A stretch of 64,000 bases of DNA from Streptomyces roseirectus (GTDB taxonomy: Bacteria; Actinomycetota; Actinomycetes; Streptomycetales; Streptomycetaceae): NCBI RefSeq assembly GCF_014489635.1, contig NZ_CP060828.1, positions 4,440,001 to 4,504,000 of the forward strand, read 5' to 3'. Each line of letters starts with the position of its first letter. The stretch's first letter is position 1. The notes under the pieces are model-generated. The model was not told where the DNA came from and searched no databases. It saw only the letters and a program-made list of their open reading frames with translations. Positions 1-64,000 of the stretch are shown piece by piece. The translations under genes were made by a program, and so were the position numbers.

Positions 1-245
1 ACGACGTCTCGGGCGGGGGTTTCCCGCTCGGCACGAGCCTACGTGGTCTGTGCGGGCGCTGCCCCGGCACTCTTTCGAGTGAGTCTCTTCCACGGCCTAT
101 ACCTGATCAAGGCCCACTTCCGGGCGTAAAAGCGGCGAAACCTTCCTCTTCGCCACCCATTGGGAGGTAGGAAGTGTCAGACGCACCGACGGACACGTCC
201 GGGTGCCACACGGGGTGCCGTCCGGCGGTATACGCGGGGCGGCGC
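1..245. other. Left-edge region without a recognisable gene
   Basis: No open frame here has a ribosome site, codon bias or recognisable protein motifs. A small inverted repeat, CACTC-TTTC-GAGTG, lies at about 68-81. The edge may hold the tail of a neighbouring gene outside the window, but I cannot show it. Confidence 0.4.
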
Positions 246-450
246 TGCGGGGTGGCTCTGCGGGGTGGCTCTCGGGTAGTGCCCCTCGCGGGGTGGCTCT
301 GGGGAGGTGGCTCCGGGGAGGTGACTCTCGGGGTGCGGCTCTCGGGGTGGCTCTGAAGCGGTAGCCCTCGGGGGGTCGCTCCCGAGGCGTAGCCCCTGAA
401 GGCCGGCCCTGGAGTGTGGCTCCCGGGGTGTACCCCCTGAGGGTTCACCC
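246..450. repeat. Degenerate 13-14-bp minisatellite, about 15 units
   Basis: The stretch can be cut end to end into about fifteen units of 12-14 bp, most of 14, with cores such as TGCGGGGTGGCTC, TCGCGGGGTGGCTC and CGGGGAGGTGACTC. The common core is close to GGGGTRGCTC. The array ends about 50 bp before the chosen start of the SLATT gene. A cleaner array of the same unit length and a similar core lies at 56091-56202. No reading frame through it looks like a protein. Confidence 0.75.
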
Positions 451-498
451 GGTGTGTCAGGTCAGGCAGTGGGAACGGGGTTCAGGAGGGAGTGCCGG

Positions 499-1254
499 GT
501 GGGTCAGCAGCCGGAGATGCAGCCCGAGGGTCCGCCTCAGGACGGACGGGACGAGGGGGCGGCCGGGCTGCGGCCGGGCGATCTCACCGGGCGGATGTTC
601 CCGCACGGCGACTGGGGCGAGCCCGCGGTGCGGCTCGACGAGCTGTACCGGTGGGTGGAGCAGGGGGCGCTGGAGACGGCGGCCTGGTACCTCGCCGACC
701 GGGGGTGGAAGCGGCGCGGGGCGCGGATCCTGCGGGGCGCCGCGGCGGGCGGTGCCGTGATCGGCGCCGCGCTGCCGCTGCTCGACCTCGCCGGCCTGTT
801 GCGGGGCGCCTCCCCGTGGGGGTACCTCGCGCTGCTGATCGCCGTGTCCTGCGTCGCCGTCGACCGGTCCTTCGGGCTGACCTCGGGGTGGATGCGGGAC
901 GTCGCCACCGCGCAGGCCGTCCAGCGCCGGCTCCAGATCCTCCAGTTCGACTGGGCCTCGGAGAGCGTCCGCGAGGTGCTGGGCCCCGCCGAGGGGACGG
1001 CCGGTGAGGCGGCCGAACGGTGCCTGGGCGTGCTGCGCCGCTTCTCGGAGGACGTCACGGATCTGGTGCGTACGGAGACGGCGGACTGGATGATCGAGTT
1101 CCGGACGTCGTCCACGTCCCTCGCGCTCCAGACCACCGCACCCACAGTCCCGCGCCAGGAGCCTCCCGGCCCGCACCAGGGGCGTTTCTCCCCTCCGCCG
1201 GTGAACGGGACGCGTCCGAACATGCCGAGGCAGAGGCCGCCGGAGCCGCGGTGA
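499..1254 (+). CDS. SLATT-type two-transmembrane protein
   Basis: Predicted 251 aa. The GTG at 499 was chosen because AGGAGG (484-489) lies nine bases upstream; an earlier GTG at 454 has no ribosome site. After a polar N-terminus the protein has two adjacent hydrophobic segments, the first around GAALPLLDLAGLL and the second around YLALLIAVSCVAV. A helical region and a Pro-rich tail follow. This layout matches the SLATT (SMODS/SLOG-associating 2TM effector) superfamily, some members of which are proposed pore-forming effectors of nucleotide-sensing conflict systems. No nucleotidyltransferase or SLOG gene is adjacent, so a defence role here is not supported; solo SLATT proteins are common in streptomycetes. 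It converges on the histidine kinase gene. Confidence 0.65.
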   Translation: MGQQPEMQPEGPPQDGRDEGAAGLRPGDLTGRMFPHGDWGEPAVRLDELYRWVEQGALETAAWYLADRGWKRRGARILRGAAAGGAVIGAALPLLDLAGLLRGASPWGYLALLIAVSCVAVDRSFGLTSGWMRDVATAQAVQRRLQILQFDWASESVREVLGPAEGTAGEAAERCLGVLRRFSEDVTDLVRTETADWMIEFRTSSTSLALQTTAPTVPRQEPPGPHQGRFSPPPVNGTRPNMPRQRPPEPR

Positions 1255-1321
1255 GGGGCGGGGCGGTGAGGGGCGGGCCGGGGCGGGGCGTCATACGGCA
1301 CCTGCACCCCGTACGACCACC

Positions 1322-2671
1322 TCACCCCCGTACGGCGACCTCGCCCTCGTCCTCCTCCTCGTCCCGTCCACCCCGTACCCCTCCTGCCGTACGTCCCGTA
1401 GTACCCGTACGTCCCGTAGCCCCCGTACGCCCCGTAGTCCCCGTGATACCCGTAGTACCCCCTGGGCCCCCTTCCGGCAGGCGTAGTACGGCCTCCGCGC
1501 CGCCCTCCGGGTGGTTGCGGAAGGTCAGGCGGGCGCCGAGGAGGCGGGTCTGCCCCGCGGCGATGCTGAGGCCGAGGCCCGTCCCGGCGGACGCGCACCC
1601 GGTGCGGAAACGTTGCGGCCCCGAGGTGGTGAGGACGGCGAGGGCGTCGAGCGGGAAGCCGGGCCCGTGGTCGCGGACGCGGACGACGGGGCCGTCGCCG
1701 CAGCGGTCGACGTCGACGGTGACCGGGGCCGCGCCGTGGCGCAGCGCGTTGGTGACGAGGTTGGTGAGGACCCGTTCCACCCGGCGCGGGTCGGTCTCCA
1801 CGAGCGTGTCCGCGACGATCCGCACCGCGACCCCTTCGAGCCCGGCGACCGCACGCCGCGCCATCGCGCTGACCTGCCGGAACTCGGTCTCGACGACCGC
1901 GCAGTCGGCGTCGAGGCGGGCGATCTCCAGGACGTCCTCGACGAGCCCGTGCAGCTTGCGCACCCCGCCCGCGACGAGGTCGCCGGCGGGTCCCGGCGGC
2001 AGCAGGCAGACCGCGGTGACCATGGCGGCGACCGGCGTGCGCAGCTCGTGCGCGATGTCGGCGGTGACGCGCCGCTCGGCTTCGAGGCGGGCGGCGAGCG
2101 CGTCGGCCATCGCGTTCATGGACCCGGCGAGCCGGGCGATCTCGTCGCGGCCGTGGGGGCGGACGCGGGCGTCGAGGTCGCCGTGGGCGATACGTTCCGC
2201 CGTCCGGGCGGCGGCCGTGGCGCGCCGGCCCATGCGTACGCCGAGGGCGAGGCCGAGCAGCGCGACGGTGCCGGTCGCGGCGGCGCCGGTGGTGGTGAGC
2301 GTCCGGTCCAGTTCGCCGAGCGCGTGCGCCTCGCGGTCGTAGGGGCGGGACAGCGCGAGGACGGTGCGGTCCGAGACGCGGGTCGCCGCCCACAGCACGG
2401 GGTGCGTACCGCTCTGGAGGTAGGTCGCACGTACCCCCCTGCCCATGAGGCGGGTCAGCGGCGCGGGCAGGTCGGGCGGGTCGAGGCGGGCGGCGGACTC
2501 GCGTCCGGCGGCGTGGTCGTAGGCGGCGGCGACCAGTTGGCGGTCGAGGTCGGCGCGGGCGGTGGCGAGCTGGTCGGCGGCGGTGATGCGGTGGACCAGC
2601 ACTCCGACGGCTCCGGCGACCCAGAGGGCCGCGACGGCGACGGCCAGCGCCACCTTCGTACCGAGGTTCAT
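1322..2671 (-). CDS. Sensor histidine kinase, CseC-like, with Gly-X-Thr repeat tail
   Basis: 449 aa. One N-terminal membrane segment (about residues 5-25), an extracytoplasmic sensor region, a second membrane segment (about 127-147), a HAMP linker, the H-box HELRTP, an N-box (NLVTNALRHG), and the G boxes DHGPGF and TGLGLSIA. Partner is the response regulator directly upstream; together they resemble CseC/CseB, the cell-envelope stress pair that controls sigE in S. coelicolor. The C-terminus is odd: after the ATPase domain the gene runs into a 9-bp tandem array (1387-1458) read as Gly-X-Thr triplets, then an acidic Glu/Asp-rich end. The tail is probably a late extension and dispensable for catalysis. 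RNA start: ATG with upstream GGGG. Confidence 0.85.
   Translation of the reverse strand: MNLGTKVALAVAVAALWVAGAVGVLVHRITAADQLATARADLDRQLVAAAYDHAAGRESAARLDPPDLPAPLTRLMGRGVRATYLQSGTHPVLWAATRVSDRTVLALSRPYDREAHALGELDRTLTTTGAAATGTVALLGLALGVRMGRRATAAARTAERIAHGDLDARVRPHGRDEIARLAGSMNAMADALAARLEAERRVTADIAHELRTPVAAMVTAVCLLPPGPAGDLVAGGVRKLHGLVEDVLEIARLDADCAVVETEFRQVSAMARRAVAGLEGVAVRIVADTLVETDPRRVERVLTNLVTNALRHGAAPVTVDVDRCGDGPVVRVRDHGPGFPLDALAVLTTSGPQRFRTGCASAGTGLGLSIAAGQTRLLGARLTFRNHPEGGAEAVLRLPEGGPGGTTGITGTTGRTGATGRTGTTGRTAGGVRGGRDEEEDEGEVAVRG
1387..1458. repeat. 9-bp tandem array, 8 units, inside kinase 3' end
   Basis: Eight contiguous 9-bp units read on the plus strand as CCGTACGTC, CCGTAGTAC, CCGTACGTC, CCGTAGCCC, CCGTACGCC, CCGTAGTCC, CCGTGATAC, CCGTAGTAC. 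On the coding (minus) strand each unit is GGN-NNN-ACG or close, giving Gly-X-Thr. The same unit recurs at about twenty other places in the window. Confidence 0.9.
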
Positions 2672-2675
2672 GGGT

Positions 2676-2735
2676 ATCCCCTAGGGGCGTTCCTCAGGGC
2701 ACCCCTGGGGGCGCGGCGTGTAAGGGGCACCCCTA
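2676..2735. repeat. Three CCCCTAGGGG-like palindromic boxes between kinase and regulator
   Basis: The 61-bp gap between regulator and kinase holds TCCCCTAGGGGCG, CACCCCTGGGGGCG and CACCCCTAGGGGCG, two of them centred on the palindrome CCCCTAGGGG. The last overlaps the regulator's stop. They could be a hairpin-forming intercistronic element or another expansion of the GGGG-rich minisatellite family. Confidence 0.55.
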
Positions 2736-3395
2736 GGGGCGCAGCTTGTAGCCGAAGCCGCGGACCGTCTCGATGCGGTCGCGGCCGATCTTGGCGCGCA
2801 GCCGCCGGATGTGGACGTCGACGACGCGGGTGTCACCGCTCCAGGCGTAGTCCCAGACCCTCTCCAGGAGGAGGTCGCGGGTGAGGACCGTGCCGGGGGA
2901 GGCGGTGAACTCCTGGAGGAGGCGGAGTTCGGTGGTGGTGAGCGCGAGGGGCCGGCCGGCGCGGTGCGCGGTCAGGGTGACGGGGCAGAAGTCCAGGTCG
3001 CCGAAGCTCAGGCGGGCTGCGCGGGGGGCCGTGGGGGCGGCGCGGCGCAGGAGGCAGCGGACGCGGGCGGCGAGGACCAGGCCGTCGAAGGGCTTCGTGA
3101 CGTAGTCGTCGGCCCCGGCCTCCAGGCCCATCACGACGTCGACGGGGTCGTTGCGGGCGGATATCAGCAGCACCGGTACGCGGGACTCGGCGCGGATGCG
3201 GCCGGCGAGGCTGACCCCGTTGAGGCCGGGGAGCATGATGTCCAGGACCGCGACGTCGGGTCTGCGCTCGCGGAAGAGGTCGAGGCCGGTCGTGCCGTCG
3301 GCGGCGGTCCGTACGGCGTAGCCGCTCGACTCCAGGGCGAGGCGGGTGGCCTCCCGGATCATCTCGTCGTCCTCTACCAGCAGGACCTCGTGCAT
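2733..3395 (-). CDS. OmpR-family response regulator, CseB-like
   Basis: 220 aa. A receiver domain with the acidic pair in LVEDDE, phospho-acceptor Asp in VLDIMLPG and the conserved Lys in YVTKPF, then a winged-helix DNA-binding domain ending in GFGYKLRP. The C-terminal segment TRVVDVHIRRLRAKIG closely resembles CseB, the response regulator for cell-envelope stress in streptomycetes. An AGGAGA site precedes ATG 3395. It sits between a lipoprotein gene and the kinase, the same order as cseA-cseB-cseC, but no ECF sigma factor gene lies upstream. I read it as a paralogue of CseB rather than the sigE-linked one. Confidence 0.85.
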   Translation of the reverse strand: MHEVLLVEDDEMIREATRLALESSGYAVRTAADGTTGLDLFRERRPDVAVLDIMLPGLNGVSLAGRIRAESRVPVLLISARNDPVDVVMGLEAGADDYVTKPFDGLVLAARVRCLLRRAAPTAPRAARLSFGDLDFCPVTLTAHRAGRPLALTTTELRLLQEFTASPGTVLTRDLLLERVWDYAWSGDTRVVDVHIRRLRAKIGRDRIETVRGFGYKLRP

Positions 3396-3411
3396 CGGTG
3401 TTCTCCTGGGG

Positions 3412-3444
3412 TGGGGGTCTGCTGAGGGGTGGGGGTCTAGGGGT
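3412..3444. repeat. GGGGTGGGGGTCT direct repeat
   Basis: Two copies of GGGGTGGGGGTCT in the gap between the lipoprotein and regulator genes, followed by AGGGGTATGAC, which resembles the GGTATGACGGG variant of the 9-bp repeat family. Confidence 0.6.
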
Positions 3445-3465
3445 ATGACAGGGGCGCGGCGGCCC

Positions 3466-3915
3466 TCATGCCTTCGGGACCCTGAGTCGTACGGGTCCTA
3501 CGTCCAGGGCCCAGCCGGGGGCGGGCGGGTGGTCGGGGGTGAGGACGGCGTGGCTGTAGTACGCGGCGTACTCGCGTTTGACGAGGCCGGTGAGGACGAG
3601 GCCGGCCGGGAAGGACGGGGAGTCGCCGTGGGGGCAGCCGGAGACGCAGGCGAAGTCGACGACGAGGCCGGTCGCGACGGCACGGGGCGTACCCCAGCCG
3701 TGCCACTTCAGGCCGTACAGGGTGGTGACGTCGGTGAGGTCCACCACGTCGGGGCTCTGCCGGGGGATCGAGCGCGCGTCGTCGATGTAGACCGGCCCCG
3801 ACCAGGGGATCGCGGACGGCGCCGGGCCCTCGACCCGGGCGCCGCCGGGGAGCCCGCCGCATCCCGTCAGCGCGAGGGCGAGCAGCACGGCCGTCGCGGG
3901 TCCGGCATGTCTCAT
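3466..3915 (-). CDS. Small secreted lipoprotein, CseA-like position
   Basis: 149 aa. A type II signal peptide with hydrophobic core and lipobox LTGC (residues 16-19) predicts a lipid-anchored exported protein. AAGGAG precedes the ATG. The mature part has two Cys in the CVSGC motif, is rich in Gly/Pro, and matches no enzyme that I recognise. It is first in an operon with a CseB-like regulator and a CseC-like kinase. In the known sigE-cseABC operon the CseA lipoprotein damps signalling by CseC, so a similar modulating role at the membrane is a reasonable inference from position only; I do not see clear sequence identity to CseA. Confidence 0.7.
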   Translation of the reverse strand: MRHAGPATAVLLALALTGCGGLPGGARVEGPAPSAIPWSGPVYIDDARSIPRQSPDVVDLTDVTTLYGLKWHGWGTPRAVATGLVVDFACVSGCPHGDSPSFPAGLVLTGLVKREYAAYYSHAVLTPDHPPAPGWALDVGPVRLRVPKA

Positions 3916-4031
3916 GCCGCTCTCCTTTCCGCAGCCTTCGGCCGTGTTCGGCCGTCTTCATGGGGAGGGCACCACTTTGACCCGCTCTCGGTAAACGCCA
4001 AATGTCCGGATATTAAGGATCGAGCAAAGCG

Positions 4032-4045
4032 TGGAAACGCTCCCA
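4032..4045. promoter_or_regulatory. LacI-family-like operator upstream of RNase gene
   Basis: TGGAAACGCTCCCA, reverse complement TGGGAGCGTTTCCA, is close to the palindromes bound by LacI/GalR regulators; the CebR box TGGGAGCGCTCCCA differs at two positions. It lies about 140 bp before the RNase start, in the divergent promoter region shared with the lipoprotein operon. Confidence 0.4.
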
Positions 4046-4186
4046 CGGCCGCGTAACAGCCGGACGACTTTTCCGACCGCCGGCTGTGACACGGCCGCCG
4101 GACCGTTGTCACGCCCCGCTGGTTCCTTGAGCCGCACCGGGGCCGACGGCCTCGGGTGAACTCCGGAACGAGTCGAGGAGCACGAG

Positions 4187-4831
4187 GTGTCGACCTCCCC
4201 TGCCCCGGTGTCCGCGCCCGACGCGGCACACCGTAAGAAGTCCCGGCTGCGCGGCCGCCGGGCCCTGACCGTCGCGGGCGTCCTGCTCGCCCTCGTCGGC
4301 GGCGCGGCCGGCACGGCGATCGCGCAGCCGCCGCCCGGCGCCTGCCGCCAGTGGTGCAACAACCCGCCGGGCGGCACCCCGACGATCACGAACCAGGAGT
4401 GGGACGACGCCGAACAGGCCGCCGACTTCTGGGCGAACCACCAGGTCGATCCCCATTTCACCTGGGGCGTGGGCCGGTTGAACGACGCGAACGGCCACGG
4501 GTGGCCCGGCCAGGCGCAGGGCGGTCGCTGGTTCGACTTCTGGGACAGCGCCGCGCACGCGTGGCGGAACATCTACTACGGCGGCACGTTCAACGACCGC
4601 GGCGGCGACCTCGCGGCGTTCGAGCAGCAGGCCCGCCACGAACCGTCGTCCCGCGCCTTCTCAACCGGCAACGGGCGTACGGCTCCTTACGTCGAGTACG
4701 ACATCGACGAGCACACCTCGACCCGTTCGCAGGACCGCGGTCTGCGGCGCATCATCCGCAATCCGCTGACCGGGAACGTCTTCGCGACCTGGGACCACTA
4801 CCAAACGTTTGCTTGGCTGGGCAAGTACTGA
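4187..4831 (+). CDS. Secreted guanyl-type ribonuclease (RNase N1/T1, barnase-like)
   Basis: 214 aa. GTG 4187 follows GAGGAG (4175-4180). An N-terminal basic stretch and hydrophobic core (about 25-46, ending AIAQPP) make a signal peptide. The C-terminal part carries the active-site arrangement of microbial guanyl-specific RNases: Glu170 in YVEYDI, the Arg pair 187-188 in RGLRRII, and His204 in WDHYQTF. Between signal and catalytic core lies a Trp/Asn/Gly-rich region, so the protein is longer than RNase Sa (about 96 aa). Such RNases cleave single-stranded RNA 3' to guanosine. The next gene encodes a barstar-type inhibitor, which supports the call. Likely roles are scavenging RNA or antagonism; target unknown. 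Confidence 0.75.
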   Translation: MSTSPAPVSAPDAAHRKKSRLRGRRALTVAGVLLALVGGAAGTAIAQPPPGACRQWCNNPPGGTPTITNQEWDDAEQAADFWANHQVDPHFTWGVGRLNDANGHGWPGQAQGGRWFDFWDSAAHAWRNIYYGGTFNDRGGDLAAFEQQARHEPSSRAFSTGNGRTAPYVEYDIDEHTSTRSQDRGLRRIIRNPLTGNVFATWDHYQTFAWLGKY

Positions 4832-4897
4832 CCGGCACTCCGGGGGCGCGGCACCGGCCGCGCCCCCTCCCTTCAACTACCGAGGCAGGTACGTCAC

Positions 4898-5251
4898 TTG
4901 AGCAGCACGCCGATCCTGATCCACCCCCTGTCCGAGGCTCCGGGCTCCGCGCGGGAAGTGAGCGGGACGCGCAGCCGCACCCGCCAGGACCTGTTCACCG
5001 AGTGGTCCGCCGGACTCGCCTTCCCCGCCCATTTCGGCCGCAACTGGGACGCGTTCACCGACTGCCTGCGCGACATCGTGCCGGTCGCGGTCATCGTCCG
5101 GGACGCCGCCGACCTCCTCGCCGACGCCCCGCCGCACGAACTCGCCGTCCTGCTCGACGTGTTGGCCGAGTCCGGTGGCGTCCGTCTCTTTCTCGACGAC
5201 ACCCCGGACCGCCTGGCCTCGCTGAACACACGCCTGTCGACGACGAGTTGA
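4898..5251 (+). CDS. Barstar family ribonuclease inhibitor
   Basis: 117 aa, cytoplasmic, no signal peptide. TTG 4898 was chosen because GAGGCAGG (4882-4889) lies eight bases upstream and no ATG/GTG in frame is better. Residues 46-57 (FGRNWDAFTDCL) match the inhibitory helix and loop of barstar, whose two Asp residues bind the RNase active site; here these would be Asp51 and Asp55. It follows the RNase gene by 66 bp and is probably cotranscribed, giving intracellular immunity against the enzyme before export. Its stop is 10 bp from the stop of the convergent peptidase gene. Confidence 0.85.
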   Translation: MSSTPILIHPLSEAPGSAREVSGTRSRTRQDLFTEWSAGLAFPAHFGRNWDAFTDCLRDIVPVAVIVRDAADLLADAPPHELAVLLDVLAESGGVRLFLDDTPDRLASLNTRLSTTS

Positions 5252-5261
5252 GCCCGACCGG

Positions 5262-6692
5262 CTACGACTGGGGCGAGGGGAACGCCACCGGCCCCCGCAA
5301 ACCGGCCCGGTTGACGGCCCGTACCCCGAAGAAGACGTTGTCCTTCGACAGGTCCACCTCGTACGAGGTCACGTCGCCGGCGTCGACGAGGTGCGTCCAC
5401 TCAGGCGCCGTCGTCTCCCGCCAGACGACCTCGTAGCCGGCGAGGTCGGGTTCCGTGCCCCGACTCCACACCAGGCGTGTCGAGTTGGTGAGCGCCGAGG
5501 TCACGATCCGCGCCCCGCGCGGGGCGCCCGGCGCCTGTGCCAGCGTCCACAGGGCGGCGGCGTTGACCCGCGCGACGCGCGTGGTGAAGCCGAAGTCGCA
5601 GAACTCGGGGAGGTCCCCGAACTGCCGCCCGTCCTCGACGCGTACGTCCTGGTGCTGGTGGGCGAAGTCCTCGGCGGGCTCGGTGAACCGCAGCGCGGGG
5701 TAGCCGTTCTCCAGGAAGGGGATGTGGTCGCCGCCCCGCAGATAGCGGTCGCGGCGGTAGATCACCCGGACGCGCATCCCGGTGGCGTCGTTGTCGGCAA
5801 CGTCCCTGACGAACCGGGCGAGTTGGCGGGTCTCGGAGTCGTTCTCGCCGCCCACCGACCGGCGGACGGCCGCCTGTTCGGGCGTCTCCGAGGTGGGCAC
5901 GCCTTCCGCGAACAGCCTGATGGTGTGCGGGTCGCGGGTCCCGTCGTCGGCGGTCGAGCTGCCGACGATGTCGTTGGTGAACATCGCCCGGACGTCCGCC
6001 CCAGTGTCCTTCAACTGCCGTGCCAGGTAACGCGATCCGTACAGCCCCTGCTCCTCCCCCGCGACCGCCGCGAACACGATCGTCGACGCCGGGCGCCGTC
6101 GCGCGAACACCCGCGCCAGTTCCAGGACGACGGCCACGCCGGACGCGTCGTCGTCCGCGCCCGGGGCGTCGGACACGGCGTCCATGACGTCGCTGACGCG
6201 CGAGTCGTAGTGCCCGGAGATCACGTGCACCCGCTCGGGCGTGACCGAACCCCGCAGGGTGGCAAGGACGTTGGTGATCCGGGTGGGGGCGGGGATCCTG
6301 GGCGCCGGTTCCTGGACGTACGACTGGAGCTCGACCGTCATCCTGCCGCCCGACTCCGCCGCGTACGACTGGAGTCGGTCCCTCAGCCAGTCGCGCGCGG
6401 CGCCGATACCGCGGGCCGGGTCGTCCTGGACGGAGAGGGTGTGGCGGGTGCCGAAGGAGACGAGGGTGCGGACGGTCTCCTCGATGCGGCTCTGGTCCAA
6501 CTCCTTGAGGATGGCGCGGAGTTCGCGGCTCGGGGGCTGGGTGGTCGCGGGGCGGGGAGTGCCGGTCGAGCGGGCGGCCGCGTGTGCCTCCGCGGCTTCG
6601 GCGGTGGCGGTGTCTGTGGCCGTGGTGCCCAGGGTGGCGGCGGTGGCCGCGGTCGCGGTGAGGACGGTGCGCCGGGTGGGGGTGGGGGGCAT
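5262..6692 (-). CDS. Tat-exported M28 family metallopeptidase
   Basis: 476 aa from ATG 6692, which has a perfect AGGAGGAG site; longer upstream readings lack one. Twin Arg at residues 7-8 (TRRTVLTA) with an Ala/Thr-rich hydrophobic region is a Tat signal. The catalytic domain shows the zinc ligands and acids of M28 aminopeptidases: HYD (161-163), the GADDDASG block (179-185) and AGEEQG (211-216), plus a later His in GGDHIPF. A C-terminal segment of about 90 residues looks like a fibronectin-III module. Expected to be a secreted zinc aminopeptidase; substrate preference cannot be read. Confidence 0.85.
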   Translation of the reverse strand: MPPTPTRRTVLTATAATAATLGTTATDTATAEAAEAHAAARSTGTPRPATTQPPSRELRAILKELDQSRIEETVRTLVSFGTRHTLSVQDDPARGIGAARDWLRDRLQSYAAESGGRMTVELQSYVQEPAPRIPAPTRITNVLATLRGSVTPERVHVISGHYDSRVSDVMDAVSDAPGADDDASGVAVVLELARVFARRRPASTIVFAAVAGEEQGLYGSRYLARQLKDTGADVRAMFTNDIVGSSTADDGTRDPHTIRLFAEGVPTSETPEQAAVRRSVGGENDSETRQLARFVRDVADNDATGMRVRVIYRRDRYLRGGDHIPFLENGYPALRFTEPAEDFAHQHQDVRVEDGRQFGDLPEFCDFGFTTRVARVNAAALWTLAQAPGAPRGARIVTSALTNSTRLVWSRGTEPDLAGYEVVWRETTAPEWTHLVDAGDVTSYEVDLSKDNVFFGVRAVNRAGLRGPVAFPSPQS

Positions 6693-6799
6693 GGCTCCTC
6701 CTGGGGCGGGGTTCCGTCGATGCTCCTGGAGTCGCCGGGGAGCGGCAAGAGGGCCCGAAGACAGGGGAGTTGGCGGGCGTGCGGTGAAGGGCCTTCGGG

Positions 6800-8353
6800 T
6801 CAGGGCGAGTTGGGGTCCAGGCCGGTGTCCGCGCACAGTCGGAGGCCCTGCGGGCTCCAGCAGGGCAGGTGGCCGTGGGAGCGGATCGTCGTCTGGCCCT
6901 TGCCCCGGACCAGGTAGGACAGGAAGCTCGCGGCGAGGGAGTCGGCGGGCGGGCTGCCGTGGGTGTAGGCGTACTCGATCTCGCGGTACGGGTAGGCGCT
7001 GGTGCCCTGTTCGATGGCCTTGACGTCCGGCGGGTCGCCGTCGAGGTCGAGGGGGTGCAGGCCCTTCGCGCGCCCCGCGAGGTTCAGCTCGCTGTAGCCG
7101 ATCGCGCCGGGGATCACCCTGACCGACGCCAACACCTGCTGTGTGGAGTCGAGTTCGCAGCGGATGAAGCGGGCCGACGGGTAGTCCTTGTGGGCGCAGT
7201 CGGTGGAGGTGTTCGCCAACTCGCCCTGGCCCAGCACCCGTCGCTGGAACACCTGCCGGGTACCGGAGTTGGCGTCCCGGCTGACCATCCGCACCGGCAG
7301 GTCGGGGCCGCCCAGCTCACGCCAGTTGGTGACCTCGCCCCGGTAGAGGCGCCGCACGGAGTCGGTGGACAGGTTCGCGATCGTCACGCCGTCGTTGACG
7401 ACCAGCGCGAACGCCGAGATCGCCACCCGGTGCTCGACGAGCGCGTCCATGCCCGCCGGCCGGGGGCCGTCGGAGAGCACGACGAGGGACGGGGCATCCT
7501 CGCCCCGGCGGGCACCGGCCGCCTGGAGTTCGCGCAGGCCGGCGGTCGAGCCGTGGGCGTCCACCTCGATCGTCGCGCCCTCGCAGTCCTGCTCGAACCG
7601 CTCGGCGACGGCCTTCACCACCGGCGCGAAGGCCGTCGAGCCGCTGACGGTGAGCCGGCCATGCGCGCACTCGACCGGCGGCGGGGTGTCGTCACGGACC
7701 ACGACGATCGCGGCCAGCGTCACCACGCAGACCGTCAGCAGCACCGAGATCGCCCGCGCCGCCCGGCTGAACAGCGGGGGTACGTCGTCCGGGGTAGCAC
7801 TCCGGTTGGGGTGCACCTCCCCCTCACGTATGCCGCCGTACAGGCGGATGGGGCTGCCGACGTCGCCGCCCGAGAGCAGGACGAGCAGCTTGAAGTGGTC
7901 GCCCCGGTTCAGCGGGACGCGTGGGACGCGCAGGGTGTGGCCGTCGTAGCCGAAGCCCCGCTCCACGGTGAAGTGGTCCATCAGGTGGTCGGTGTCGGTC
8001 GGCTGGGTGACCGTGACGCCCTTGACCGTGCGGTCGGTGAACACCGCTGTCAGGCCGTGGACTTCGGGCGAGGTGTAGTCGTCGCGGTCGATGCCCTGCG
8101 AGCCGTCGTTCTCGATGCGCAGCAGGACCAGCGTCGCGTCGGCCATGTCCGGGGTCTCCTCGAAGAGGCCCAGCCGTCTGTTGGCGCGGCCCGAACGGGC
8201 GTCGTCACCAATGGGGTTGTCCATCTGCACGCGGTAGCCGATGCGCCTGCGGCGCGGCACCCTGCGCTCGTACCAGACCATCACCCCGGAGGCGACGATG
8301 CCGACCATGGCCGTCCCCACGGCCACCGCGTTCTCCGCGTTCAGCCACTCCAC
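6800..8353 (-). CDS. Membrane-anchored PstS-like substrate-binding protein
   Basis: 517 aa from GTG 8353 (GGGGGAG upstream, short spacing). An N-terminal membrane segment (about 10-25), a roughly 180-residue beta-rich region, a second membrane segment (ISVLLTVCVVTLAAIVVV), then a phosphate-binding-protein fold beginning VSGSTAFAPVV, with GSTAG, NWRELGG and SRDANSGTRQVF. These are the hallmarks of PstS-type ligand sites. No PstC/PstA/PstB transporter genes are adjacent, so it probably senses or scavenges an anion rather than feeding a transporter. Two anchors with the binding domain at the C-terminus is an uncommon layout. The next gene downstream in the same direction is the Ser/Thr kinase's neighbour, but the two are not overlapping. 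Confidence 0.7.
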   Translation of the reverse strand: MEWLNAENAVAVGTAMVGIVASGVMVWYERRVPRRRRIGYRVQMDNPIGDDARSGRANRRLGLFEETPDMADATLVLLRIENDGSQGIDRDDYTSPEVHGLTAVFTDRTVKGVTVTQPTDTDHLMDHFTVERGFGYDGHTLRVPRVPLNRGDHFKLLVLLSGGDVGSPIRLYGGIREGEVHPNRSATPDDVPPLFSRAARAISVLLTVCVVTLAAIVVVRDDTPPPVECAHGRLTVSGSTAFAPVVKAVAERFEQDCEGATIEVDAHGSTAGLRELQAAGARRGEDAPSLVVLSDGPRPAGMDALVEHRVAISAFALVVNDGVTIANLSTDSVRRLYRGEVTNWRELGGPDLPVRMVSRDANSGTRQVFQRRVLGQGELANTSTDCAHKDYPSARFIRCELDSTQQVLASVRVIPGAIGYSELNLAGRAKGLHPLDLDGDPPDVKAIEQGTSAYPYREIEYAYTHGSPPADSLAASFLSYLVRGKGQTTIRSHGHLPCWSPQGLRLCADTGLDPNSP

Positions 8354-8461
8354 TGGGCTCCCCCGCCACCGCCGACCGCTCGATCGTGGGGTCACGGTAC
8401 GTGCGCGCCGGGGGCGTACGCCCGGACAAAGCGGACCAACTCCCGTGTGTTCCCCGGACGT

Positions 8462-10498
8462 TCACCTCTTGGTGTAAGTCAGCTGCTCGCCGGTGGAGCT
8501 GTTGACCCGCTGGAGGGTGCCGTCGGGCAGGAGGGTCACCTCGGTCGCCGCGCCCGGTGTGCAGGAGGAGAGGGGGCGGCCGGTGGTGACCCGGGACGGG
8601 CCGTAGGTGAGCGGGCCGCTCTCCGTGGCCGGCCGGCGGGTGAGTGTGGCCGTGAACTCGCAGTGGTAGCCGGGGCCTTCGGCGACCAGCGTGAGCGCGG
8701 CGGCGCCCGGATCGCCCTGCGCGATGACGAGTTCGCGGGTGTTGGCGCCGTTCGCGCTGTCGATCCTGGCGGTCCAGCTGCCCAAGTAGGCGGCGGGGAC
8801 GGCGCCTTCGCCCTCCGGCGTCGCCGAATCGGAGGGCTGCGGGGTGGGCGGGGCCGGCTGCGGCGCGTTCTTCGTGACCGTCGGGGAGGCGTCGGGGGTC
8901 TTCGCCTCGGGGGTGCCGTCGCCGTTCAGCAGCGCGTACACGGAGGAGCCGGCCGCGATGGCGACGACCAGGGCCACGACGATGAGGAGGGCGGTGGTGC
9001 GGTTGTTGCGGCGGGGGGCGGGGTCCTCCGGGGGGTACGGGGAGTGGGGGTGGGAGGTGTACGGGGCGTAGGGGGTGGGGTTGTACGGGGAGGGGGACGG
9101 GTGCGGGTGGGTGGGGGGCGGGTTGTAGGGGCCGGGGGTACCCGTAGTACCTGCGGCGGCCATGGGGTGGGGGTGGGGAGTGCCTGGCGCGCCGGGGTAC
9201 GGGGGCCTCGGGGGATACCCGTAGGACGTGGGGGCTACGGGTGAGGGATACCCGTGAGCCACCGCTGTCGGGCCCGGCGCGGGGTCGTGGCCGGCCGACG
9301 CGGGGTCATGGCCGGTCGGCGCTGGTCGTACGGGATACCCGTAGCCCTCCTCCCCCTGCGGCGCGGGCTGCGGGTGCTGCTGGGCGTGGCCGTACGCGGG
9401 GTGGGCCGGTGCGGCGGCGACGGGACCGGCGGCGGACGACGGGGTCCGGACCGGACCGGCGTTCCGGTCGGCGAACGGACCGCCCGGTCCGCCCTCGCCG
9501 CCCCGGGGGCCGGAGTGTTCGGGCACCGCCTCGGCGGCGGCGTCGTCCTCGCCCGGTCCCTCGATGTCGAGCAACCGCACGGCGTGGCGCCCGAGTTGGG
9601 CCACCAGGCCGCTCGGCAGCCAGGGGTCGCGGGACCGGCCGTCGGAGACGGTGTCCTCGGCGCCGATGCCTTCGAGGACGGCGCCCAGGGAGGGCCGGGC
9701 GGCGGGATCCTTGCGCAGGCAGGCGAGGACGAGGTCGGCGATCCCCTCGGGAACGCCCGCGAGGTCGGGGTCGTCCTCGGCGATACGGAACATGAGCGCG
9801 TGCACCCCGCTGTCGGCGTTGCCGAACGGCAGCGACCCGGTGGCGGCGTACGCGAGCACCGAGCCGAGGCAGAACACGTCGCACGCGGGAGTGATCCGGT
9901 CGCCCCTGACCTGCTCGGGCGCCATGAAACCCGGAGACCCGACCATCGCACCCGTAAGGGTCAGCTCAGGGGTGTCGCCCTCCAGCGCGCGGGCGATGCC
10001 GAAGTCGATGACGCGGGGCCCGTCGATGGTGACCATGACGTTGGACGGCTTGAGGTCGCGGTGCACGATGCCGGCCGCGTGGATGTCCTGGAGCGCGTGC
10101 GCGAGCCCGGCGGCGAGGATGCGGACGGACCGCTCGGGCAGCGGGCCGTGGTCCTGGCCGACGACCTGTTGCAGGCTCGGTCCCGCGACGTACCCGGTGG
10201 CGACCCAGGGCATGCCGGCCTCGGTGTCGGCGTCCAGGACGGGCGCGGTCCAGTGGCCGCCGACCCGCCGGGCGGCGGCGACCTCCTGGCGGAACCGCTC
10301 CCGGAACTCCTCGCGGGTGGCGAGCTCGGAGCGGACGAGTTTCACGGCGACGGTGCGGCCCCGGTCCGACCTGGCGAGATAGACGTGGCCCATGCCGCCG
10401 CCACCCAGGCGCGCGACCAGCTGGTACTCCCCGGTCCGCCCCCGGAGCCGGAACCCCGGCGGGATCCCCATCGGGTCACCCTCGCCCAGCTTCTCCAT
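8462..10498 (-). CDS. Membrane Ser/Thr protein kinase with extracellular C-terminal domain
   Basis: 678 aa from ATG 10498 (MEKLG start typical of the family; ATG 10471 is an alternative). PASTA-less PknB-type kinase: glycine loop LGGGGMG (31-37), ATP-binding Lys53 in VAVKL, catalytic HRDLKPSN (146-153), DFG (165-167), MAPEQ (192-196). A long Pro/Gly/Tyr linker follows, in which copies of the 9-bp repeat are translated (GTTGTP, SYGYPP). A single membrane helix (ALLIVVALVVAIAAG) and an exported beta-rich domain of about 130 residues with two Cys end the protein. Probably transmits an envelope signal. The linker is low-complexity and its length is likely strain-variable. Confidence 0.88.
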   Translation of the reverse strand: MEKLGEGDPMGIPPGFRLRGRTGEYQLVARLGGGGMGHVYLARSDRGRTVAVKLVRSELATREEFRERFRQEVAAARRVGGHWTAPVLDADTEAGMPWVATGYVAGPSLQQVVGQDHGPLPERSVRILAAGLAHALQDIHAAGIVHRDLKPSNVMVTIDGPRVIDFGIARALEGDTPELTLTGAMVGSPGFMAPEQVRGDRITPACDVFCLGSVLAYAATGSLPFGNADSGVHALMFRIAEDDPDLAGVPEGIADLVLACLRKDPAARPSLGAVLEGIGAEDTVSDGRSRDPWLPSGLVAQLGRHAVRLLDIEGPGEDDAAAEAVPEHSGPRGGEGGPGGPFADRNAGPVRTPSSAAGPVAAAPAHPAYGHAQQHPQPAPQGEEGYGYPVRPAPTGHDPASAGHDPAPGPTAVAHGYPSPVAPTSYGYPPRPPYPGAPGTPHPHPMAAAGTTGTPGPYNPPPTHPHPSPSPYNPTPYAPYTSHPHSPYPPEDPAPRRNNRTTALLIVVALVVAIAAGSSVYALLNGDGTPEAKTPDASPTVTKNAPQPAPPTPQPSDSATPEGEGAVPAAYLGSWTARIDSANGANTRELVIAQGDPGAAALTLVAEGPGYHCEFTATLTRRPATESGPLTYGPSRVTTGRPLSSCTPGAATEVTLLPDGTLQRVNSSTGEQLTYTKR
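9080..9350. repeat. 9-bp repeat copies within kinase linker coding region
   Basis: CCGTAGTAC at 9142-9150, and degenerate GATACCCGTAGG, CTACGGGTGAG and GATACCCGTAGC copies to about 9348. On the coding strand they add Gly/Thr/Tyr/Pro residues to the kinase's juxtamembrane linker, as in the first histidine kinase tail. Confidence 0.6.
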
Positions 10499-10628
10499 CG
10501 CCGCCGCCCGCCTTCCCCCCCGCACACGTGAACGGGCCGAGGATAATCGGGCGATACCAGGAGTCGTACGGTGCGGGGTCGACGGTTCCGTAACAGGGGG
10601 CGGCCCGGGGAGTGGCCGGGGGCGGTGG

Positions 10629-10678
10629 CTGGACCCGTAGTACCCCCGAGGGCGGGTCGGGGATACGCGTAGTACTTC
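10629..10678. repeat. 9-bp repeat copies in the gap between LuxR and kinase genes
   Basis: CCCGTAGTACCCC and ATACGCGTAGTAC lie in the 203-bp gap downstream of the luxR gene and upstream of the kinase. The rest of the gap holds the presumed kinase promoter; no gene seen. Confidence 0.65.
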
Positions 10679-10701
10679 CGCTGGTACTTCCGCCGACGCC
10701 C

Positions 10702-11706
10702 TCACCTCTCCACGAAGAACCCGAGGTCTTCCGGTCCCGGCCGCAGCAGCCCGTCGCGGACGGCGAGGGCGGTGGCCTCGGCCCGGGACGCGGCGCCGGT
10801 CTTGCGGAGCACGTGTTCGACGTGGGTGTGCACGGTCCTCGGCGAGAGGAACAGCGCCTGCGCGATGGCCCGGTTGGTCTGCCCCGTAGCCGCCCGGGTC
10901 AGGACCTCCACCTCGCGCGGGCTCAGCCCGAACGGCGGCTCGGTGGGCATCTCGTGCACGAGGACGCCGTCCGGTGCGGGCCGCCGGTGCAGTGTGACCC
11001 GGTACCAGGTCCCGCCGTCCGCCCACAGCAGACGCAGCCGACGTCCGCCCGTACCGGCGAAGTCCCGTACGAGGGCGGCGAGTTCGGGGTCGTCCAGAGT
11101 CCGGGCGGGGGCACGGCCGGGCAGGCTGATCACTCCGCCTGCCGTGACGAGGCTCGCCGCGCCGTGCTCCGGCAGGTCGTGGACGTCGCCGGCGAGCGGG
11201 TCGGTGAGCGCGGCGAGGGCCGGCATGACGGCGGCGAGCAGGAGCCGGTTCGGGGTGCCGTACGCGTCGGCGCTCTCCGTGTTGAGGTGGATCATCCCGA
11301 CCAGCCGCCCTCGATGCCGCAGCGCCCCGGTGACGCCGTCGCGGAAGCCGGCCGGGCGGACGCGCTCGGCGTAGAACCGGCCGTGCCGGAAGCGTCCGCC
11401 CAACGTCCCGGCCTCCTCGGCGTCTTCGCAGATCGAGGGCGGCAACTCGCCCCGTACGACGTTGCGGTACCACGGCGTCGTGACGAACTCGGCGGCCAGG
11501 GAATGCGATTCGCGGGCGGTGTAGCCGACACCGGCGACCTGGACGTGGGTGCCGGTCAGTGGGTCGAGCGCGAGGAGGGTCGCGGCGTCGAACGGAAGGG
11601 TGCGGGCGAGTTCGCCGAGCGCCTGGTCACGGGCGAGGGCCTGGTCACGTTCCCGGGTGAGCATGCCGATCCGGGTGGCCGCCGCCAGTTGGTGGTGACT
11701 GAACAC
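10702..11706 (-). CDS. LuxR-family transcriptional regulator
   Basis: 334 aa from GTG 11706, with GGGAGG five bases upstream. The N-terminal two thirds have no recognised motif beyond a GAF-like alternation of hydrophobic strands. The C-terminus has a LuxR helix-turn-helix: FGLSPREVEVLTRAATG, then TNRAIAQALFLSPRTVHTHV and an RAEAT end. There is no receiver domain. It is divergent from an amidohydrolase gene with a 177-bp shared promoter region, so control of that gene, perhaps in response to its substrate, is the simplest inference. Confidence 0.8.
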   Translation of the reverse strand: MFSHHQLAAATRIGMLTRERDQALARDQALGELARTLPFDAATLLALDPLTGTHVQVAGVGYTARESHSLAAEFVTTPWYRNVVRGELPPSICEDAEEAGTLGGRFRHGRFYAERVRPAGFRDGVTGALRHRGRLVGMIHLNTESADAYGTPNRLLLAAVMPALAALTDPLAGDVHDLPEHGAASLVTAGGVISLPGRAPARTLDDPELAALVRDFAGTGGRRLRLLWADGGTWYRVTLHRRPAPDGVLVHEMPTEPPFGLSPREVEVLTRAATGQTNRAIAQALFLSPRTVHTHVEHVLRKTGAASRAEATALAVRDGLLRPGPEDLGFFVER

Positions 11707-11883
11707 GCGCGCCTCCCGGAGTGCGGACTTCCGTCCGGTGCACGGCAGTTGGGGATCAACGATAGGAGGGGCGCCCGGGGCGGACAAGGCGCCGGGGCGA
11801 TCGGTATTTGTACGGATGGCCTCACCCCGGCGGGCGGGCTTTTCCTGGACGGGACACCCTCCCCGCTCCTGGAAAGGTGCACC

Positions 11884-13575
11884 GTGCCTGCTCCCTCCCT
11901 CGTCCTCACCGGCGGCCAAGTCCTCACCATGGACGGCGACTTCACGATCGTCGAGGGCGTCGCCGTGCACGGCCGGCGCATCGTCGCGACGGGCACCGAC
12001 GCCGAGATGCGCGCGCTCGCCGGGCCCGGCACCCGGGTCGTGGAGCTCGGCGGCCGGACCGTGCTGCCCGGCATCAACGACTCCCACCTGCACGGCGCCG
12101 CGTACGCCATGTCACGCCCGCCGTTCGCCCTGGACGTCGGCCATCCGGCCGTGCGGTCGATCGCCGACGTCGTCGCGGCGGTGCGGGAAGCCGTACGGAC
12201 CACGCCGGCCGGCGGGTGGGTCATCGGCCTCGGCTGGGACGCCGGTTACCTCGCGGAGTGCCTGGCCGACCCGCGCCGCTTCCCGCACCGCCGGGACCTG
12301 GACGCGGTCGCCCCGCACCACCCGGTCTGCCTGACGGACTTCTCGCGGCACACGGTGTGGGCCAACAGCGAGGCCCTGCGCCGCAGTTGTGTCGGAGCGG
12401 GGACAACTCCCCCGCCGGGCGGCGTCATCGACCGCGACGCCGACGGCGAACCGACCGGCATCCTGCGCGAGTCGGCCGGGATGCTCGTCCAGTCCGAGCT
12501 GCCCTCCCCCACAACTGCCCAGCGCCGCACGGCCGTTCAGGGAATGATCCGTGAACTGCACACGCGTGGCATCACGAGCTACACCGAGCCCGGCCTCGGC
12601 CCCGGCGGCGCCGGAAGCCTCCTCGGGGGCCTGAGCACCGACAACTGGACCGCGTACGCCGGACTCGTCGAGGACGGTCAACTGGAGGCCCGCGTCAGCG
12701 TGTTGCTGCTGCCCGCGCCGATGGGCGGCGGTGCCGACGACGTACGCGCGGGGCTGCGCGCGCTGGAGCGGCCGGTCTGCGCCGACCCCCGGCTGCTGAA
12801 CGCGATCGGTGTCAAGATCTTCGCGGACGGCGTGCCGCCGAACCGTACGGCGTGGATGAACGAGCCGTACTCCGGGGGCGGTCGGGGTTCGCTGTGCGTG
12901 CACGGCGAGTCGCCCGCGCTCCAAGTGGCCGAGTTGCGCGAGATGATCGCCGTCGCTCATCGCGCGGGCTTCCAGCTCGGCGTCCATGTCACCGGTGACC
13001 GGGCGATCGACACGGTCGTCGACGCCCTCGCCGACGCGCACGCCGCCTTTGCCCGGCCCGACGCCCGTCACTACGTCATCCACGGCGACTTCATCGGCCC
13101 GGCCGCCCTCGCGAAGCTGGCCGCGCACGGGTACGGGGTGAACATGAACCCGGCCATCAAGTGGACCGTGTCCGACCTGATGGACGAGGTCGTCGGCCCG
13201 GAGCGCTCGGCGTACCAGTGGCCGGTGCGGTCCGCCGTCGAGGCGGGGGTGCGGGTGTGCGCGAGTTCGGACGCGCCGATCACCGAGCCGGACTGGCGGC
13301 AGGGGGTGGCCGCGATGATGCTGCGCGAGTCCAAGGGCAGCGGGCGGGCCAGCGGTCCCGAGCAGCGGGTGCCGCTCGCGACGGCCCTGCGCGCGTACAC
13401 CGCCGTACCGGCGTGGCAGGACTTCGCCGACGGGTGGAAGGGCACCGTGGAGGCGGGGAAGGCGGCCGATCTGTGCGTCGTCGACCGGCCGCTCGTGGGG
13501 CTCGATCCGCACGAGATCCCCGGTGTCCGGGTGGATCTCACGGTGTTCGACGGGCGGGTGGTGCACGAGGGCTGA
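11884..13575 (+). CDS. Amidohydrolase family protein (YtcJ-like)
   Basis: 563 aa from GTG 11884 behind GGAAAGG. An N-terminal beta-sandwich (LVLTGGQVLTMDG) and metal-binding segment DSHLHGA (about 64-70) introduce a TIM-barrel hydrolase; later His residues occur in GVHVTGDRAID and YVIHGDF, and the Asp in CASSDAPIT. The end, GKAADLCVVDRPL...VFDGRVVHEG, is typical of the amidohydrolase-3/YtcJ group, which hydrolyses amide or imide bonds of unknown natural substrates. Probably cytoplasmic and metal-dependent. Control by the divergent LuxR gene is likely but unproven. Confidence 0.85.
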   Translation: MPAPSLVLTGGQVLTMDGDFTIVEGVAVHGRRIVATGTDAEMRALAGPGTRVVELGGRTVLPGINDSHLHGAAYAMSRPPFALDVGHPAVRSIADVVAAVREAVRTTPAGGWVIGLGWDAGYLAECLADPRRFPHRRDLDAVAPHHPVCLTDFSRHTVWANSEALRRSCVGAGTTPPPGGVIDRDADGEPTGILRESAGMLVQSELPSPTTAQRRTAVQGMIRELHTRGITSYTEPGLGPGGAGSLLGGLSTDNWTAYAGLVEDGQLEARVSVLLLPAPMGGGADDVRAGLRALERPVCADPRLLNAIGVKIFADGVPPNRTAWMNEPYSGGGRGSLCVHGESPALQVAELREMIAVAHRAGFQLGVHVTGDRAIDTVVDALADAHAAFARPDARHYVIHGDFIGPAALAKLAAHGYGVNMNPAIKWTVSDLMDEVVGPERSAYQWPVRSAVEAGVRVCASSDAPITEPDWRQGVAAMMLRESKGSGRASGPEQRVPLATALRAYTAVPAWQDFADGWKGTVEAGKAADLCVVDRPLVGLDPHEIPGVRVDLTVFDGRVVHEG

Positions 13576-13607
13576 GCCGGGCGCACGGCGGGGCGGACCC
13601 GGGAAGG

Positions 13608-13775
13608 GACCCGTAGTACCCGGAGACGGCGCTCGGAACACCCGGAGGCGATGCTCGGGAGGTACCCGGAGACGGCGCTCGGGGATACCCGTAATACCCC
13701 CGGCCGCGCCGCCCTCCGGCATACCCGTAGTACCCGGAAGCCACCCTCGGGGACACCCGTAGTACCCCCGCCGTA
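13608..13775. repeat. Repeat-rich 313-bp gap: 20-bp direct repeat plus 9-bp units
   Basis: TACCCGGAGACGGCGCTCGG occurs twice exactly (13617-13636 and 13663-13682), interleaved with CCGTAGTAC-type units at 13611-13619, about 13686-13697, 13723-13735 and 13756-13766. The array begins 35 bp after the amidohydrolase stop. The remaining 110 bp before the aminotransferase should hold its promoter. No gene is seen. Confidence 0.8.
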
Positions 13776-13888
13776 CCCTCACCCCCGGCGCCCCGCCCCT
13801 CACCCCCGACAGACTGTCGCGGATTCTCCGCGTCCACAGCACAGGACGCCGATACCTTTCCGCATCGCGGACATTTACGCTCACTCCC

Positions 13889-15256
13889 ATGACCCTTGAG
13901 ACCGACCCGCAGGCCGGCGCCGCAGTGAAGGCGGCGGACCGTGCGCACGTCTTCCACTCCTGGTCCGCCCAGGACCTCATCGACCCGCTCGCCGTGGCCG
14001 GCGCGCAAGGGTCGTACTTCTGGGACTACGACGGGAACCGCTACCTCGACTTCACCAGCGGGCTCGTCTACACGAACATCGGCTACCAGCACCCGAAGGT
14101 CGTCGCGGCGATCCAGGAACAGGCCGCGAAACTCACCACGTTCGCGCCCGCGTTCGCGATCGAGGCCCGCTCGGAGGCGGCGCGGCTGATCGCCGAGCGG
14201 ACCCCCGGCGACCTGGACAAGATCTTCTTCACCAACGCGGGCGCGGACGCGGTCGAGCACGCGGTGCGCATGGCCCGGGTGCACACCGGCCGGACGAAGG
14301 TCCTCTCGGCGTACCGCTCGTACCACGGAGGTACGCAGCAGGCCGTCAACCTCACGGGGGACCCCCGCCGCTGGGCCTCGGACAGCGCCGCCGCCGGCGT
14401 CGTGCACTTCTGGGCGCCGTTCCTCTACCGGACGCGTTTCTACGCGGAGACGGAGGAACAGGAGACCGCGCGTGCCCTGGAGCACCTGGAGACGACGATC
14501 GTCTTCGAGGGCCCGGCGACGATCGCCGCGCTGATCCTGGAGACGATCCCCGGCACCGCCGGGATCATGGTCCCCCCTCCGGGGTACCTCCCCGGGGTGA
14601 GGGAGCTGTGCGACAAGTACGGCATCGTGCTGATCCTCGACGAGGTCATGGCCGGGTTCGGGCGGACCGGCGAGTGGTTCGCGGCCGACCTGTTCGGCGT
14701 CGTACCGGACCTGATGACCTTCGCGAAGGGCGTGAACTCCGGGTACGTCCCGCTGGGGGGCGTCGCCATCTCGGGGGCGATCGCGGAGACCTTCGCCAAG
14801 CGGCCCTACCCCGGAGGTCTGACGTACTCGGGTCATCCCCTGGCCTGCGCGGCGGCCGTCGCGACGATCGGTGTGATGGCCGAGGAGGGCGTCGTCGAGA
14901 ACGCGAAGCGCCTCGGTGCCGACGTCGTGGGTCCGGCGCTGCGCGAGTTGGCCGAGCGGCACCCGAGCGTCGGCGAGGTCCGGGGCACGGGCATGTTCTG
15001 GGCGCTGGAGCTGGTGCGGAACAAGGAGACGCGCGAGCCGCTGGTCCCGTACAACGCGGCCGGTGAGGCGAACGCGCCGATGGCCGCCTTCGCCGCCGCC
15101 GCGAAGAAGAACGGCCTGTGGCCCTTCGTCAACATGAACCGCACGCATGTCGTCCCGCCGTGCAATGTCACCGAGGAGGAGCTGAAGGAGGGCTTCGCCG
15201 CCCTGGACGCGGCACTCTCCGTGGCCGACGAGCACACGGTCGAGCACACGGCGTGA
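13889..15256 (+). CDS. Class III (PLP) aminotransferase
   Basis: 455 aa. No clear ribosome site precedes ATG 13889, which is consistent with a near-leaderless transcript. Fold-type I class III features: FFTNAGADAVEHAVR (113-127), SYHGGT (144-149), the cofactor Asp in LILDEVMAGFGRTG (248-261), and Lys280 in MTFAKGVNSGY as Schiff-base lysine. Class III enzymes of this kind use omega-amino acids such as beta-alanine, taurine or 4-aminobutyrate; which one is not readable. The GntR gene 190 bp downstream, same strand, may regulate it. Its stop codon lies inside a CTCTCGGGTCGTACGGG element. Confidence 0.88.
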   Translation: MTLETDPQAGAAVKAADRAHVFHSWSAQDLIDPLAVAGAQGSYFWDYDGNRYLDFTSGLVYTNIGYQHPKVVAAIQEQAAKLTTFAPAFAIEARSEAARLIAERTPGDLDKIFFTNAGADAVEHAVRMARVHTGRTKVLSAYRSYHGGTQQAVNLTGDPRRWASDSAAAGVVHFWAPFLYRTRFYAETEEQETARALEHLETTIVFEGPATIAALILETIPGTAGIMVPPPGYLPGVRELCDKYGIVLILDEVMAGFGRTGEWFAADLFGVVPDLMTFAKGVNSGYVPLGGVAISGAIAETFAKRPYPGGLTYSGHPLACAAAVATIGVMAEEGVVENAKRLGADVVGPALRELAERHPSVGEVRGTGMFWALELVRNKETREPLVPYNAAGEANAPMAAFAAAAKKNGLWPFVNMNRTHVVPPCNVTEEELKEGFAALDAALSVADEHTVEHTA

Positions 15257-15274
15257 CTCTCGGGTCGTACGGGG
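15252..15274. repeat. CTCTCRGGTCGTACGGG element overlapping aminotransferase stop
   Basis: CGTGACTCTCGGGTCGTAC followed by GGGG begins two bases before the TGA stop. The same segment is found at 44110, 52262 and, three times, at 59635, usually leading into 9-bp units. Confidence 0.7.
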
Positions 15275-15447
15275 CGTAGGGGGCGTAGCCCCGTGGGGGT
15301 AGTACGCGAGTAAGGCTTCTTCCGATTCGAACGCGTAAGGTGGCGTGCTCGTAGGTATAGGCGAGTACGTCACCCCACGGGCCCCGGCGACACCCCGCCG
15401 GCCGGCCGCGCGTCGAACGTGACGAAGGACGAAGGAGGCCCCCGACC

Positions 15448-16152
15448 ATGTCCGCCGGCAGCGGCAACGGCGCCGTGACCCGCAGCACCCTGCGGCAGCA
15501 GATCGCCGAGGCCCTTCGCGACGAGGTACTGGGGGGCCGGTTGCAGCCGGGCCAGGAGTTCACGGTCAAGGAGATCGCCGAACAGTACGGGGTCTCCGCG
15601 ACCCCGGTCCGCGAGGCGCTGGTGGACCTCTCGGCGCAGGGGCTCCTCGACGCCGACCAGCACCGGGGCTTCCGGGTCCACGAGTACTCGGCGGCGGACT
15701 ACCGGGGGATGGTCGAGGCCCGCGCGCTGGTCATGGAGGGCATGTTCCTGGCTCTCGAGAGGGACCGGGCCAAGCTGCGCGACCCCGGGGACCCGGTGGT
15801 GGCCACGGCCATCGCCGGGGTACGCCGCAGGGGTGAGGAGGCGCAGCGGGCCGCCGTCGCCGGGGACCTGACCGTACTCATCGGGTACGACCTGCGGTTC
15901 TGGCGCGAGCTGAGCATCCTCTTCGGCAACCCCTACCTCGCGGACTTCCTCAACCGGCTGCGCGTGCAGTCCTGGGTCTGCGCGGTCCAGCACCTGCGGC
16001 GGCTCACCGATCTGCGCGGCCACCTCTGGTCCCGCCACACCGACCTGATCGACTCCCTCTCCGCCCACGACACGGCCGCGGCGCAGGCGCTGCTCGCCGA
16101 GTACAACGCGGGGTCGGTGGCGCTGATCGAGCGACTGGCCACCACCGCATGA
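15448..16152 (+). CDS. GntR-family regulator (FadR subfamily)
   Basis: 234 aa; AAGGAGG precedes ATG 15448. An N-terminal winged helix (LRQQIAEALRDEVLGGRLQPG ... SATPVREALVDLSAQGLL, about 13-70) is followed by an all-helical FCD-type effector domain with the acidic/His pattern RHTDLIDSLSAHD near the end. The family binds carboxylate metabolites. The stop overlaps the next gene by four bases (ATGA), so the two are translationally coupled; it may also control the aminotransferase upstream. Confidence 0.88.
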   Translation: MSAGSGNGAVTRSTLRQQIAEALRDEVLGGRLQPGQEFTVKEIAEQYGVSATPVREALVDLSAQGLLDADQHRGFRVHEYSAADYRGMVEARALVMEGMFLALERDRAKLRDPGDPVVATAIAGVRRRGEEAQRAAVAGDLTVLIGYDLRFWRELSILFGNPYLADFLNRLRVQSWVCAVQHLRRLTDLRGHLWSRHTDLIDSLSAHDTAAAQALLAEYNAGSVALIERLATTA

Positions 16153-18602
16153 GCCGACCGGAAACGGGCGAGAAGGCCGCGGACACGGTGGCCTCCCCCG
16201 ACCTCTCCGTCGTCGTCCCCGCCTACAACGAGGAACACCGCCTCGCCCCCACGCTCGACGCGATCACCGCGCACCTCGATCAAAGCCCCTCCCGTTCCTG
16301 GGAGTTGATCGTCGTCGACGACGGCTCGACCGACGCCACCGCCGCCCTCGTCACCGGCCGGGCAGCCGACGACCCGCGCATACACCTCCTCAACTCCCCC
16401 GAGAACAGAGGCAAGGGGCACGCCCTGCGGCTGGGCGTCGCCGCCACCCGGGGCCGCCGCGTTCTCGTCACGGACGCCGATCTCGCCACTCCCGTCGAGG
16501 AGTTGGAGCACCTGGAGAAGGAAGTGCCGGACGGCGGCGCCGCGATAGCCTCCCGCTCCGTCCCCGGCGCCACGATCTCGGCGCGCCCCCACCGCCTGCG
16601 CCAACTCCTGGGCGGCGCGGGCGACTTCCTCATCCGGCGCACCACGCTCCCCGGCATCCGCGACCCCCAGTGCGGCTTCAAGCTGTACGACGGCGAGGCC
16701 GCCCGCGACGCCTACGCCGCCTCGCGCCTCGACGGCTGGGCGACGGACGTCGAGGTCCTGCGCCGGCTGCGCGACGACGGCCGTCCGATCGCCGAGGTCC
16801 CGGTGCGCTGGGCCCATCAACCCGGTTCGAAACTCCGCCCGTTGGACTACGCCCGCTTCCTCGCCGACCTGATACGCCTGAACCGCTCCGGCGTCCTGGT
16901 CGCGCTGCTGTTCCTGGCGTTCTCGGTGATCCTGTACTCCGGCCGCTTCTTCGACCCGGCCGGCCGCTACCTCACCGACTCGCTCCAGGACCAGAACCAG
17001 TGGGAGTGGTTCTTCGCGGTGACGGCGGACAACGTCGCGCACCTGCGCAACCCCCTCTTCACCGACCTCCAGGGCTACCCCGACGGCGTCAACCTCATGG
17101 CGAACACAGCCATGTTGGGCCTGTCGGCACCTCTCACCCCGGTAACTCTCCTGCTGGGCCCGGCGGTTGCGCTCAGCCTGTGCATGACGCTGGGCCTCGC
17201 GGCCACGGCGGTCGCCTGGTATCGCCTGCTGGCGAGGCGAGTTGTGCGCTACCGGCCGGCCGCGTTCCTCGGCGCGGCCCTCGCCGCGTTCGCGCCGCCG
17301 ATGGTGAGCCACGCCAACGCCCACCCCAACTTCGTCGTCCTCTTCATGATCCCGCCGATCGTCGAACGGTCCCTGCGACTGTGCGAGGGCACCCGGCCGA
17401 CGCGGGACGCGGTCGCGCTGGGCCTGATGGCGGCGTACCAGTGCTTCCTGGGCGAGGAGGCGCTGCTGCTGGCGGCGCTCGGCATGGGCGTCTTCGCCGT
17501 CGCGTACGCCGTCGTCCGGCCGGACGTCGCACGGCGGGCGGCGCCCGGTCTGCTGCGGGGGCTCGCGGTCGGGGCGTCGGTGTGCCTGCCGCTCGTCTGC
17601 TACCCGCTGCTGTGGCAGTTCCACGGACCGCAGAGCTACACGGGGATCGACCACGGGGAGAGCGCGGGCAACAGTCCGCTGGCGCTGCTCTCGTTCGCCG
17701 AGCGCTCGCTGCTCGCGGGGGACGCCGCGCGGGCGGACGCGCTCTCCCTCAACCCGACGGAGCAGAACGCCTTCTACGGCTTCCCGCTGGTGCTGCTGGC
17801 GCTCGGGGTGACGGTGCTGCTGTGGCGGCGCCGGCCGGTCGTACGGGTACTGGGGGTCACCGCGCTCGTCGCCGCGCTGCTGTCGCTGGGGCCCCGGATC
17901 GGGGTCCCTTACACGGATGTCGTCCTGCCGGGTCCGTGGGCGGCCCTCGGGCGGCTGCCGCTGCTGGAGTCGGTGATCGAGGGGCGGGTGGCGATGGTCT
18001 GCGCGCCCCTGCTGGGGATGCTGGTCGCGATCGCGGTGGAGGAGCTGGGGCGTCCGGGGCTCCCGGCGCGGCCTCGCGGGGTGCGGTACGCCGGGCTGGC
18101 CGCCGTCTGCCTGGCGCTGCTGCCGCTGGTGCCGGCGCCGCTGAGATCGGCGCCCCGGGCCGAGGTGCCCGCGTTCTTCGCGGACGGGACCTGGACGTCG
18201 TACGTGCGGGGCGGGGAGACACTGGTGCCGGTGCCGCTGGCGGATCCGGTGGCCGCCGAGGCGCTGCACTGGCAGGTGGTCGCGGGGCTGGGGTTCCGGA
18301 TGCCGGGCGGGTACTTCAACGGGCCGTACGGGGACGGGGACCGGACCGGGGTCTACGGGGTTCCCCTGAACTTCACCTCGGGGTTGTTCGCGGACGTCCA
18401 GGTGACCGGGGTCGTACCCGTGGTGGACCCGGCGGCGCGGCGGCAGGCGCGGGCCGATCTCGCGGAGTGGCGGGCCGGGGCGCTGGTGGTGGCCCCGGGG
18501 CGGTACGCCGGACAACTGCGTGAGACCGTGGAGAAGCTGGTGGGGCGGCCCGGTGAGCGGGTGGGCGGCGTATGGGTATGGGACCTGCACGAGGGGAGCT
18601 GA
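16149..18602 (+). CDS. Glycosyltransferase family 2 fused to a polytopic membrane domain
   Basis: 817 aa. Residues 1-245 are a GT2 domain of the dolichyl/polyprenyl-phosphate sugar synthase type: VVPAYNEE, VDDGSTD, the DxD-like TDADLATP, and CGFKLYDGEAARDAY. From about residue 250 the protein continues into at least ten hydrophobic segments (for example LFLAFSVILY, LCMTLGLAATAVAW, VLLALGVTVLLW) and a C-terminal exported or cytoplasmic region of about 120 residues. The layout suggests that a lipid-linked sugar is made and then used by a GT-C-like membrane half in a single polypeptide. Acceptor unknown. Overlaps gntR by four bases. Confidence 0.85.
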   Translation: MSRPETGEKAADTVASPDLSVVVPAYNEEHRLAPTLDAITAHLDQSPSRSWELIVVDDGSTDATAALVTGRAADDPRIHLLNSPENRGKGHALRLGVAATRGRRVLVTDADLATPVEELEHLEKEVPDGGAAIASRSVPGATISARPHRLRQLLGGAGDFLIRRTTLPGIRDPQCGFKLYDGEAARDAYAASRLDGWATDVEVLRRLRDDGRPIAEVPVRWAHQPGSKLRPLDYARFLADLIRLNRSGVLVALLFLAFSVILYSGRFFDPAGRYLTDSLQDQNQWEWFFAVTADNVAHLRNPLFTDLQGYPDGVNLMANTAMLGLSAPLTPVTLLLGPAVALSLCMTLGLAATAVAWYRLLARRVVRYRPAAFLGAALAAFAPPMVSHANAHPNFVVLFMIPPIVERSLRLCEGTRPTRDAVALGLMAAYQCFLGEEALLLAALGMGVFAVAYAVVRPDVARRAAPGLLRGLAVGASVCLPLVCYPLLWQFHGPQSYTGIDHGESAGNSPLALLSFAERSLLAGDAARADALSLNPTEQNAFYGFPLVLLALGVTVLLWRRRPVVRVLGVTALVAALLSLGPRIGVPYTDVVLPGPWAALGRLPLLESVIEGRVAMVCAPLLGMLVAIAVEELGRPGLPARPRGVRYAGLAAVCLALLPLVPAPLRSAPRAEVPAFFADGTWTSYVRGGETLVPVPLADPVAAEALHWQVVAGLGFRMPGGYFNGPYGDGDRTGVYGVPLNFTSGLFADVQVTGVVPVVDPAARRQARADLAEWRAGALVVAPGRYAGQLRETVEKLVGRPGERVGGVWVWDLHEGS

Positions 18603-18653
18603 CGGAAGCGGCAGCGACTACCCTTCCCTGACCGGACGAGCGCGCTGAGTGAC

Positions 18654-18689
18654 GTAGGACCCGTAATACCCGTAGTACCCGTAATACCC
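18654..18689. repeat. 9-bp tandem array, 4 units
   Basis: GTAGGACCC, GTAATACCC, GTAGTACCC, GTAATACCC, then GTACGG, in the 125-bp gap between the glycosyltransferase and the next gene, ending 25 bp before the latter's GAGGAG ribosome site. It therefore lies where a promoter or 5' leader would be. Confidence 0.9.
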
Positions 18690-18727
18690 GTACGGCCGTG
18701 GCGACCTTTCGAACGAGGAGCATTTCT

Positions 18728-19378
18728 TTGGCCTGTGACCTGTGGCTGGTACCGCTCGTGGACGTCCTGTGCCACACCCCCGACAACCCGTTCGCGGACG
18801 AACTCGCGCAGTACAACGCCGTGCTCGCCGAGAGCGGACTCCCGCCGGTGCCGGTGTACCAGTACATGCCGGGCCTGTCCGGCGAGGTCGCCCCGGTGGC
18901 CGGCTTCGACTACGACGCGCTGCATTTCCTGCGCCGCGTCTACCTGTTGCAGGTGTGCGGCCTCCCGGTGACCCCGGTCGGTGAACTGGGCGGGGACTAC
19001 GAGCAGTTGCTGGAGATGTTCGAGGGGACCGCGCAGCAGTCGCACCTGGTGTGGCACTACGACCACGCGGGCGCGTACGTGCCGGTGGACTTCCCGGCGC
19101 CGCTGTCCAACGACGAACTGCTCGCCGGCGGTGGCCCGTTGGGTTCGTCGCAGGCGCTGCTGCGGGAGCTGGAGTACGTCGCGCCGTCGATCGGCATCGA
19201 CCCCGCGAACCCGCCGGCGCCCCCGCAGCCCCCGTCCGCGCCCACGGAGTTGGAGGAGCCGGCCGTGCCTGCGCCGTACGACCCGAGCCCGTTCGCGCGG
19301 GAGCGGCACGTCTGGCTCGGGCTGCACGCGGCGGCGACGCGGAGTCTGGCGCAGGGCTCGATGATCGTGTTCAGCTGA
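18728..19378 (+). CDS. Conserved hypothetical protein
   Basis: 216 aa from TTG 18728, chosen because GAGGAG (18715-18720) lies seven bases upstream; the GTG 30 bp earlier overlaps the repeat array and has no such site. No signal peptide or membrane segment. The first 150 residues are acidic and aromatic (CDLWLVPLVDVLCHTP, FDYDALHFLRRVYLL, WHYDHAGAYVPVDF), followed by a Pro-rich linker (about 165-190) and a conserved-looking end, RERHVWLGLHAAATRSLAQG. I do not recognise the family. Codon use is normal for the organism, so it is a real gene. Confidence 0.75.
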   Translation: MACDLWLVPLVDVLCHTPDNPFADELAQYNAVLAESGLPPVPVYQYMPGLSGEVAPVAGFDYDALHFLRRVYLLQVCGLPVTPVGELGGDYEQLLEMFEGTAQQSHLVWHYDHAGAYVPVDFPAPLSNDELLAGGGPLGSSQALLRELEYVAPSIGIDPANPPAPPQPPSAPTELEEPAVPAPYDPSPFARERHVWLGLHAAATRSLAQGSMIVFS

Positions 19379-19391
19379 GGCCGGTGCACGT

Positions 19392-19428
19392 GAACCGGGA
19401 GAGACCTCGCGCCAGGTCCTCCCGGTTC
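19392..19428. terminator. Bidirectional terminator hairpin
   Basis: GAACCGGGAG pairs with CTCCCGGTTC around an 17-base loop in which AGACC and GGT(C)C can also pair. It sits between two converging genes and can serve both. Confidence 0.7.
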
Positions 19429-19483
19429 ATGACCCGGGTCGGCTCGCTCTCGGCGCCGAAGCCCGCTAAGCGGGGCTCGCGGC

Positions 19484-21289
19484 TCAGAAGACCGGCGTCC
19501 CGTTCTGCGTGAGCTTCCAGTTGACGTCCGCGAAGTCCGCCGGGTCGAGCGTCTTCTTCGCGGTCACGTAGTCGATCATCAGCTGCCGGATCTCGTCGGT
19601 GGAGCTGTACGCGATCTCGGCGGCGGCGATGTGCGGGTACCCCGAACCGCCGTTCGCCCGGTAGTTGTTGACCGCGACGACGAACACCTGGTCGCCCTCG
19701 ACCGGCTTCCCCGCGTACGTGAGGTTCTTGATCCGGGACCCCTCCGGCTGGGCGATGTCGATCTCGTAGCCGACGCCGGCGGCGGTGTCGTACATGTAGT
19801 CCCAGAAGCTGTTGGCGTTGGTGAGGGTCGCGGTGTCGACCTTCGTGCCGCTCGGCACCTGGTGGTAGTACTTCGCGGCGTACTCCAGGTAGTCCTTGAG
19901 CTGTACGCCGGTGAGCTTCTTCCCGTACAGGGTGTTGTCGTAGATGTAGAGCCCGGCGATGTCCTTGATGGTGACCGAACCCTGCGGAATATCGGCGGTG
20001 CGGCTGAACGGCGCGGCCACGGAAATGAGCGGGAGTGCGGCGTCGGCGGCGGAAAGGCCCGCTTTCACGCTGTCCATCTGGACCTGGTGGATGAAGTCCA
20101 TGATCGGCACGTCCTTCCAGCAGGAATCGGCGGCCGAGAGATCGGCGGTACAGGTGCCGACCGAGGTGTTGACGTACTTGACGACCAGTTCGTGGTCGGC
20201 TTCGAGGAGTTTCCTGATCTCCGGGTCCTCTTCGACGCCGTTCGGGTTGAGGGTGGTGGCGGTCTTCTTGGTGACCTTCCACTGCCCGCGCACCAATTCG
20301 ACCTCGAAGTCGAACACGCTCAGCCGGTAACCCCAGCAATAGGGCTCGGAGAGGAGGACGTCCTCGCCGGTCTCCTCGTTCGTCACGGTGTACGACGGCA
20401 CCTCGACGTGCGTGTGGCCGACGAGGATCGCGTCGATGCCGGGCACCTGCTGGGCGACGAGGTTCGAGGCGTTCTCGACGTACGGCAGCTCGTCGCCGTA
20501 CGAGGAGGAGCCGTCCAGGCCGGAGTGGTCGGTGAGGAAGACGACGTCGCAGCCGAGGGCGCGCAGCCGGGGCACGAATTTCCTCGCCTGCTCCACGAGG
20601 CCGGGGAAGACCATTTTCCCGCCGACGTTGTCCTTGTCCCACAGGGCGATTCCGGGGTTCGTGAGGCCGAGGATCCCGACCTTGATGTCCGGTGCTCCGG
20701 GAACGCGGATGCGTTTCACGGTGTACGGCTGGAAAGCGGGCTTCAGCGTTTTCGCGTCGAGGGCGTTGGCGCCGAGCAGCGGGAAACGGCACTGCTTCTC
20801 GAATTTACGCAGGGTGTCGATGCCGTAGTTGAACTCGTGGTTTCCGAGCGCGGCGGCGTCGTACCGCATGTGGTTCATCGCGACGGCCATCGGGTGTTTC
20901 GGGCCGCCCTTTTCCGTGATCGGCGCGACACGGGCGAAGTAGTACGCGAGTGACGTGCCCTGGATGATGTCGCCGGCGTCGACGAGCAGGACTCTCTCCT
21001 CGCCCTTCGCCTCCCGCTGCTGTTTGATCAGGGTCGCGACCCGGGCTACCCCTACGGAATTCCCCTTGGTGTCGCTGTACGCCGCGTCCTTGTAGTAGTC
21101 CCAGTCGAAGACGTGGCTGTGCAGGTCCGTCGTACCCAGGATGGAGAACGACCACGTCTTCGTGCGGCACTTGTGCCGCTGCGCCGCCTGCGCGGCCGGC
21201 GCCCCCACCGCCCCCGCGGCGGCGACCGCGGCACCGGTGACGGCCGACTTCTGCATGAACTGGCGTCGGTTCAAGGGGGACTTGGGCAT
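19484..21289 (-). CDS. Tat-exported bifunctional metallophosphatase/5'-nucleotidase
   Basis: 601 aa; GGAG precedes ATG 21289. Tat signal with NRRQFMQKS (residues 7-15) and an Ala-rich core. Metallophosphoesterase motifs are TTDLHSH (53-59), DAGDIIQG (104-111), GNHEFNYG (149-156) and the later LVGHTHVE; a C-terminal 5'-nucleotidase domain ends with NNYRANGGSGYPHI. UshA/CpdB-type enzymes hydrolyse extracellular nucleotides or cyclic 2',3'-nucleotides for phosphate and nucleoside salvage. Length is normal for the family. It stands alone with its own 257-bp upstream region. Confidence 0.9.
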   Translation of the reverse strand: MPKSPLNRRQFMQKSAVTGAAVAAAGAVGAPAAQAAQRHKCRTKTWSFSILGTTDLHSHVFDWDYYKDAAYSDTKGNSVGVARVATLIKQQREAKGEERVLLVDAGDIIQGTSLAYYFARVAPITEKGGPKHPMAVAMNHMRYDAAALGNHEFNYGIDTLRKFEKQCRFPLLGANALDAKTLKPAFQPYTVKRIRVPGAPDIKVGILGLTNPGIALWDKDNVGGKMVFPGLVEQARKFVPRLRALGCDVVFLTDHSGLDGSSSYGDELPYVENASNLVAQQVPGIDAILVGHTHVEVPSYTVTNEETGEDVLLSEPYCWGYRLSVFDFEVELVRGQWKVTKKTATTLNPNGVEEDPEIRKLLEADHELVVKYVNTSVGTCTADLSAADSCWKDVPIMDFIHQVQMDSVKAGLSAADAALPLISVAAPFSRTADIPQGSVTIKDIAGLYIYDNTLYGKKLTGVQLKDYLEYAAKYYHQVPSGTKVDTATLTNANSFWDYMYDTAAGVGYEIDIAQPEGSRIKNLTYAGKPVEGDQVFVVAVNNYRANGGSGYPHIAAAEIAYSSTDEIRQLMIDYVTAKKTLDPADFADVNWKLTQNGTPVF

Positions 21290-21309
21290 GAGGGGGCTCC
21301 AGGAGCGCG

Positions 21310-21340
21310 CGAGGGGTACGGGTATGACTACCCGCGTAGA
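21310..21340. repeat. Degenerate 9-bp repeat copy upstream of nucleotidase
   Basis: GGTACGGGTATGACTACCCG, containing two half copies in opposite orientation. The remaining 200 bp of this gap show no gene. Confidence 0.45.
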
Positions 21341-21546
21341 TGTTTGCGGCCCCCGACTTCGGGACGGAACCAGGAGTTGGCCATGGACGGGTCAAGGATG
21401 GGATTCGGGGCGGTGATTGGCCCGGCACGTTGAGTGGCGGGCGGTCGGCGGGGCGGGTTCGCGTCCACCGCGGGCCCGCAGCCCTTCAGCCTCGCCGTCC
21501 CGCAGCCCCGTCGTCCCGCCGTCCCGCCGTCCCGCCTCTTGACGGC

Positions 21547-22668
21547 TCACCCCGCCCCCGGCACCACCACCCCCAGCGCACCTTCCCGTACCCGCCAGGT
21601 CCGGGTCCGGACCGGGCCCGCGACGGCCGCGTCGGCGCCGTAGCGGAAGTCGCCGCCGGAGACGGTCACCACGCCCCCGTACGCCACGAGCGGGGACGCC
21701 TCGGCGCCCACGGAGGCGGGGCGGACCTCGACGGCGGCCGTGCCGGAGGCGCCGGGAGTCACGGAGACCGCCTCCAGGGGCTGGTCCAGATCGACGAGGA
21801 CCTTCCCGTCGACCTCGACGCGCAGCCGGAAGGGACCGGGCGGCGCCGGCGCGGGACCCTCCCGGGAGGGGACGAGGGCCCGTACCAGGGAGCTACAGGT
21901 GCGACGCCAGCGCCGGGCGGCGGAGACCTCGCCGTCGGCCCCTGTGATACCCGTAGACCCCGGTCCCTGCCGGTCCGTAGCCCACGGTCCCTGCCGGCCG
22001 GCCGGCCCCCGAGTACCCCTAGGCCCCTGGTAGCCCCCGGCCCCCCTGCCCCCGTCGTCCCCCTCAGGGGCCCCGTACACCCCGTACCCCCACCGCCCGA
22101 GCCCGCCGTACCCCGCACGCCCCTCGCCGCCCTCGCCGCCCCCGGCGTCCCCGCCGCGTCCGGCACCTCCGCCGTCCCCGGCGCCGCCAAGGCCGTCCGC
22201 ACCCGCCGCCCCCATCGCCCCCGGCGGGATCCGAAGCGCCCCCACCACCACCCCGTCGCTCTCGTCGACCAGCACGTCCACCCGCCTCTCCACCCCGTCG
22301 AGCACCGCCCGCGCCGCCGCGACGGCGTCGGTCGGGATCCCCAGGGAGCGCGCGACGGAGACCGCGCCCCCCACCGGCACCACGGACAGCACGCACGCGT
22401 CCAGCTCCCGCCGCCGGTGCAGCAGGGAGACCGCCCGCAGCAGCGCCCGGTCGTCCCCTACGACCACAGGTCTACGGGAGCCCCTACGGGTCAGCGCGCG
22501 AGCGAATTCGTCGTGATCTTCGGGAAGGCATACCTTCGTCGCCGCCCCGGCGCTCAGGACATCCTTCACGATGCGCACGGATTCACCGTCGGTCTTCCGG
22601 GCAACCGGGTCGATGACCACCAGCAGCTGATCGGACACCGCGAAATCGGAAGTCGCGAAAGTCGCCAC
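21547..22668 (-). CDS. Diacylglycerol-kinase-like protein with collagen-like insert
   Basis: 373 aa from GTG 22668. Residues 1-148 resemble the catalytic part of bacterial diacylglycerol/lipid kinases as seen in streptomycetes (LLVVIDPVARKTDG, VVVGDDRALLRAVSLL). Residues about 255-373 form the beta-rich C-terminal half (RLRVEVDGKVLVDLDQPLEAV ends in SGGDFRYGADAA). Between them lies a 98-residue Gly-rich and partly collagen-like insert (150-247) that includes a copy of the 9-bp repeat. The canonical GGDGT motif is not visible, so catalytic activity is uncertain. Divergent from purA. Confidence 0.65.
   Translation of the reverse strand: MATFATSDFAVSDQLLVVIDPVARKTDGESVRIVKDVLSAGAATKVCLPEDHDEFARALTRRGSRRPVVVGDDRALLRAVSLLHRRRELDACVLSVVPVGGAVSVARSLGIPTDAVAAARAVLDGVERRVDVLVDESDGVVVGALRIPPGAMGAAGADGLGGAGDGGGAGRGGDAGGGEGGEGRAGYGGLGRWGYGVYGAPEGDDGGRGAGGYQGPRGTRGPAGRQGPWATDRQGPGSTGITGADGEVSAARRWRRTCSSLVRALVPSREGPAPAPPGPFRLRVEVDGKVLVDLDQPLEAVSVTPGASGTAAVEVRPASVGAEASPLVAYGGVVTVSGGDFRYGADAAVAGPVRTRTWRVREGALGVVVPGAG
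21928..22221. repeat. Low-complexity collagen-like insert in coding sequence
   Basis: The stretch encodes runs of Gly-Gly-X then GPRGTRGPAGRQGP and GSTGITG triplets. GTGATACCCGTAGACCC at about 21944-21960 is a 9-bp family copy. It interrupts an otherwise ordinary domain and has a strong strand composition bias. Confidence 0.75.
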
Positions 22669-22710
22669 CTCGGTCCTGCCTCGCTTCCTCGGGTAGCATC
22701 TTTGTGCAAG

Positions 22711-22738
22711 AGCCCCTTGCGCTATTGCGCCAGGGGCT
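22711..22738. promoter_or_regulatory. Strong hairpin in purA leader
   Basis: AGCCCCTTGCGC-TATT-GCGCCAGGGGCT: a 12-bp stem with one mismatch and a four-base loop, followed by TCGTCTATT. It lies 150 bp before the purA start, downstream of a possible -10 (TAGCAT, about 22694). It could be an attenuator, a terminator of a short transcript or a stabiliser. Confidence 0.5.
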
Positions 22739-22888
22739 TCGTCTATTCCGGGGCATCCGGGTCCGACGGGTAGCGGCCGTACGACGGCTGCCGGCGACCG
22801 AACAGCGATCGCCGGGGTACGAGGCACAGGGCCGTGCCGCGTACGCCCCTGACCTTGGGTCTGCCCCGCCCGGAAGGGGTGTACGCGC

Positions 22889-24172
22889 GTGCCCGCACTT
22901 GTGCTGCTCGGTGCTCAGTGGGGTGACGAAGGCAAGGGAAAGGCGACGGACCTGCTTGGCGGCTCCGTCGACTACGTGGTCCGTTACCAGGGTGGTAACA
23001 ACGCCGGCCACACGGTGGTCGTGGGCGACCAGAAGTACGCCCTCCACCTCCTCCCTTCCGGGATTCTCTCCCCCGGCTGTACGCCGGTCATCGGCAACGG
23101 CGTCGTCGTCGACCCGTCGGTCCTGCTCTCCGAGCTGAGCGGTCTGAACGAGCGCGGCGTCGACACGTCCAAGCTCCTGATCAGCGGAAACGCTCACATC
23201 ATCACGCCGTACAACGTGACCGTCGACAAGGTGACGGAACGCTTCCTCGGCAAGCGGAAGATCGGTACGACGGGCCGCGGCATCGGTCCGACGTACGCGG
23301 ACAAGATCAACCGTGTGGGCATCCGGGTGCAGGACCTGTACGACGAGTCGATCCTCACCCAGAAGGTCGAGGCGGCGCTCGACGTCAAGAACCAGATCCT
23401 CACCAAGCTCTACAACCGCAGGGCCATCTCGGTGGCTCAGGTGGTTGAGGAACTTCTGGGTTACGCCGACAAGCTGGCCCCCTACGTCGCCGACACGGTC
23501 CTGGTGCTGAACCAGGCTCTGGAGGACGACAAGGTGGTCCTCTTCGAGGGCGGCCAGGGCACGCTGCTGGACATCGACCACGGCACGTATCCCTTCGTCA
23601 CCTCGTCCAACCCGACCGCGGGCGGCGCCTGCACGGGCGCGGGCGTGGGTCCGACGAAGATCAGCCGGGTCATCGGCATCCTCAAGGCTTACACCACACG
23701 AGTGGGTGCGGGCCCGTTCCCGACGGAGCTGTTCGACGCGGACGGCGAGGCGCTGCGCCGGATCGGCGGCGAGCGGGGCGTGACGACCGGCCGTGACCGG
23801 CGCTGCGGCTGGTTCGACGCGGTGATCGCCCGGTACGCGACGCGCGTCAACGGCCTCACCGACTTCTTCCTCACCAAGCTCGACGTCCTCACCGGCTGGG
23901 AGCAGATCCCGGTCTGCGTCGCGTACGAGATCGACGGCAAGCGCGTCGAGGAACTCCCGTACTCCCAGTCGGACTTCCACCACGCCAAGCCCATCTACGA
24001 GACCCTGCCCGGCTGGTCGGAGGACATCACGAAGGCCAAGACCTTCGCCGACCTCCCGAAGAACGCGCAGGCGTACGTGAAGGCGCTGGAGGACATGTCC
24101 GGCGCCCCGATCTCCGCGATCGGCGTCGGCCCGGGCCGCGACGAGACGATCGAGATCAACTCGTTCATCTGA
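22889..24172 (+). CDS. purA: Adenylosuccinate synthetase
   Basis: 427 aa, the normal length. GTG 22889 follows GGAAGG. It catalyses GTP-dependent ligation of IMP and aspartate in AMP synthesis. The opening [12 protein letters not shown] (10-21) is the family GTP-binding loop, NNAGHTVV (about 38-45) the IMP-binding segment, [14 protein letters not shown] and [22 protein letters not shown] further signatures, and [11 protein letters not shown] the C-terminal one. Cytoplasmic; monocistronic, with a hairpin terminator at 24189-24223 and a structured leader. Confidence 0.98.
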
Positions 24173-24188
24173 CACGGCAGTTCGACAC

Positions 24189-24223
24189 GAGGCCGGCTCT
24201 CCCGTCCGGGGAGGGCCGGCCTC
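24189..24223 (+). terminator. purA terminator
   Basis: GAGGCCGGC-TCTCCC-GTCC-GGGGAGG-GCCGGCCTC: a long GC-rich hairpin starting 17 bases after the purA stop. The rest of the 298-bp gap to the permease holds no gene; an A/T-rich patch at 24366-24375 may belong to the permease promoter. Confidence 0.85.
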
Positions 24224-24470
24224 GGCGTATGCGCGAACGCCGGTCATTGCCGGTGCGTGGCGCGCTCGCCGGGCGGGAGCAAGCCCAACGACTCCTGACC
24301 CAACGGCTCCTGGAGCGGGCCGAGTTCCCGAGGAGCGGACAGCCACACAAAGGTCTGGTTGACGCATATTTAACCTCGCACGCCTCTTGCCCGACTCATT
24401 CGGGCTACAGCATTCTCCTCCGAGGGCCGATACAGCCAAGGACAGCTACCGGCAGGGAGAGGGGCACCCG

Positions 24471-25979
24471 ATGGCAGTGGACGAGGGCGTCGCACCGGCG
24501 ACGGGGACGGGTGGGGCGGGGACGGTTCACCGGCTGAAACCCAACGCCGTCGGGTTGTTGGGCGTGGTGTTCATGGCGGTCGCGACGGCCGCGCCGATCA
24601 CCGCGATGACGGGCAACGTGCCGTTCATCGTGTCCGCGGGCAACGGGATCGGCGCCCCCGCGAGCTACCTCGTCGCAATGGTCGTCCTGGGAATCTTTTC
24701 GGTCGGCTTCACGGCGATGGCCCGGCACATCACGTCGACGGGCGCGTTCTACGGGTTCATCTCGTACGGCCTCGGCCGGACCGTCGGCCTCGCCTCGGGG
24801 CTCCTCGCGACCTTCGCGTACGTCGTCTTCGAGCCGGCGCTGATCGGCATCTTCTCCTCGTTCGCGACGTCAACTCTCAAGGACCAGACGGGACTTCACA
24901 TCCCGTGGTGGGCGTTCGCGGTGCTGATGCTCGGCGTCAACGCGCTCGGCACCTGGTTCGGCGTCTCGGTCGCCGAGAAGCTGCTCGTCGTCCTGCTGGC
25001 CACCGAGGTGACCGTGCTGGCCGCGATGGCGGTCTCGGTCCTCTTCCACGGTGGCGGCCCGGACGGCTTCTCGCTCGACCCGGTCAACCCCGTGAACGCC
25101 TTCCAGGGCACCTCGGCCGGCCTCGGCCTCTTCTTCGCGTTCTGGTCGTGGGTCGGCTTCGAGTCGACCGCGATGTACGGGGAGGAGTCCCGCGACCCGA
25201 AGCGGATCATCCCCAAGGCGACGATGATCAGCGTCCTCGGCGTCGGCGTCTTCTACGTCTTCGTCTCCTGGATGGCGATCAGCGGCGTCGGCGAGCGCAA
25301 CGCCGTGAAGGTCGCCACCGACAACCCGCTCGCCCTGTTCTTCGACCCCACCGAGCAGTACGTCGGCCACTGGGCCGTCGTCGTCATGCAGTGGCTGATG
25401 ATCACCGGCTCGCTCGCGTGCGGCATGGCCTTCCACAACTGCGCCGCCCGCTACCTGTACGCCCTCGGCCGTGAGGGTGTCGTCCCCTACCTCCAGAGGA
25501 CTACGGGTCGTACGCACCCCCGCCACGGCTCCCCGCACATCGCGGGGCTCGTCCAGACCGTCGTCTCCGCCGTGCTCATCGGCGCGTTCTGGCTCGCCGG
25601 GAAGGACCCGTACACCGGTACGTACGTCCTGCTCGCCATCCTCGGCACGATGGCGATCCTGATCGTCCAGGCGGTGTGCTCGTTCGCGGTGCTGGTCTAC
25701 TTCCGCTCCCACCACCCCGAGAGCCGGCACTGGTTCCGGACGTTCACCGCGCCGCTCGTCGGTGGGCTCGCGATGCTCGCCGTCGTCGTACTCCTGGTGT
25801 CCAACATGGGGGTCGCGGCGGGCCCGGAGTCGGGCTCGCCGCTGCTGAAGGCGACGCCGTGGCTGGTGGCGTGCGTGGCGCTCGGCGGGGTCGCCTTCGC
25901 CCAGTACCTGAAGCGGCGTTCACCGCAGCGGTACGCGCTGCTGGGGCGGACGGTGCTGGAGGAGACGAAGGAACGCTGA
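24471..25979 (+). CDS. APC family amino acid permease
   Basis: 502 aa; GGGAGAGGGG precedes ATG 24471. About twelve hydrophobic helices starting at GLLGVVFMAVATAAPITAM, with the APC hallmark FAFWSWVGFESTAMYGEESRDP in the middle (about 220-242) and NCAARYLYALGREGVVP. Proton-coupled amino acid uptake or exchange across the cytoplasmic membrane; substrate unknown. Stands alone and shares a bidirectional terminator with the converging regulator gene. Confidence 0.9.
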   Translation: MAVDEGVAPATGTGGAGTVHRLKPNAVGLLGVVFMAVATAAPITAMTGNVPFIVSAGNGIGAPASYLVAMVVLGIFSVGFTAMARHITSTGAFYGFISYGLGRTVGLASGLLATFAYVVFEPALIGIFSSFATSTLKDQTGLHIPWWAFAVLMLGVNALGTWFGVSVAEKLLVVLLATEVTVLAAMAVSVLFHGGGPDGFSLDPVNPVNAFQGTSAGLGLFFAFWSWVGFESTAMYGEESRDPKRIIPKATMISVLGVGVFYVFVSWMAISGVGERNAVKVATDNPLALFFDPTEQYVGHWAVVVMQWLMITGSLACGMAFHNCAARYLYALGREGVVPYLQRTTGRTHPRHGSPHIAGLVQTVVSAVLIGAFWLAGKDPYTGTYVLLAILGTMAILIVQAVCSFAVLVYFRSHHPESRHWFRTFTAPLVGGLAMLAVVVLLVSNMGVAAGPESGSPLLKATPWLVACVALGGVAFAQYLKRRSPQRYALLGRTVLEETKER

Positions 25980-25991
25980 CGGCTCGTCACT

Positions 25992-26043
25992 TCGCTGAAC
26001 TGACAGGTCGTCAAGCCCCTTTGGTCAACCCTCAGTTCAGCGA
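25992..26043. terminator. Bidirectional terminator
   Basis: TCGCTGAACTGA (25992-26003) and TCAGTTCAGCGA (26032-26043) form a perfect 12-bp stem between the permease and regulator genes. Confidence 0.75.
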
Positions 26044-26051
26044 CCGCACCG

Positions 26052-26546
26052 TCACCCCTGCCCGAACTCCCGCTCCCGGTACACCCGCCAGCGTTCCATC
26101 ATCGCCGCGAGCTCCACCTCGGTGAACTCGAAGAAGGCCAGCGTCTCCGCCATCCGGCGCCCGGCGGGCGTGTCGGCCCCGAGGCTGTCGACGCCCTCGC
26201 GCAACGACACCTCCCAACGACGCAGCACGGAATCGCGGTTGGCCAGCGCCTCGTACCACTGGTTGCCGCTCACCCGGTAGCGCTCCCGCCGCGAACCCGG
26301 CTCCCGCTCGCGCGTCACCATGTACTGCTCCGCCAGATAGCGCACCCCGCCGGACACCGCCGCCGGGCTCACCTGAAGCCGTTCGCCCAGTTCGGCGGAG
26401 GTGAGCACGCCCTCGTCGGAGGCGAGCAGCGCCGCGAAGATCCGGGCCGCCATGCGCTGCATCCCCGCGCCGGCGAGCTGCGCCGCGAAGGACTCGACGA
26501 ACTTCGACACGGCTGCGGGGTCCCGCCCACCTGCTGTTTCGTCCAT
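26052..26546 (-). CDS. GbsR/MarR-type transcriptional regulator
   Basis: 164 aa from ATG 26546. A MarR-like winged helix: RIFAALLASDEGVLTSAELGERL, recognition helix VSPAAVSGGVRYL, and wing TREREPGSRRERYRV, followed by a long helical end with FFEFTEVELAAMMERW. It is divergently transcribed from an ABC exporter with a 73-bp gap, a layout in which the regulator usually represses the transporter and itself until a transported drug or metabolite binds. Confidence 0.85.
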   Translation of the reverse strand: MDETAGGRDPAAVSKFVESFAAQLAGAGMQRMAARIFAALLASDEGVLTSAELGERLQVSPAAVSGGVRYLAEQYMVTREREPGSRRERYRVSGNQWYEALANRDSVLRRWEVSLREGVDSLGADTPAGRRMAETLAFFEFTEVELAAMMERWRVYREREFGQG

Positions 26547-26574
26547 GCCACCACCCTACCCAGGCTTCGGATCA

Positions 26575-26582
26575 TTCATGAA
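26575..26582. promoter_or_regulatory. Palindromic TTCATGAA in divergent promoter
   Basis: TTCATGAA, centred in the A/T-richer 73-bp gap between the regulator and ABC genes (TTCATGAACTTCAC, then TTTCTGAAAGAA). It is a candidate operator for the GbsR-type regulator. Confidence 0.4.
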
Positions 26583-26619
26583 CTTCACAAATTTCTGAAA
26601 GAAGCGTACGTTCTGAACC

Positions 26620-27510
26620 ATGACGACCGCCATCGAGGTCTCCGGACTGCACAAGTCCTTCGGCCTCACCCATGCCCTGGACGGATTAGACCTGAGGGTG
26701 GAGACCGGCGAGGTACACGGTTTCCTCGGCCCCAACGGCGCCGGAAAGTCCACCGCCATCCGAGTCCTGCTCGGCCTGCTGCGCGCCGACTCCGGCACCG
26801 CCCGCCTGCTCGGTGGCGACCCGTGGCACGACGCGGTCGAACTCCACCGCCGCATCGCGTACGTCCCCGGCGACGTCACCCTCTGGCGCGACCTCTCCGG
26901 CGGCGAGGTCATCGACCTGTACGGCAGACTGCGCGGCGGACGGCTCGACGCGCGCCGACGCGCCGACCTGATCGACCGCTTCGAGCTGGACCCGACGAAG
27001 AAGGGCCGCACCTACTCGAAGGGCAACCGGCAGAAGGTCGCACTGGTCGCCGCGTTCGCCGCGGACGTCGACCTGCTGATCCTCGACGAGCCTACGTCCG
27101 GACTCGACCCCCTGATGGAGGAGGTCTTCCAGCGCTGCGTGCGCGAGGAGCGCGAGCGCGGCCGCACCGTGCTGCTCTCCTCCCACATCCTCAGCGAGGT
27201 CGAGGAGTTGTGCGACCGCGTCAGCATCGTCCGGCAGGGACGGACCGTCGAGAGCGGGTCACTGGCCGACCTGCGCCACCTCACCCGCACCAGCGTCAGC
27301 GCCGAACTCGCCGGTCCCGTCAACGGGTTGGGCGGCCTGCCCGGCGTCCATGACCTGGACGTGCAGGGCAACCGGGTCCGTCTCCAGGTCGAGACGGAAC
27401 AACTCGGCTCCGTGCTCAAGGCGTTGAGCGAGTCGGGGGTGCGGTCGCTGACGTCGGCCCCGCCCACGCTGGAGGAGATGTTCCTGCGGCACTACGAGGA
27501 CGCGCGATGA
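26620..27510 (+). CDS. ABC exporter ATP-binding subunit
   Basis: 296 aa. Walker [10 protein letters not shown] (36-44), the signature-like [16 protein letters not shown] in place of canonical LSGGQ, Walker [15 protein letters not shown], and the H-loop [11 protein letters not shown]. The YSKGN form is common in daunorubicin-resistance-like (CcmA) exporters. Its stop overlaps the permease start by four bases (ATGA), so the two subunits are coupled. Divergent GbsR-type regulator. Confidence 0.92.
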
Positions 27511-29075
27511 CAACTCTCGCCGGAACAGGGGTACTTCTACGGTTCGCGCTCCGCCGTGACCGGCTGATGATCCCGGTGTGGGTGGCGGTCAGCGCGCTGA
27601 TGGTCCTGTCGATGCCGGGCACGCTGAAGAGCCTGTACGCCACGCGGGCCGAACGAGCCGATCTGCTGGCGCAGTTGGAGACCAACTCCTCCTTCCGCTC
27701 CCTCATCGGACCGCTCTTCGGGGACTCCCTGGGCGCGCTCACCGCCTGGCGCGTCGGCGTCTTCGTGGGGGCGCTCGCCGCCACGACCGCGCTGCTGGTC
27801 GTCGTGCGGCACACCCGCGAGGAAGAGGAGACGGGCCGTCAGGAACTCGTCTCCGCCGGGATGGTGGGCCGCCGGGCGGCCCTCACGTCGGCGCTGCTCG
27901 CCTCGGGTGTCGCAAGCGGTGCGCTCGGGCTGCTGGTCGCGGGCGGGCTCGCGGGGCAGGGCGTCTCCGGCGCGCTGGCCTTCGGACTCGGGCTCGCGGG
28001 CGTCGGGGCGGTGTTCGCGACGCTCGCAGCCGTCGTCGTCCAGCTCACCGAAAGTGCCCGTCTGGCGCGGGGGTTGACGGCCTCGGTGCTCGGTCTGGCG
28101 TATGTGCTGCGGGCCGCCGGGGATGCCGCCACGCATGACGGTTCGTCAGTTCTGACGTGGGTCTCGCCGTTGGGGTGGCTGGAGAATCTGCGGCCGTTCG
28201 CCGGTGAACGGTGGTGGGTGCTCGGGCTGTTCGCGGGGGCCGCCGCCGTGCAGGGGGTGCTGGCGTACGTGCTCGCCGGGAGGCGGGACGTCGGGATGAG
28301 CTTTCTGCCGGCCCGGCCCGGTCCCGCCGTCGGGAAGCTCGGCACCGCCGGGGCGCTGGCCTGGCGGTTGCAGCGGGGCGGCGTGTTCGGGTGGGGGCTC
28401 GGATTCCTGCTCGCCGGCGTGGTGTTCGGCGGGCTGACCGACGGGGTCGCCGATCTCGTCGGGGACAACGAGCGGACGCGGGAGATCTTCGAGCGGATGG
28501 GCGGGCAGTCGGGGCTGACCGACGCCTTCCTCGCCTCGATGATCGGGATCATGGGCCTCGTCGCCGCGCTGTACGTCGTCTCGTCGGTGCTGCGGCTGCA
28601 CGCCGAGGAGACGTCCGGGCGGGCGGAACCGGTGCTCGCGAGCGCGGTCGGCCGGGTGCGGTGGGCCGCCGGGCATCTGCTGATCGCCTTCGGCGGGGCG
28701 GTGTTCATCATGCTGCTCGCGGGGGTGGGGTTCGCCGTCGGGTACGGGCAGCGGCCCGGGGCGATTCTGGCGGCCTGTCTCGTGCAGGTCGTGGGGGTGT
28801 GGGTGATCGGCGGGGTGGCGGTGCTGCTGGCGGGGGCCGTTCCCCGGTTCGCGATGGCGAGTTGGGGTGTCGCCGGTGCGGCACTGCTCGTCGGGTGGGT
28901 GGGGCCGGCGCTCGACGTGCCTCAACTCGTGCTGGATCTCTCGCCGTTCGGGCATCTGCCCAAGTTGCCCGGTGGATCGATGACTTGGGGGCCTGTCGGG
29001 CTGCTCCTGCTGCTTGCCGGGGTGTTGGTGGCCGGTGGGCTACTGGGGCTGCGGCGACGGGACTTGAGCACCTGA
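27507..29075 (+). CDS. ABC exporter permease subunit
   Basis: 522 aa with about twelve hydrophobic segments in two homologous halves (first half from [22 protein letters not shown]; second from [26 protein letters not shown]). This is the polyketide-antibiotic exporter / MDR-like integral membrane family usual beside such ATPases. The exported molecule is unknown; drug or lipid export is likely. It starts at GTG/ATG in an ATGA overlap with the ATPase. Confidence 0.88.
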
Positions 29076-29118
29076 CGCCGGGTGCGCGCCGACAGGAACC
29101 GTGTCCGCCGCGTTCACG

Positions 29119-29142
29119 TCGTTGCCCTTATGAAGGGCAACG
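29119..29142 (+). other. Perfect inverted repeat with ATG in the loop
   Basis: CGTTGCCCTT-ATG-AAGGGCAACG: a 10-bp stem whose three-base loop is the ATG of the next small ORF. It lies about 45 bp after the ABC permease stop, so it can be the operon's terminator, a translational switch for the small gene, or both. Confidence 0.7.
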
Positions 29143-29369
29143 GGCGGGACGCGGCGGGGTGTTTGCTGGCCGTCGGCGGCGCGGGGGCGGGGCTCGCGCT
29201 GTGGTCGGTCGACGTCCGCCGACGCTTCTACCGGTTCGAGGACTTCGCCGACTGGAGTGTCCTGTACGCCGAGCTGCCGTTGGCCGTCCTGGGCGGGACG
29301 GCGGGTGGACTGCTGGTGTGGGCAACGGTGTTGGGGCTCAGGAGGCGTTGGCGGGGCAAGGGTGGCTGA
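29130..29369 (+). CDS. Small two-transmembrane protein
   Basis: 79 aa if ATG 29130 is used; the GTG at 29082 would add 16 basic residues. Two hydrophobic helices (CLLAVGGAGAGLALWSV and LPLAVLGGTAGGLLVWATVLGL) are separated by the charged segment VRRRFYRFEDFADW and end in a basic tail. Codon bias in frame is reasonable, but no ribosome site is seen, and the start is buried in a hairpin. Family unknown. It could be a third, membrane component of the ABC exporter. Confidence 0.5.
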   Translation: MKGNGRDAAGCLLAVGGAGAGLALWSVDVRRRFYRFEDFADWSVLYAELPLAVLGGTAGGLLVWATVLGLRRRWRGKGG

Positions 29370-29379
29370 GCGGGAGCGC

Positions 29380-29431
29380 GTTGAAGCGGGGGCGCGTTGG
29401 CGGGGGCGCGTTGGCGGGGGCGGCCGAGCGC
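29380..29431. repeat. 14-bp direct repeat GGGGGCGCGTTGGC
   Basis: Two exact tandem copies preceded by two degenerate ones (GGGAGCGCGTTGAA and GGGGGCGCGTTGGC-type) in the tail-to-tail gap before the P450 gene; another simple expansion with unit length 14. Confidence 0.6.
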
Positions 29432-29509
29432 GCCGAGAGCCTTGGGCGGTGACGTCGGCAAGGCTCATCAGCAAGCGTGCCCCGGGGCGGTGGCCGGGCG
29501 CCGCGCGTC

Positions 29510-30712
29510 TCAGATCTCGACGTCCAACCCTTCCAACCCCCTGATGACAAAGGCCGGTTTGCGGCGTGGCTCGCGTGCGAGGCGCAGGGTGGGTGCCTTC
29601 TCCAGGAGGGCCGTCAGGGAGGCCGCCAGCTCGATGCGTGCCAGCGGGGCGCCGATGCAGTAGTGGATCCCGGCGCTGAAGGAGATGTGCGGGTTGTCGG
29701 TGCGCCGCAGGTCGAGCCGGTCGGGGGCGTCGAAGACGGCGGGGTCGTGGTTCGCGGATCCGAAGAGCAGGGCGACTTCGGCACCCCGGGGGACGGTGAC
29801 GCCGTCGATCTCGATGTCGTCCAGCACCCAGCGCTCGAAGAGCTGGAGCGGGGTGTCGTACCGCATCAACTCCTCGACCGCGCCGGGGACATGGGAGTGG
29901 TCGGCGCGCAGGGCGGCGAGCTGGTCCGGGTGGTGGAAGAGCGCGTTCCAGCCGTTCACCGTGGCGTTGACGGTCGCCTCGTGTCCGGCGTTGAGGAGCA
30001 GGACGGCGGTGGAGATCATCTCCTGCTCGGTGAGCCGGTCGCCCTCGTCGTGGGCGGCGATGAGTCCCGAAATCAGGTCGTCGCCGGGCTCGTTGCGCCG
30101 GACCGCGATCAACTCCCGCAGATACTCGGAGAATTCGACGGAGGCCCGCACCGCTTCCCGCGCCGTCTCCTCGGACGGGTTCAGCTCGTACATCCCGCAG
30201 ATGGCCGCCGACCAGGGCCGCAGCGGCGCCCGGTCCCCCTCGGGGATGCCCAGCATCTCGGCGATGACGGCGACGGGCAGCGGCTCGGCGATGTCGGTGA
30301 GCAGATCGCCGCCGCCCTTCTCGACGAGCTGGTCGACCAACTCCCCGGCGAGCCGCGTGACATACGGCCTGAGCCGGTCAACCGTGCGCGGGGTGAAGGC
30401 TTTTGAGACGAGGCGCCGGATGCGGGTGTGGTCCGGCGGTTCGAGGTCCAGCATGCCGTGGTCGTTGAGCGTGTGGAACGGCTCGTGCTCGGCAGGCGGC
30501 GGGGTGCGTCCAAAGTCGTCGTGCTCGTACCGGTGCAGATAGGTCCGCCCGAGCCGCCGGTCCCGCAGCAGCGCCGAGACGTCCGCGTGGTGGGGCACGA
30601 GCCACTGGTTCGTGGGCTCGTAGTGGATCACCCGCCCCCGCTCACGCAGTTCGGCGTACGCGGGGTACGGGTCGGCGAGGAACGCCGGGTCCCAGGGGTC
30701 GAAGGCTGCCAT
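29510..30712 (-). CDS. Cytochrome P450
   Basis: 400 aa, normal for a bacterial soluble P450. I-helix oxygen-binding AGHEAT (242-247; Glu replaces the usual Asp/Glu partner), the ExxR motif EELMR (280-284), and the heme-binding loop FSAGIHYCIG (345-354) with Cys352 as thiolate ligand. The pattern fits CYP105/CYP107-like enzymes, which hydroxylate small molecules using ferredoxin partners. No ferredoxin or biosynthetic cluster is adjacent. Starts at ATG 30712, 90 bp from the divergent NlpC/P60 gene; no ribosome site is visible. Confidence 0.93.
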   Translation of the reverse strand: MAAFDPWDPAFLADPYPAYAELRERGRVIHYEPTNQWLVPHHADVSALLRDRRLGRTYLHRYEHDDFGRTPPPAEHEPFHTLNDHGMLDLEPPDHTRIRRLVSKAFTPRTVDRLRPYVTRLAGELVDQLVEKGGGDLLTDIAEPLPVAVIAEMLGIPEGDRAPLRPWSAAICGMYELNPSEETAREAVRASVEFSEYLRELIAVRRNEPGDDLISGLIAAHDEGDRLTEQEMISTAVLLLNAGHEATVNATVNGWNALFHHPDQLAALRADHSHVPGAVEELMRYDTPLQLFERWVLDDIEIDGVTVPRGAEVALLFGSANHDPAVFDAPDRLDLRRTDNPHISFSAGIHYCIGAPLARIELAASLTALLEKAPTLRLAREPRRKPAFVIRGLEGLDVEI

Positions 30713-30802
30713 GGCGGGACGCTAGCCCGGAAAACGGCCGCTGACCAGGGGGGTCTCGCCGACGCGGTCATCGCTTCCGGCGACACCGGGTCGGCCGGGA
30801 TC

Positions 30803-32560
30803 ATGTCCCGCATGACCGAACCCACCCGCCGGGGCCTCCTGACCGCCTTCGCCGCAAGCGCCGCGACCGCCGTGGCCGTCCCCCTCGTCGGCTCAACCGC
30901 CGTGCCCGTCAAGGCCGTTGGCGCGTCGGAGTCCGTGCCGCCCGGCCTGGCCTCGCCACGCTCCTCCGTGACCTTCGCCGCGCTCGACGCCTCCTACTTC
31001 ACGCCGGTGACCTTCGGGGCCGCGCTCACCGCGACCGAGCTGCCCGGGACGCCGGAGCGGACCGAGGTGTCGGCCGGCGGGAGACGCGTGGCGGTACTGA
31101 CGCGGGGCGCGCGGACGGTCGTCCTCAAGGGGCCGCGTCGGACGTTCCTGGAGAACAAGAGACCGTTCGCCGACGTCTTCCAGCGGACGCTGCCGGATCT
31201 GACGCTGCCGGAGGCGAGCAGGTCGTACTGGGGTACCTCCCCCGGAGGGGGTAGCTGGTCTACGACCGGTCCCGTGGACGCGGACTTCTCGGTGACGCCG
31301 GGACTGGGACTCGTAGCTCTCACGACCGACTACGCCAGCCGCCACGCCACCCTGCGCGACGGCGAGGTGGCCGACGTCGACGTCCGGGCCACGGCCCGCT
31401 TCGACAAGGTGCCGACCGGGCAGGCGTGTTCGTACGCGCTCTCCTTCGGCTACCAGGACACGCACAACCACTACCGGGCCCGGCTCTCCTTCCTCACCAC
31501 GGGAGCGGTCCAGCTGCGCGTCGAGAAGGAGGTCGCGGACACGGTCACCGCGCTGGCTCCCGCGATGGACCTCGCTACGGGTGTCCCGGCGCGCACGGAC
31601 TGGACGATCCGGGTACGACGTGAGAGTGACCGCATACGGGTGAAGGCGTGGCGCACGGCGTCCCCGGAGCCGTCCGCGTGGGCGGTGGACGTGACGGACT
31701 CGGCGTTCACGAAGGGGCGCGTCGGTCTGCGGGCCCTCGCCAACGAGGGCTGCGCGAACCTGCCCGTGACCCTCCAGGTCTCCCGTTTCCAGGTGGACGC
31801 GGCGAGCTGGGCCGCGCCCCCGTCCGTCACTCACGACGACTGGGTGCGGCTGCTCCCCTCGCCGTACGACGGCGTCTGGACGCCGGAACTGGAGCGTGTC
31901 GTCCGGGAGTCGATCGGTTCCCTGGCACCGGACGCGCTCGCGTACGCGGCGATGTTCCTCGGTGGGGCTCCTGCCGTGACGGCGGGGGCGGGGCAGGCGG
32001 CGGGGAAGCAGGTGCTGGGCGAGGCGGGGTACGGGTACTTGGATGACCGGGGGTACCGGTACGAGGGCGCGGACTTCCACGAGTACATGGGTACGGGCTG
32101 GACGTTCGAGGACGGGGCGTACACGGGTCCGTCCCCGCGGCAGACCGGCAACCTCGACTGCTCCGGCTACACGCGCATGGTCTACGGGTATCACCTAGGG
32201 GTTCCGCTGGCGGCGTCCGCCGATACCTCAGGACTACGCCTCCCCCGCACGTCCCGCGACATGGCCGACCACTCCCCCGGCGTCCGCGTCGCCCGCACCG
32301 ACGGCGCGGCCCCTCCCTCCGCGGAGTTGCTCCAACCGGGCGACCTCGTCCTCTTCAACGCCGACTCCGGCGACGACACGACCAGCGCGACCGTCGACCA
32401 CGTCGGCATCTACCTCGGCCTCGACGCCGACGACCGGCGCCGGTTCGTCTCCAGCCGCAAGACGGTCAACGGGCCGACGATGTCCGACCTGGGCGGGGCG
32501 TCGCTGCTGGACGGGACGGGGACGTATGCGCGGACGCTGCATACGGTTCATCGCATCTGA
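30803..32560 (+). CDS. Exported NlpC/P60-type hydrolase with lectin-like domain
   Basis: 585 aa from ATG 30803. A Tat-type signal (TRRGLLTAFAASAATA) is followed by an N-terminal region, a roughly 180-residue concanavalin/LamG-like beta domain (YALSFGYQDTHNHYRARLSF ... VGLRALANEG), then an NlpC/P60 catalytic domain with Cys453 in NLDCSGYTRM and His533 in VDHVGIYLG. Cys/His peptidases of this fold cut cell-wall peptides; the beta domain may bind glycans. The last 13 bases overlap, tail to tail, with the opposite-strand gene. Confidence 0.75.
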   Translation: MSRMTEPTRRGLLTAFAASAATAVAVPLVGSTAVPVKAVGASESVPPGLASPRSSVTFAALDASYFTPVTFGAALTATELPGTPERTEVSAGGRRVAVLTRGARTVVLKGPRRTFLENKRPFADVFQRTLPDLTLPEASRSYWGTSPGGGSWSTTGPVDADFSVTPGLGLVALTTDYASRHATLRDGEVADVDVRATARFDKVPTGQACSYALSFGYQDTHNHYRARLSFLTTGAVQLRVEKEVADTVTALAPAMDLATGVPARTDWTIRVRRESDRIRVKAWRTASPEPSAWAVDVTDSAFTKGRVGLRALANEGCANLPVTLQVSRFQVDAASWAAPPSVTHDDWVRLLPSPYDGVWTPELERVVRESIGSLAPDALAYAAMFLGGAPAVTAGAGQAAGKQVLGEAGYGYLDDRGYRYEGADFHEYMGTGWTFEDGAYTGPSPRQTGNLDCSGYTRMVYGYHLGVPLAASADTSGLRLPRTSRDMADHSPGVRVARTDGAAPPSAELLQPGDLVLFNADSGDDTTSATVDHVGIYLGLDADDRRRFVSSRKTVNGPTMSDLGGASLLDGTGTYARTLHTVHRI

Positions 32561-33039
32561 GGTGCGGGGCACGGGAGTTCAGGGCGCGAACTGTTCGGGG
32601 AGCAGACGATCAGGGCGAGGTGAAGATAGGCGGGGCGCTCCAGATAGAAGCCGAGTGCGATGTCGTTTCCGGCTCGGAGTCGCGCGGCGGCGGAGTCGAC
32701 CAGCGCGTGCTGTTGCGCGGCAGTTCGGTGCCGGTCCGAAGCGAACCGAGGTGCGTACTCGGTCAGTTGGCGAGCGAGCCAGGCAGTGATCTCCTCGGGG
32801 TCGGTCCAGGTGCCCTGGACCACGGACTTCGGCTTGAGGAGCCAGTGGGCGGGTTCGATGGGCGGGAGGTCGGACGTGGGAAACTCGGCGGCGACTTCTC
32901 GGTATCGGTGCAGGAGGCGTTGTCCGGCGAGGTCGTTCGGCAAGGGGGTGGGCGGTGGTTCGGGGTGCGGGGGCCGTCGGAGGGCTTCGTCGTCGAAACG
33001 GTCTTTGGAGCCGGTCCACAAGTAGCCGTGATAGTGCAT
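32548..33039 (-). CDS. Hypothetical protein of the XRE/DUF397 island
   Basis: 163 aa from ATG 33039 (GGGA upstream). Hydrophilic, no signal. Features include an aromatic N-terminus (MHYHGYLWTGSKDRFDDEAL), a Pro-rich stretch, WLLKPKSVVQGTWTDPEEITAWL, and an Ala-rich helix. I do not recognise it. It is the last gene of the minus-strand cluster running from 36407 and ends inside the NlpC/P60 gene's 3' end. Confidence 0.65.
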   Translation of the reverse strand: MHYHGYLWTGSKDRFDDEALRRPPHPEPPPTPLPNDLAGQRLLHRYREVAAEFPTSDLPPIEPAHWLLKPKSVVQGTWTDPEEITAWLARQLTEYAPRFASDRHRTAAQQHALVDSAAARLRAGNDIALGFYLERPAYLHLALIVCSPNSSRPELPCPAPQMR

Positions 33040-33094
33040 GAGTTGATCCCGTCGAGGGGGTCCGGGCTCGCGAGGGGCCCGGACCCCGTTCAGG

Positions 33095-33319
33095 TCAGAC
33101 GCCGATCCCGAAGCGGGCCGGGTCGATGCCGGCCGCGTCGAGTTCGGCGGTCGTGAAGCGCAGGGGCCGCGCGTCGGGGCGCTTGCTGTCGGCCAGGGCC
33201 CAGGCGTCGGTGCCGATGCGGGCGAGGGTGACACAGCCCTCGGAGCAGGGGCCGCCGCACGCCTTCACGAAAGAGGCCGCGCTGATGTCAAGTGCGTAGA
33301 GATCGGTTCCGTCCAGCAT
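33095..33319 (-). CDS. DUF397-like small protein
   Basis: 74 aa; GGAAGG precedes ATG 33319. The end WALADSKRPDARPLRFTTAEL matches the DUF397 pattern in which a strand containing VRDSK/LRDSK is followed by LxFxxAE. Two or three Cys occur as CGGPCSEGC. DUF397 proteins pair with XRE/DUF5753 regulators in streptomycetes (for example Scr2 with Scr1) and are thought to bind or modulate them. The XRE partner at 33689 is on the same strand upstream. Confidence 0.65.
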   Translation of the reverse strand: MLDGTDLYALDISAASFVKACGGPCSEGCVTLARIGTDAWALADSKRPDARPLRFTTAELDAAGIDPARFGIGV

Positions 33320-33434
33320 CGTCGTACACCTTCCAGCTCGACTGGGACACGGCCACTGATCGGGCCGCCGCCGTCCAAATGCCGTGCACTGGACGGGAGT
33401 TGAGGGGAGCGGAAGGGGACGGAGGACGTCGGCC

Positions 33435-33605
33435 TCAGTGCGCCTCGGCGAGGTGCCTGCGCAGCAGGACGTTCGCGTCCGTCACAGCGCTGTAGTCATG
33501 CGTCGACCGCGCGTTCCGTCTCGCTGTCACGAAGGACAGGCATTCGGAGCAGCCGGGAACGGGGGACGGCTCGGGCAGCGGGTAGTTCTGTGGTTCGTAC
33601 GACAT
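33435..33605 (-). CDS. Small protein with CSEC motif
   Basis: 56 aa from ATG 33605, with GGGGAG three to four bases upstream. Sequence features are a Pro-rich N-terminus, CSECLSFVTARRNA and a helical basic C-terminus. Lying between the XRE regulator and DUF397-like genes on the same strand, it is probably part of the same module. Family not recognised. Confidence 0.6.
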   Translation of the reverse strand: MSYEPQNYPLPEPSPVPGCSECLSFVTARRNARSTHDYSAVTDANVLLRRHLAEAH

Positions 33606-33688
33606 TTTCTCCCCTTGGAATCTGCGGTGCCCCAAGGTTAGGCAATGACGAGAGCGAAACAGACCTTATTTCCGTTCCGGAATAAAGA

Positions 33689-34519
33689 TCACCGGTAAGC
33701 GTCCGACCATTCCCGAAGGAGATTCCTCGCCTCGTCGCCGAATCGCGCATGGCGTTCGAATTCGGAGAACACGGCCAGGTGTTCGGAAATGTCCCGCGCG
33801 TCCCGGAAAACCATTCGGCCGGTGAAGTTCTCGACGGTGACGAGGCGTTCGTCGTAGACCGTGAAGGTGTTCATGGGGCCCCGGGGCATGAGCGTCCCGA
33901 TCGGGATGACTCCCATGCGAATGTTCGGAAGGCGGGACAGGGAGGCCAGGTGGTCGATCTGGACTGTCATGGCCGGTGCCGGAATGATCGACCAGCGGGC
34001 AGCTTGTTCGGTCAGGAGGAAGGTGAACTGCTTGGATGTGTCGTAGAGGACTGCCTGGCGTTCCAGCTTTTTCGCCACCGTCCTCGACACATCACCTGAC
34101 ACATGACTCAGGCTCGCCTTAATCAAATCAGGTGTCGCAAGCAGCCCTGTAATCATCGCGGGCAGGAAATACCTGAGTTCTCTTGACTCGGACTCCAGAG
34201 AGGCCAGTTCGACCTGCCGCTTCTCGATACCCCGGCGCCAAGAGGATCGTTTGTCCTGCCACTCGGTGTTCGCGACGCGCGCGAGGGCCATGACCTCCGC
34301 GACGTCTTCGGGCGAAGCATCGAGGGCCCTGAGGATGCGCTCGGCATCTACGAGCGTCGGCGCCTTCTTCCCGGTTTCGAACTTGCTGATCTGGCTCTGG
34401 GACATGTTGCAACGCCGAGCGAGCCGGTCCCCAGTGAGGCCGGCTCGCTTGCGCAACTCTCGGAGCTTTCCCGCCAGGTCGCTTCTCGACGGGCCCAGTT
34501 CCTCGGGTTCAAGGGTCAC
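33689..34519 (-). CDS. XRE-family regulator with DUF5753 domain (Scr1/WhiJ type)
   Basis: 276 aa. An N-terminal helix-turn-helix (LRELRKRAGLTGDRLARRCN, MSQSQISKFETGKKAP; about 19-55) and a large C-terminal DUF5753-type domain (YFLPAMITGLLATPDLIKASL, RQAVLYD, FTFLLTEQAARW, VIPIG, FTVYDERLVTVENF). Such proteins in streptomycetes regulate development or antibiotic production together with DUF397 partners. Start overlaps the DUF6879 gene stop by four bases. DNA here is visibly lower in G+C than the flanks, suggesting transfer. Confidence 0.88.
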   Translation of the reverse strand: MTLEPEELGPSRSDLAGKLRELRKRAGLTGDRLARRCNMSQSQISKFETGKKAPTLVDAERILRALDASPEDVAEVMALARVANTEWQDKRSSWRRGIEKRQVELASLESESRELRYFLPAMITGLLATPDLIKASLSHVSGDVSRTVAKKLERQAVLYDTSKQFTFLLTEQAARWSIIPAPAMTVQIDHLASLSRLPNIRMGVIPIGTLMPRGPMNTFTVYDERLVTVENFTGRMVFRDARDISEHLAVFSEFERHARFGDEARNLLREWSDAYR

Positions 34520-35037
34520 TCAAGATCTTTCACGTACTCGGCGAACGGAACCGCATGCTCCAGGGCGATCTGCTGCCACTCCAGATAGGGCGCGATATCA
34601 CCCTCGAACAACTCCCGGTTGATCTGCGTACCGTCCGGGCGGTAGTTCAGGTGGACAATCCGCGTTTCGTCGAACATCCACCAGTCGGTGCCGGAGAGGG
34701 GAAGTCCGTAGTCGTTCTGCGTCACATCCAGGACACGCATGTCCTCGCCCGCCTGGATGTTTCCGGGAATTCCCCAGGAAAACTGGTAGCGCTGATAGTC
34801 CGTGAGTGGCTGGCGCACGATCCGGACCCGCCCGATGGTACGCCCGGACTCAATGAACCCTCGGACCCGCCCGTGCCAACGCTCGTTGTGCCCCTCCGGC
34901 TCCGGCTCCCCCCGAAGAAAACGAGCGAAGCTTTCCGCCTCGTTCGGCATGGTGTAGGTGGGCTGCGCCTCGAACCGCCACGCCGTACGCTCGTAGGAGT
35001 CGAAAAACCTCCGCCAGTCTTCACCATCCAAGAACAC
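34516..35037 (-). CDS. DUF6879-like protein
   Basis: 173 aa from GTG 35037, with GGGAGG six bases upstream. Conserved features of the family are visible: FLDGEDWRRFFDSYERTAWR at the start, RVRIVRQPLTDYQRYQF, GEDMRVLD, and DWWMFDETRIVHLNY. Proteins of this kind are regularly coded next to XRE/DUF397 regulators; biochemical role unknown. It overlaps its upstream neighbour by 17 bases and the XRE gene by four, so all three are coupled. Confidence 0.8.
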   Translation of the reverse strand: MFLDGEDWRRFFDSYERTAWRFEAQPTYTMPNEAESFARFLRGEPEPEGHNERWHGRVRGFIESGRTIGRVRIVRQPLTDYQRYQFSWGIPGNIQAGEDMRVLDVTQNDYGLPLSGTDWWMFDETRIVHLNYRPDGTQINRELFEGDIAPYLEWQQIALEHAVPFAEYVKDLE

Positions 35038-35230
35038 GTACAGCCTCCCTGAGTACCGATTCCGGAATCTCCACGAGAACCTCGCCAGCAGGCGGCTGAA
35101 AGGCAGCAGAGACGTTCCCCTGGACAACGATGGAGCCGCTGGCCGTGCGGTACACGTTCGGACAATCGTCTTCGTTGCAGTCGGGTCCACCGGGTTCCCC
35201 GGTGAGTCGCGTCAGTTCACTGCGAGCCAT
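35021..35230 (-). CDS. Small conserved protein upstream of DUF6879
   Basis: 69 aa from ATG 35230. Contains PDCNEDDCPNVYRT followed by strands GSIVVQGN and GEVLVEIPESVLREAV. This small acidic protein type commonly precedes DUF6879 genes in such modules. Overlap of 17 bases with the next gene suggests coupling. Function not known. Confidence 0.75.
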   Translation of the reverse strand: MARSELTRLTGEPGGPDCNEDDCPNVYRTASGSIVVQGNVSAAFQPPAGEVLVEIPESVLREAVRVLGW

Positions 35231-35347
35231 CGCACCCCCAGTCTCGTCGGCTCCGCTGGGGAGCCACTGCCGAGTCACGTTACGCAGGTTCGGAACCCCT
35301 GGTCCACGCCGACTCCGGAATATTCCCGAGCTGGCATAAACAGTCTG

Positions 35348-35548
35348 TCAACCCCGTTTCGGTGCGCCTGAGTTGAGGGCCGACACGAAGGCGGAGAAGG
35401 AAGCCGCCGGGAAGGAGAGGGTGGCACGGGCCGGGAGTTTGGAGTCGCGTACGGCTACACGGAGGGGGAGTTCGGCTATCTCGACGCAGGTGTCGCCCGC
35501 CCCTCCGTCGGAGTACGTGGACTTGCGCCAGTGCAGGACCGGGTTCAT
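35348..35548 (-). CDS. DUF397 protein
   Basis: 66 aa, canonical: HWRKSTYSDG, CVEIAELP, VAVRDSKLP, LSFPAASFSAFVSAL. GAGG precedes ATG 35548. It begins seven bases after the XRE regulator gene's stop; this regulator/DUF397 pair has the organisation of the Scr1/Scr2 pair of S. coelicolor (a toxin-antitoxin-like regulatory couple). Confidence 0.92.
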   Translation of the reverse strand: MNPVLHWRKSTYSDGGAGDTCVEIAELPLRVAVRDSKLPARATLSFPAASFSAFVSALNSGAPKRG

Positions 35549-35555
35549 GGTGCCT

Positions 35556-36407
35556 CTACAGTTCTTTCGCCAACCGATGGATGAAGTCGCGCGACGCCGT
35601 GGGGTCCAGCGACGCCTTCTCCACCCTACGGATCAGTGCCCGCACCTGCTCCAGTTGGGCTTCGGCATCAAGGAACGCGACGCCTGTCGGGGAGTCCCGC
35701 AGCACGGTGTCCAATCGAGGCACCGCGCCTCCCGCGTACATCATCGAGGCGCCCGATCCGGCGAAGCCGTCCTGATCGGTCGGGATGACTCGCACAGTGA
35801 CGTGTCCCTTCTCAACTCGGTCAAGAATCTCCTGGAGTTGGGAACGCATGGCCTTCCGGTCGGAGACTCGGAGACGCAACGCGACTTCGTGGATGATCGC
35901 CTCGTACGGTGTCGGGGCGTCCCCCTCGATGACGACCCTCCGGCGCATCCGATGCTCCACCCACATGGCCGCCTCGTCCTCGGGGAGCCCAGGGTTCATG
36001 TACTCGAACACCGCTCGGGCATAGTCCGGCGTCTGAAGGAGGCCCGGGATGCGGGTGATCACGATCTCGCGCAGGAACGTCGCATGGTGCTCGACCTCGG
36101 CGGTGTCCAGGAACACCGGCAGCAGCACCCCCCGGTACTCCTCCCACCAACCCTTCGTGCGGTCGGTCGCCATCGCCGTGAGCGCATCGATCAACGCCTC
36201 GTCGGTACATGCGTAGAAGGCCGCCAGCCGGCGCACCCTCTCCTCGCTGATGGCCGCGATACCCAACTCCACCTGGCTCATCTGCGCCGAAGTCGAGTTC
36301 AGGAACGCGACCGCATCCCGCGCTTTCAGCCCTGCGGCCTCGCGCAACCTGCGCAGTTCCGTCCCCAGACGCATCTGACGCGCGGTGGGATTACTCCTGG
36401 GCGGCAT
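35556..36407 (-). CDS. XRE-family regulator with DUF5753 domain, second copy
   Basis: 283 aa from ATG 36407 with GGGAG five bases upstream; a longer frame reaches 36584 but lacks such a site. Helix-turn-helix LRRLREAAGLKARDAVAFLN with STSAQMSQVELG; DUF5753-like region from WWEEYRGVLLPVFLDTAEVE through IPGLLQTPDYARAVF to a C-terminal RDFIHRLAKEL. Divergent from an ATP-binding (RsbW-like) gene: the triad XRE-DUF397-ATPase is a recurring streptomycete signalling module. Confidence 0.9.
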   Translation of the reverse strand: MPPRSNPTARQMRLGTELRRLREAAGLKARDAVAFLNSTSAQMSQVELGIAAISEERVRRLAAFYACTDEALIDALTAMATDRTKGWWEEYRGVLLPVFLDTAEVEHHATFLREIVITRIPGLLQTPDYARAVFEYMNPGLPEDEAAMWVEHRMRRRVVIEGDAPTPYEAIIHEVALRLRVSDRKAMRSQLQEILDRVEKGHVTVRVIPTDQDGFAGSGASMMYAGGAVPRLDTVLRDSPTGVAFLDAEAQLEQVRALIRRVEKASLDPTASRDFIHRLAKEL

Positions 36408-36479
36408 GCGAACTCCCGTCCTCAACACCCTGACCGGTGTGCCCCTTTCGGGTGTCAGGTTACGACAATCGCTTGCGAC

Positions 36480-36495
36480 GGCATTAATTACTGCC
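36480..36495. promoter_or_regulatory. A/T-centred near-palindrome in XRE/ATPase divergent promoter
   Basis: GGCATTAATTACTGCC is palindromic except for one base pair position, in an otherwise G+C-rich 215-bp gap. It is a candidate operator for the XRE regulator or the core of a promoter. Confidence 0.4.
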
Positions 36496-36622
36496 ATACC
36501 GTCAGTGACGCGGAACAAGTCCCCCGCACCCGGGGACCGGAAGCGCACCGCTCCGCCCTGCCATGACGGACGCGGCACTGCCACCCTCCCCCAACCACCC
36601 CTCCACGAACTGGAGTTCCCCC

Positions 36623-37054
36623 ATGCCCGAAACCCCCGGCTCCCTCACCCTCCCCCCGGACGACAAGACCTGGGAGTACGCCGTCGACATCCCCAACGAC
36701 CTCCGCGCCGTCTCCATCTGCCGCCGCACCCTGCGCATGACCCTCACCCTCTACGGCCTCATCCACCTCGTCGACACCGCCGAACTCCTCGCCACGGAAC
36801 TCCTCGCCAACGCCCTCCGCCACACCAATGGCCCCGCCACCCTCAGGATCTGCCGGGACGCGGGCGCACTGCGGATCGGAGCGTGGGACACCGACCCCGA
36901 ACCCCCCGATTTCACAAGGGAGTTCGGCGAGCTGACGGAGCATGGACGAGGGCTTGCGCTGGTCCGGTACTGCGCGGACGTGTGGGGGTGGAAGCCGCTG
37001 ACACGGCAGGGGCATCGGGGGAAGTACGTGTGGTGCGAGCTGGGGACGGCGTAG
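36623..37054 (+). CDS. ATP-binding protein, RsbW/anti-sigma kinase-like
   Basis: 143 aa from ATG 36623 with GGAG seven bases upstream. A stand-alone GHKL ATPase: N-box LLATELLANALRHTNG, a shortened G1 (WDTDPEPPDF) and G2 EHGRGLALVRYCADVWG. Such proteins phosphorylate anti-sigma antagonists or act as regulatory ATPases; in the XRE/DUF397 neighbourhood the partner is unknown. Short for a kinase, normal for this family. Confidence 0.85.
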   Translation: MPETPGSLTLPPDDKTWEYAVDIPNDLRAVSICRRTLRMTLTLYGLIHLVDTAELLATELLANALRHTNGPATLRICRDAGALRIGAWDTDPEPPDFTREFGELTEHGRGLALVRYCADVWGWKPLTRQGHRGKYVWCELGTA

Positions 37055-37114
37055 AGAGCCCACCCCCGTGCTGGCCGCCCCGCCCCACTGGGCCGGACCG
37101 TGATCCGCCGGCCG

Positions 37115-37786
37115 CTATCCCGGCACCACCAGCCTCGTCTCGTACGCGAACACCGCCGCCTGTGTCCGGTCCCGCAGCCCCAGCTTCACCAGGACCCGGC
37201 TGACGTGTGTCTTCACCGTCGACTCCGCGACCACCAGGTGCTCGGCCATCTCCGCGTTGGACAGGCCCTGCGCGATCAGCACCAGCACCTCCGTCTCCCG
37301 CTCCGTCAGCTCCCCGTAGGCCGCCTGGGCGCTCTGCGGGACCCGGGGTCTCTCGCTGTCGGCGAGCCGGGAGAACTCGGTGATCAGCCGCTTCGTCACC
37401 GAGGGCGCGAGCAGTGCCTCCCCGGACGCCACCACCCGTACCCCGTCCGCCAGTTGCCGGGCCGAGGCGTCCTTCAGCAGGAACCCCGAGGCGCCCGCCC
37501 GCAGCGCCTGGTACACGTACTCGTCCAGGTCGAACGTCGTCAGCACCAGCACCTTCGCGGACCCGTCCGCCGCCACGATCTCCCGCGTCGCCTCGATCCC
37601 GTTGAGCCGCGGCATCCGGATGTCCATCAGGACGACGTCCGGCGCCAGTTCGCGGACCTTCTCCACCGCCTCCCGCCCGTCGACCGCCTCGCCGACCACC
37701 TCGATGTCCGGCATCGCGTTGAGCAGGACCGAGAAGCCCTCGCGCACCATCATCTGGTCGTCCGCCACCAGCACCCTGATCGTCAT
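37115..37786 (-). CDS. NarL-family response regulator
   Basis: 223 aa. Receiver with VADDQ, phospho-acceptor in VVLMDIRMPRLNG, Lys in GFLLKDAS, and a LuxR helix-turn-helix (LTERETEVLVLIAQGLSNAEMAEHL, STVKTHVSRVLVKLGL). Its kinase is immediately upstream on the same strand. Very similar to the second regulator at 39317-40006, indicating an ancestral tandem duplication of the pair. Confidence 0.93.
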   Translation of the reverse strand: MTIRVLVADDQMMVREGFSVLLNAMPDIEVVGEAVDGREAVEKVRELAPDVVLMDIRMPRLNGIEATREIVAADGSAKVLVLTTFDLDEYVYQALRAGASGFLLKDASARQLADGVRVVASGEALLAPSVTKRLITEFSRLADSERPRVPQSAQAAYGELTERETEVLVLIAQGLSNAEMAEHLVVAESTVKTHVSRVLVKLGLRDRTQAAVFAYETRLVVPG

Positions 37787-37811
37787 GCCCGTCTCCCCGC
37801 TCGTCCCGCGC

Positions 37812-39197
37812 TCAGTCGCTGTCCCGGCCCGCGACCGGCAGGAACACCGCCACCTCGTAGCCGCCGTCGTCCGTGGCGCCCGTCGTCATCTCGCCGTTCA
37901 GCATCACCACCCGCTCCCGCATCCCCGCCAGCCCGTGCCCCTCGCCCGGCTGCACCTTCGTCAGGGACGGGTGCGTCCCCGGACCGTTCACCACCCGCAC
38001 GCCGAGGCCCCCGAGCACGTACCCGAGTTCCACCGTCGCCCTCGCCCCCGGCGCGTGCCGCAGCGTGTTGCTCAGGGCCTCCTGCACGATCCGGTACGCC
38101 GACAGCTCCACCCCCTGGGGCAGCTCCCGCACCGCTCCCGTCGTCACCTTCTCCACTGTCAGGCCGGCCTCCCGGACGTTGGCCAGCAGGGCGTCCAGGT
38201 CCGCCAGCGTCGGCTGCGGGGCCTCCGGCACCTCGTAGTCCTCGGCGCGGACCACGCCCAGCACCCGGCGCAGCTCGGTGAGGGCCGCCACCGCGTTCTC
38301 CCTGATCGTCTCGAACGCCTTCGCCAGCTCCGGCGGGGTGTTCTCCACCCGGTAGGGGGCTGCCTCCGCCTGGATGGCCACCACCGACATGTGGTGCGCC
38401 ACCACGTCGTGCAACTCCCGCGCGATCGTGGTGCGTTCCTCCAGCAGCGTCCGCCGGGAGCGCTCGTGCTCGGTCACCGTCTGCTGCGCCGTGACCTCCC
38501 GCTCCGCCTGCCTGCGGGTGTGCCAGATCGTGACGGCGAGCAGGACGAACGCGGAGAGCACCAGCATGAGGCCCGTGTCCGTGCCGTACCCCTCGTGGGT
38601 CCAGCTGAAGAACGTCTCGAAGACGAAGCCGTACGCCGCCGTGAGCAGCCACATCCAGGCCGCCGTCCTGGGCCGGGTGCGGACCGCCACGACCGTCAGC
38701 ACCAGCAGGTGGGAGACGAAGGAGCTCGCCTCCCAGGGCCACAGCCGGTACGACGTGCCGGCCACCGCGACGACCGACGTCGAGGCGAGGGAGAGCCAGA
38801 ACGCGCCCGCCGGGCGGACCAGCGTGAGCAGCACCGGCGCCAGGACCAGCAGCCCGCACAGCAGGTTCAGGGAGCCGCCCCGAGCGTCCGTCCACGCGTT
38901 CGCCATCGCTATGAGGCCGCCCGCCACGACCAGGCCGTGCCACGCCCAGGCCGCGTGTTCCCGCCTGCGGCCCTTCAGCCGGCGCAGGAGCGGGCTGTCG
39001 TCGCCCAGTCTGGGCAGGGGGCGGTAGGCGAAGGCGTCGTCGATGAGGTCCTTGCGCAGTCCGCGCAGGGCGTCCAGCGCCGCCCTGGCCTCCGGGCTGC
39101 GGGGCTGGTGGGCCCCGTCCGCCGAAGTGCCGTACGCGTTCTGCGGATCCGTGTGCTGCGTCCGTGTGGTCTGCGTCGTCTCGGTCACGTTCACCAC
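37812..39197 (-). CDS. NarL-partner sensor histidine kinase (DesK-type HisKA_3)
   Basis: 461 aa. GTG 39197 is taken; nearby in-frame GTGs (39194, 39188) are alternatives. About five membrane segments (ending HTRRQAE), then the H-box RELHDVVAHHMSVVAIQAE and an ATPase domain with the N-box EALSNTLRHAPG and G box GHGLAGMRERV. HATPase architecture of the DesK/NarX group. Pairs with the regulator downstream. Confidence 0.9.
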   Translation of the reverse strand: MVNVTETTQTTRTQHTDPQNAYGTSADGAHQPRSPEARAALDALRGLRKDLIDDAFAYRPLPRLGDDSPLLRRLKGRRREHAAWAWHGLVVAGGLIAMANAWTDARGGSLNLLCGLLVLAPVLLTLVRPAGAFWLSLASTSVVAVAGTSYRLWPWEASSFVSHLLVLTVVAVRTRPRTAAWMWLLTAAYGFVFETFFSWTHEGYGTDTGLMLVLSAFVLLAVTIWHTRRQAEREVTAQQTVTEHERSRRTLLEERTTIARELHDVVAHHMSVVAIQAEAAPYRVENTPPELAKAFETIRENAVAALTELRRVLGVVRAEDYEVPEAPQPTLADLDALLANVREAGLTVEKVTTGAVRELPQGVELSAYRIVQEALSNTLRHAPGARATVELGYVLGGLGVRVVNGPGTHPSLTKVQPGEGHGLAGMRERVVMLNGEMTTGATDDGGYEVAVFLPVAGRDSD

Positions 39198-39251
39198 CGT
39201 AGGGCGGGGTCTTGATCGCCGTCGTCACCACTGAGAGGGGTTCCGCCGGGT

Positions 39252-39270
39252 CCGTCTCAAGTACTACGGG
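39252..39270. repeat. 9-bp repeat copy between two-component genes
   Basis: CGTCTCAAGTACTACGGG resembles CTCTCRGGTNNTACGGG followed by one unit. It is in the 119-bp gap between the second regulator's stop and the first kinase's start. Confidence 0.6.
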
Positions 39271-39316
39271 ATCCCCCGATACCTGCCCGGTCCCGGCGTT
39301 CGGCGTCGGCCGCCGC

Positions 39317-40006
39317 TCAGCGGGCCGCCGGGCGCACGAGTCCCACTTCGTACGCGAACACCGCTGCCTGGGTCCGGTCCCGCAGCCCCAGTTTGATCAG
39401 GATCCGGCCCACATGGGTCTTCACCGTCTGCTCGGCCACGCACAGGTGGCGGGCGATCTCCGCGTTGGACAGGCCCTGCGCGATCAGCGACAGCACCTCC
39501 GTCTCCCGTTCGGTGAGTTCGTCGAGGCGTGCCCTCTCGGGGGCGCGCGGGCTGCCGTTGATGCGGGAGAACTCGGTGATCAGCTTGCGGGTGATGCCGG
39601 GCGCGAGCAGCGCGTCGCCCGCCGCGATCACCCGAACCGCCTCGGCGAGCTGGTCGGCGGAGGCGTCCTTGAGGAGGAACCCGGAGGCGCCGGCGCGCAG
39701 CGCCTCGTACACGTACTCGTCGAGGTCGAAGGTAGTCAGCACCAGCACCTTCAGGTCGGGCCGCGAGGCGGTGATCCTGCGGGTCGCCTCGATGCCGTTG
39801 AGTTCGGGCATCCGGATGTCCATCAGGACGACGTCCGGGGCCAGTTCCTCCACCTTCGCGACCGCGTCGAGGCCGTCGACCGCCTGGCCGATCACCTCGA
39901 TCCCGGGGTGCGTGTTGAGCAGGACGGTGAAGCCCTGCCGGACCATCTGCTGGTCGTCCGCGATGAGGACGCGGATCGTCGTGTCGTTCGTCTTGCCGTT
40001 CGTCAT
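39317..40006 (-). CDS. NarL-family response regulator, paralogue
   Basis: 229 aa from ATG 40006 with AGGAGA upstream. Receiver domain with IADDQQM, VVLMDIRMPELNG and GFLLKDAS; LuxR helix-turn-helix LTERETEVLSLIAQGLSNAEIARHL, VKTHVGRILIKLGLRDRTQA. It overlaps its kinase gene by four bases (ATGA). Duplicate of the 37115 regulator. Confidence 0.93.
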   Translation of the reverse strand: MTNGKTNDTTIRVLIADDQQMVRQGFTVLLNTHPGIEVIGQAVDGLDAVAKVEELAPDVVLMDIRMPELNGIEATRRITASRPDLKVLVLTTFDLDEYVYEALRAGASGFLLKDASADQLAEAVRVIAAGDALLAPGITRKLITEFSRINGSPRAPERARLDELTERETEVLSLIAQGLSNAEIARHLCVAEQTVKTHVGRILIKLGLRDRTQAAVFAYEVGLVRPAAR

Positions 40007-41616
40007 GTCTTCTCGTCTCCTGTCGCGTCGTGCGGGGGTCCCGGCGGGCGCGGGTCGTCGTCGCCCTGCCCGTTCCTCGCGGGAGCCCCTGGTAGTTCCA
40101 GCCTGAACAGTGAGCTTTCGGACGGGCCTGTCGTGATCGTCAGTCCGTCCAGGACCGTCTCGTCGGCCTCGGGCACGTCCACGCGGACGCCGTCCCTCGG
40201 CAGGAACGCCGAGACGACGTAGCCGCCGTGCAGGTTCGGGTGGGCCACGAGGTGGCCGCCGAGCATCGCGGCGCGCTCGCGCATCCCCAGCAGTCCGTGC
40301 CCCGCGCCGGGGGACGGGTCGGCCGGGCGGCTCGGGCGGGAGTTGGTGACGCTCACCAGCACGCCCTCCCGCTGGTGCCCGATCTCCACGGTCACGCCTG
40401 CTCCCGGCGCGTGCCGCAGCACGTTGCTCAGCGCCTCCTGCACTATTCGGTACGCCGAGAGCTGGACGCCCGGCGGGTACGGCGGCGTCGGCGGCTCGCC
40501 CGTCACCACCTTGACGACGTCGAGCCCCGCCGCGCGCGTGTTGTCCAGCAGCCCGTCCAGCCGGTCCAGGGTGGGCTGCGGGGCGTCCGGCGCGGTGCCC
40601 GTCGCCACGCCGAGCCCGTACGGGCCGTCGGTGTCCTCGGGGCTCTCCGACCGCAGCACCCCGAGCACCCGGCGCAGTTCGGCCAGCGCCTCCAGCGCGT
40701 TCTGCCGGATGCCCGCCAGGTTCTCCTTCAGCTCCTCCGGCGGATCCGCCACCAGGTGCGGGGCCACCTGCGCCTGGATCGAGATCACCGACATGTGGTG
40801 CGCGACCACGTCGTGCAACTCCCGCGCGATCCTGCTGCGCTCTTCGAGCAGCGTGCGCCGTGCGCGCTCCTCCGCCGTGATGCCGGTCTGTTCGAGGAGC
40901 TGGCTGCGGGCCTCGCGCCGGCCGCGCATGGCCGCGCCCAGGAGGACGGCGCCCAGGAACACCGCGACGGCCACGGGACCGCTCGGCACATAGCGCGAGC
41001 CGCCGATCACGCCCTCCACGATCCAGGTGGCCAGCGCGGTCAGTGCCAGCGCCTGTGCCGAGACCCGCGCGGGGACGCGCAGGGCGAGCAGGAAGAGGAC
41101 CAGCGCGTGGACGACCAGACCGGGAACGCCCCAGGGCCAGTAGACGCCCGCGCTCAGCGCCGCCAAGTCCGGGAATCCGGCCGGGCTTTCGGGCATCAGC
41201 AGCCGGCTGCGCGCCCCCAGGGCCGCCACTCCCGTCGTCACCAGCGACAGCCACCAGCCGTGCAGCGGCCACCACAGCGCCACGACCAGCGCCACGCCCT
41301 GCGCGAGCGCGCACACCAGGCCGAACTCGACGCCCAGCCGATAGCGGGTGTCGAACTGGTCCACGTTCGCCAGCGTCGCCACGATCGCCGCCAGGCACAC
41401 CAGGCCGTGCGGCAGCCAGCGCAGCCATACCGACGGCGGCAGCGGCGCCGGGCGGGTCGGCCACAGGTCCTGCCCGAGCCCCCTCAGTGCCCGGACCGGC
41501 CACGCGCCGGCCCCGGTCGTCCACAGTGCGCGGCGTGCCCGCCCCTCGCCCGGCGTCCCGCGCAGTACGCGCTCCACCTGCTTCTCCAACCCCGTCACCC
41601 GCATCACCCTATGCAC
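40003..41616 (-). CDS. NarL-partner sensor histidine kinase, paralogue
   Basis: 537 aa from GTG 41616, behind GGAAGGGG; the internal ATG 41604 lacks spacing. Several membrane helices (LVCLAAIVATLANVDQF ... ALVVALWWPLHGWWLSLV), H-box RELHDVVAHHMSVISIQAQ, N-box EALSNVLRHAPG, G box GHGLLGMRERA. C-terminal extension of about 60 residues is unlike the paralogue. The gene overlaps the acyltransferase stop by eight bases, so a four-gene transcript (hydrolase, acyltransferase, kinase, regulator) is likely. Confidence 0.9.
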   Translation of the reverse strand: MHRVMRVTGLEKQVERVLRGTPGEGRARRALWTTGAGAWPVRALRGLGQDLWPTRPAPLPPSVWLRWLPHGLVCLAAIVATLANVDQFDTRYRLGVEFGLVCALAQGVALVVALWWPLHGWWLSLVTTGVAALGARSRLLMPESPAGFPDLAALSAGVYWPWGVPGLVVHALVLFLLALRVPARVSAQALALTALATWIVEGVIGGSRYVPSGPVAVAVFLGAVLLGAAMRGRREARSQLLEQTGITAEERARRTLLEERSRIARELHDVVAHHMSVISIQAQVAPHLVADPPEELKENLAGIRQNALEALAELRRVLGVLRSESPEDTDGPYGLGVATGTAPDAPQPTLDRLDGLLDNTRAAGLDVVKVVTGEPPTPPYPPGVQLSAYRIVQEALSNVLRHAPGAGVTVEIGHQREGVLVSVTNSRPSRPADPSPGAGHGLLGMRERAAMLGGHLVAHPNLHGGYVVSAFLPRDGVRVDVPEADETVLDGLTITTGPSESSLFRLELPGAPARNGQGDDDPRPPGPPHDATGDEKT

Positions 41617-43021
41617 CGCCGATCCCCTTCCGAGCAGATGTTTCCGGGCACGGAAGCCCCTGCTTCCGGCCTGTTCGCAGGTACACGGACGTCCGTGTCA
41701 CCGCTGGTGGCTCACGGTCGGGACGCGGCGGCCGGTTGACGGCACGCCCCGCCCTCGGGGCCCCCTTCGTCCGTACGACCCGTGAGCCGTCCCCGCGCCG
41801 GCCCGGCCGGTTCTCCCAGCCGTGGAACGCCGCCCAGCACACCGCGAGCGCCAGCGCGAACGCCGGGAGCCACAGCAGGCGGTGGGGGACCCAGGCCAGG
41901 GTGTCGGGGCGGGTGTGGAGGCCGGGCAGGTGGCCGGCGGGGAGCGCCAGGGCCGTCGTCGCCATCAGGGCCGTCTGGTGCCAGAGGAACACCGTCATCG
42001 CCGAGAGGTTGAGCAGGGCCACCGCCGCCCACGTGCGCGGCCGGCGCATCGCCCGCCGCAGCCGGCCGCGCAGCAGCAGGGCCAGTCCGCACTGGGCCAG
42101 CCCGAAGGCGACCGCCGCGAGCGTCGGCGGGTTCAGGTTGGAGACGTCCTGGCCGGGCACCCCCACCATCGACGCCGGGTAGCCGCCCCAACGCACCAGC
42201 ACCGCCGTCACCACCGCCCCGCCGGCCAGCAGGACCCACCCCGCGCGCGGCCGCTCCAGTTCGCCCCGCGTCCAGGCGGCGCCCAGTGTGTACGGCACGG
42301 CCCAGCCCGCCGCCAGGTTCACCCAGCCCAGCCAGGCCGGGCCGCCGAGTCCGAAGCGGACCAGGTCCACGTGGAGCACCACCACCAGCGGCCACAGCGG
42401 GTTGAGCCGCGCCAGCAGCGGCGTCGCCGCCGTCAGCACCGCGAAGACCAGGAGGAACCACAGCGGGGAGAGCGCCAGTTTCACGACCGTGTGCACCGTC
42501 ACGAGCGACGCGCCGCCCAGCAGCAGGCAGACCGCCAGCACCGCCCACACCCCGACCAGCGCGGCCACCGGCAGGAACAGCCGCGCCAGCCGGGCCCGCA
42601 GCCAGGGGACGTAGACGCCCCGCCGGTACCCGTACGCGCCGCCTCGCGGGCCCGCGCCACCGCCGTGCGTGTGCCCCGCGCCGGCGGTCCGCCCTTCTCC
42701 GCCGGCGTCCCGCGCCCTCTCCCGCGCCGACGCGTAACTGCGCGTCGCCACATGCCCGCCCACCATGAAGAACACCGCAAGCGTCTGGAACGTCCACGAC
42801 ACGGGCGCCAGCCACGGCATCGACGCCAGCGGGCTGGACGCGCGCAGGGTGTGGCCGTCGGCGACCAGAGCGGTGACGAGCCAGTGGCCGAGGACGACGC
42901 CGACGATGGCCAGCGCGCGCAGGGCGTCCACCGCGCGGTCGCGGTGCGGGGGCGTGGCGGCGTCGATGCGGGCGGCCGTCCGGCCGAGCCAGGTTCCGCG
43001 CGGATCACGTGTGTCAGGCAC
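41609..43021 (-). CDS. Acyltransferase family 3 membrane protein
   Basis: 470 aa from GTG 43021, with a perfect GGAGG six bases upstream inside the previous gene's end. The opening DALRALAIVGVVLGHWL (about 28-44) is the family signature, with catalytic His; about ten membrane helices follow, with the motif VFFMVGGHVATRSY and an internal Gly-rich loop. Such enzymes transfer acetyl or other acyl groups to cell-surface sugars or lipids. Overlaps the alpha/beta hydrolase (8 bases) and the kinase (8 bases). Confidence 0.85.
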   Translation of the reverse strand: MPDTRDPRGTWLGRTAARIDAATPPHRDRAVDALRALAIVGVVLGHWLVTALVADGHTLRASSPLASMPWLAPVSWTFQTLAVFFMVGGHVATRSYASARERARDAGGEGRTAGAGHTHGGGAGPRGGAYGYRRGVYVPWLRARLARLFLPVAALVGVWAVLAVCLLLGGASLVTVHTVVKLALSPLWFLLVFAVLTAATPLLARLNPLWPLVVVLHVDLVRFGLGGPAWLGWVNLAAGWAVPYTLGAAWTRGELERPRAGWVLLAGGAVVTAVLVRWGGYPASMVGVPGQDVSNLNPPTLAAVAFGLAQCGLALLLRGRLRRAMRRPRTWAAVALLNLSAMTVFLWHQTALMATTALALPAGHLPGLHTRPDTLAWVPHRLLWLPAFALALAVCWAAFHGWENRPGRRGDGSRVVRTKGAPRAGRAVNRPPRPDREPPAVTRTSVYLRTGRKQGLPCPETSARKGIGGA

Positions 43022-44003
43022 CGGTGACCTCCGTCGGTTCGCCGAGGACGATCCGGGCGAGGTTGGCCAGCGAGACCGAGCCCGGGGTGAAGTAGTCGCT
43101 GTGGCCGCCGTCTCCGGCGGCGAAGACGTGGGCGCCGTAGGCGGCGGAGACCGGGTCCGTGCCGAAGCCGATCGTCGTGCCGAACAGGTCCACGCTGACG
43201 TGCGGGACGTCCGCCACCCAGTCGTCCGTGCCACGCGCCGCCCATACGCGGGCGCTGGTGTGCAGGCCGGCCGCCGTGTCCGCGCCGGTGCCGGGGCTGC
43301 CGAGGAGGACCAGTTCGTCGGCGTCCAGGCCGGAGGCCGCTCGGGCGCACACCAGCGTGCCGTAGGAGTGGCACAGGAGGCTGAGCCCGGTGTCCGGGCC
43401 GGTGAGGGCGCGCAGTCCGGCGACGAAGGCACGCAGTTCGGGCGCCGCCTCGTCCGCCCGGCCGGTGGTCAGGACCGTCGTGCTGATCGTGGCCGGTGTC
43501 GTGTAGCCGAGCCAGGCGACCACCGCCACGCCCGTGCCGGGCGGGGCCTCGCGGGTGAGCCTGCGGTACAGGGCGTCGGCGCCCGCGTGGAAGCGGCCGT
43601 AGGTGTCCAGCGTGGTGTCGGAGCCGGGGACCAGGACGGCGATCCGGTGTGCGTGGGCGAGGTCGCCGAGCACTTCCGTGGCCCGGCCCTCGCCCCGGCC
43701 GTCGAAGTGGAGGAGCTGCTTGTCGGAGGCGGCCAGGGTCCGGTCGGCCTCGGCCCGGTGCCGGTCGCCGCCGTCGCGGGCCATCTCGGACGCCCGCTCG
43801 GCGTTGGCCCGGTTGACCGCGTACGTCTTCTGCAGTGTCGCGGCCGTCAGCGGTGCCTGTGCCGCCGGGGCGGGGGCGGGGATGTCGGGGCGGGCCGCCG
43901 CGCTGAGGGGGACGGCCACCGAGGCGACGACCAGGACCGCGAGGAGGGCGCGGAGCCGCCGCCCCGCTCCTCCCCGCGTCTTCTCCGCATCGCCGAACCG
44001 CAT
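43014..44003 (-). CDS. Exported alpha/beta hydrolase (DUF1023-type)
   Basis: 329 aa from ATG 44003; GGGGAGGG eight bases upstream. An N-terminal membrane segment or signal (LRALLAVLVVASVAVPLSAA). The nucleophile elbow is LCHSYGTLV (Ser within HSYG), followed by LVLLGSPGTGAD; the final His is likely GGHSDYF. This is the DUF1023 hydrolase group common in actinobacteria. First gene of the putative operon with acyltransferase and two-component genes. Confidence 0.85.
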   Translation of the reverse strand: MRFGDAEKTRGGAGRRLRALLAVLVVASVAVPLSAAARPDIPAPAPAAQAPLTAATLQKTYAVNRANAERASEMARDGGDRHRAEADRTLAASDKQLLHFDGRGEGRATEVLGDLAHAHRIAVLVPGSDTTLDTYGRFHAGADALYRRLTREAPPGTGVAVVAWLGYTTPATISTTVLTTGRADEAAPELRAFVAGLRALTGPDTGLSLLCHSYGTLVCARAASGLDADELVLLGSPGTGADTAAGLHTSARVWAARGTDDWVADVPHVSVDLFGTTIGFGTDPVSAAYGAHVFAAGDGGHSDYFTPGSVSLANLARIVLGEPTEVTGA

Positions 44004-44109
44004 CGCCGTGTCCCTCCCCGTCCTGTTCGCCCGGTTGTCGGGCCTCACAGGATGGGAAGTTACGGATCGGCGATCGTGGTCCGCGTCCCGCCGGAGAGCT
44101 GTTCTCCCA

Positions 44110-44166
44110 CGTAGCTCTCAGGTATTACGGGTATGACGGGGGTCCCGTTTACGGGTATGACGGGGT
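44110..44166. repeat. CTCTCRGGT element with two TACGGGTATGACGGG copies
   Basis: CGTAGCTCTCAGGTATTACGG (44110-44130) runs into GTATGACGGGGG, and a second TTTACGGGTATGACGGGG follows at 44149-44166. It lies in the 274-bp gap between kynurenine formamidase-like gene end and the hydrolase start; the rest of the gap shows no gene. Confidence 0.75.
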
Positions 44167-44277
44167 CCGGGATTTGGCGGGGGCCCGGACCGAGGACGGC
44201 GGCCCCGGCCAAGGAAGGCGCGCCTCGGTCAGGGGAAACGCACCCCGGCACTCACCCCATCTCATCAACTCCCAGTA

Positions 44278-45192
44278 TCACCAGGCGAGTTGCGCGATCT
44301 CCTCGACCACCACCGCGCACGCGTCCGCCACCGGGTCGATCAGCGGAAAGTGCCCCACGTCCTCCAGCAGGGTCACCCCCACCATCTCCCCCGCCTTCGC
44401 CGCCGCGTCCGCGTAGGCGTCGGCGACCGCCATCGGCACGACCTCGTCCGTCCGCCCCTGCACCAGCGTCGTCGCGATCCCCGTCGGCAGCAGCAGCGCC
44501 GGGTCGGCGTACGGCCGCCGTTCGGCGAACTTCCCTTCACCACCCAGGAGTTGGGCGGACGCGCCACCGCACACGCCAAGCTTCTCGGCGACCTCGAAAT
44601 CGGCGATCGGCGCGAGCGCGACGACGCCCCGCAGGTCCGCGGGGCGGGCCGTGCGCCAGGGCGCGTCCGCCGGGAGGACGTGCCGGGCCGCCGCCCACAG
44701 CGCGAGGTGGCCGCCGGCGGAGTGGCCGGTGAGGACCGTGCGGCGCGGGTCGGCCATCGGCAGGGCGTCGCGGACGAGGCCGGGGAGCGCGTCGAGCGCG
44801 GCGGCGACGTCGTCGAAGGTGTCCGGCCAGCGTCCCGCGACCGGCGTCGCACCCTCGCCGTCACCTGCCGGAGCGTTTCCGCCGGGGCCTTCGCCGGTCA
44901 ACTCCCCGCGCCGGTACTCGACGTTGGCGACGGCGAAGCCCCGCCGGGCGAGGAAGTCCGCGAACGGCGTCACGTGCTGGCGGTCGTACCGCGCGCGCCA
45001 GGCGCCACCGTGCAGCACGACGACCAGCGGCGCGAGGACCCCCGTACCCCCCGTACCTCTGGGGACGTAGAAGTCGATCACCTGGTCGGGGTGGTCGCCG
45101 TAGGCGGTGGTGGTGTCGGGGGCGACGGGCGCGTGTGAGAAGGCAGACTGCTCCTCGGCGGCGGTCCGGGCTGCGGCGACGTCGTCCGGCAT
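44278..45192 (-). CDS. Alpha/beta hydrolase, probable kynurenine formamidase
   Basis: 304 aa from ATG 45192; GAGAGG seven bases upstream. Esterase/lipase features: oxyanion HGGAW (VVVLHGGAWRARYD), nucleophile GHSAGGHLA, and C-terminal Asp/His in TDEVVP and EDVGHFPLID. The HGGxW type includes N-formylkynurenine formamidases. Its neighbours upstream on the strand encode kynureninase and tryptophan 2,3-dioxygenase, which leave exactly this step missing. Function is therefore inferred from context; it could be a general esterase. Confidence 0.7.
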   Translation of the reverse strand: MPDDVAAARTAAEEQSAFSHAPVAPDTTTAYGDHPDQVIDFYVPRGTGGTGVLAPLVVVLHGGAWRARYDRQHVTPFADFLARRGFAVANVEYRRGELTGEGPGGNAPAGDGEGATPVAGRWPDTFDDVAAALDALPGLVRDALPMADPRRTVLTGHSAGGHLALWAAARHVLPADAPWRTARPADLRGVVALAPIADFEVAEKLGVCGGASAQLLGGEGKFAERRPYADPALLLPTGIATTLVQGRTDEVVPMAVADAYADAAAKAGEMVGVTLLEDVGHFPLIDPVADACAVVVEEIAQLAW

Positions 45193-45374
45193 GCTCCAAC
45201 CTCTCAGCAACGAAATGGAATTGACGACCAGGCGGGTGAGGACGGCTGCGAATCCGTCCGCTGGCGGGGACGGTATCAGGCCCGTGACGTGCGCGGACAC
45301 GTGGATGTAACGCTGGGTGAGGGGTAAACGGTTCTGCCCGGATATGACACCCCCTCGCCTCGCACCGAACGTAC

Positions 45375-45414
45375 CGAGGGGCGCACCACGCGTATCCGTG
45401 CGATGCGCCCCTCG
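45375..45414 (-). terminator. Terminator after kynU
   Basis: CGAGGGGCGCA (45375-45385) pairs with TGCGCCCCTCG (45404-45414), with an inner CACG/CGTG pairing. It ends about 25 bases after the kynureninase stop, on the far side of a repeat copy. Confidence 0.85.
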
Positions 45415-45417
45415 CTC

Positions 45418-45437
45418 GTACTACGGGTACGACAGGG
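45418..45437. repeat. 9-bp repeat pair directly after kynU stop
   Basis: GTACTACGG and GTACGACAG occupy 45418-45435; the kynU stop codon begins at 45440 on the minus strand, two bases further. The repeat thus separates the stop from the terminator hairpin. Confidence 0.8.
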
Positions 45438-46637
45438 CTACTTGAGAGCCAGCCGCAGCTCCCGCGCCGCGCGCTCCACGTCCGCGAACCCGAGGTACAG
45501 CGGCGTGAATCCGAACCGCAGGACGTCCGGGTACCGGAAGTCCCCCACGATCCCCCGCGCGATGAGCCGTTTCATGACGTCGTCCGCGTCGTCGCAGCGC
45601 AGCGCGATCTGGCTGCCGCGCTCGGCGTGGGCCCGTGGCGTCACGCACTCGACCCGGCCGGCGGGGACGTACTCCTCGACGCACGTGAGGAAAAAGTCCG
45701 TCAGGGCAAGGGACTTGGCGCGCACGGCCTCGATCGGCACGCCCTCCCACACCCCGAGGGCCGCCTCCAGGGCGAGCATGGACAGGATGTCCGGCGTGCC
45801 GACCCGGCCGCGGACGACGTCGCTCGCGGGCCGGTAGGACGGGTTCATCCCGAAGGGTTCGGCGTGCGAGTTCCAGCCGGGCAGCGGGGAGTCGAACTCC
45901 CCTTGCAGGTCACGGCGGATGTAGAGGTACGCGGGTGAACCCGGGCCGCCGTTCAGGTACTTGTAGGTGCAGCCGACCGCGAGGTCCACCCCGTGCTCGT
46001 CCAGCCCGACCGGCAGCGCGCCCGCGCTGTGGCACAGGTCCCAGACGGCGAGGGCGCCCGCCGCGTGGATCGCGGACGTCAGCGCGGGCAGGTCGTGCAG
46101 CCGTCCGCTGCGGTAGTCGACGTGGTTGAGCAGGACCGCGGCGGTACGGGAGGAGAGGGCGCCGGTGACCTCCGAAGGTATGACGGGGCGCACCGTACAC
46201 CCCGTCATCCTCGCGGCGGACTCGGCGATGTAGCCGTCCGTGGGGAAGGTCGTGGCGTCGACGACGATCTCGTCCCGCCCCGCTCCCGCCATCCGCCGGG
46301 CGGCCACAAGTGCCTTGAAGACGTTGACACTTGTCGAGTCGCCGACGACGACCTGGCCGGGGCCCGCGCCGATCAGCGGGGCGATCCGGTCGCCGATCCG
46401 CTCCGGCGCCGTCCACCAGCCGCTCTCGCTCCAGGAGCGGATGCGCAGCTCGCCCCACTGGCGGCGGACGACGTCCGCGACCGCGTCGGGGACGGCGGCG
46501 GGCAGGGCGCCCAGCGAGTTGCCGTCGAGGTAGACGCCCGGCTCGCCGGATCCGTCGTCGAGGACGAACTCGGCGCGTTTCGCGGCGAGTTCGTCCTTGG
46601 CGTCCAACTCCTGTGCGGCGATGGCCAGTTCAGACAT
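45438..46637 (-). CDS. kynU: Kynureninase
   Basis: 399 aa; GAGG precedes ATG 46637. PLP enzyme converting kynurenine to anthranilate plus alanine. Family features: YLDGNSLGALP (about 36-46), VGDSTSVNVFKAL, WDLCHSAGALPV with cofactor Asp, and the Schiff-base Lys in AVGCTYKYLNGGPGSPAYLY. The gene overlaps tryptophan 2,3-dioxygenase by eight bases and is coupled to it. Stop is followed at once by a 9-bp repeat and a terminator. Confidence 0.95.
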   Translation of the reverse strand: MSELAIAAQELDAKDELAAKRAEFVLDDGSGEPGVYLDGNSLGALPAAVPDAVADVVRRQWGELRIRSWSESGWWTAPERIGDRIAPLIGAGPGQVVVGDSTSVNVFKALVAARRMAGAGRDEIVVDATTFPTDGYIAESAARMTGCTVRPVIPSEVTGALSSRTAAVLLNHVDYRSGRLHDLPALTSAIHAAGALAVWDLCHSAGALPVGLDEHGVDLAVGCTYKYLNGGPGSPAYLYIRRDLQGEFDSPLPGWNSHAEPFGMNPSYRPASDVVRGRVGTPDILSMLALEAALGVWEGVPIEAVRAKSLALTDFFLTCVEEYVPAGRVECVTPRAHAERGSQIALRCDDADDVMKRLIARGIVGDFRYPDVLRFGFTPLYLGFADVERAARELRLALK

Positions 46638-47469
46638 GGGACCTCGCTGTCCACAGCTCGGGGAAGACGTTCTTGCGGGCCCGCTTCTCCAGCCAGGCCA
46701 CCCCGGCGGAGCCGCCGGTGCCGGGCTTGGCGCCCATCGCGCGCCGGGTGGCGACCAGGTGGTCGTTGCGCCAGCGCCACACCAGTTCGGCGACGTCGGT
46801 CAACGCCTCGCCCAGCCGGGCGAGTTCGGCGTTCTGGTCGCCCTGGTAGAGGGCCGTCCAGATCTCCTCCACCGCCGGTGACGGCTCGTACCTGAGGGAC
46901 ACGTCGCGGTTCAGCACCTCGTCCGGGACCAGGTGTCCGCGGCGTGCCAGCAGTCTCAACACCTCGTCGTACAGGCTGGGTTCGTGCAGCGCCTTCTCCA
47001 ACTCGGCGTGCACGCGCGGGGCTCCGCGGTGCGGGACGAGCATCGACGCGGACTTCTCGCCGAGCAGGAACTCCATCCTGCGGTACATGGCGGACTGGAA
47101 GCCGGAGCCCTCGCCGAGGGCCGAGCGGTACGAGTTGAACTGCGCGGGCGTCAGCTGGGAGAGGGGCCGCCACGAGGCGTTCAGCGCCTCCAGCTCCCGC
47201 ACGGAGCGCTTCAGCGCGTCGACCGCGACCGGGACGTCGTCCGAGCGCAGGGCCTTCGTGGCCGTCTCCCACTCGTGGACGATGACGGTGAACCACAACT
47301 CCATGACCTGGGTGGTGACCAGGAAGACCATCTCTCCGGGGTCGTCGGAGAGGGGGTGCTGGAGGTGGGTGAGCACGTCCGCCCGGACGTAGTCCTCGTA
47401 CGGCGTCGTACCCGCGAAGTCGAGATGAGGGGTCTCGGGCTCGTGAGCCTCGTGAGCCTCCTGGGACAT
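46630..47469 (-). CDS. kynA: Tryptophan 2,3-dioxygenase
   Basis: 279 aa; AGGAGA precedes ATG 47469. Heme enzyme opening the indole ring of tryptophan to N-formylkynurenine. Visible: YEDYVRADVLTHLQHP, the substrate-binding FLVTTQVMELWFTVIVHEW with distal His, and RNDHLVATRRAMGAKPGTGGSAGVAWL near the end (proximal His in the WRNDH segment). First gene of the kynurenine set. Confidence 0.95.
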   Translation of the reverse strand: MSQEAHEAHEPETPHLDFAGTTPYEDYVRADVLTHLQHPLSDDPGEMVFLVTTQVMELWFTVIVHEWETATKALRSDDVPVAVDALKRSVRELEALNASWRPLSQLTPAQFNSYRSALGEGSGFQSAMYRRMEFLLGEKSASMLVPHRGAPRVHAELEKALHEPSLYDEVLRLLARRGHLVPDEVLNRDVSLRYEPSPAVEEIWTALYQGDQNAELARLGEALTDVAELVWRWRNDHLVATRRAMGAKPGTGGSAGVAWLEKRARKNVFPELWTARSHV

Positions 47470-47613
47470 CGCTGTCTCCTGTGTGTTGCTCCGGGTAGCG
47501 GTCCGCCCCTGCCGTTACCGACACGGGGGCCCCGGTCCCCGCCGGGCATCCTCTTCGATCGTCCGCCGAAAAGGCAAGGCCCGCCTGGTCGCACGACCGG
47601 ACGGGCCACCCCT

Positions 47614-47652
47614 GTGATACCCGGAGCCCCTACCCGAGTACTACGGGTACCG
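47614..47652. repeat. 9-bp repeat copies upstream of kynA
   Basis: GTGATACCCGGAGCCCCTAC and CGAGTACTACGGGTACC lie in the 200-bp gap between the DUF3151 gene's stop and kynA's start. Confidence 0.6.
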
Positions 47653-47669
47653 CCCCGAGTCCACGTCCG

Positions 47670-48083
47670 TCAGCCGAGGGTCTGCGCCGCCGTCGCCGAG
47701 GAGTCCTTCAGGAACTGCGTGCACCGCTCGTACTCCTCCTGCTCCCCGATCGCCCCGGCCGCGCGGGCGAGCCCGTGCAGGGCGCGCAGGAAGCCGCGGT
47801 TCGGCTCGTGCTCCCACGGCACCGGGCCGTGCCCCTTCCAGCCGCTGCGGCGCAGGGAGTCCAGGCCCCGGTGGTATCCCGTACGGGCGTACGCGTACGA
47901 CTCCACCACGCTCCCCCGCTCGTACGCCTCGTCGGCGAGCCGGGCCCAGGCCAGCGAGGACGTCGGGTACTTCGCGGCGACGTCGGCGGCCGGGGTGCCG
48001 CTCGCGAGCAGTTCGCGCGGCTCGGGGTCGTCGGGGAGGTGGGTCGGGGGCGGGCCCCCGAGAAGGTTCTCGTGAATCGTCAT
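47670..48083 (-). CDS. DUF3151 protein
   Basis: 137 aa; GGAGG precedes ATG 48083. Helical, TPR-like: LLGGPPPTHLPDDPEPRELL, KYPTSSLAWARLADEAYERG, SYAYARTGYHRGLDSLRRSGWKG, NRGFLRALHGLARAA. DUF3151 is an actinobacterial core family, often coded close to fba; role unknown. Cytoplasmic. Confidence 0.92.
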   Translation of the reverse strand: MTIHENLLGGPPPTHLPDDPEPRELLASGTPAADVAAKYPTSSLAWARLADEAYERGSVVESYAYARTGYHRGLDSLRRSGWKGHGPVPWEHEPNRGFLRALHGLARAAGAIGEQEEYERCTQFLKDSSATAAQTLG

Positions 48084-48111
48084 GGCCTCCAGTCTGTCAC
48101 CCCGGACAGCG

Positions 48112-48147
48112 CCGAGCCCGCCACCCTGGGAAGGGCACCGGGCTCGG
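48112..48147 (-). terminator. Terminator hairpin
   Basis: CCGAGCCCG and CGGGCTCGG form a 9-bp stem about 50 bases after the stop of the beta-propeller gene on the minus strand. Confidence 0.65.
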
Positions 48148-48196
48148 CCGGAGGAGTTACCTCCGAGGTGGTACCGCGCGGGCTACCCGCGAGGTA

Positions 48197-50188
48197 TCAC
48201 TTCGTGAAGTTGAAGTACTTCCACGCCCCGTACGAGGTCGTGTTGGCGATGTCCCCGTTGTAGCCGTCCACGTACACCGACCGCACGCGGAACCGGTACC
48301 CGGCGGCGCCGTCGCCGTCCATCTGCACGTACGCCTTGCCGGTGCTGTCCAGCTCGAAGAACTGGGAGCCGTCCGCGTACCAGCGACCCTGGTAGTAGAT
48401 CTCCAGGTCGAGGCGCGTGTGCCGCCCGGGGTAGGCGTTGATCCAGGTGGTGATCAGCGGGTCGGCCGACTGGCGGAACGTCTGGTACTGCGTCTTGCCG
48501 ATCTTGGTCCACTTGTAGTGGCGCGACAGCGAGGTGGTCACGCCCGCGCGCGTGCGCACGCCGGACTTGGCCTCGGCCCTGCCGTAGCGGGCGTCGCCGG
48601 TGAAGAGCGCGCTGACCGTGGTGTCACGGGTCATCCGCAGCGTCGTCGCCAACTGACCCTTGGCGTTGACCTTGCCCCGCTTGAGCAGCCGCTTCGGCTC
48701 CGGACCCCACGGGTCGGCCCAGATCTCGACGGTGCGGTTCTTGTACGTCGCGCCGAGCGTCGCCGTGTACGTCACGTTGGTGCCGTAGTTGACGGTCGTG
48801 TTGTTGCGGTCGATCTTCACGGCCGTCTTGTTGTACGCGACCTTGACGAGCGCGGACCCGGACGCGGCCGAGTGCGTAGTACCTCCGGCGTACGCGACCT
48901 TGTAGGTGACGTTCCCGGCGACGGCCGGGGTGTCCGTAAAGGAGAACGCCCCCTTCGCGGCCAGCTTCTTCGTCCCCAGGGACTTGCCCTTGGGGGACTC
49001 GGAGTCGTACCGGGTCACGGTCAGGGGGGTACCCGTAGGCAGTGAGAGTGACCCCGAGACCGTACCGGAGACGGTGAGCGCCTTGCCGAGCGCGCCCGTG
49101 GCCGGCGCCTTGACGGCGACGGTCGGCGCGGACTTCGTCGGCTCGTCCAGGACGTGCAGCCGGACGTTGCTGTCCCAGTTGTCGGTGACCGCGAACAGGC
49201 GGCTGCCGCCCGGCTCCCAGGCGAGTCCGCCGTTGACGAGGCCGTCGCCGGCGGACGTCGTACCCGTCACCGGGAAGTCGTAGTTCCGGACGGCCGTGGT
49301 CTGACCCGGGCGGTAGACGAAGACGTCCTTGCCGTACGGGGCGTCGGAGCCCGCGGCGACGGTGCCGTCCGGGGCGATCGCGACCGACGTGCCGTGCTCG
49401 GTGCTGGCGTAGGTACCGGTCTCGGTGAGGTCGGACGCCTGCCAGACGTGGTGCACGTTGCCGGGGTTGGCGGTGATCAGCCGGGTGCCGTCCGGGGTGT
49501 ACGCGAGGTCGTTGGTCTGCCCGGAGAGCGCGGTGGTATTACGGGACGTACGGGTCGCGGTGCCCGTCGTCACGTCGTACGTCGCGAGGGCGAACCGGTG
49601 GTAGTACGACCCGGCGGCCGCGACGGTGTTCGGGTTCACCGGCGAGACGGCCAGCCGCGGGGCGCCGGAGTACTCCGTCTCGGCGTCCTGGTCGAGGGCG
49701 ACGACGGGCTCGGCGCCGCTGACGTCGAGCGAGCCGATCGAGCCGTCGGACTCGCTGCCGTACCCGAACCAGATCTTGCCGCCCGCGAGGGCGAGGAACT
49801 GCGGGTCGGTGCCCTCGCCGGTGGCGTAGCGGGCGTTCTCGGTGACCGTCGTGGTGTCGAACTCGACGATCGAGTCGACGCTCGGGACGGCCGCGTACAG
49901 CCGGCCCGAGTCGGCGGACAGGGCGAGCCCGGTGACGCCGTACAGCTCGGGCACGGTGGTGAGCACGTTGCCGGAGTAGTCCGTCGCGACGACCCGCCCG
50001 GTGACGGGGTCGCTGACGAAGACCTTGCGGTGGACGCCGTCCACCACGATGTCGCCCGCGGACTTCAGCGGGAGCACCTTGCTGCTGTCCGCCGCGGCCG
50101 AGCCGGCCGTCCCCACGACCAGCGCGGCGGAGCTGACGAGAACCGCGAGCGCGGTCGCGGTCGAAAGAGTGCGCTTACGCACGAACAC
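48197..50188 (-). CDS. Secreted YncE-like beta-propeller protein with Ig-like repeats
   Basis: 663 aa from GTG 50188 with a GGGGGG site. Sec signal (KRTLSTATALAVLVSSAALVV ... AAADSS). Residues about 40-340 hold repeated four-strand blades (KVFVSDPVTGRVVATDYSG, LYAAVPSVDSIVEFDT, LAYTPDGTRLITANPG), a YncE/SMP-30-like propeller; residues about 345-560 have Ig-like domains (PLTVTRYDSESPKG, VTYTATLGATYKNRTVEIW), and the end is a beta-rich module with W and Y. No anchoring motif. A wall- or ligand-binding role is likely. Confidence 0.85.
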   Translation of the reverse strand: MFVRKRTLSTATALAVLVSSAALVVGTAGSAAADSSKVLPLKSAGDIVVDGVHRKVFVSDPVTGRVVATDYSGNVLTTVPELYGVTGLALSADSGRLYAAVPSVDSIVEFDTTTVTENARYATGEGTDPQFLALAGGKIWFGYGSESDGSIGSLDVSGAEPVVALDQDAETEYSGAPRLAVSPVNPNTVAAAGSYYHRFALATYDVTTGTATRTSRNTTALSGQTNDLAYTPDGTRLITANPGNVHHVWQASDLTETGTYASTEHGTSVAIAPDGTVAAGSDAPYGKDVFVYRPGQTTAVRNYDFPVTGTTSAGDGLVNGGLAWEPGGSRLFAVTDNWDSNVRLHVLDEPTKSAPTVAVKAPATGALGKALTVSGTVSGSLSLPTGTPLTVTRYDSESPKGKSLGTKKLAAKGAFSFTDTPAVAGNVTYKVAYAGGTTHSAASGSALVKVAYNKTAVKIDRNNTTVNYGTNVTYTATLGATYKNRTVEIWADPWGPEPKRLLKRGKVNAKGQLATTLRMTRDTTVSALFTGDARYGRAEAKSGVRTRAGVTTSLSRHYKWTKIGKTQYQTFRQSADPLITTWINAYPGRHTRLDLEIYYQGRWYADGSQFFELDSTGKAYVQMDGDGAAGYRFRVRSVYVDGYNGDIANTTSYGAWKYFNFTK

Positions 50189-50359
50189 GATGAAAAGACC
50201 CCCCAATGGTCTTCGCTGCCCCGCGAGTTGGGGCATACCCCGAGAACCGGGGCGCGGTGACCGCAGCCTATTGCATGGCTATGACAATCCGTCCACGGGA
50301 TTCCCACACGGGCTCCATCGACACGACCGCCGCACCCGCCCCGCACCGACCCGTACCGC

Positions 50360-50427
50360 CTCATCCCTCTCAGGGGGTACGGGAAAGGCCCGGTGCCGTC
50401 CCCTGGGGGACAGTCACCGAGCCTCGC
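50360..50427 (-). terminator. Hairpin after fba
   Basis: CGGTGCCGTCCCC-TGG-GGGACAGTCACCG pairs imperfectly (CGGTG with CACCG, GTCCCC with GGGGAC) about 30 bases beyond the fba stop, on the far side of the repeat copy at 50428-50445. Confidence 0.6.
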
Positions 50428-50453
50428 CCGTCATACCCGTAGTACCTACGGGC
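50428..50453. repeat. 9-bp repeat copies directly after fba stop
   Basis: CCGTCATAC and CCGTAGTAC (50428-50445), then CTACGGGCG, ending two to three bases from the fba stop codon (50456-50458). Same stop-repeat-hairpin order as at kynU. Confidence 0.8.
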
Positions 50454-50455
50454 GA

Positions 50456-51487
50456 CTACTTGATCCGCGTCCCCGCCGACCGCAGGTTCTGCGTGGCCTC
50501 GACGACCCGCGCCGCCATGCCCGCCTCGGCCAGCTTGCCCCAGGTACGGGGGTCGTAGGTCTTCTTGGAGCCGACCTCGCCGTCGACCTTCAGGACGCCG
50601 TCGTAGTTCTGGAACATGTGGGCCGCGACCGGACGCGTGAAGGCGTACTGCGTGTCCGTGTCGAGGTTCATCTTGATGACGCCGTTCTCCAGCGCGGTCG
50701 CGATCTCCTCCTCGGAGGAGCCGGAGCCGCCGTGGAAGACGAAGTCGAACGGCTGCGAACCGGCCGGCCTGCCGAACTTGGCGGCGACGCCCTCGTTCAG
50801 CTCCTTCAGCAGGTCGGGGCGGAGCACGACGTTGCCCGGCTTGTAGACGCCGTGCACGTTGCCGAACGACGCGGCGAGCAGGTAGCGGCCCTTCTCGCCG
50901 AGGCCCAGCGCCTCGACCGTGCGGATCGCGTCGTCGACCGTCGTGTAGAGGGAGTCGTTGATCTCGTGCGAGACGCCGTCCTCCTCGCCGCCGGTCGGGG
51001 TGATCTCCACCTCAAGGATGATCTTCGCGGCGGCGGCGCGGGCGAGCAGTTCCTGGGCGATGGCCAGGTTGTCGGCCAGCGTCTCCGCCGAGCCGTCCCA
51101 CATGTGCGACTGGAACAGCGGGTTGCGGCCGGCCTTCACGCGCTCCTCGGAGACCGCGAGCAGCGGACGGACGTACCCGTCGAGCTTGTCCTTCGGGCAG
51201 TGGTCGGTGTGCAGCGCGACCGTGACCGGGTACTTCTCGGCGACGACGTGCGCGAACTCGGCGAGCGCGACCGCGCCGGTCACCATGTCCTTGCTGTACT
51301 GGCCGCCCAGGAACTCCGCGCCGCCCGTGGAGATCTGGATGATGCCGTCGCTCTCCGCCTCGGCGAAGCCGCGCAGCGCCGCGTGCAGGGTCTGGGTCGA
51401 GGTGACGTTGATGGCCGGGTAGGCGAACTTGCCTGCCTTCGCCCGGTCGAGCATCTCGTTGTAGACCTCGGGGGTTGCGATGGGCAT
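50456..51487 (-). CDS. fba: Class II fructose-bisphosphate aldolase
   Basis: 343 aa, AAGGAG seven bases before ATG 51487. Zn-dependent cleavage of fructose 1,6-bisphosphate in glycolysis and its reversal in gluconeogenesis. Motifs include PAINVTST, the Zn ligands in ALHTDHCP (two His), LEVEITPTGGEEDG, ASFGNVHGVYKPG and FVFHGGSGSSEEEI. Chromosomal neighbour of pyrE and DUF3151 in streptomycetes. Own promoter in the gap after pyrE. Confidence 0.98.
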   Translation of the reverse strand: MPIATPEVYNEMLDRAKAGKFAYPAINVTSTQTLHAALRGFAEAESDGIIQISTGGAEFLGGQYSKDMVTGAVALAEFAHVVAEKYPVTVALHTDHCPKDKLDGYVRPLLAVSEERVKAGRNPLFQSHMWDGSAETLADNLAIAQELLARAAAAKIILEVEITPTGGEEDGVSHEINDSLYTTVDDAIRTVEALGLGEKGRYLLAASFGNVHGVYKPGNVVLRPDLLKELNEGVAAKFGRPAGSQPFDFVFHGGSGSSEEEIATALENGVIKMNLDTDTQYAFTRPVAAHMFQNYDGVLKVDGEVGSKKTYDPRTWGKLAEAGMAARVVEATQNLRSAGTRIK

Positions 51488-51548
51488 CTGTCCGCTCCTT
51501 GGGTGTGCGGGTTGGCGATCTTCGTACTACGGCCCTGACCTAGACCTT

Positions 51549-51572
51549 GGGTATGACGTCGTCGTCATGCCC
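51549..51572 (-). terminator. Hairpin built from GGGTATGACG motif
   Basis: GGGTATGACG-TCGT-CGTCATGCCC pairs with one mismatch between pyrE's stop and fba's start. GGGTATGACG is also a variant unit of the dispersed repeat, and CGTACTACGG occurs at 51525. Confidence 0.6.
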
Positions 51573-51628
51573 ATCTTTCCAGACATGGCCCGCTGCTCCG
51601 GAAGGTGTAACCGGCTACGTCTCAGGTA

Positions 51629-52177
51629 TCAGTCCAGGCCCAGCTCGTCCTTGGAGAAGGCGAACAGGTACGGCACGCCCGCGCCCTCCTGGATCTTCTC
51701 GGCGGCGCCGGTCGCCCGGTCGACGATCGTCGCGACGGCCACGACCTCGGCGCCCGCCGCGCGCACCGCCTCCACCGCCGTCAGCGGGGAGCCGCCGGTC
51801 GTCGAGGTGTCCTCGACGACCAGCACGCGCCGCCCGCGGATCTCCGGGCCCTCGACCTGCCGCTGCATACCGTGCGCCTTCGCGGCCTTGCGGACGACGA
51901 ACGCGTCGAGCTTCTGTCCGCGCGCGGCGGCGGCGTGCAGCATCGACGTCGCGACCGGGTCGGCGCCCATGGTCAGCCCGCCCACCGCGTCGAACTCCAG
52001 CTCCGCCGTCAGGTCCAGCAGCACCTGGCCGACCAGCGGGGCGGCCTCGCCGTCCAGGGTGACGCGGCGCAGGTCGACGTAGTAGTCCGCCTCCAGGCCC
52101 GAGGAGAGGGTGACCCTGCCGTGCACCACGGCCTTGTCCTTGATCTGTTGCAGCAGCTCAGCGCGTACGTCCGTCAT
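51629..52177 (-). CDS. pyrE: Orotate phosphoribosyltransferase
   Basis: 182 aa, normal length. Transfers ribose-5-phosphate from PRPP to orotate (UMP synthesis). ATG 52177 has no visible ribosome site. Motifs: YYVDLRRVTLDGEAAPLVGQV at the N-terminal part, GGLTMGADPVATS and the PRPP loop RVLVVEDTSTTGGS. Close to fba, as usual in streptomycetes. Confidence 0.97.
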   Translation of the reverse strand: MTDVRAELLQQIKDKAVVHGRVTLSSGLEADYYVDLRRVTLDGEAAPLVGQVLLDLTAELEFDAVGGLTMGADPVATSMLHAAAARGQKLDAFVVRKAAKAHGMQRQVEGPEIRGRRVLVVEDTSTTGGSPLTAVEAVRAAGAEVVAVATIVDRATGAAEKIQEGAGVPYLFAFSKDELGLD

Positions 52178-52261
52178 GGCGAACAGCTTAGGGCGCCGGG
52201 GTGCGGTGCCTGTCCGGGCCTCGGGGCGCGGGCATGTCCGGGTCCCGAGGGTCTCGGGGGT

Positions 52262-52292
52262 CGTGGCTCTCAGGTCGTACGGGTACTACAGG
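52262..52292. repeat. Composite repeat containing the galM-like stop
   Basis: CGTGGCTCTCAGGTCGTACGG followed by GTACTACAG. On the minus strand the last unit contains the TAG stop (52286-52288) of the aldose epimerase gene. This is the clearest case of the composite segment (CTCTCRGGT + 9-bp unit) at a gene end. Confidence 0.8.
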
Positions 52293-53074
52293 CGCCGCCA
52301 GGTCCATGTCGTCGACGCCTCCAGCGGGTCCACCGGGGTGACCAGCCGGGGGTGGGTGCTCAGGCCGTTGGGCGGGCCGGTCTGGGGCTCCACGCACACG
52401 GCGGGCTCCTGCTCGTCGTACACGACGACCCACTTCTCGCGGCTGGTGACCTTCAGCTCAAGCCGCTCGGGCCAGGTCAGCGTCACGTCCACGCCGTCCG
52501 GCATGCCGAAGCAGTCGTCCCAGGGGCCGGGCTTGCGGTCGATCCGGTTGCCGGTGGGGAGGTGGTCGTCGCCGCGCTCCTCCTGCCAGGCGGGGTCGAA
52601 CGCGAGCTGTACGTCCGTACCTCCCAGGTTCCTGTTGAACCACGGGTGCCAGCCGATCTGCGCCGGGAAGGAGTCCCCGTACGTCTCCACCGCCATCGTG
52701 AGGGTCAGGGCGTCCTCGGCCAGGGCGAAGACCTGGGTGATACGTCCGGGGTAGGGCCAGGGAGCCACGAGGTCGTACGTCAGGACCGCCTCGTCCGCCG
52801 AGACGCGGGCGACGTTCCAGGCGCCGCCCCGGGCGGTGCCGTGAATGGCGTGCGGCGGGGCGTTGAGCGGCATCTGGTGCGTCGTACCGCCGTCGCGGAA
52901 CTTCCCGTCCCTGATCCGGCCGCACCACGGGACCATCGGGAAGCAGCCGAACTTCTCGCCCTGGCGCAGGAGTTCGACGCCGTCGACCTTGAGGGAGGCC
53001 ACGCGGGCGCCGTTGGCGGGGTGCACGGTCGCCTGTGCGGAGCCGGCGGTCAGTGTGATCTCTTCGTTGCTCAC
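52286..53074 (-). CDS. Aldose 1-epimerase family protein
   Basis: 262 aa from GTG 53074, possibly leaderless (no ribosome site; reading on into 54103 has none of the family's residues). Galactose mutarotase fold: MVPWCGRIRDGKF (about 47-59), the catalytic His in APPHAIHGTARG and IGWHPWFNRN, and Glu in VCVEPQTGPPNG. Interconverts alpha and beta anomers of hexoses or modified sugars. Adjacent pyrE and SRPBCC genes do not suggest a pathway. Confidence 0.9.
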   Translation of the reverse strand: MSNEEITLTAGSAQATVHPANGARVASLKVDGVELLRQGEKFGCFPMVPWCGRIRDGKFRDGGTTHQMPLNAPPHAIHGTARGGAWNVARVSADEAVLTYDLVAPWPYPGRITQVFALAEDALTLTMAVETYGDSFPAQIGWHPWFNRNLGGTDVQLAFDPAWQEERGDDHLPTGNRIDRKPGPWDDCFGMPDGVDVTLTWPERLELKVTSREKWVVVYDEQEPAVCVEPQTGPPNGLSTHPRLVTPVDPLEASTTWTWRRL

Positions 53075-53093
53075 AAGGGATGACAGTACTGGG

Positions 53094-53111
53094 GGACTAC
53101 GGGTCTCACGG
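53094..53111. repeat. 9-bp repeat copies at the galM-like start
   Basis: GGACTACGG and GTCTCACGG lie 20 bases upstream of the chosen GTG; this gene thus has family copies at both its 5' and 3' ends. Confidence 0.6.
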
Positions 53112-53220
53112 GGTGGTGGGGGCAGGGGGTGGTTGATGTACGGGTCGCGCCGGTGAGGGCGCGCGGGCGTCACGCGGGGGGCGGGCGTCACGCGGGGGGG
53201 GGCGGCGCCGTCCGCACGCC

Positions 53221-54084
53221 TCAGCGGCGCCTGCGCAAGGCTCGGCCGACCACCACCGCCGACACCACCGCGAGCGCCGCCGCCGGGGCGGCCCAGCGCA
53301 GGGTGTTCGCCGGGGTGAGCGCCTGCGGTGCGGGGACCGGGGCGTAGCGGCCTCGCGGCGGGGCGTGGTCGACCTCTTCCGCGCTTCTGCCGATCATCGT
53401 CCGGCGGGCATGGGCGGCCTCCGCCGGGGGTTCCGAGGGGGTCGCGGGGTCCAGCGGGTCCAGGGCGTCCAGAGGTTCCAGGGACGACGGGGGGATGTCG
53501 GTCTCGAAAATCGTGGGCGGGAGGGGGTGTTCCGACGCCCGCTCGGGGGCGGGTTCCGGGGCCGGGGTCTGTTTCGGCTCCGGCCGGGGTTCCTGGCCCG
53601 GGGGCTGTTCCGATGCGCCGGGGTGCTGCTCCGGATCGCCCGGGTGCCGCTCCTGCGACCCCGTACCCGTAATACCCAGGTTCCCCCCGAAGCGGTTCAG
53701 GAGGCGGGCGACCGCCGCCGCGACCGTCTCCTGCGGGAGTTCCGTGACCCTGCCGTCGGCCCGCGCGGTGCCGGTGAACCTCAGGTTGGTACCCGTAGGG
53801 GTCTCGGTGAGAGCGAGGGTGAGCGCGAGGTGGACCTTGCCGGTGCCCCTCGCCTCTGCCGCGTCGGCGCGGACCGTGTACGTGCCGCCCGGGGCTGGCG
53901 CGACCTGGGCCGTGCCCCGGTAGGTGATCGTGTGGCTGCCGACCCGGACTTTCAGCCGGCCGGCGATGGGGGGCGTCCCCGCGTCCTGCTGGAGGCCGGG
54001 GACCGCGCGGGCCACCTGCGCGGGGTCGGCGAGGGCCGCTCGCAGCCGCTCCGCCGGAACCGGAACGAACACCTCTTGCTCCAT
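53221..54084 (-). CDS. SRPBCC (CoxG-like) protein with Pro-rich tail and C-terminal anchor
   Basis: 287 aa from ATG 54084. Residues 1-150 form an SRPBCC lipid/ligand-binding fold (VFVPVPAERLRAALADPAQVARAVPG ... GRVTELPQETVAAAVARLLNRFGG). The CO-dehydrogenase subunit G family has this start. A Pro/Glu/His-rich linker of about 110 residues follows, containing a translated repeat copy (LGITGTGS), then one C-terminal membrane helix (LRWAAPAAALAVVSAVVVG) and basic end. Likely a tail-anchored ligand-binding protein. Confidence 0.8.
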   Translation of the reverse strand: MEQEVFVPVPAERLRAALADPAQVARAVPGLQQDAGTPPIAGRLKVRVGSHTITYRGTAQVAPAPGGTYTVRADAAEARGTGKVHLALTLALTETPTGTNLRFTGTARADGRVTELPQETVAAAVARLLNRFGGNLGITGTGSQERHPGDPEQHPGASEQPPGQEPRPEPKQTPAPEPAPERASEHPLPPTIFETDIPPSSLEPLDALDPLDPATPSEPPAEAAHARRTMIGRSAEEVDHAPPRGRYAPVPAPQALTPANTLRWAAPAAALAVVSAVVVGRALRRRR

Positions 54085-54284
54085 GTCGGTGGAGCCTACC
54101 CACCGGTCCGGGAAAAGCACCCTCGCGAAGGGGGATTCGCTCCGCCGCGCCGACAGGCGGGAGCGGGCAGGCCGGGAAGGTGCTGGACGGGCAGCCCCGG
54201 CGATTGCCGGATCACGCATCCGACGTACGGGGCGCACGGCCCCGGACCTGCCCGCCCCGAAACACCACCCCCGCCCTGCTCCCC

Positions 54285-55925
54285 CTAGTACCTCGGATGG
54301 ACCAGCGTCGATACCGGCACCCCCTTCACCCGCGTCGCCTCCGCCGCCGACGCGTCCGCCGCCAGTTCCTCCGGGCCGAGCGTCCGCGGTCGCGGCGCCC
54401 GGGGGTCGAGCGCGAGGACGGGGGACCGGGGCCCCGCCGAGGCCAGCAGGAACCCCCAGTCCTTCGGCGCCCGCGAGCGCGCGGTCGTCCGGTCGGGGCC
54501 GGCGGCGAACCCGGCGTCGCGGCCGGTCACCCGGTAGGGCGTCGTCCGCAGGCCCGCCGCGCGCATGGTCGCGTCGACCGTCCAGTAGACCCGCGACCGA
54601 CTGGTCAGCGGTCCCGCGTGGACGACGAGGCGGCCGCCGGGCGCGAGGGAGCGCCGGGCGAGGCCGTAGAACTCCTCCGAGTACAGCTTCGTGCTGGCGG
54701 TGATCCCCGGGTCGGGCAGGTCGGCGACGACGACGTCGTACGTGCGCGGGCGCGTCGTGCGCAGGACGTGGAACGCGTCCCCGATGGTGACGTGGACGCG
54801 GGGGTCGCCGAGGGCGTGGCCGCCGAGGCGGGAGAGCGCGGGGTCGGTGCGCGCGAGGCGGACGAGGCCCGCGTCGAGGTCGACGATGTCGACGCGCCGT
54901 ACGCCGGGGTGGGTGAGGACTTCGCGCGCGGCGAGCCCGTCACCGCCCCCGAGGACCAGGACGCGCGCGTGCGACCCGTACATCGCGGGATGGACCAGCG
55001 CCTCGTGATACCTGCGCTCGTCCCGCCCCCCGACGCGCAGCCGGCCGTCCAGATAGAGCCCTAGGGGATGCCCCGGAGTACCCCCGGTAAGGACCAGTTC
55101 CTGCACGTCGGTCTGGAGAGCCACGCGGACGTCGTCCCCGTAGACCGCCTGCCGGGCGGCCCGCTCGAAGTCGTCGACCAGGACGGCCGCGGCGGCGAGG
55201 ACGCCGAGCACGGTCACGTTGGCCACCAGCAGCAGCCAGCGCGCCCGGCGGGTCAGGTCGCGCCGGAACAGCCCGAGGATCAGCGCGCTGCCCGCGACGA
55301 CGTTGACGGCGCCGGTGAGCAGCGAACTCGTCAGCTGGCCCAGGAACGGCAGGAGGAGGAAGGGGAAGGCGAGGCCGCCGACCAGCGCGCCGACGTAGTC
55401 CGCGGCGAAGAGGTCGGCGACCGCGCCGCCCGCGTCCTGGCGGCGGATGCGCTGGATCAGCTCCATCAGGAGGGGGACCTCGGCGCCGATCAGCAGGCCG
55501 ATGGCGAGGGAGAAGGCGACGAGCAGCACGCGCGGGCCGTTCGCCCACATGCCGCCCCAGTCGCCGGTCCAGGCGAACACGGCGTACAGGGCCATCGCGC
55601 TGCACCCGCCGATCAGCGCGAGCGTCGCCTCGACCGCGCAGAAGCCGGCGGCGGCGAGGTTGCGCAGGCGTTTGGCGGCGAGCGAGCCGATGCCCATGGC
55701 GAACACCATGACGGACAGCACGACGGACGCCTGCGTGACCGAGTCGCCCATCAAGTACGAGGCCAGCGCGACGAGTTCGAGTTCGTAGACCAGCCCGCAC
55801 GCGGCGCACACGAACACGCAGGCCAGCACCAGGAACCGCCCCGTCGCGGGCCGGACGGGCAGCGGGGCCCGGCCTCCCCACAGAGGCGGGGCACCGGGGG
55901 GCGCGGGTACGTGCGGTTCGATCAC
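54285..55925 (-). CDS. Spermidine-synthase-like membrane protein
   Basis: 546 aa from GTG 55925. Residues 1-230 contain seven or more membrane helices ([25 protein letters not shown] ... [16 protein letters not shown]). The rest is a polyamine aminopropyltransferase-type Rossmann domain: [67 protein letters not shown]. Real SpeE enzymes are soluble; this membrane-fused type is common in actinobacteria and its product is uncertain. The gene's stop also sits in a repeat-like CTAGTACC. Confidence 0.85.
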
Positions 55926-56090
55926 GACTGCGACGTTACGTCACGGCCCTGGCACGCCTTGTCACCCACACGCGTGAAACCGGGGGCCGGAGTGGTCCGT
56001 TGGGTTTACGCAGGGGGGTCGGGAGGGGGTCCGAGGGGGCTGCTCCACCCGTGTGAGTGAGGGAGGTGCGGCGCTTCAGGGGGTACACCC

Positions 56091-56202
56091 GAAGGGGTAC
56101 CGCGCGGGAGGCACCTCGCCAGGGGTAGTCCTCCAGGGGCACCTCGCCAGGGGTACTCCTTCAGGGGTGCCTCTTCAGGGGCACTCCTCCAGAGGTACGC
56201 CC
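56091..56202. repeat. 14-bp minisatellite, 8 exact-length units
   Basis: Units of exactly 14 bp: GAAGGGGTACCGCG, CGGGAGGCACCTCG, CCAGGGGTAGTCCT, CCAGGGGCACCTCG, CCAGGGGTACTCCT, TCAGGGGTGCCTCT, TCAGGGGCACTCCT, CCAGAGGTACGCCC. The last ends two bases before the DUF2617 stop codon (56204-56206). Same length and a similar core as the array at 246-450. The first 150 bp of this gap (55926-56090) show no gene. Confidence 0.9.
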
Positions 56203-56203
56203 C

Positions 56204-56719
56204 CTACCCCACAGGTACTCGTACCCCGACCCGCGTCCGGGTGGCCACCAGCTGCCCGTCCTGCGGGTACGCGTGCCAGGTCCGCCAGTGCACGTGCCCG
56301 TCCACCCGCTGGGCGAGCAGCGCGGTGAAGGCGTGCGGGCTGCCCGGGAAGACGCCCGCGAGGCCGTGCGGGTGGTCGGAGACGAGCGCGAGGAGTTCCT
56401 GGGCGCGGCCCGCGAACTGGCCGGGGGACAGCACCTCGACGCGGGCGGCGAACTCGTACTCCCAGTCGCCGACGCGTTTGGCCACGCCGAGCGGGAGCGG
56501 GGTGCTGCTGCCGGGGATGCAGGCGACCGTCTCCGAGCAGGAGCTCTGCTCCTCCTCCAGCAGCACCTGGTGCGAGGCGCCGAGGAGCCTCAACTGGAGT
56601 CGGGCACCGGACAGTTCGAGGTCGAGCGTGGCCAGCGCCGGCAGTGGCTCGCGCCCCAGGGCCCAGGCGAGGTCGGCCGCGCGCGTGTCGGTGTAGGAGG
56701 TGGTCAGGGTCGTGAGCAT
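56204..56719 (-). CDS. DUF2617 family protein
   Basis: 171 aa from ATG 56719 with GGAG upstream. Features are DLAWALGREPLPALATLDLELSG, SHQVLLEEEQSSCSETVACIPG, EYEFAARVEVLSPGQFAGRAQELLALVSDHPHGLAGVFPGSPHAFTALL (the conserved family core), and a C-terminal strand. DUF2617 genes regularly sit by the membrane spermidine-synthase gene. Function unknown. Confidence 0.88.
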   Translation of the reverse strand: MLTTLTTSYTDTRAADLAWALGREPLPALATLDLELSGARLQLRLLGASHQVLLEEEQSSCSETVACIPGSSTPLPLGVAKRVGDWEYEFAARVEVLSPGQFAGRAQELLALVSDHPHGLAGVFPGSPHAFTALLAQRVDGHVHWRTWHAYPQDGQLVATRTRVGVRVPVG

Positions 56720-57010
56720 GGATCGGCTCCGCAAGCACGCGAGGAAGAAGCGGGTAGGTCCGGCGCGCCCCGGTCGACTCCGGGGCCCGGCCCCGGTCGG
56801 CCCGGTCTGAGAGGACGTCCGCGTGGGATGTCCGAGGGGTCCGAGGGGCTGCGTTGGTGATTTAGAGGGAATCATGAACTGCGGTCCCGCCACAGCGTTT
56901 TTACCCAACTTCGTGGGGTTTCCATCCCTCAGGGGGCACCACAGCTCAACTGTACAACTACGGCGTACGCCGGGCGGGCCATGCGTACGCGGGGCGTACG
57001 TCACATACGA
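56720..57010. other. Intergenic region, promoter-like patch
   Basis: No gene seen. TGATT-TAGAGGG-AATCA (56858-56874), an A/T-rich spaced inverted repeat, and a duplicated GTCCGAGGGG upstream of it are the only notable structures; either may serve the minus-strand DUF2617 promoter. Confidence 0.4.
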
Positions 57011-57046
57011 GGACGCCCGCCGCGTGTCGCCGCGCGGCGGGCGTCC
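57011..57046 (-). terminator. Terminator of the Gly/Cys/His-rich gene
   Basis: GGACGCCCGCCGCG (57011-57024) and CGCGGCGGGCGTCC (57033-57046) form a perfect 14-bp stem with an eight-base loop, about 95 bases after the minus-strand stop at 57143. Confidence 0.85.
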
Positions 57047-57142
57047 CTCTGCGGTAGCCCCTCGGGCCCCGCCGGGGTTCCCTTAGGGGAGACCCCGTAC
57101 CCCTGAGGAGCTTGGCTCCGGGCGAAGCTCGGCTGCCCCGTG

Positions 57143-57463
57143 TCAGCTGCCTCCGCCGCAGCCACCACCCCCGCCTCCCCCGCAGGAGCTACCCCCGCCG
57201 CAGGACGAGCCTCCCCCGCAGGAGTGACCCCCGTGGTGCCCTCCCGAGTCGCCCCCGCCGCCGAAGATCCACCAGCTGCTGCCGCTGTCGCCGCTCGCGC
57301 CGCCGCCGCCGTCACCACCGGCCGCGCTGCTCCCGCTGTACGTCCGCCGTCGCGCGCGGCGCGCCCGCATGGCGGCCCGCTCCTGACGGCGGCGGCTGAC
57401 CAGCGCCACCAAGAGCAGCGTCACGAACAGAACGAGCAGGATGATGCCGATTGCCATGGGCAT
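57143..57463 (-). CDS. Gly/Cys/His-rich membrane-anchored small protein
   Basis: 106 aa from ATG 57463 with GGAGG nine bases upstream. One N-terminal helix (AIGIILLVLFVTLLLVALV, about 3-22), a very basic segment (RRRQERAAMRARRARRRTYS), a Gly/Ser region with WWIF, then a tail in which GGHHGGHSC is followed by three further Cys in GGGSSC blocks. The His/Cys arrangement could bind metal. No enzyme domain. Similar Gly/Cys tails end some actinobacterial membrane proteins. Own terminator. Confidence 0.7.
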   Translation of the reverse strand: MPMAIGIILLVLFVTLLLVALVSRRRQERAAMRARRARRRTYSGSSAAGGDGGGGASGDSGSSWWIFGGGGDSGGHHGGHSCGGGSSCGGGSSCGGGGGGGCGGGS

Positions 57464-57622
57464 GACGATCACCCTCCTTCCGCTTCTCACAAGTCCCCCG
57501 AAGCGGCCCCCCGTGGGCGCCTCGCGCACCGTGCGTGCGGTGCGTGACCTGGGGATGCCCGGCCGTCTCACCTGCCAAAGCACACTTGAGGAAGTCAAGA
57601 GCTTGGGCGCAGGATGACGGGC

Positions 57623-58810
57623 ATGACCAGCAGCGCACGCCCCTTCCTCAACCGCCGGCTCGCCGAGTTCGGGACGACGATCTTCGCCGAGATGTCGGCT
57701 CTCGCGGTGCGCACGGGCGCCATCAACCTCGGTCAGGGCTTCCCCGACACCGACGGCCCCGAGGAGGTCCGCGAGGCGGCGGTACGCGCGCTGCGCGACG
57801 GGCGCGGCAACCAGTACCCGCCGGGTCCGGGGGTGCCCGAGCTGCGCCGGGCCGTCGCCGCCCACCAGAGCGCGCGCTACGGCCTGTCGTTCGACCCGGA
57901 CACCGAGGTCCTGGTGACGGCCGGCGCCACGGAGGCCATCGCGGCGACCCTGCTGGCGCTCCTGGAGCCCGGCGACGAGGTGGTGGCCCTGGAGCCCTAC
58001 TACGACTCGTACGCCGCCTGCATCGCCATGGCGGGCGCCCGCCGGGTCCCCGTGACCCTGCGCCCGGACCCCGAGGCGGCCCGCTTCCGCCTGGACCTCG
58101 ACGAGCTGCGTGACGCGGTCACCGACTCGACGCGACTGCTTCTGATCAACACGCCGCACAATCCGACCGGAACGGTCCTCACGCGCGCGGAGCTCACCGC
58201 GATCGCCGAACTCGCGGTGGAACGGGACCTGCTCGTCGTCACGGACGAGGTCTACGAGCACCTGGTCTACGACGACGCGGAGCACATCCCACTGGCGACC
58301 CTCCCGGGCATGCGCGAGCGCACGGTGACCATCGGGTCCGCCGGGAAGACGTTCTCCTTCACCGGCTGGAAGGTCGGCTGGGTGACCGCCTCCCCCGCGC
58401 TGACGACGGCCGTCCGCTCGGCCAAGCAGTTCCTCACGTACGTCTCCTCGGGCCCCTTCCAGTACGCGGTCGCCGAAGCGCTCGCGCTCCCCGAGGCGTA
58501 CTTCGCGTCCTTCCGCGCGGACATGCGCGCCAAGCGGGACCTGCTGTCGGCGGGCCTCAAGGAGGCCGGTTTCGACGTGTTCACCCCGGCCGGCACCTAC
58601 TTCGTCACCACCGACATCCGCCCCCTCGGCGAGAGCGACGGCTTCGCCTTCTGCCGCTCCCTGCCCGAGCGCGCGGGCGTCGTCGCCATCCCCAACGCGG
58701 TCTTCTACGACCACCGCGACCAGGGGGCGCCGTTCGTCCGGTTCGCCTTCTGCAAGCAGACGGGCGTGCTCCAGGAGGCCGTTTCTCGCCTCAAGGCACT
58801 CGCCACCTGA
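57623..58810 (+). CDS. PLP-dependent aminotransferase (class I/II)
   Basis: 395 aa. ATG 57623 is preferred to ATG 57614 because AGGA lies eight bases upstream. Fold-type I aminotransferase: AINLGQGFPDTDGP (about 32-45), AGATEAIAATLLALLEPGDEVV, NTPHNPTGTV, VVTDEVYEHLVYDD, the Schiff-base Lys in GSAGKTFSFTGWKVGWV and final Arg near FVRFAFCK. The family includes methionine, kynurenine and succinyl-diaminopimelate aminotransferases; context does not settle it. Next to the clpB region in streptomycetes. Confidence 0.92.
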   Translation: MTSSARPFLNRRLAEFGTTIFAEMSALAVRTGAINLGQGFPDTDGPEEVREAAVRALRDGRGNQYPPGPGVPELRRAVAAHQSARYGLSFDPDTEVLVTAGATEAIAATLLALLEPGDEVVALEPYYDSYAACIAMAGARRVPVTLRPDPEAARFRLDLDELRDAVTDSTRLLLINTPHNPTGTVLTRAELTAIAELAVERDLLVVTDEVYEHLVYDDAEHIPLATLPGMRERTVTIGSAGKTFSFTGWKVGWVTASPALTTAVRSAKQFLTYVSSGPFQYAVAEALALPEAYFASFRADMRAKRDLLSAGLKEAGFDVFTPAGTYFVTTDIRPLGESDGFAFCRSLPERAGVVAIPNAVFYDHRDQGAPFVRFAFCKQTGVLQEAVSRLKALAT

Positions 58811-58821
58811 GCCGGGCCCCC

Positions 58822-59640
58822 ATGGTCGCGCGCGGGGGCGGTCGGCAGGCAGCCGCTGACGGTGCTCGGGCACTCGTGGGACTCCCGGTGGTACCTGGGG
58901 ATCGCCGCGCACGGCTACGGGCGCGTCCTGCGCTTCGGCCCCGGCGTCGTCCACAACGGTCTGACGTGCTTCCCGCTGTACCCGGCGCTCCGTCCGCGCC
59001 GTGACCGCCGTGACGCCCCTCAGCGGCGGCACTGCGGGCTTCCTGGTGTCCTGGGCGGCCACGGTCGCCGCCTGCGGGATCCACGCCGTGGTGTGCCGTC
59101 TGCGCGGTCCCGCCGTGGCCGCCGCCGCGGGGTGTGGGAGACGGTGCGCGGGCGGGGCTGGGGGCACGCGCGCGGGGGCGGGGCCGGATGCCGGTGCGGG
59201 GCGGCGGGAAGTGGGGGGTGCGGCCCCGGGGTGCCGGCCAGGGCGTCGGCGCGGGGGCGCGTCGGGAAGGCGTCGGGGTCGGGCGTGCGCGCGCGAGGGC
59301 GCGTCGGGGGTGTGCCTGTGCCGGGCGTGGGGCGGGCCGAGCGAGGACGCGTTTCCCACAGGCTGTGGACGGAGATCGTCGTCGCACCGCTGGGGTGGGT
59401 CGCGTACGTCTTGTGGGTGGGATGCGGAAGGGGGACCCGCCAAGGGGCTACTTCGAGGTGCAGCGCCTATGGGGGTCGCGGTTCGACTTCGGAGAGAGGC
59501 CGCTGCGGTTCGCGCGGCACCTGGTGCGGACGGCGAGAGCCCGGCCGGGGCTCGCGGCCGTGGTGGTCGCGGTCCTGGTCGGGCTCTCGTTCGCGTGTGG
59601 GCCGGGAGGTCTACGGGTCGTACGGGGTGCACGTCCCGTA
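58822..59640 (+). pseudogene. Decayed GT-C mannosyltransferase-like membrane protein
   Basis: Pieces of one protein are spread over all three plus frames: WDSRWYLGIAAHGYGR and CFPLYPAL (frame of 58862), then TPLSGGTAGFLVSWAATVAA (frame of 59001), LWTEIVVAPLGWVAYVLWVG (frame of 58862 again) and YFEVQRLWGSRFDFGERPLR (frame of 59134). In order they follow integral membrane mannosyltransferases (PIG-V-like). The start is lost, and about 200 bp in the middle (59140-59350) are G-rich low complexity with no homologous sequence. Several frameshifts; no intact frame. Confidence 0.8.
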
Positions 59641-59694
59641 GCTCTCAGGTCCTGCCTGTAGTCCTCGGGTCGTGCCCGTGGCTCTCGGGTCCTA
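59635..59694. repeat. 20-bp tandem repeat, 3 units, ending in the ybjN stop
   Basis: Units CCCGTAGCTCTCAGGTCCTG, CCTGTAGTCCTCGGGTCGTG and CCCGTGGCTCTCGGGTCCTA are exactly 20 bp each (59635-59654, 59655-59674, 59675-59694). The last two bases of unit three are within the stop codon of the minus-strand YbjN gene. They are the CTCTCRGGT segment of the composite element, repeated. Confidence 0.9.
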
Positions 59695-60219
59695 CTGGTC
59701 GTCCTGCGGCTTCTCCGCCTCGTCGACCTCTTCCTCCAGGCCGAGCTGTTCCACGAGCCACTTGTCGAACTCGATGGCGGCGCGGACCCAGCTGACCGTG
59801 GAGGAGACGAAGAACTCGATGTTCACGCCCGCGCCGATCAGCATCTGGGTCTCGCCGATGAGGCGGACCGTGCCGTCCTCGTGGGTGTGCGTGTAGACCT
59901 TGGGCCACAGCGTGCGGCGGTTCCAGTCGTCGATCGCCTCCAGGAGCTGGAGCTTGTCGTCGATCTGGTGGGGCCGGTCGAAGAAGGTCCGCACCGAGTA
60001 GACCTGCTGCTCGCCCTCCCCGCGGAACATGAAGTACGTGCGGAACTGCTCCCACGGCGCCGCGAGGTCGCCCTCGTCGTCGACGACGTACTTCAGCTCC
60101 ATCTGGTCGAGGAGCTGCTTCACGAGGTCCTGGTCCGGGACGACGGGGCCCGCCGGTCCTTGGGGCTGCGGCTCGGGCTGGCCCCCGAAGTTCGGAATCG
60201 AGGACGGGTCGATGCTCAC
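59692..60219 (-). CDS. YbjN domain protein
   Basis: 175 aa from GTG 60219; AAGGGA seven bases upstream. A short Pro/Gln-rich N-terminus, then the YbjN fold typical of actinobacteria: KQLLDQMELKYVVDDEGDLAAPW, RTYFMFRG, FDRPHQIDDKLQLLEAIDDWNRRTLWPKVY, LIGETQMLIGAGVNIEFF, and an acidic tail. Structurally like type III secretion chaperones; role in streptomycetes unknown. Same strand as clpB and 268 bp downstream. Confidence 0.9.
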   Translation of the reverse strand: MSIDPSSIPNFGGQPEPQPQGPAGPVVPDQDLVKQLLDQMELKYVVDDEGDLAAPWEQFRTYFMFRGEGEQQVYSVRTFFDRPHQIDDKLQLLEAIDDWNRRTLWPKVYTHTHEDGTVRLIGETQMLIGAGVNIEFFVSSTVSWVRAAIEFDKWLVEQLGLEEEVDEAEKPQDDQ

Positions 60220-60291
60220 CGTGTTTTTCCCTTCGTACGGATGCCGCCATCCTCCCCCATGCGGGGCGGGCACTGGCAACCCCCACCGGAC

Positions 60292-60314
60292 CCTGTCAGC
60301 CCTCGGCTGACAGG
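60292..60314 (-). terminator. Hairpin between clpB and ybjN
   Basis: CCTGTCAGCC-CTC-GGCTGACAGG, a perfect 10-bp stem, about 175 bases after clpB and 75 before the ybjN start. Terminator or operator. Confidence 0.55.
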
Positions 60315-60365
60315 AACCGACCGGGGCCTGAACATCGGGGGCGGGCAGAGCCCGGCGGGAGGGGC

Positions 60366-60412
60366 GGACGGCGCAGGCATTGCGGACGGCGCAGGTATTA
60401 CGGGTACTACGG
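60366..60412. repeat. Direct repeat and 9-bp pair in clpB-ybjN gap
   Basis: GGACGGCGCAGGYATTRCGG occurs twice in tandem (about 60366-60402), followed by GTATTACGG (60395-60403) and GTACTACGG (60404-60412). Confidence 0.75.
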
Positions 60413-60487
60413 CCCGCCCCTCCGCCGAACGCCCCGCCCGGCACCCCATCCCTGACTCTCCGCCCCCGACAGCCCCTACCCCTACAA

Positions 60488-63085
60488 CTACAACCGCTTC
60501 CCCGAAGCAGGCCCCACGATCAGCCCGTCCCCGAACGCGTCCACCCGCACTGTGTCCCCGTCCTTGACCTCCCCGGACAGGATCTCCTTGGCGAGCCGGT
60601 CGCCGATGGCGGTCTGGACGAGACGGCGCAGCGGCCGCGCACCGTACGCGGGGTCGTTGCCCTCGGTCGCGAGCCAGGCGAGGGCTTCCTCGGAGACCTC
60701 CAGGGTGAGCCGGCGGTCGGCGAGGCGCCGGGCGAGCCGGTCGATCTGGAGCCGCGCGATGTGCGCCAGCTCGTCCTGCGAGAGGGCGGAGAAGACGACG
60801 AGGTCGTCCAGCCGGTTCAGGAACTCCGGCTTGAAGGACGTCCGCACGACCTCCAGGACCTGCTCGCGCTTCTCGTGCTCGCTGGTGAGCGGGTCGACGA
60901 GGAACTGACTGCCCAGGTTGGACGTCAGCACCAGAATCGTGTTCCGGAAGTCGACGGTGCGGCCCTGACCATCCGTCAGGCGCCCGTCGTCCAGCACCTG
61001 GAGGAGGACGTCGAAGACCTCGGGGTGGGCCTTCTCGACCTCGTCGAGGAGGACGACGGTGTACGGGCGCCGGCGCACGGCCTCGGTGAGCTGGCCACCC
61101 TCCTCGTAGCCGACGTAGCCGGGAGGCGCGCCGACCAGCCGGGCCACGCTGTGCTTCTCGCCGTACTCGGACATGTCGATGCGGACCATCGCCCGCTCGT
61201 CGTCGAAGAGGAAGTCCGCGAGGGCCTTGGCGAGTTCGGTCTTGCCGACGCCGGTCGGACCGAGGAAGAGGAAGGACCCGGTGGGACGGTCGGGGTCGGC
61301 GATGCCCGCGCGCGAGCGCCGCACCGCGTCGGAGACCGCCTGGACCGCCTCGGTCTGGCCGATCAGACGGCGCCCCAACTCGGCTTCCATGCGCAGGAGT
61401 TTCTGGGTCTCGCCCTCCAGCAGGCGCCCGGCGGGGATGCCGGTCCAGGAGCCGACGACGTCGGCGATGTCGTCGGGGCCGACCTCCTCCTTGACCATGG
61501 TGTCGCGGGCGGCCTCCTCCTCGGCGGCCGACGCCTCCTCCAAGTCCCGTTCCAGCGTGGGGATCTCGCCGTACAGCAGCTTGGAGGCGGTGTCGAAGTC
61601 GCCGTCGCGCTGGGCGCGTTCGGCCTGGCCCCGCAACTCGTCGAGTTTTTCCTTGAGTTCACCGACCCGGTTGAGGGACTGCTTCTCCTTCTCCCAGCGG
61701 GCGTTGAGGCCGCGCAGCTCCTCCTCCTTGTCGGCGAGGTCGCGGCGCAGCCGGTCCAGGCGCTCACGGGAGGCGGCGTCGGTCTCCTTGCTGAGGGCCA
61801 GCTCCTCCATCCTCAACCGGTCGACGGCGCGCTGGAGTTCGTCGATCTCGACGGGCGAGGAGTCGATCTCCATGCGCAGCCGGGAGGCCGCCTCGTCGAC
61901 GAGGTCGATGGCCTTGTCGGGCAGGAAGCGGGAGGTGATGTAGCGGTCGGAGAGGGTCGCGGCGGCGACGAGCGCGCTGTCGGCGATCTGGACCTTGTGG
62001 TGGGCCTCGTAACGGCCCTTCAGGCCACGGAGGATGGCGATCGTGTCCTCCACCGACGGTTCGGCGACGAGGACTTGCTGGAAGCGGCGCTCCAACGCCG
62101 GGTCCTTCTCGATGCGTTCGCGGTACTCGTCGAGCGTGGTGGCGCCGACCATGCGCAGTTCGCCGCGCGCGAGCATCGGCTTGAGCATGTTGCCGGCGTC
62201 CATGGCGGAGTCGCCGCCCGCGCCGGCGCCGACGACGGTGTGCAACTCGTCGATGAACGTGATGACTTGACCGTCCGACTCCTTGATCTCGGCCAGTACG
62301 GTCTTCAGCCGCTCCTCGAACTCGCCGCGGTACTTGGCGCCCGCGACCATCGCACCGAGGTCGAGGGAGACGAGCCGCTTGTCCTTCAGGGACTCGGGGA
62401 CGTCACCCTTCACGATGCGCTGCGCGAGCCCTTCGACGACGGCCGTCTTGCCGACACCGGGCTCGCCGATGAGGACCGGGTTGTTCTTGGTGCGGCGCGA
62501 CAGCACCTGGACGACGCGGCGGATCTCCTGGTCGCGGCCGATGACCGGGTCGAGCTTGCCCTCGCGGGCGGCGGCGGTGAAGTCGGTGCCGAACTTCTCC
62601 AGCGCCTTGTACGAGCCCTCGGGGTCGGCGGAGGTGACGCGCCGGCCACCGCGCGCCTTGCGGAACGCCTCCAGCAGCTTCTTCGCGGTGGCGCCCTGCC
62701 GGGTGAGGACGTCGCCGGCCTGGCCGCCCTTGTCGGCGATGCCGATCAGCAGGTGCTCGGTGGACAGGTACTCGTCCCCGAGGTCGGCGGCGCGGCTCTG
62801 GGCGTCGGCGATCACGGCGAGCAGGTCGCGGTTGGGCTGCGGCGGGGCCACTGTGGACCCCGTAACCCTCGGGAGGGAGGCGAGGACCTGCTCCGCGCCC
62901 TGGCGCACGGCGGCCTGGTCCGCGGCGACGGCGGCCAGCAGGTCGGTGATGTTCTCGTTGTCCTGCCCGGCGAGCAGAGCCAGGAGCAGGTGTGCGGGGG
63001 TGAGATCGGGGTGCCCCTCGGACACGGCACGGCTGCTCGCCGCGTTGATCGCGTCCCGGCTCCGGTTGGTCAGCTCTGCGTCCAC
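60488..63085 (-). CDS. clpB: ATP-dependent disaggregase ClpB
   Basis: 865 aa. GTG 63085 ([16 protein letters not shown] start) follows AAGGAGGAG; the frame continues upstream into repeat DNA but lacks a start there. Clp N-domain repeats ([25 protein letters not shown]), first Walker A GEPGVGKT (207-214) and Walker B-type SLDLGAMV..., the middle coiled coil (about 400-530, rich in Glu/Arg/Leu), second Walker [11 protein letters not shown], and the sensor GARPLRR near the end. Dissolves protein aggregates with DnaK. An HspR box lies upstream. Confidence 0.97.
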
Positions 63086-63113
63086 GGTCGGGGTCTCCTC
63101 CTTGCGTCCTGGA

Positions 63114-63177
63114 GTACTACGGGTACTACGGGTACTACGGGCCTTAGCAGGTACTACGGGTACTACGGGCATGACGG
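63114..63177. repeat. 9-bp array (5 perfect units + 1 variant) in clpB leader
   Basis: GTACTACGG three times (63114-63140), a 10-bp spacer, GTACTACGG twice (63151-63168), then GCATGACGG. It lies between the clpB ribosome site (about 63090-63100) and the HspR box (63215-63235), so it is probably transcribed as 5' leader. It is the cleanest array in the window. Confidence 0.92.
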
Positions 63178-63214
63178 GTGCGAACTTGTTGCTGACTAGA
63201 GCAACGTCCACAAA

Positions 63215-63235
63215 GTTGAGTCTATTCCACTCAAG
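63215..63235. promoter_or_regulatory. HAIR element (HspR operator)
   Basis: GTTGAGT-CTATTCC-ACTCAAG matches the HAIR consensus CTTGAGT-N7-ACTCAAG with one difference. HspR represses the dnaK operon, clpB and lon in streptomycetes through this box; the present copy is in the divergent gap of clpB and the PPOX-fold gene and may affect both. Confidence 0.9.
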
Positions 63236-63267
63236 GTGGAGCGGGGAGGGAATCCGCCGGGAGCGGC

Positions 63268-63273
63268 TAGATT
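63268..63273 (+). promoter_or_regulatory. -10 hexamer of a probably leaderless transcript
   Basis: TAGATT ends six bases before ATG 63280; a transcript would start at or near the ATG. No ribosome site precedes the start. Confidence 0.5.
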
Positions 63274-63279
63274 CACGCC

Positions 63280-63693
63280 ATGGCAGCCCACCCCCAGGAC
63301 CTGGACGCACCGGACCCCGCCTACCTCGACTTCTGGCGCGAATACCACCTGTGCACCCTCACGACACCACGACCCGACGGCACCCCGCACGTCGTACCCG
63401 TAGGGGTCACCTACGACCCCGAGAACCGGCTCGCACGAGTGATCGCGAGCCGGGGCAGCAGGAAGGTGCGCAACGTGCTGGCCGCCGGAGAACAGGGGGC
63501 ACTCGTCGCCGTCTGCCAGGTGGACCGGGCACGCTGGGCGACGCTGGAGGGGCGGGCCGTCGTCCGCGGCGAGCCGGAGCGGGTGGCCGACGCCGAGCGG
63601 CGTTACGCCGAGCGGTACGGACGGACGCCGTCACCGAACCCCGAGCGCGTGGTGATCGAGATCACACTGACGCGAGCCATGGGGCGAGGGTGA
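63280..63693 (+). CDS. PPOX-fold flavin/F420-dependent oxidoreductase
   Basis: 137 aa. Split-barrel (pyridoxamine 5'-phosphate oxidase-like) fold: [29 protein letters not shown] (cofactor-facing strands), [36 protein letters not shown]. The F420-dependent PPOX class in actinobacteria is a good match; flavin use cannot be excluded. Divergent from clpB, sharing the HAIR box region, so heat induction is possible. Confidence 0.85.
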
Positions 63694-63777
63694 CCCCGAG
63701 AACTCCCTGAGGGTGCGGAGGCGGTTTCCAGCCATCCGGGAGATCGCCGCACATCATGAAATGTCGGCACAAAACAC

Positions 63778-63814
63778 AGCGGCGTCACCGTGTTCAGGTC
63801 ACGGTGACGCCGCT
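63778..63814 (+). terminator. Terminator after PPOX gene
   Basis: AGCGGCGTCACCGTG and CACGGTGACGCCGCT form a perfect 15-bp stem with a seven-base loop, the strongest hairpin in the window. It can also terminate a minus-strand gene entering from the right edge. Confidence 0.9.
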
Positions 63815-63859
63815 GCGGGGGGAAGCACCTGAGCGATCTTTTACGACGGGGGAATCGCG

Positions 63860-63955
63860 TCAGGCACTGCGGGGGGTGGCTGAAACAGTCCGCGAGGTGG
63901 GGGGCTCCGCGTCCGTCAGCCGGTGGTCTCGTCGATCAAGGTTCACAAAAATCAT
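63860..63955 (-). CDS. Possible small ORF at right edge
   Basis: 31 codons from ATG 63955, with GGTACGGA just upstream: MIFVNLDRRDHRLTDAEPPT, then SRTVSATPRSA. It lies on the minus strand ahead of the hairpin at 63778-63814. Too short to judge by codon bias; could be a leader peptide, a stand-alone small protein, or chance. Confidence 0.3.
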   Translation of the reverse strand: MIFVNLDRRDHRLTDAEPPTSRTVSATPRSA

Positions 63956-64000
63956 TCCGTACCGGATGGCACACTGCACCGGCTGCGGCGCGCCCCGCGG

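Follow-up and report, generated by a model that had tools for sequence, protein, structure and literature searches.

What multiplies the 9-bp word GTACTACGG at some twenty places within a single 64,000-nucleotide stretch of the Streptomyces roseirectus chromosome (the window), and does anything read it? That a word is multiplied to hundreds of copies in a small group of species hints at a system reading or spreading it. If a protein reads it, a linear Streptomyces chromosome would contain a domain signal written in its sequence; if drive maintains it, the word would act as a signal for DNA exchange, in a group not known for one. Because word-rich regions lie beside empty ones and a sister species serves as a replicate, the question is directly testable.

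The word and its copies in the window

The initial annotation proposed a dispersed 9-bp family, and the family is real, with counts far above expectation. In the window, GTACTACGG occurs 19 times against a mean of 0.19 in 100 shuffles (largest 2), and 52 times with one mismatch allowed against 9.5 (largest shuffle 17). In the 9.95-Mb genome, it occurs 438 times, evenly divided between the strands (219 + and 219 -), compared with 71 for the reversed word; GTATTACGG occurs 80 times (control, 1), GGGTAYKACGGGTA 82 times (control, 0) and tandem 18-mers 36 times (control, 0). Counts equal to the shuffled expectation, one of the two refuting outcomes named in advance, did not occur. The broadest-enriched core in this genome is TACGGG, the full form is GGTAYTACGGG and the tandem period is 9, with 19 pairs of copies spaced at 9 bp and 9 pairs at 18 bp. 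The unit described earlier as preserved in phase as GNNNNACGG is captured better by GGTAY[T/G/C]ACGG, with a TACGGG core. Of the 18 places named, 14 have an exact or GTATTACGG copy (including 13611-13765, 18654-18687 and 50437), those at 52283 and 53094 are one-mismatch forms only, and those at 21310 and 21944 are only degenerate relatives (GGGTATGACTAC, TGATACCCGTAGACC). The copies are as follows.

1387-1458, - strand: degenerate TACGGG-NNN array with two exact copies, reading TGRTGATGRTGTTGRT, in the part of a histidine kinase gene (1322-2671, -) that encodes the C-terminal tail
9142-9150, - strand: single copy in a Ser/Thr kinase gene (8462-10498, -), past the kinase domain; a GTCCTACGG relative lies at 9219-9227
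10635-10675, - strand: exact copy and GTACTACGC (10667-10675) in a divergent gap
13611-13765, - strand: four copies, at 13611, 13689 (GTATTACGG), 13725 and 13757, in part inside a composite repeat of ~32 bp
18654-18707, - strand: 54-bp segment (6 x 9) with GTATTACGG/GTACTACGG/GTATTACGG, absent from the orthologous S. acidiscabies gap
39261-39269, + strand: single copy; the orthologous S. acidiscabies site is identical
44122-44163, + strand: GTATTACGG, GTATGACGG and another GTATGACGG
45418-45426, + strand: single intergenic copy without a conserved counterpart in S. acidiscabies
47638-47646, + strand: single copy; GGTACTAC and GGTACGAC occur at different positions in the S. acidiscabies gap
50428-50445, - strand: two units, GTATGACGG and GTACTACGG, 10 bp downstream of a class-II aldolase gene (50456-51487, -)
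51524-51532, + strand: single copy, identical in S. acidiscabies
52283-52291, + strand: GTACTACAG variant
53094-53102, + strand: GGACTACGG variant in a gap
53667-53675, - strand: GTATTACGG inside a gene (53221-54084, -)
60395-60412, + strand: GTATTACGG-GTACTACGG tandem, matched at this site in S. acidiscabies by GTATGACGG-GTACTACGC within diverged flanks
63114-63168, + strand: five exact copies (3 + 2), with a ClpB-type gene (60488-63085, -) on one side and a PNPOx-like gene on the other; the S. acidiscabies counterpart has about two units

On the gene map made in this analysis, gaps hold 16 of the 19 exact copies and 21 of the 26 GTAYTACGG in the window; over 864 kb, GTAYTACGG occurs 72 times in gaps (0.477 per kb) and 56 times in genes (0.079 per kb). 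Over these 864 kb, the copies keep to no set position with respect to genes. Same-direction gaps contain 17 sense and 26 antisense copies (p = 0.22), i.e. there is no fixed transcription strand, and density is highest in convergent and lowest in divergent gaps. These data speak against the post-transcriptional 3'/5' signal considered in the initial annotation, and strand and position led us to reject a promoter or terminator signal. The broader proposal of a signal acting at the RNA level (3' end, attenuator or terminator loop) is mostly refuted and, in our view, scarcely credible. In its favour, complementary arms (score at least 8) flank 28 of 117 clusters in the window's species; the share is 11% at control places and 16% when flanks are cross-paired. 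In S. acidiscabies, however, arms flank 9 of 76 clusters (12%) against 9% and 14% in the controls, which is no clear excess, and hairpin loops, weak and confined to the window's species, were rejected as the basis of the word. Moreover, copies in coding DNA lie in every frame and in antisense, and the window has no Rfam match at gathering scores. With respect to replication, 85 of 136 oriented clusters are co-directional (62.5%), a weak polarity.

Chromosomal blocks and synonymous codons

Distribution was examined over 1.66 Mb of the S. roseirectus and 1.2 Mb of the S. acidiscabies chromosome, using the parS cluster as a proxy for oriC, which a DnaA-box search did not pinpoint. Intergenic density is 1.1 per kb within blocks, the limits of which were set after the intergenic counts were known, as opposed to 0.04 in the parS/oriC region (4.735-5.345 Mb). 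Blocks cover 3.95-4.10, 4.40-4.72 and 5.36-5.44 Mb; edges near 4.40, 4.72 and 5.36 Mb lie inside syntenic core, and S. acidiscabies has a desert at the matching region, i.e. over the stretches examined the word is limited to domains that are kept in the sister species. Among orthologous gaps, 30/175 in blocks and 3/230 near oriC have the word (Fisher p = 6e-9); in S. acidiscabies, the figures are 14/175 and 1/230. Because these gaps are equally diverged (0.815-0.821 in blocks, 0.814 near oriC) and similar in gap fraction and length, constraint in the oriC region is eliminated as the cause of the desert. Acquired DNA is eliminated as well, because the oriC zone is syntenic outside 4.82-4.90 Mb: the word is at background in the mostly syntenic core at 4.735-4.815 and 4.90-5.345 Mb, while 4.82-4.90 Mb is thin in the word and not syntenic. 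Further thin zones lie at 5.53-5.94, 6.14-6.42 and 6.73-7.37 Mb, and the oriC desert may therefore not be special. The thin stretches at 3.80-3.95 and 4.10-4.35 Mb are beyond the S. acidiscabies contig used for comparison, which starts near the counterpart of ~4.35 Mb. Two rival words with apparent enrichment in the oriC region, GGAGACGCG and AGCAGGCC, were discarded as mainly single local arrays (4752090-4752985 and 5173423-5173789).

Two papers on chromosome domains (PMC9723626, PMC8410849) are reported to place boundaries at rrn operons and highly expressed genes; a word search found no "motif" in the former and no "sequence motif" in the latter. A search of part of the S. roseirectus genome found one 16S gene (4125647-4127172). 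Ten genes at the left desert edge (4.71-4.76 Mb) encode ordinary Pfam domains (oxidoreductase, transporters, glycosidase, kinase, ion channel, MoeA, acyltransferases).

The claim that most copies are in gaps holds within the window; the genes of the blocks, however, also have a strong excess, with 86 words against 8.3 after shuffling of synonymous codons. The same shuffle gave 8 vs 2.1 near oriC and 6 vs 3.4 elsewhere and, for S. acidiscabies, 27 vs 4.4 expected in blocks and 1 vs 2.5 near oriC. In conserved ungapped coding context, the word occurs 21 times in 174 kb of blocks compared with twice in 245 kb near oriC. Out-of-frame coding TACGGG density follows intergenic density along the chromosome (r = 0.79; 42 bins of 40 kb each), and isolated out-of-frame coding words are in excess, which tandem amplification alone would not give. 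Gene identity, GC3 and codon usage are out as sole causes, given the synonymous-codon shuffle and a rate ratio of 3.8 with gene identity and GC3 accounted for. The coding differences are single substitutions in conserved codons, some of them synonymous differences in a conserved protein (e.g. GTA CTA CGG opposite GTC CTC CGG); we infer that the window's species gained these words, as opposed to the sister having lost them.

The coding preference is centred on TACGGG (2.17), with 14 of its 18 one-letter neighbours at 0.87-1.33, and its sharpness is incomplete in that TAGGGG (1.94) and TACGGT (1.59) are also raised. GTACTAC reaches 3.26, with several neighbours at 1.7-2.1 and GTACTAG at 3.26. 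In S. acidiscabies, the coding excess is on GTACTA and not on TACGGG. The GTA codon share is 4.2% in blocks vs 2.0%; in S. acidiscabies, GTA codon use ranges from 2.3 to 7.4% across the desert and is not low throughout.

Turnover between species and candidate explanations

High copy numbers were found in three species only, i.e. the window's species, S. acidiscabies and S. niveiscabiei, while arrays in other Streptomyces are sporadic. The word changes between these relatives. Inside blocks, GTAYTACGG occurs 98 times over 89 kb in the window's species compared with 27 times over 77 kb in S. acidiscabies, and copies are spaced by 9 in the former and by 9 and 11 in the latter. Unit number at the 3' end of one gene is ~7 in S. 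niveiscabiei, ~3 in the window's species and ~1 in S. acidiscabies, the kind of difference expected of a minisatellite or VNTR, here compared across species. Identical arrays at orthologous positions, named in advance as a refuting outcome, did not occur: at least one of the two species has the word in 35 block gaps, and both have it in 9 of these. Among 53 intergenic copies of the window's species, 13% are fully conserved vs 36% of other 9-mers in the same gaps; in the reverse direction, the 16 S. acidiscabies copies reach 44% vs 18%. In blocks, isolated coding TACGGG is conserved at 0.40-0.50 vs 0.56-0.58 for permuted words, isolated intergenic TACGGG at 0.49 vs 0.44 (about equal), and in conserved coding context 10/21 words are shared with the sister vs 6/15 and 42/90 for two control words.

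Based on these data, we tentatively suggest that the word represents clade-specific, high-turnover DNA recognition sites, whose putative reader would most probably be a sequence-specific protein; among the earlier readings, the possible protein-binding array is therefore the one we prefer. The putative reader would act on defined central-chromosome blocks outside the parS/oriC region, and the value of a site would lie in density and not in position. As a consequence, individual sites could be gained and lost at a stable block density, presumably maintained by selection rather than by drive. In tolerant DNA such as gaps, kinase tails and linkers, slippage would multiply sites into arrays, while in conserved genes they would arise through synonymous substitution. 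A more ambitious version, which we consider rather unlikely, is a chromosome-domain code, in which the word, dense in discrete central blocks and kept out of parS/oriC, biases which synonymous codons conserved genes use and is read by a putative protein that organises or moves the blocks. In the literature collection searched, GTACTACGG together with Streptomyces gave no match, and longer forms matched only papers that, judged by title and the start of the abstract, are unrelated.

Signals favoured in DNA exchange include DNA uptake sequences in transformation, Chi in recombination and the TraB-recognised repeats in Streptomyces conjugation. If the word were such a signal, alleles carrying it would spread without host benefit, and exchange would be frequent in the blocks. 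This molecular drive, unlikely in our estimate, would account for the clade dialect, the weak polarity, the presence in genes and gaps on both strands, the single-substitution differences in conserved codons and the weak conservation of single sites in the window's species. We found, however, no link to competence or to a translocase; one 76-base array query (63105-63180; BLAST, low-complexity filter on, E <= 1) had no match in 72,556 plasmid and 50,697 phage records, and a general uptake signal would not be expected to be nearly absent from the ~600 kb around parS, which are mostly syntenic core. Slippage and template switching of a chance-seeded 9-bp unit into tolerant DNA, with no reader, is a strained and improbable account. 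The initial annotation had suggested a minisatellite, and arrays of period 9 that differ in length between species, own copies conserved less than the surrounding gaps, the maximum in convergent and minimum in divergent gaps and the sporadic arrays in other Streptomyces all fit this. It is insufficient because the word is also made of synonymous codons in conserved proteins; it is also difficult to reconcile with the oriC desert in gaps equally long and diverged and with the correlated gene and gap densities along the chromosome. Array-length differences of 54 and 36 bp are multiples of nine, those of 13, 47, 60 and 213 bp are not. Finally, blocks could have been replaced before the S. acidiscabies split by homologous segments from a word-rich lineage, the remaining chromosome never having had the word. 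Block edges within syntenic core and the doubled GTA codon share agree with such an ancient mosaic. It leaves the origin of the word in the donor unexplained, and the species differ in copy number and spacing inside blocks, so that change continued after the split; we consider it very improbable.

Relation to known systems

The word has partial parallels in known systems. The short tandemly repeated repetitive (STRR) sequences of heterocystous cyanobacteria are also clade-restricted, short-unit tandem repeats dispersed in gaps; the word here differs in its 9-bp unit, chromosome blocks and strong coding presence via synonymous codons. REP/BIME elements (PMC2817692) likewise have hundreds of dispersed copies. 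By contrast, the unit here is not palindromic, as its core GTACTAC is an odd, imperfect palindrome with non-complementary G-rich flanks, and coding copies are present. KOPS- and Chi-type words are short and over-represented but polar, unlike the weakly polar word here. The TraB-recognised clt repeats of Streptomyces conjugative plasmids form short direct-repeat arrays, while our word is chromosomal and its single array query lacked a match in the plasmid collection. The DNA uptake sequence dialects of Neisseriaceae (PMC3630211) resemble it in being words of ~10 bp that form clade dialects and are over-represented on both strands, in genes as well as in gaps; the word here differs in its period-9 arrays and, over the stretch examined, in its confinement to blocks, with background levels around parS instead of a spread across the whole core genome. 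Finally, matS/MatP, NBS/Noc and SBS/SlmA combine a short word with a chromosome-domain distribution; in S. roseirectus, the desert is on the parS/oriC side, the copies number hundreds and lie in arrays, and the reader is putative.

Abundance, form and spread of the word

Within the 64-kb window, the 9-bp repeat unit, or word (pooled form GTAYTACGG, core TACGGG), occurs as GTACTACGG in 19 copies versus 0.19 expected, and in 52 versus 9.5 expected when one mismatch is allowed. The S. roseirectus genome is one contig of 9,947,447 bp, in which the window lies at 4,440,001-4,504,000; it holds 438 copies of GTACTACGG (219 per strand) versus 71 of the reversed word, while GTATTACGG and GGGTAYKACGGGTA number 80 and 82 versus 1 and 0 for their controls. 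In 151 kb of intergenic DNA from an 864-kb stretch, TACTACGGG is the top over-represented 9-mer under a third-order Markov model (52 versus 1.25). Two positions of the word are variable: GTAY[T>G>C]AC. Same-strand neighbours are mostly spaced by 9 bp (19 pairs) or 18 bp (9 pairs) in this genome, and by 9 bp (12 pairs) and 11 bp (8 pairs) in the sister species S. acidiscabies. Arrays hold TACGGG constant while the three-letter spacer varies (TAC 12, TCG 6, TAT 6, nine or ten others 12; 36 intergenic pairs from the word-rich stretches of the chromosome, or blocks). The blocks of S. acidiscabies contig 1 have their own gap dialect, with ACGGGTACTAC at 11-bp spacing, GGTAGTACC, CAGGTACTAC and TACCCGGGTA. 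Other repeats in the window are:

Window 9030-9138 and 56093-56198: further G-rich tandem repeats, e.g. CCAGGGGTACTCCT (14/28 bp) and GGGGGTGTACGGGG, with GTAC in common with the word family

Matches to GGGTAYTACGGGTAYTACGG number 28 in S. roseirectus and were found in 4 of the 391 other Streptomyces genomes searched (3, 2, 1 and 1 copies). A 21-base tandem scan of a species-genome collection, which may omit records very close to the S. roseirectus genome, returned 25 stretches, 13 from Streptomyces and 12 from other bacteria: four in S. niveiscabiei, three in S. acidiscabies, two in S. eurythermus and one each in S. xylophagus, S. prunicolor, WELS2 and NRRL F-525. Counts of GGGTAYTACGGG versus its reverse are 49/1 in S. 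acidiscabies, 46/1 in S. niveiscabiei, 11/3 in NRRL F-525, 10/1 in S. prunicolor and 3/4 in S. xylophagus, and ten more genomes, five of them picked as carriers, have 1-9 versus 0-3. Among the genomes searched, a large spread of the word is seen only in the clade of S. roseirectus, S. acidiscabies and S. niveiscabiei, with a 1.6-kb window gene 84-85% identical to its counterparts in the latter two; sporadic arrays of the 9-bp unit occur at loci of other Streptomyces. Judged by eye, one locus in S. eurythermus (L062) and two in S. acidiscabies (L070, L073) carry apparent coding Gly-Thr-Thr or Val-Val-Pro repeats from the same DNA unit.

Word-rich blocks and the oriC desert

Along 3.80-5.464 Mb of the S. 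roseirectus chromosome, the intergenic copies are clustered:

3.95-4.10, 4.40-4.72 and 5.35-5.44 Mb: blocks, 98 intergenic copies in 89 kb
4.735-5.345 Mb, leaving out the non-syntenic 4.815-4.90 Mb: oriC zone or desert, 5 copies over 114 intergenic kb, of which 5 kb is masked
3.80-3.95, 4.10-4.35 and 4.815-4.90 Mb: third group, 0 copies in 100 kb, with synteny to S. acidiscabies judged for the last stretch only

All 24 parS words found in 1.66 Mb, our proxy for oriC, fall within the oriC zone; they (GTTTCACGTGAAAC) span 4755064-5012368, with 22 inside 4.932-5.012 Mb. The desert is also present in S. acidiscabies, where intergenic GTAYTACGG counts per 50 kb are 2, 3, 2, 5, 3 and 2 at 100-400 kb, followed by one copy in 700 kb and then by 4 and 6, and this desert contains all 27 parS words in the 1.2 Mb analyzed. 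In the whole S. acidiscabies genome, 2 of 94 GGGTAYKACGGG places, both GGGTACGACGGG, fall within 0.3716-1.1160 Mb on contig 1. In S. roseirectus, one of the 80 GTATTACGG copies lies in 4.735-5.345 Mb, three lie beyond 8.4 Mb, and 66 are in six stretches, drawn post hoc, totalling ~1 Mb. The 82 GGGTAYKACGGGTA places represent 61 clustered loci (22 spacings <20 kb versus 11.4 at random; maximum 21 in 5000 simulations). Both genomes have further thin zones outside these regions. Two papers describe rrn operons and highly expressed genes as domain boundaries (PMC9723626; PMC8410849).

Two other arrays lie in this part of the chromosome, outside the window:

4752090-4752985 (L135): ~26-bp tandem array with GGAGACGCG, 48 intergenic matches, just within the oriC-side desert edge, versus only 10 scattered intergenic matches across the 1.2 Mb analyzed in S. 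acidiscabies
5173423-5173789: ~15-bp tandem array with AGCAGGCC, 24 matches

Sequence constraint as the cause of the desert is rejected because oriC gaps diverge as much as block gaps. Of 962 S. roseirectus gaps, 423 were alignable to S. acidiscabies (175 block, 230 oriC zone, 18 neither). For block gaps with the word, block gaps without it and oriC gaps, respectively, mean identity is 0.821, 0.815 and 0.814, the gapped fraction 0.168, 0.162 and 0.182, and mean S. roseirectus gap length 228, 210 and 220. The word is present in 30/175 block versus 3/230 oriC gaps of S. roseirectus, a contrast partly built in by setting block limits from its intergenic counts; for this reason, S. acidiscabies (14 versus 1 in aligned gaps) and coding DNA provide better checks.

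The word in and around genes

On a gene map from our own caller, which uses a simple codon model and may misplace individual gene ends, GTAYTACGG over 864 kb is found 72 times in intergenic (0.477 per kb) and 56 times in coding DNA (0.079 per kb). A promoter, terminator or RNA signal is not what the word looks like: the strand balance (17 sense, 26 antisense; p = 0.22) and the densities in convergent, same-direction and divergent gaps (0.78, 0.50 and 0.32 per kb) speak against it.

TACGGG is the coding 6-mer with the highest block enrichment in S. roseirectus (549 versus 222, ratio 2.0), chiefly in phases outside the common Tyr-Gly phase; in S. acidiscabies, GTACTA leads (101 versus 38, ratio 4.2) and TACGGG is outside the top twelve. 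Out-of-frame coding TACGGG per 40 kb tracks intergenic density (r = 0.79, 42 S. roseirectus bins). Syntenic genes have 7.6 such words per 10 kb in blocks versus 1.9 near oriC, a rate ratio of 3.8 once gene identity and GC3 are accounted for (coefficient 1.34, s.e. 0.18), and the block excess is found in all four gene-identity quartiles. Isolated out-of-frame copies (four phases) number 127 in 345 kb versus 57 in 386 kb. When synonymous codons were shuffled within genes (60 rounds), observed versus shuffled coding GTAYTACGG was 86 versus 8.3 in blocks, 8 versus 2.1 near oriC and 6 versus 3.4 elsewhere; in S. acidiscabies, it was 27 versus 4.4 in blocks, 1 versus 2.5 near oriC and 3 versus 0.1 in the first 100 kb. 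TACGGG alone is somewhat above the shuffle near oriC too (222 versus 190; S. acidiscabies, 349 versus 261) and two control words are below it in most regions, which speaks against a simple story.

Block genes carry 21 GTAYTACGG over 174 kb of conserved coding context (ungapped, ≥85% protein identity), versus 2 over 245 kb near oriC. Ten of the 21 are shared, two are specific to S. acidiscabies and nine to S. roseirectus; in six of these nine, the displayed six residues are identical (e.g. GTA CTA CGG versus GTC CTC CGG in S. acidiscabies). GTA makes up 4.2% of Val codons in blocks versus 2.0% near oriC (S. acidiscabies, 7.2 versus 4.6%, with 2.3 to 7.4% across its desert), and CTA makes up 0.8 versus 0.3% of Leu codons, with no block rise for GTT (1.4 versus 1.8%) or CTT (1.8 versus 1.7%). 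Among one-letter neighbours of TACGGG, 14/18 have ratios of 0.87-1.33, the rest (TAGGGG, 1.94; TACGGT, 1.59; and TAAGGG and TATGGG, both rare) being raised; GTACTAC has a ratio of 3.26, with several neighbours raised too. Coding tandem arrays translate as TGTT, VVP, STR, VRD or GYG depending on the gene, sense or antisense; thus, the pressure acts on DNA and not on peptide. GAATTC in block coding DNA (3.95-4.10, 4.40-4.735 and 5.35-5.45 Mb) is at 2.9x its oriC density (80 versus 22, both strands), and TAGGGG/CCCCTA is likewise raised.

Turnover and possible causes

In alignable block gaps, 13% of 53 S. roseirectus copies are identical in S. acidiscabies versus 36% for other 9-mers of those gaps. 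In the reverse direction, the 16 S. acidiscabies copies give the opposite sign (44 versus 18%) and, therefore, fast turnover is clear for S. roseirectus only. Isolated intergenic words are about as conserved as permuted words (20/41 versus 44%), and isolated coding words are no better conserved than their permuted controls. Where an aligned out-of-frame coding word is not conserved, the difference is one or two substitutions in 75/108 cases and an indel in 18/108, a pattern similar to that of random coding 6-mers.

Slippage accounts for array growth. At the 3' end of one gene, a putative response regulator judging from its ending, S. niveiscabiei has ~7 units, S. roseirectus three and S. acidiscabies one, with S. 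niveiscabiei differing in array length by 36 bp from S. roseirectus and by 60 bp from S. acidiscabies; at window 18654, a 54-bp segment (6 x 9) is missing from S. acidiscabies. Alone, however, slippage accounts for neither the blocks nor the words in coding DNA. A drive favoring the word in DNA exchange would act on it as DNA while permitting turnover of individual sites, and the same would hold for a protein reading the word at the DNA level. The block pattern and the desert around oriC lead us to prefer the latter, a predicted reader protein, tentatively and with well under even confidence. Ancient block replacement is a less likely alternative that would yield sharp block edges.

Known relatives for comparison are STRR, matS/NBS/SBS, KOPS/Chi and clt. 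The word is weakly co-directed with replication (85/136 oriented clusters, p = 0.004), while the polarity of KOPS is far stronger.
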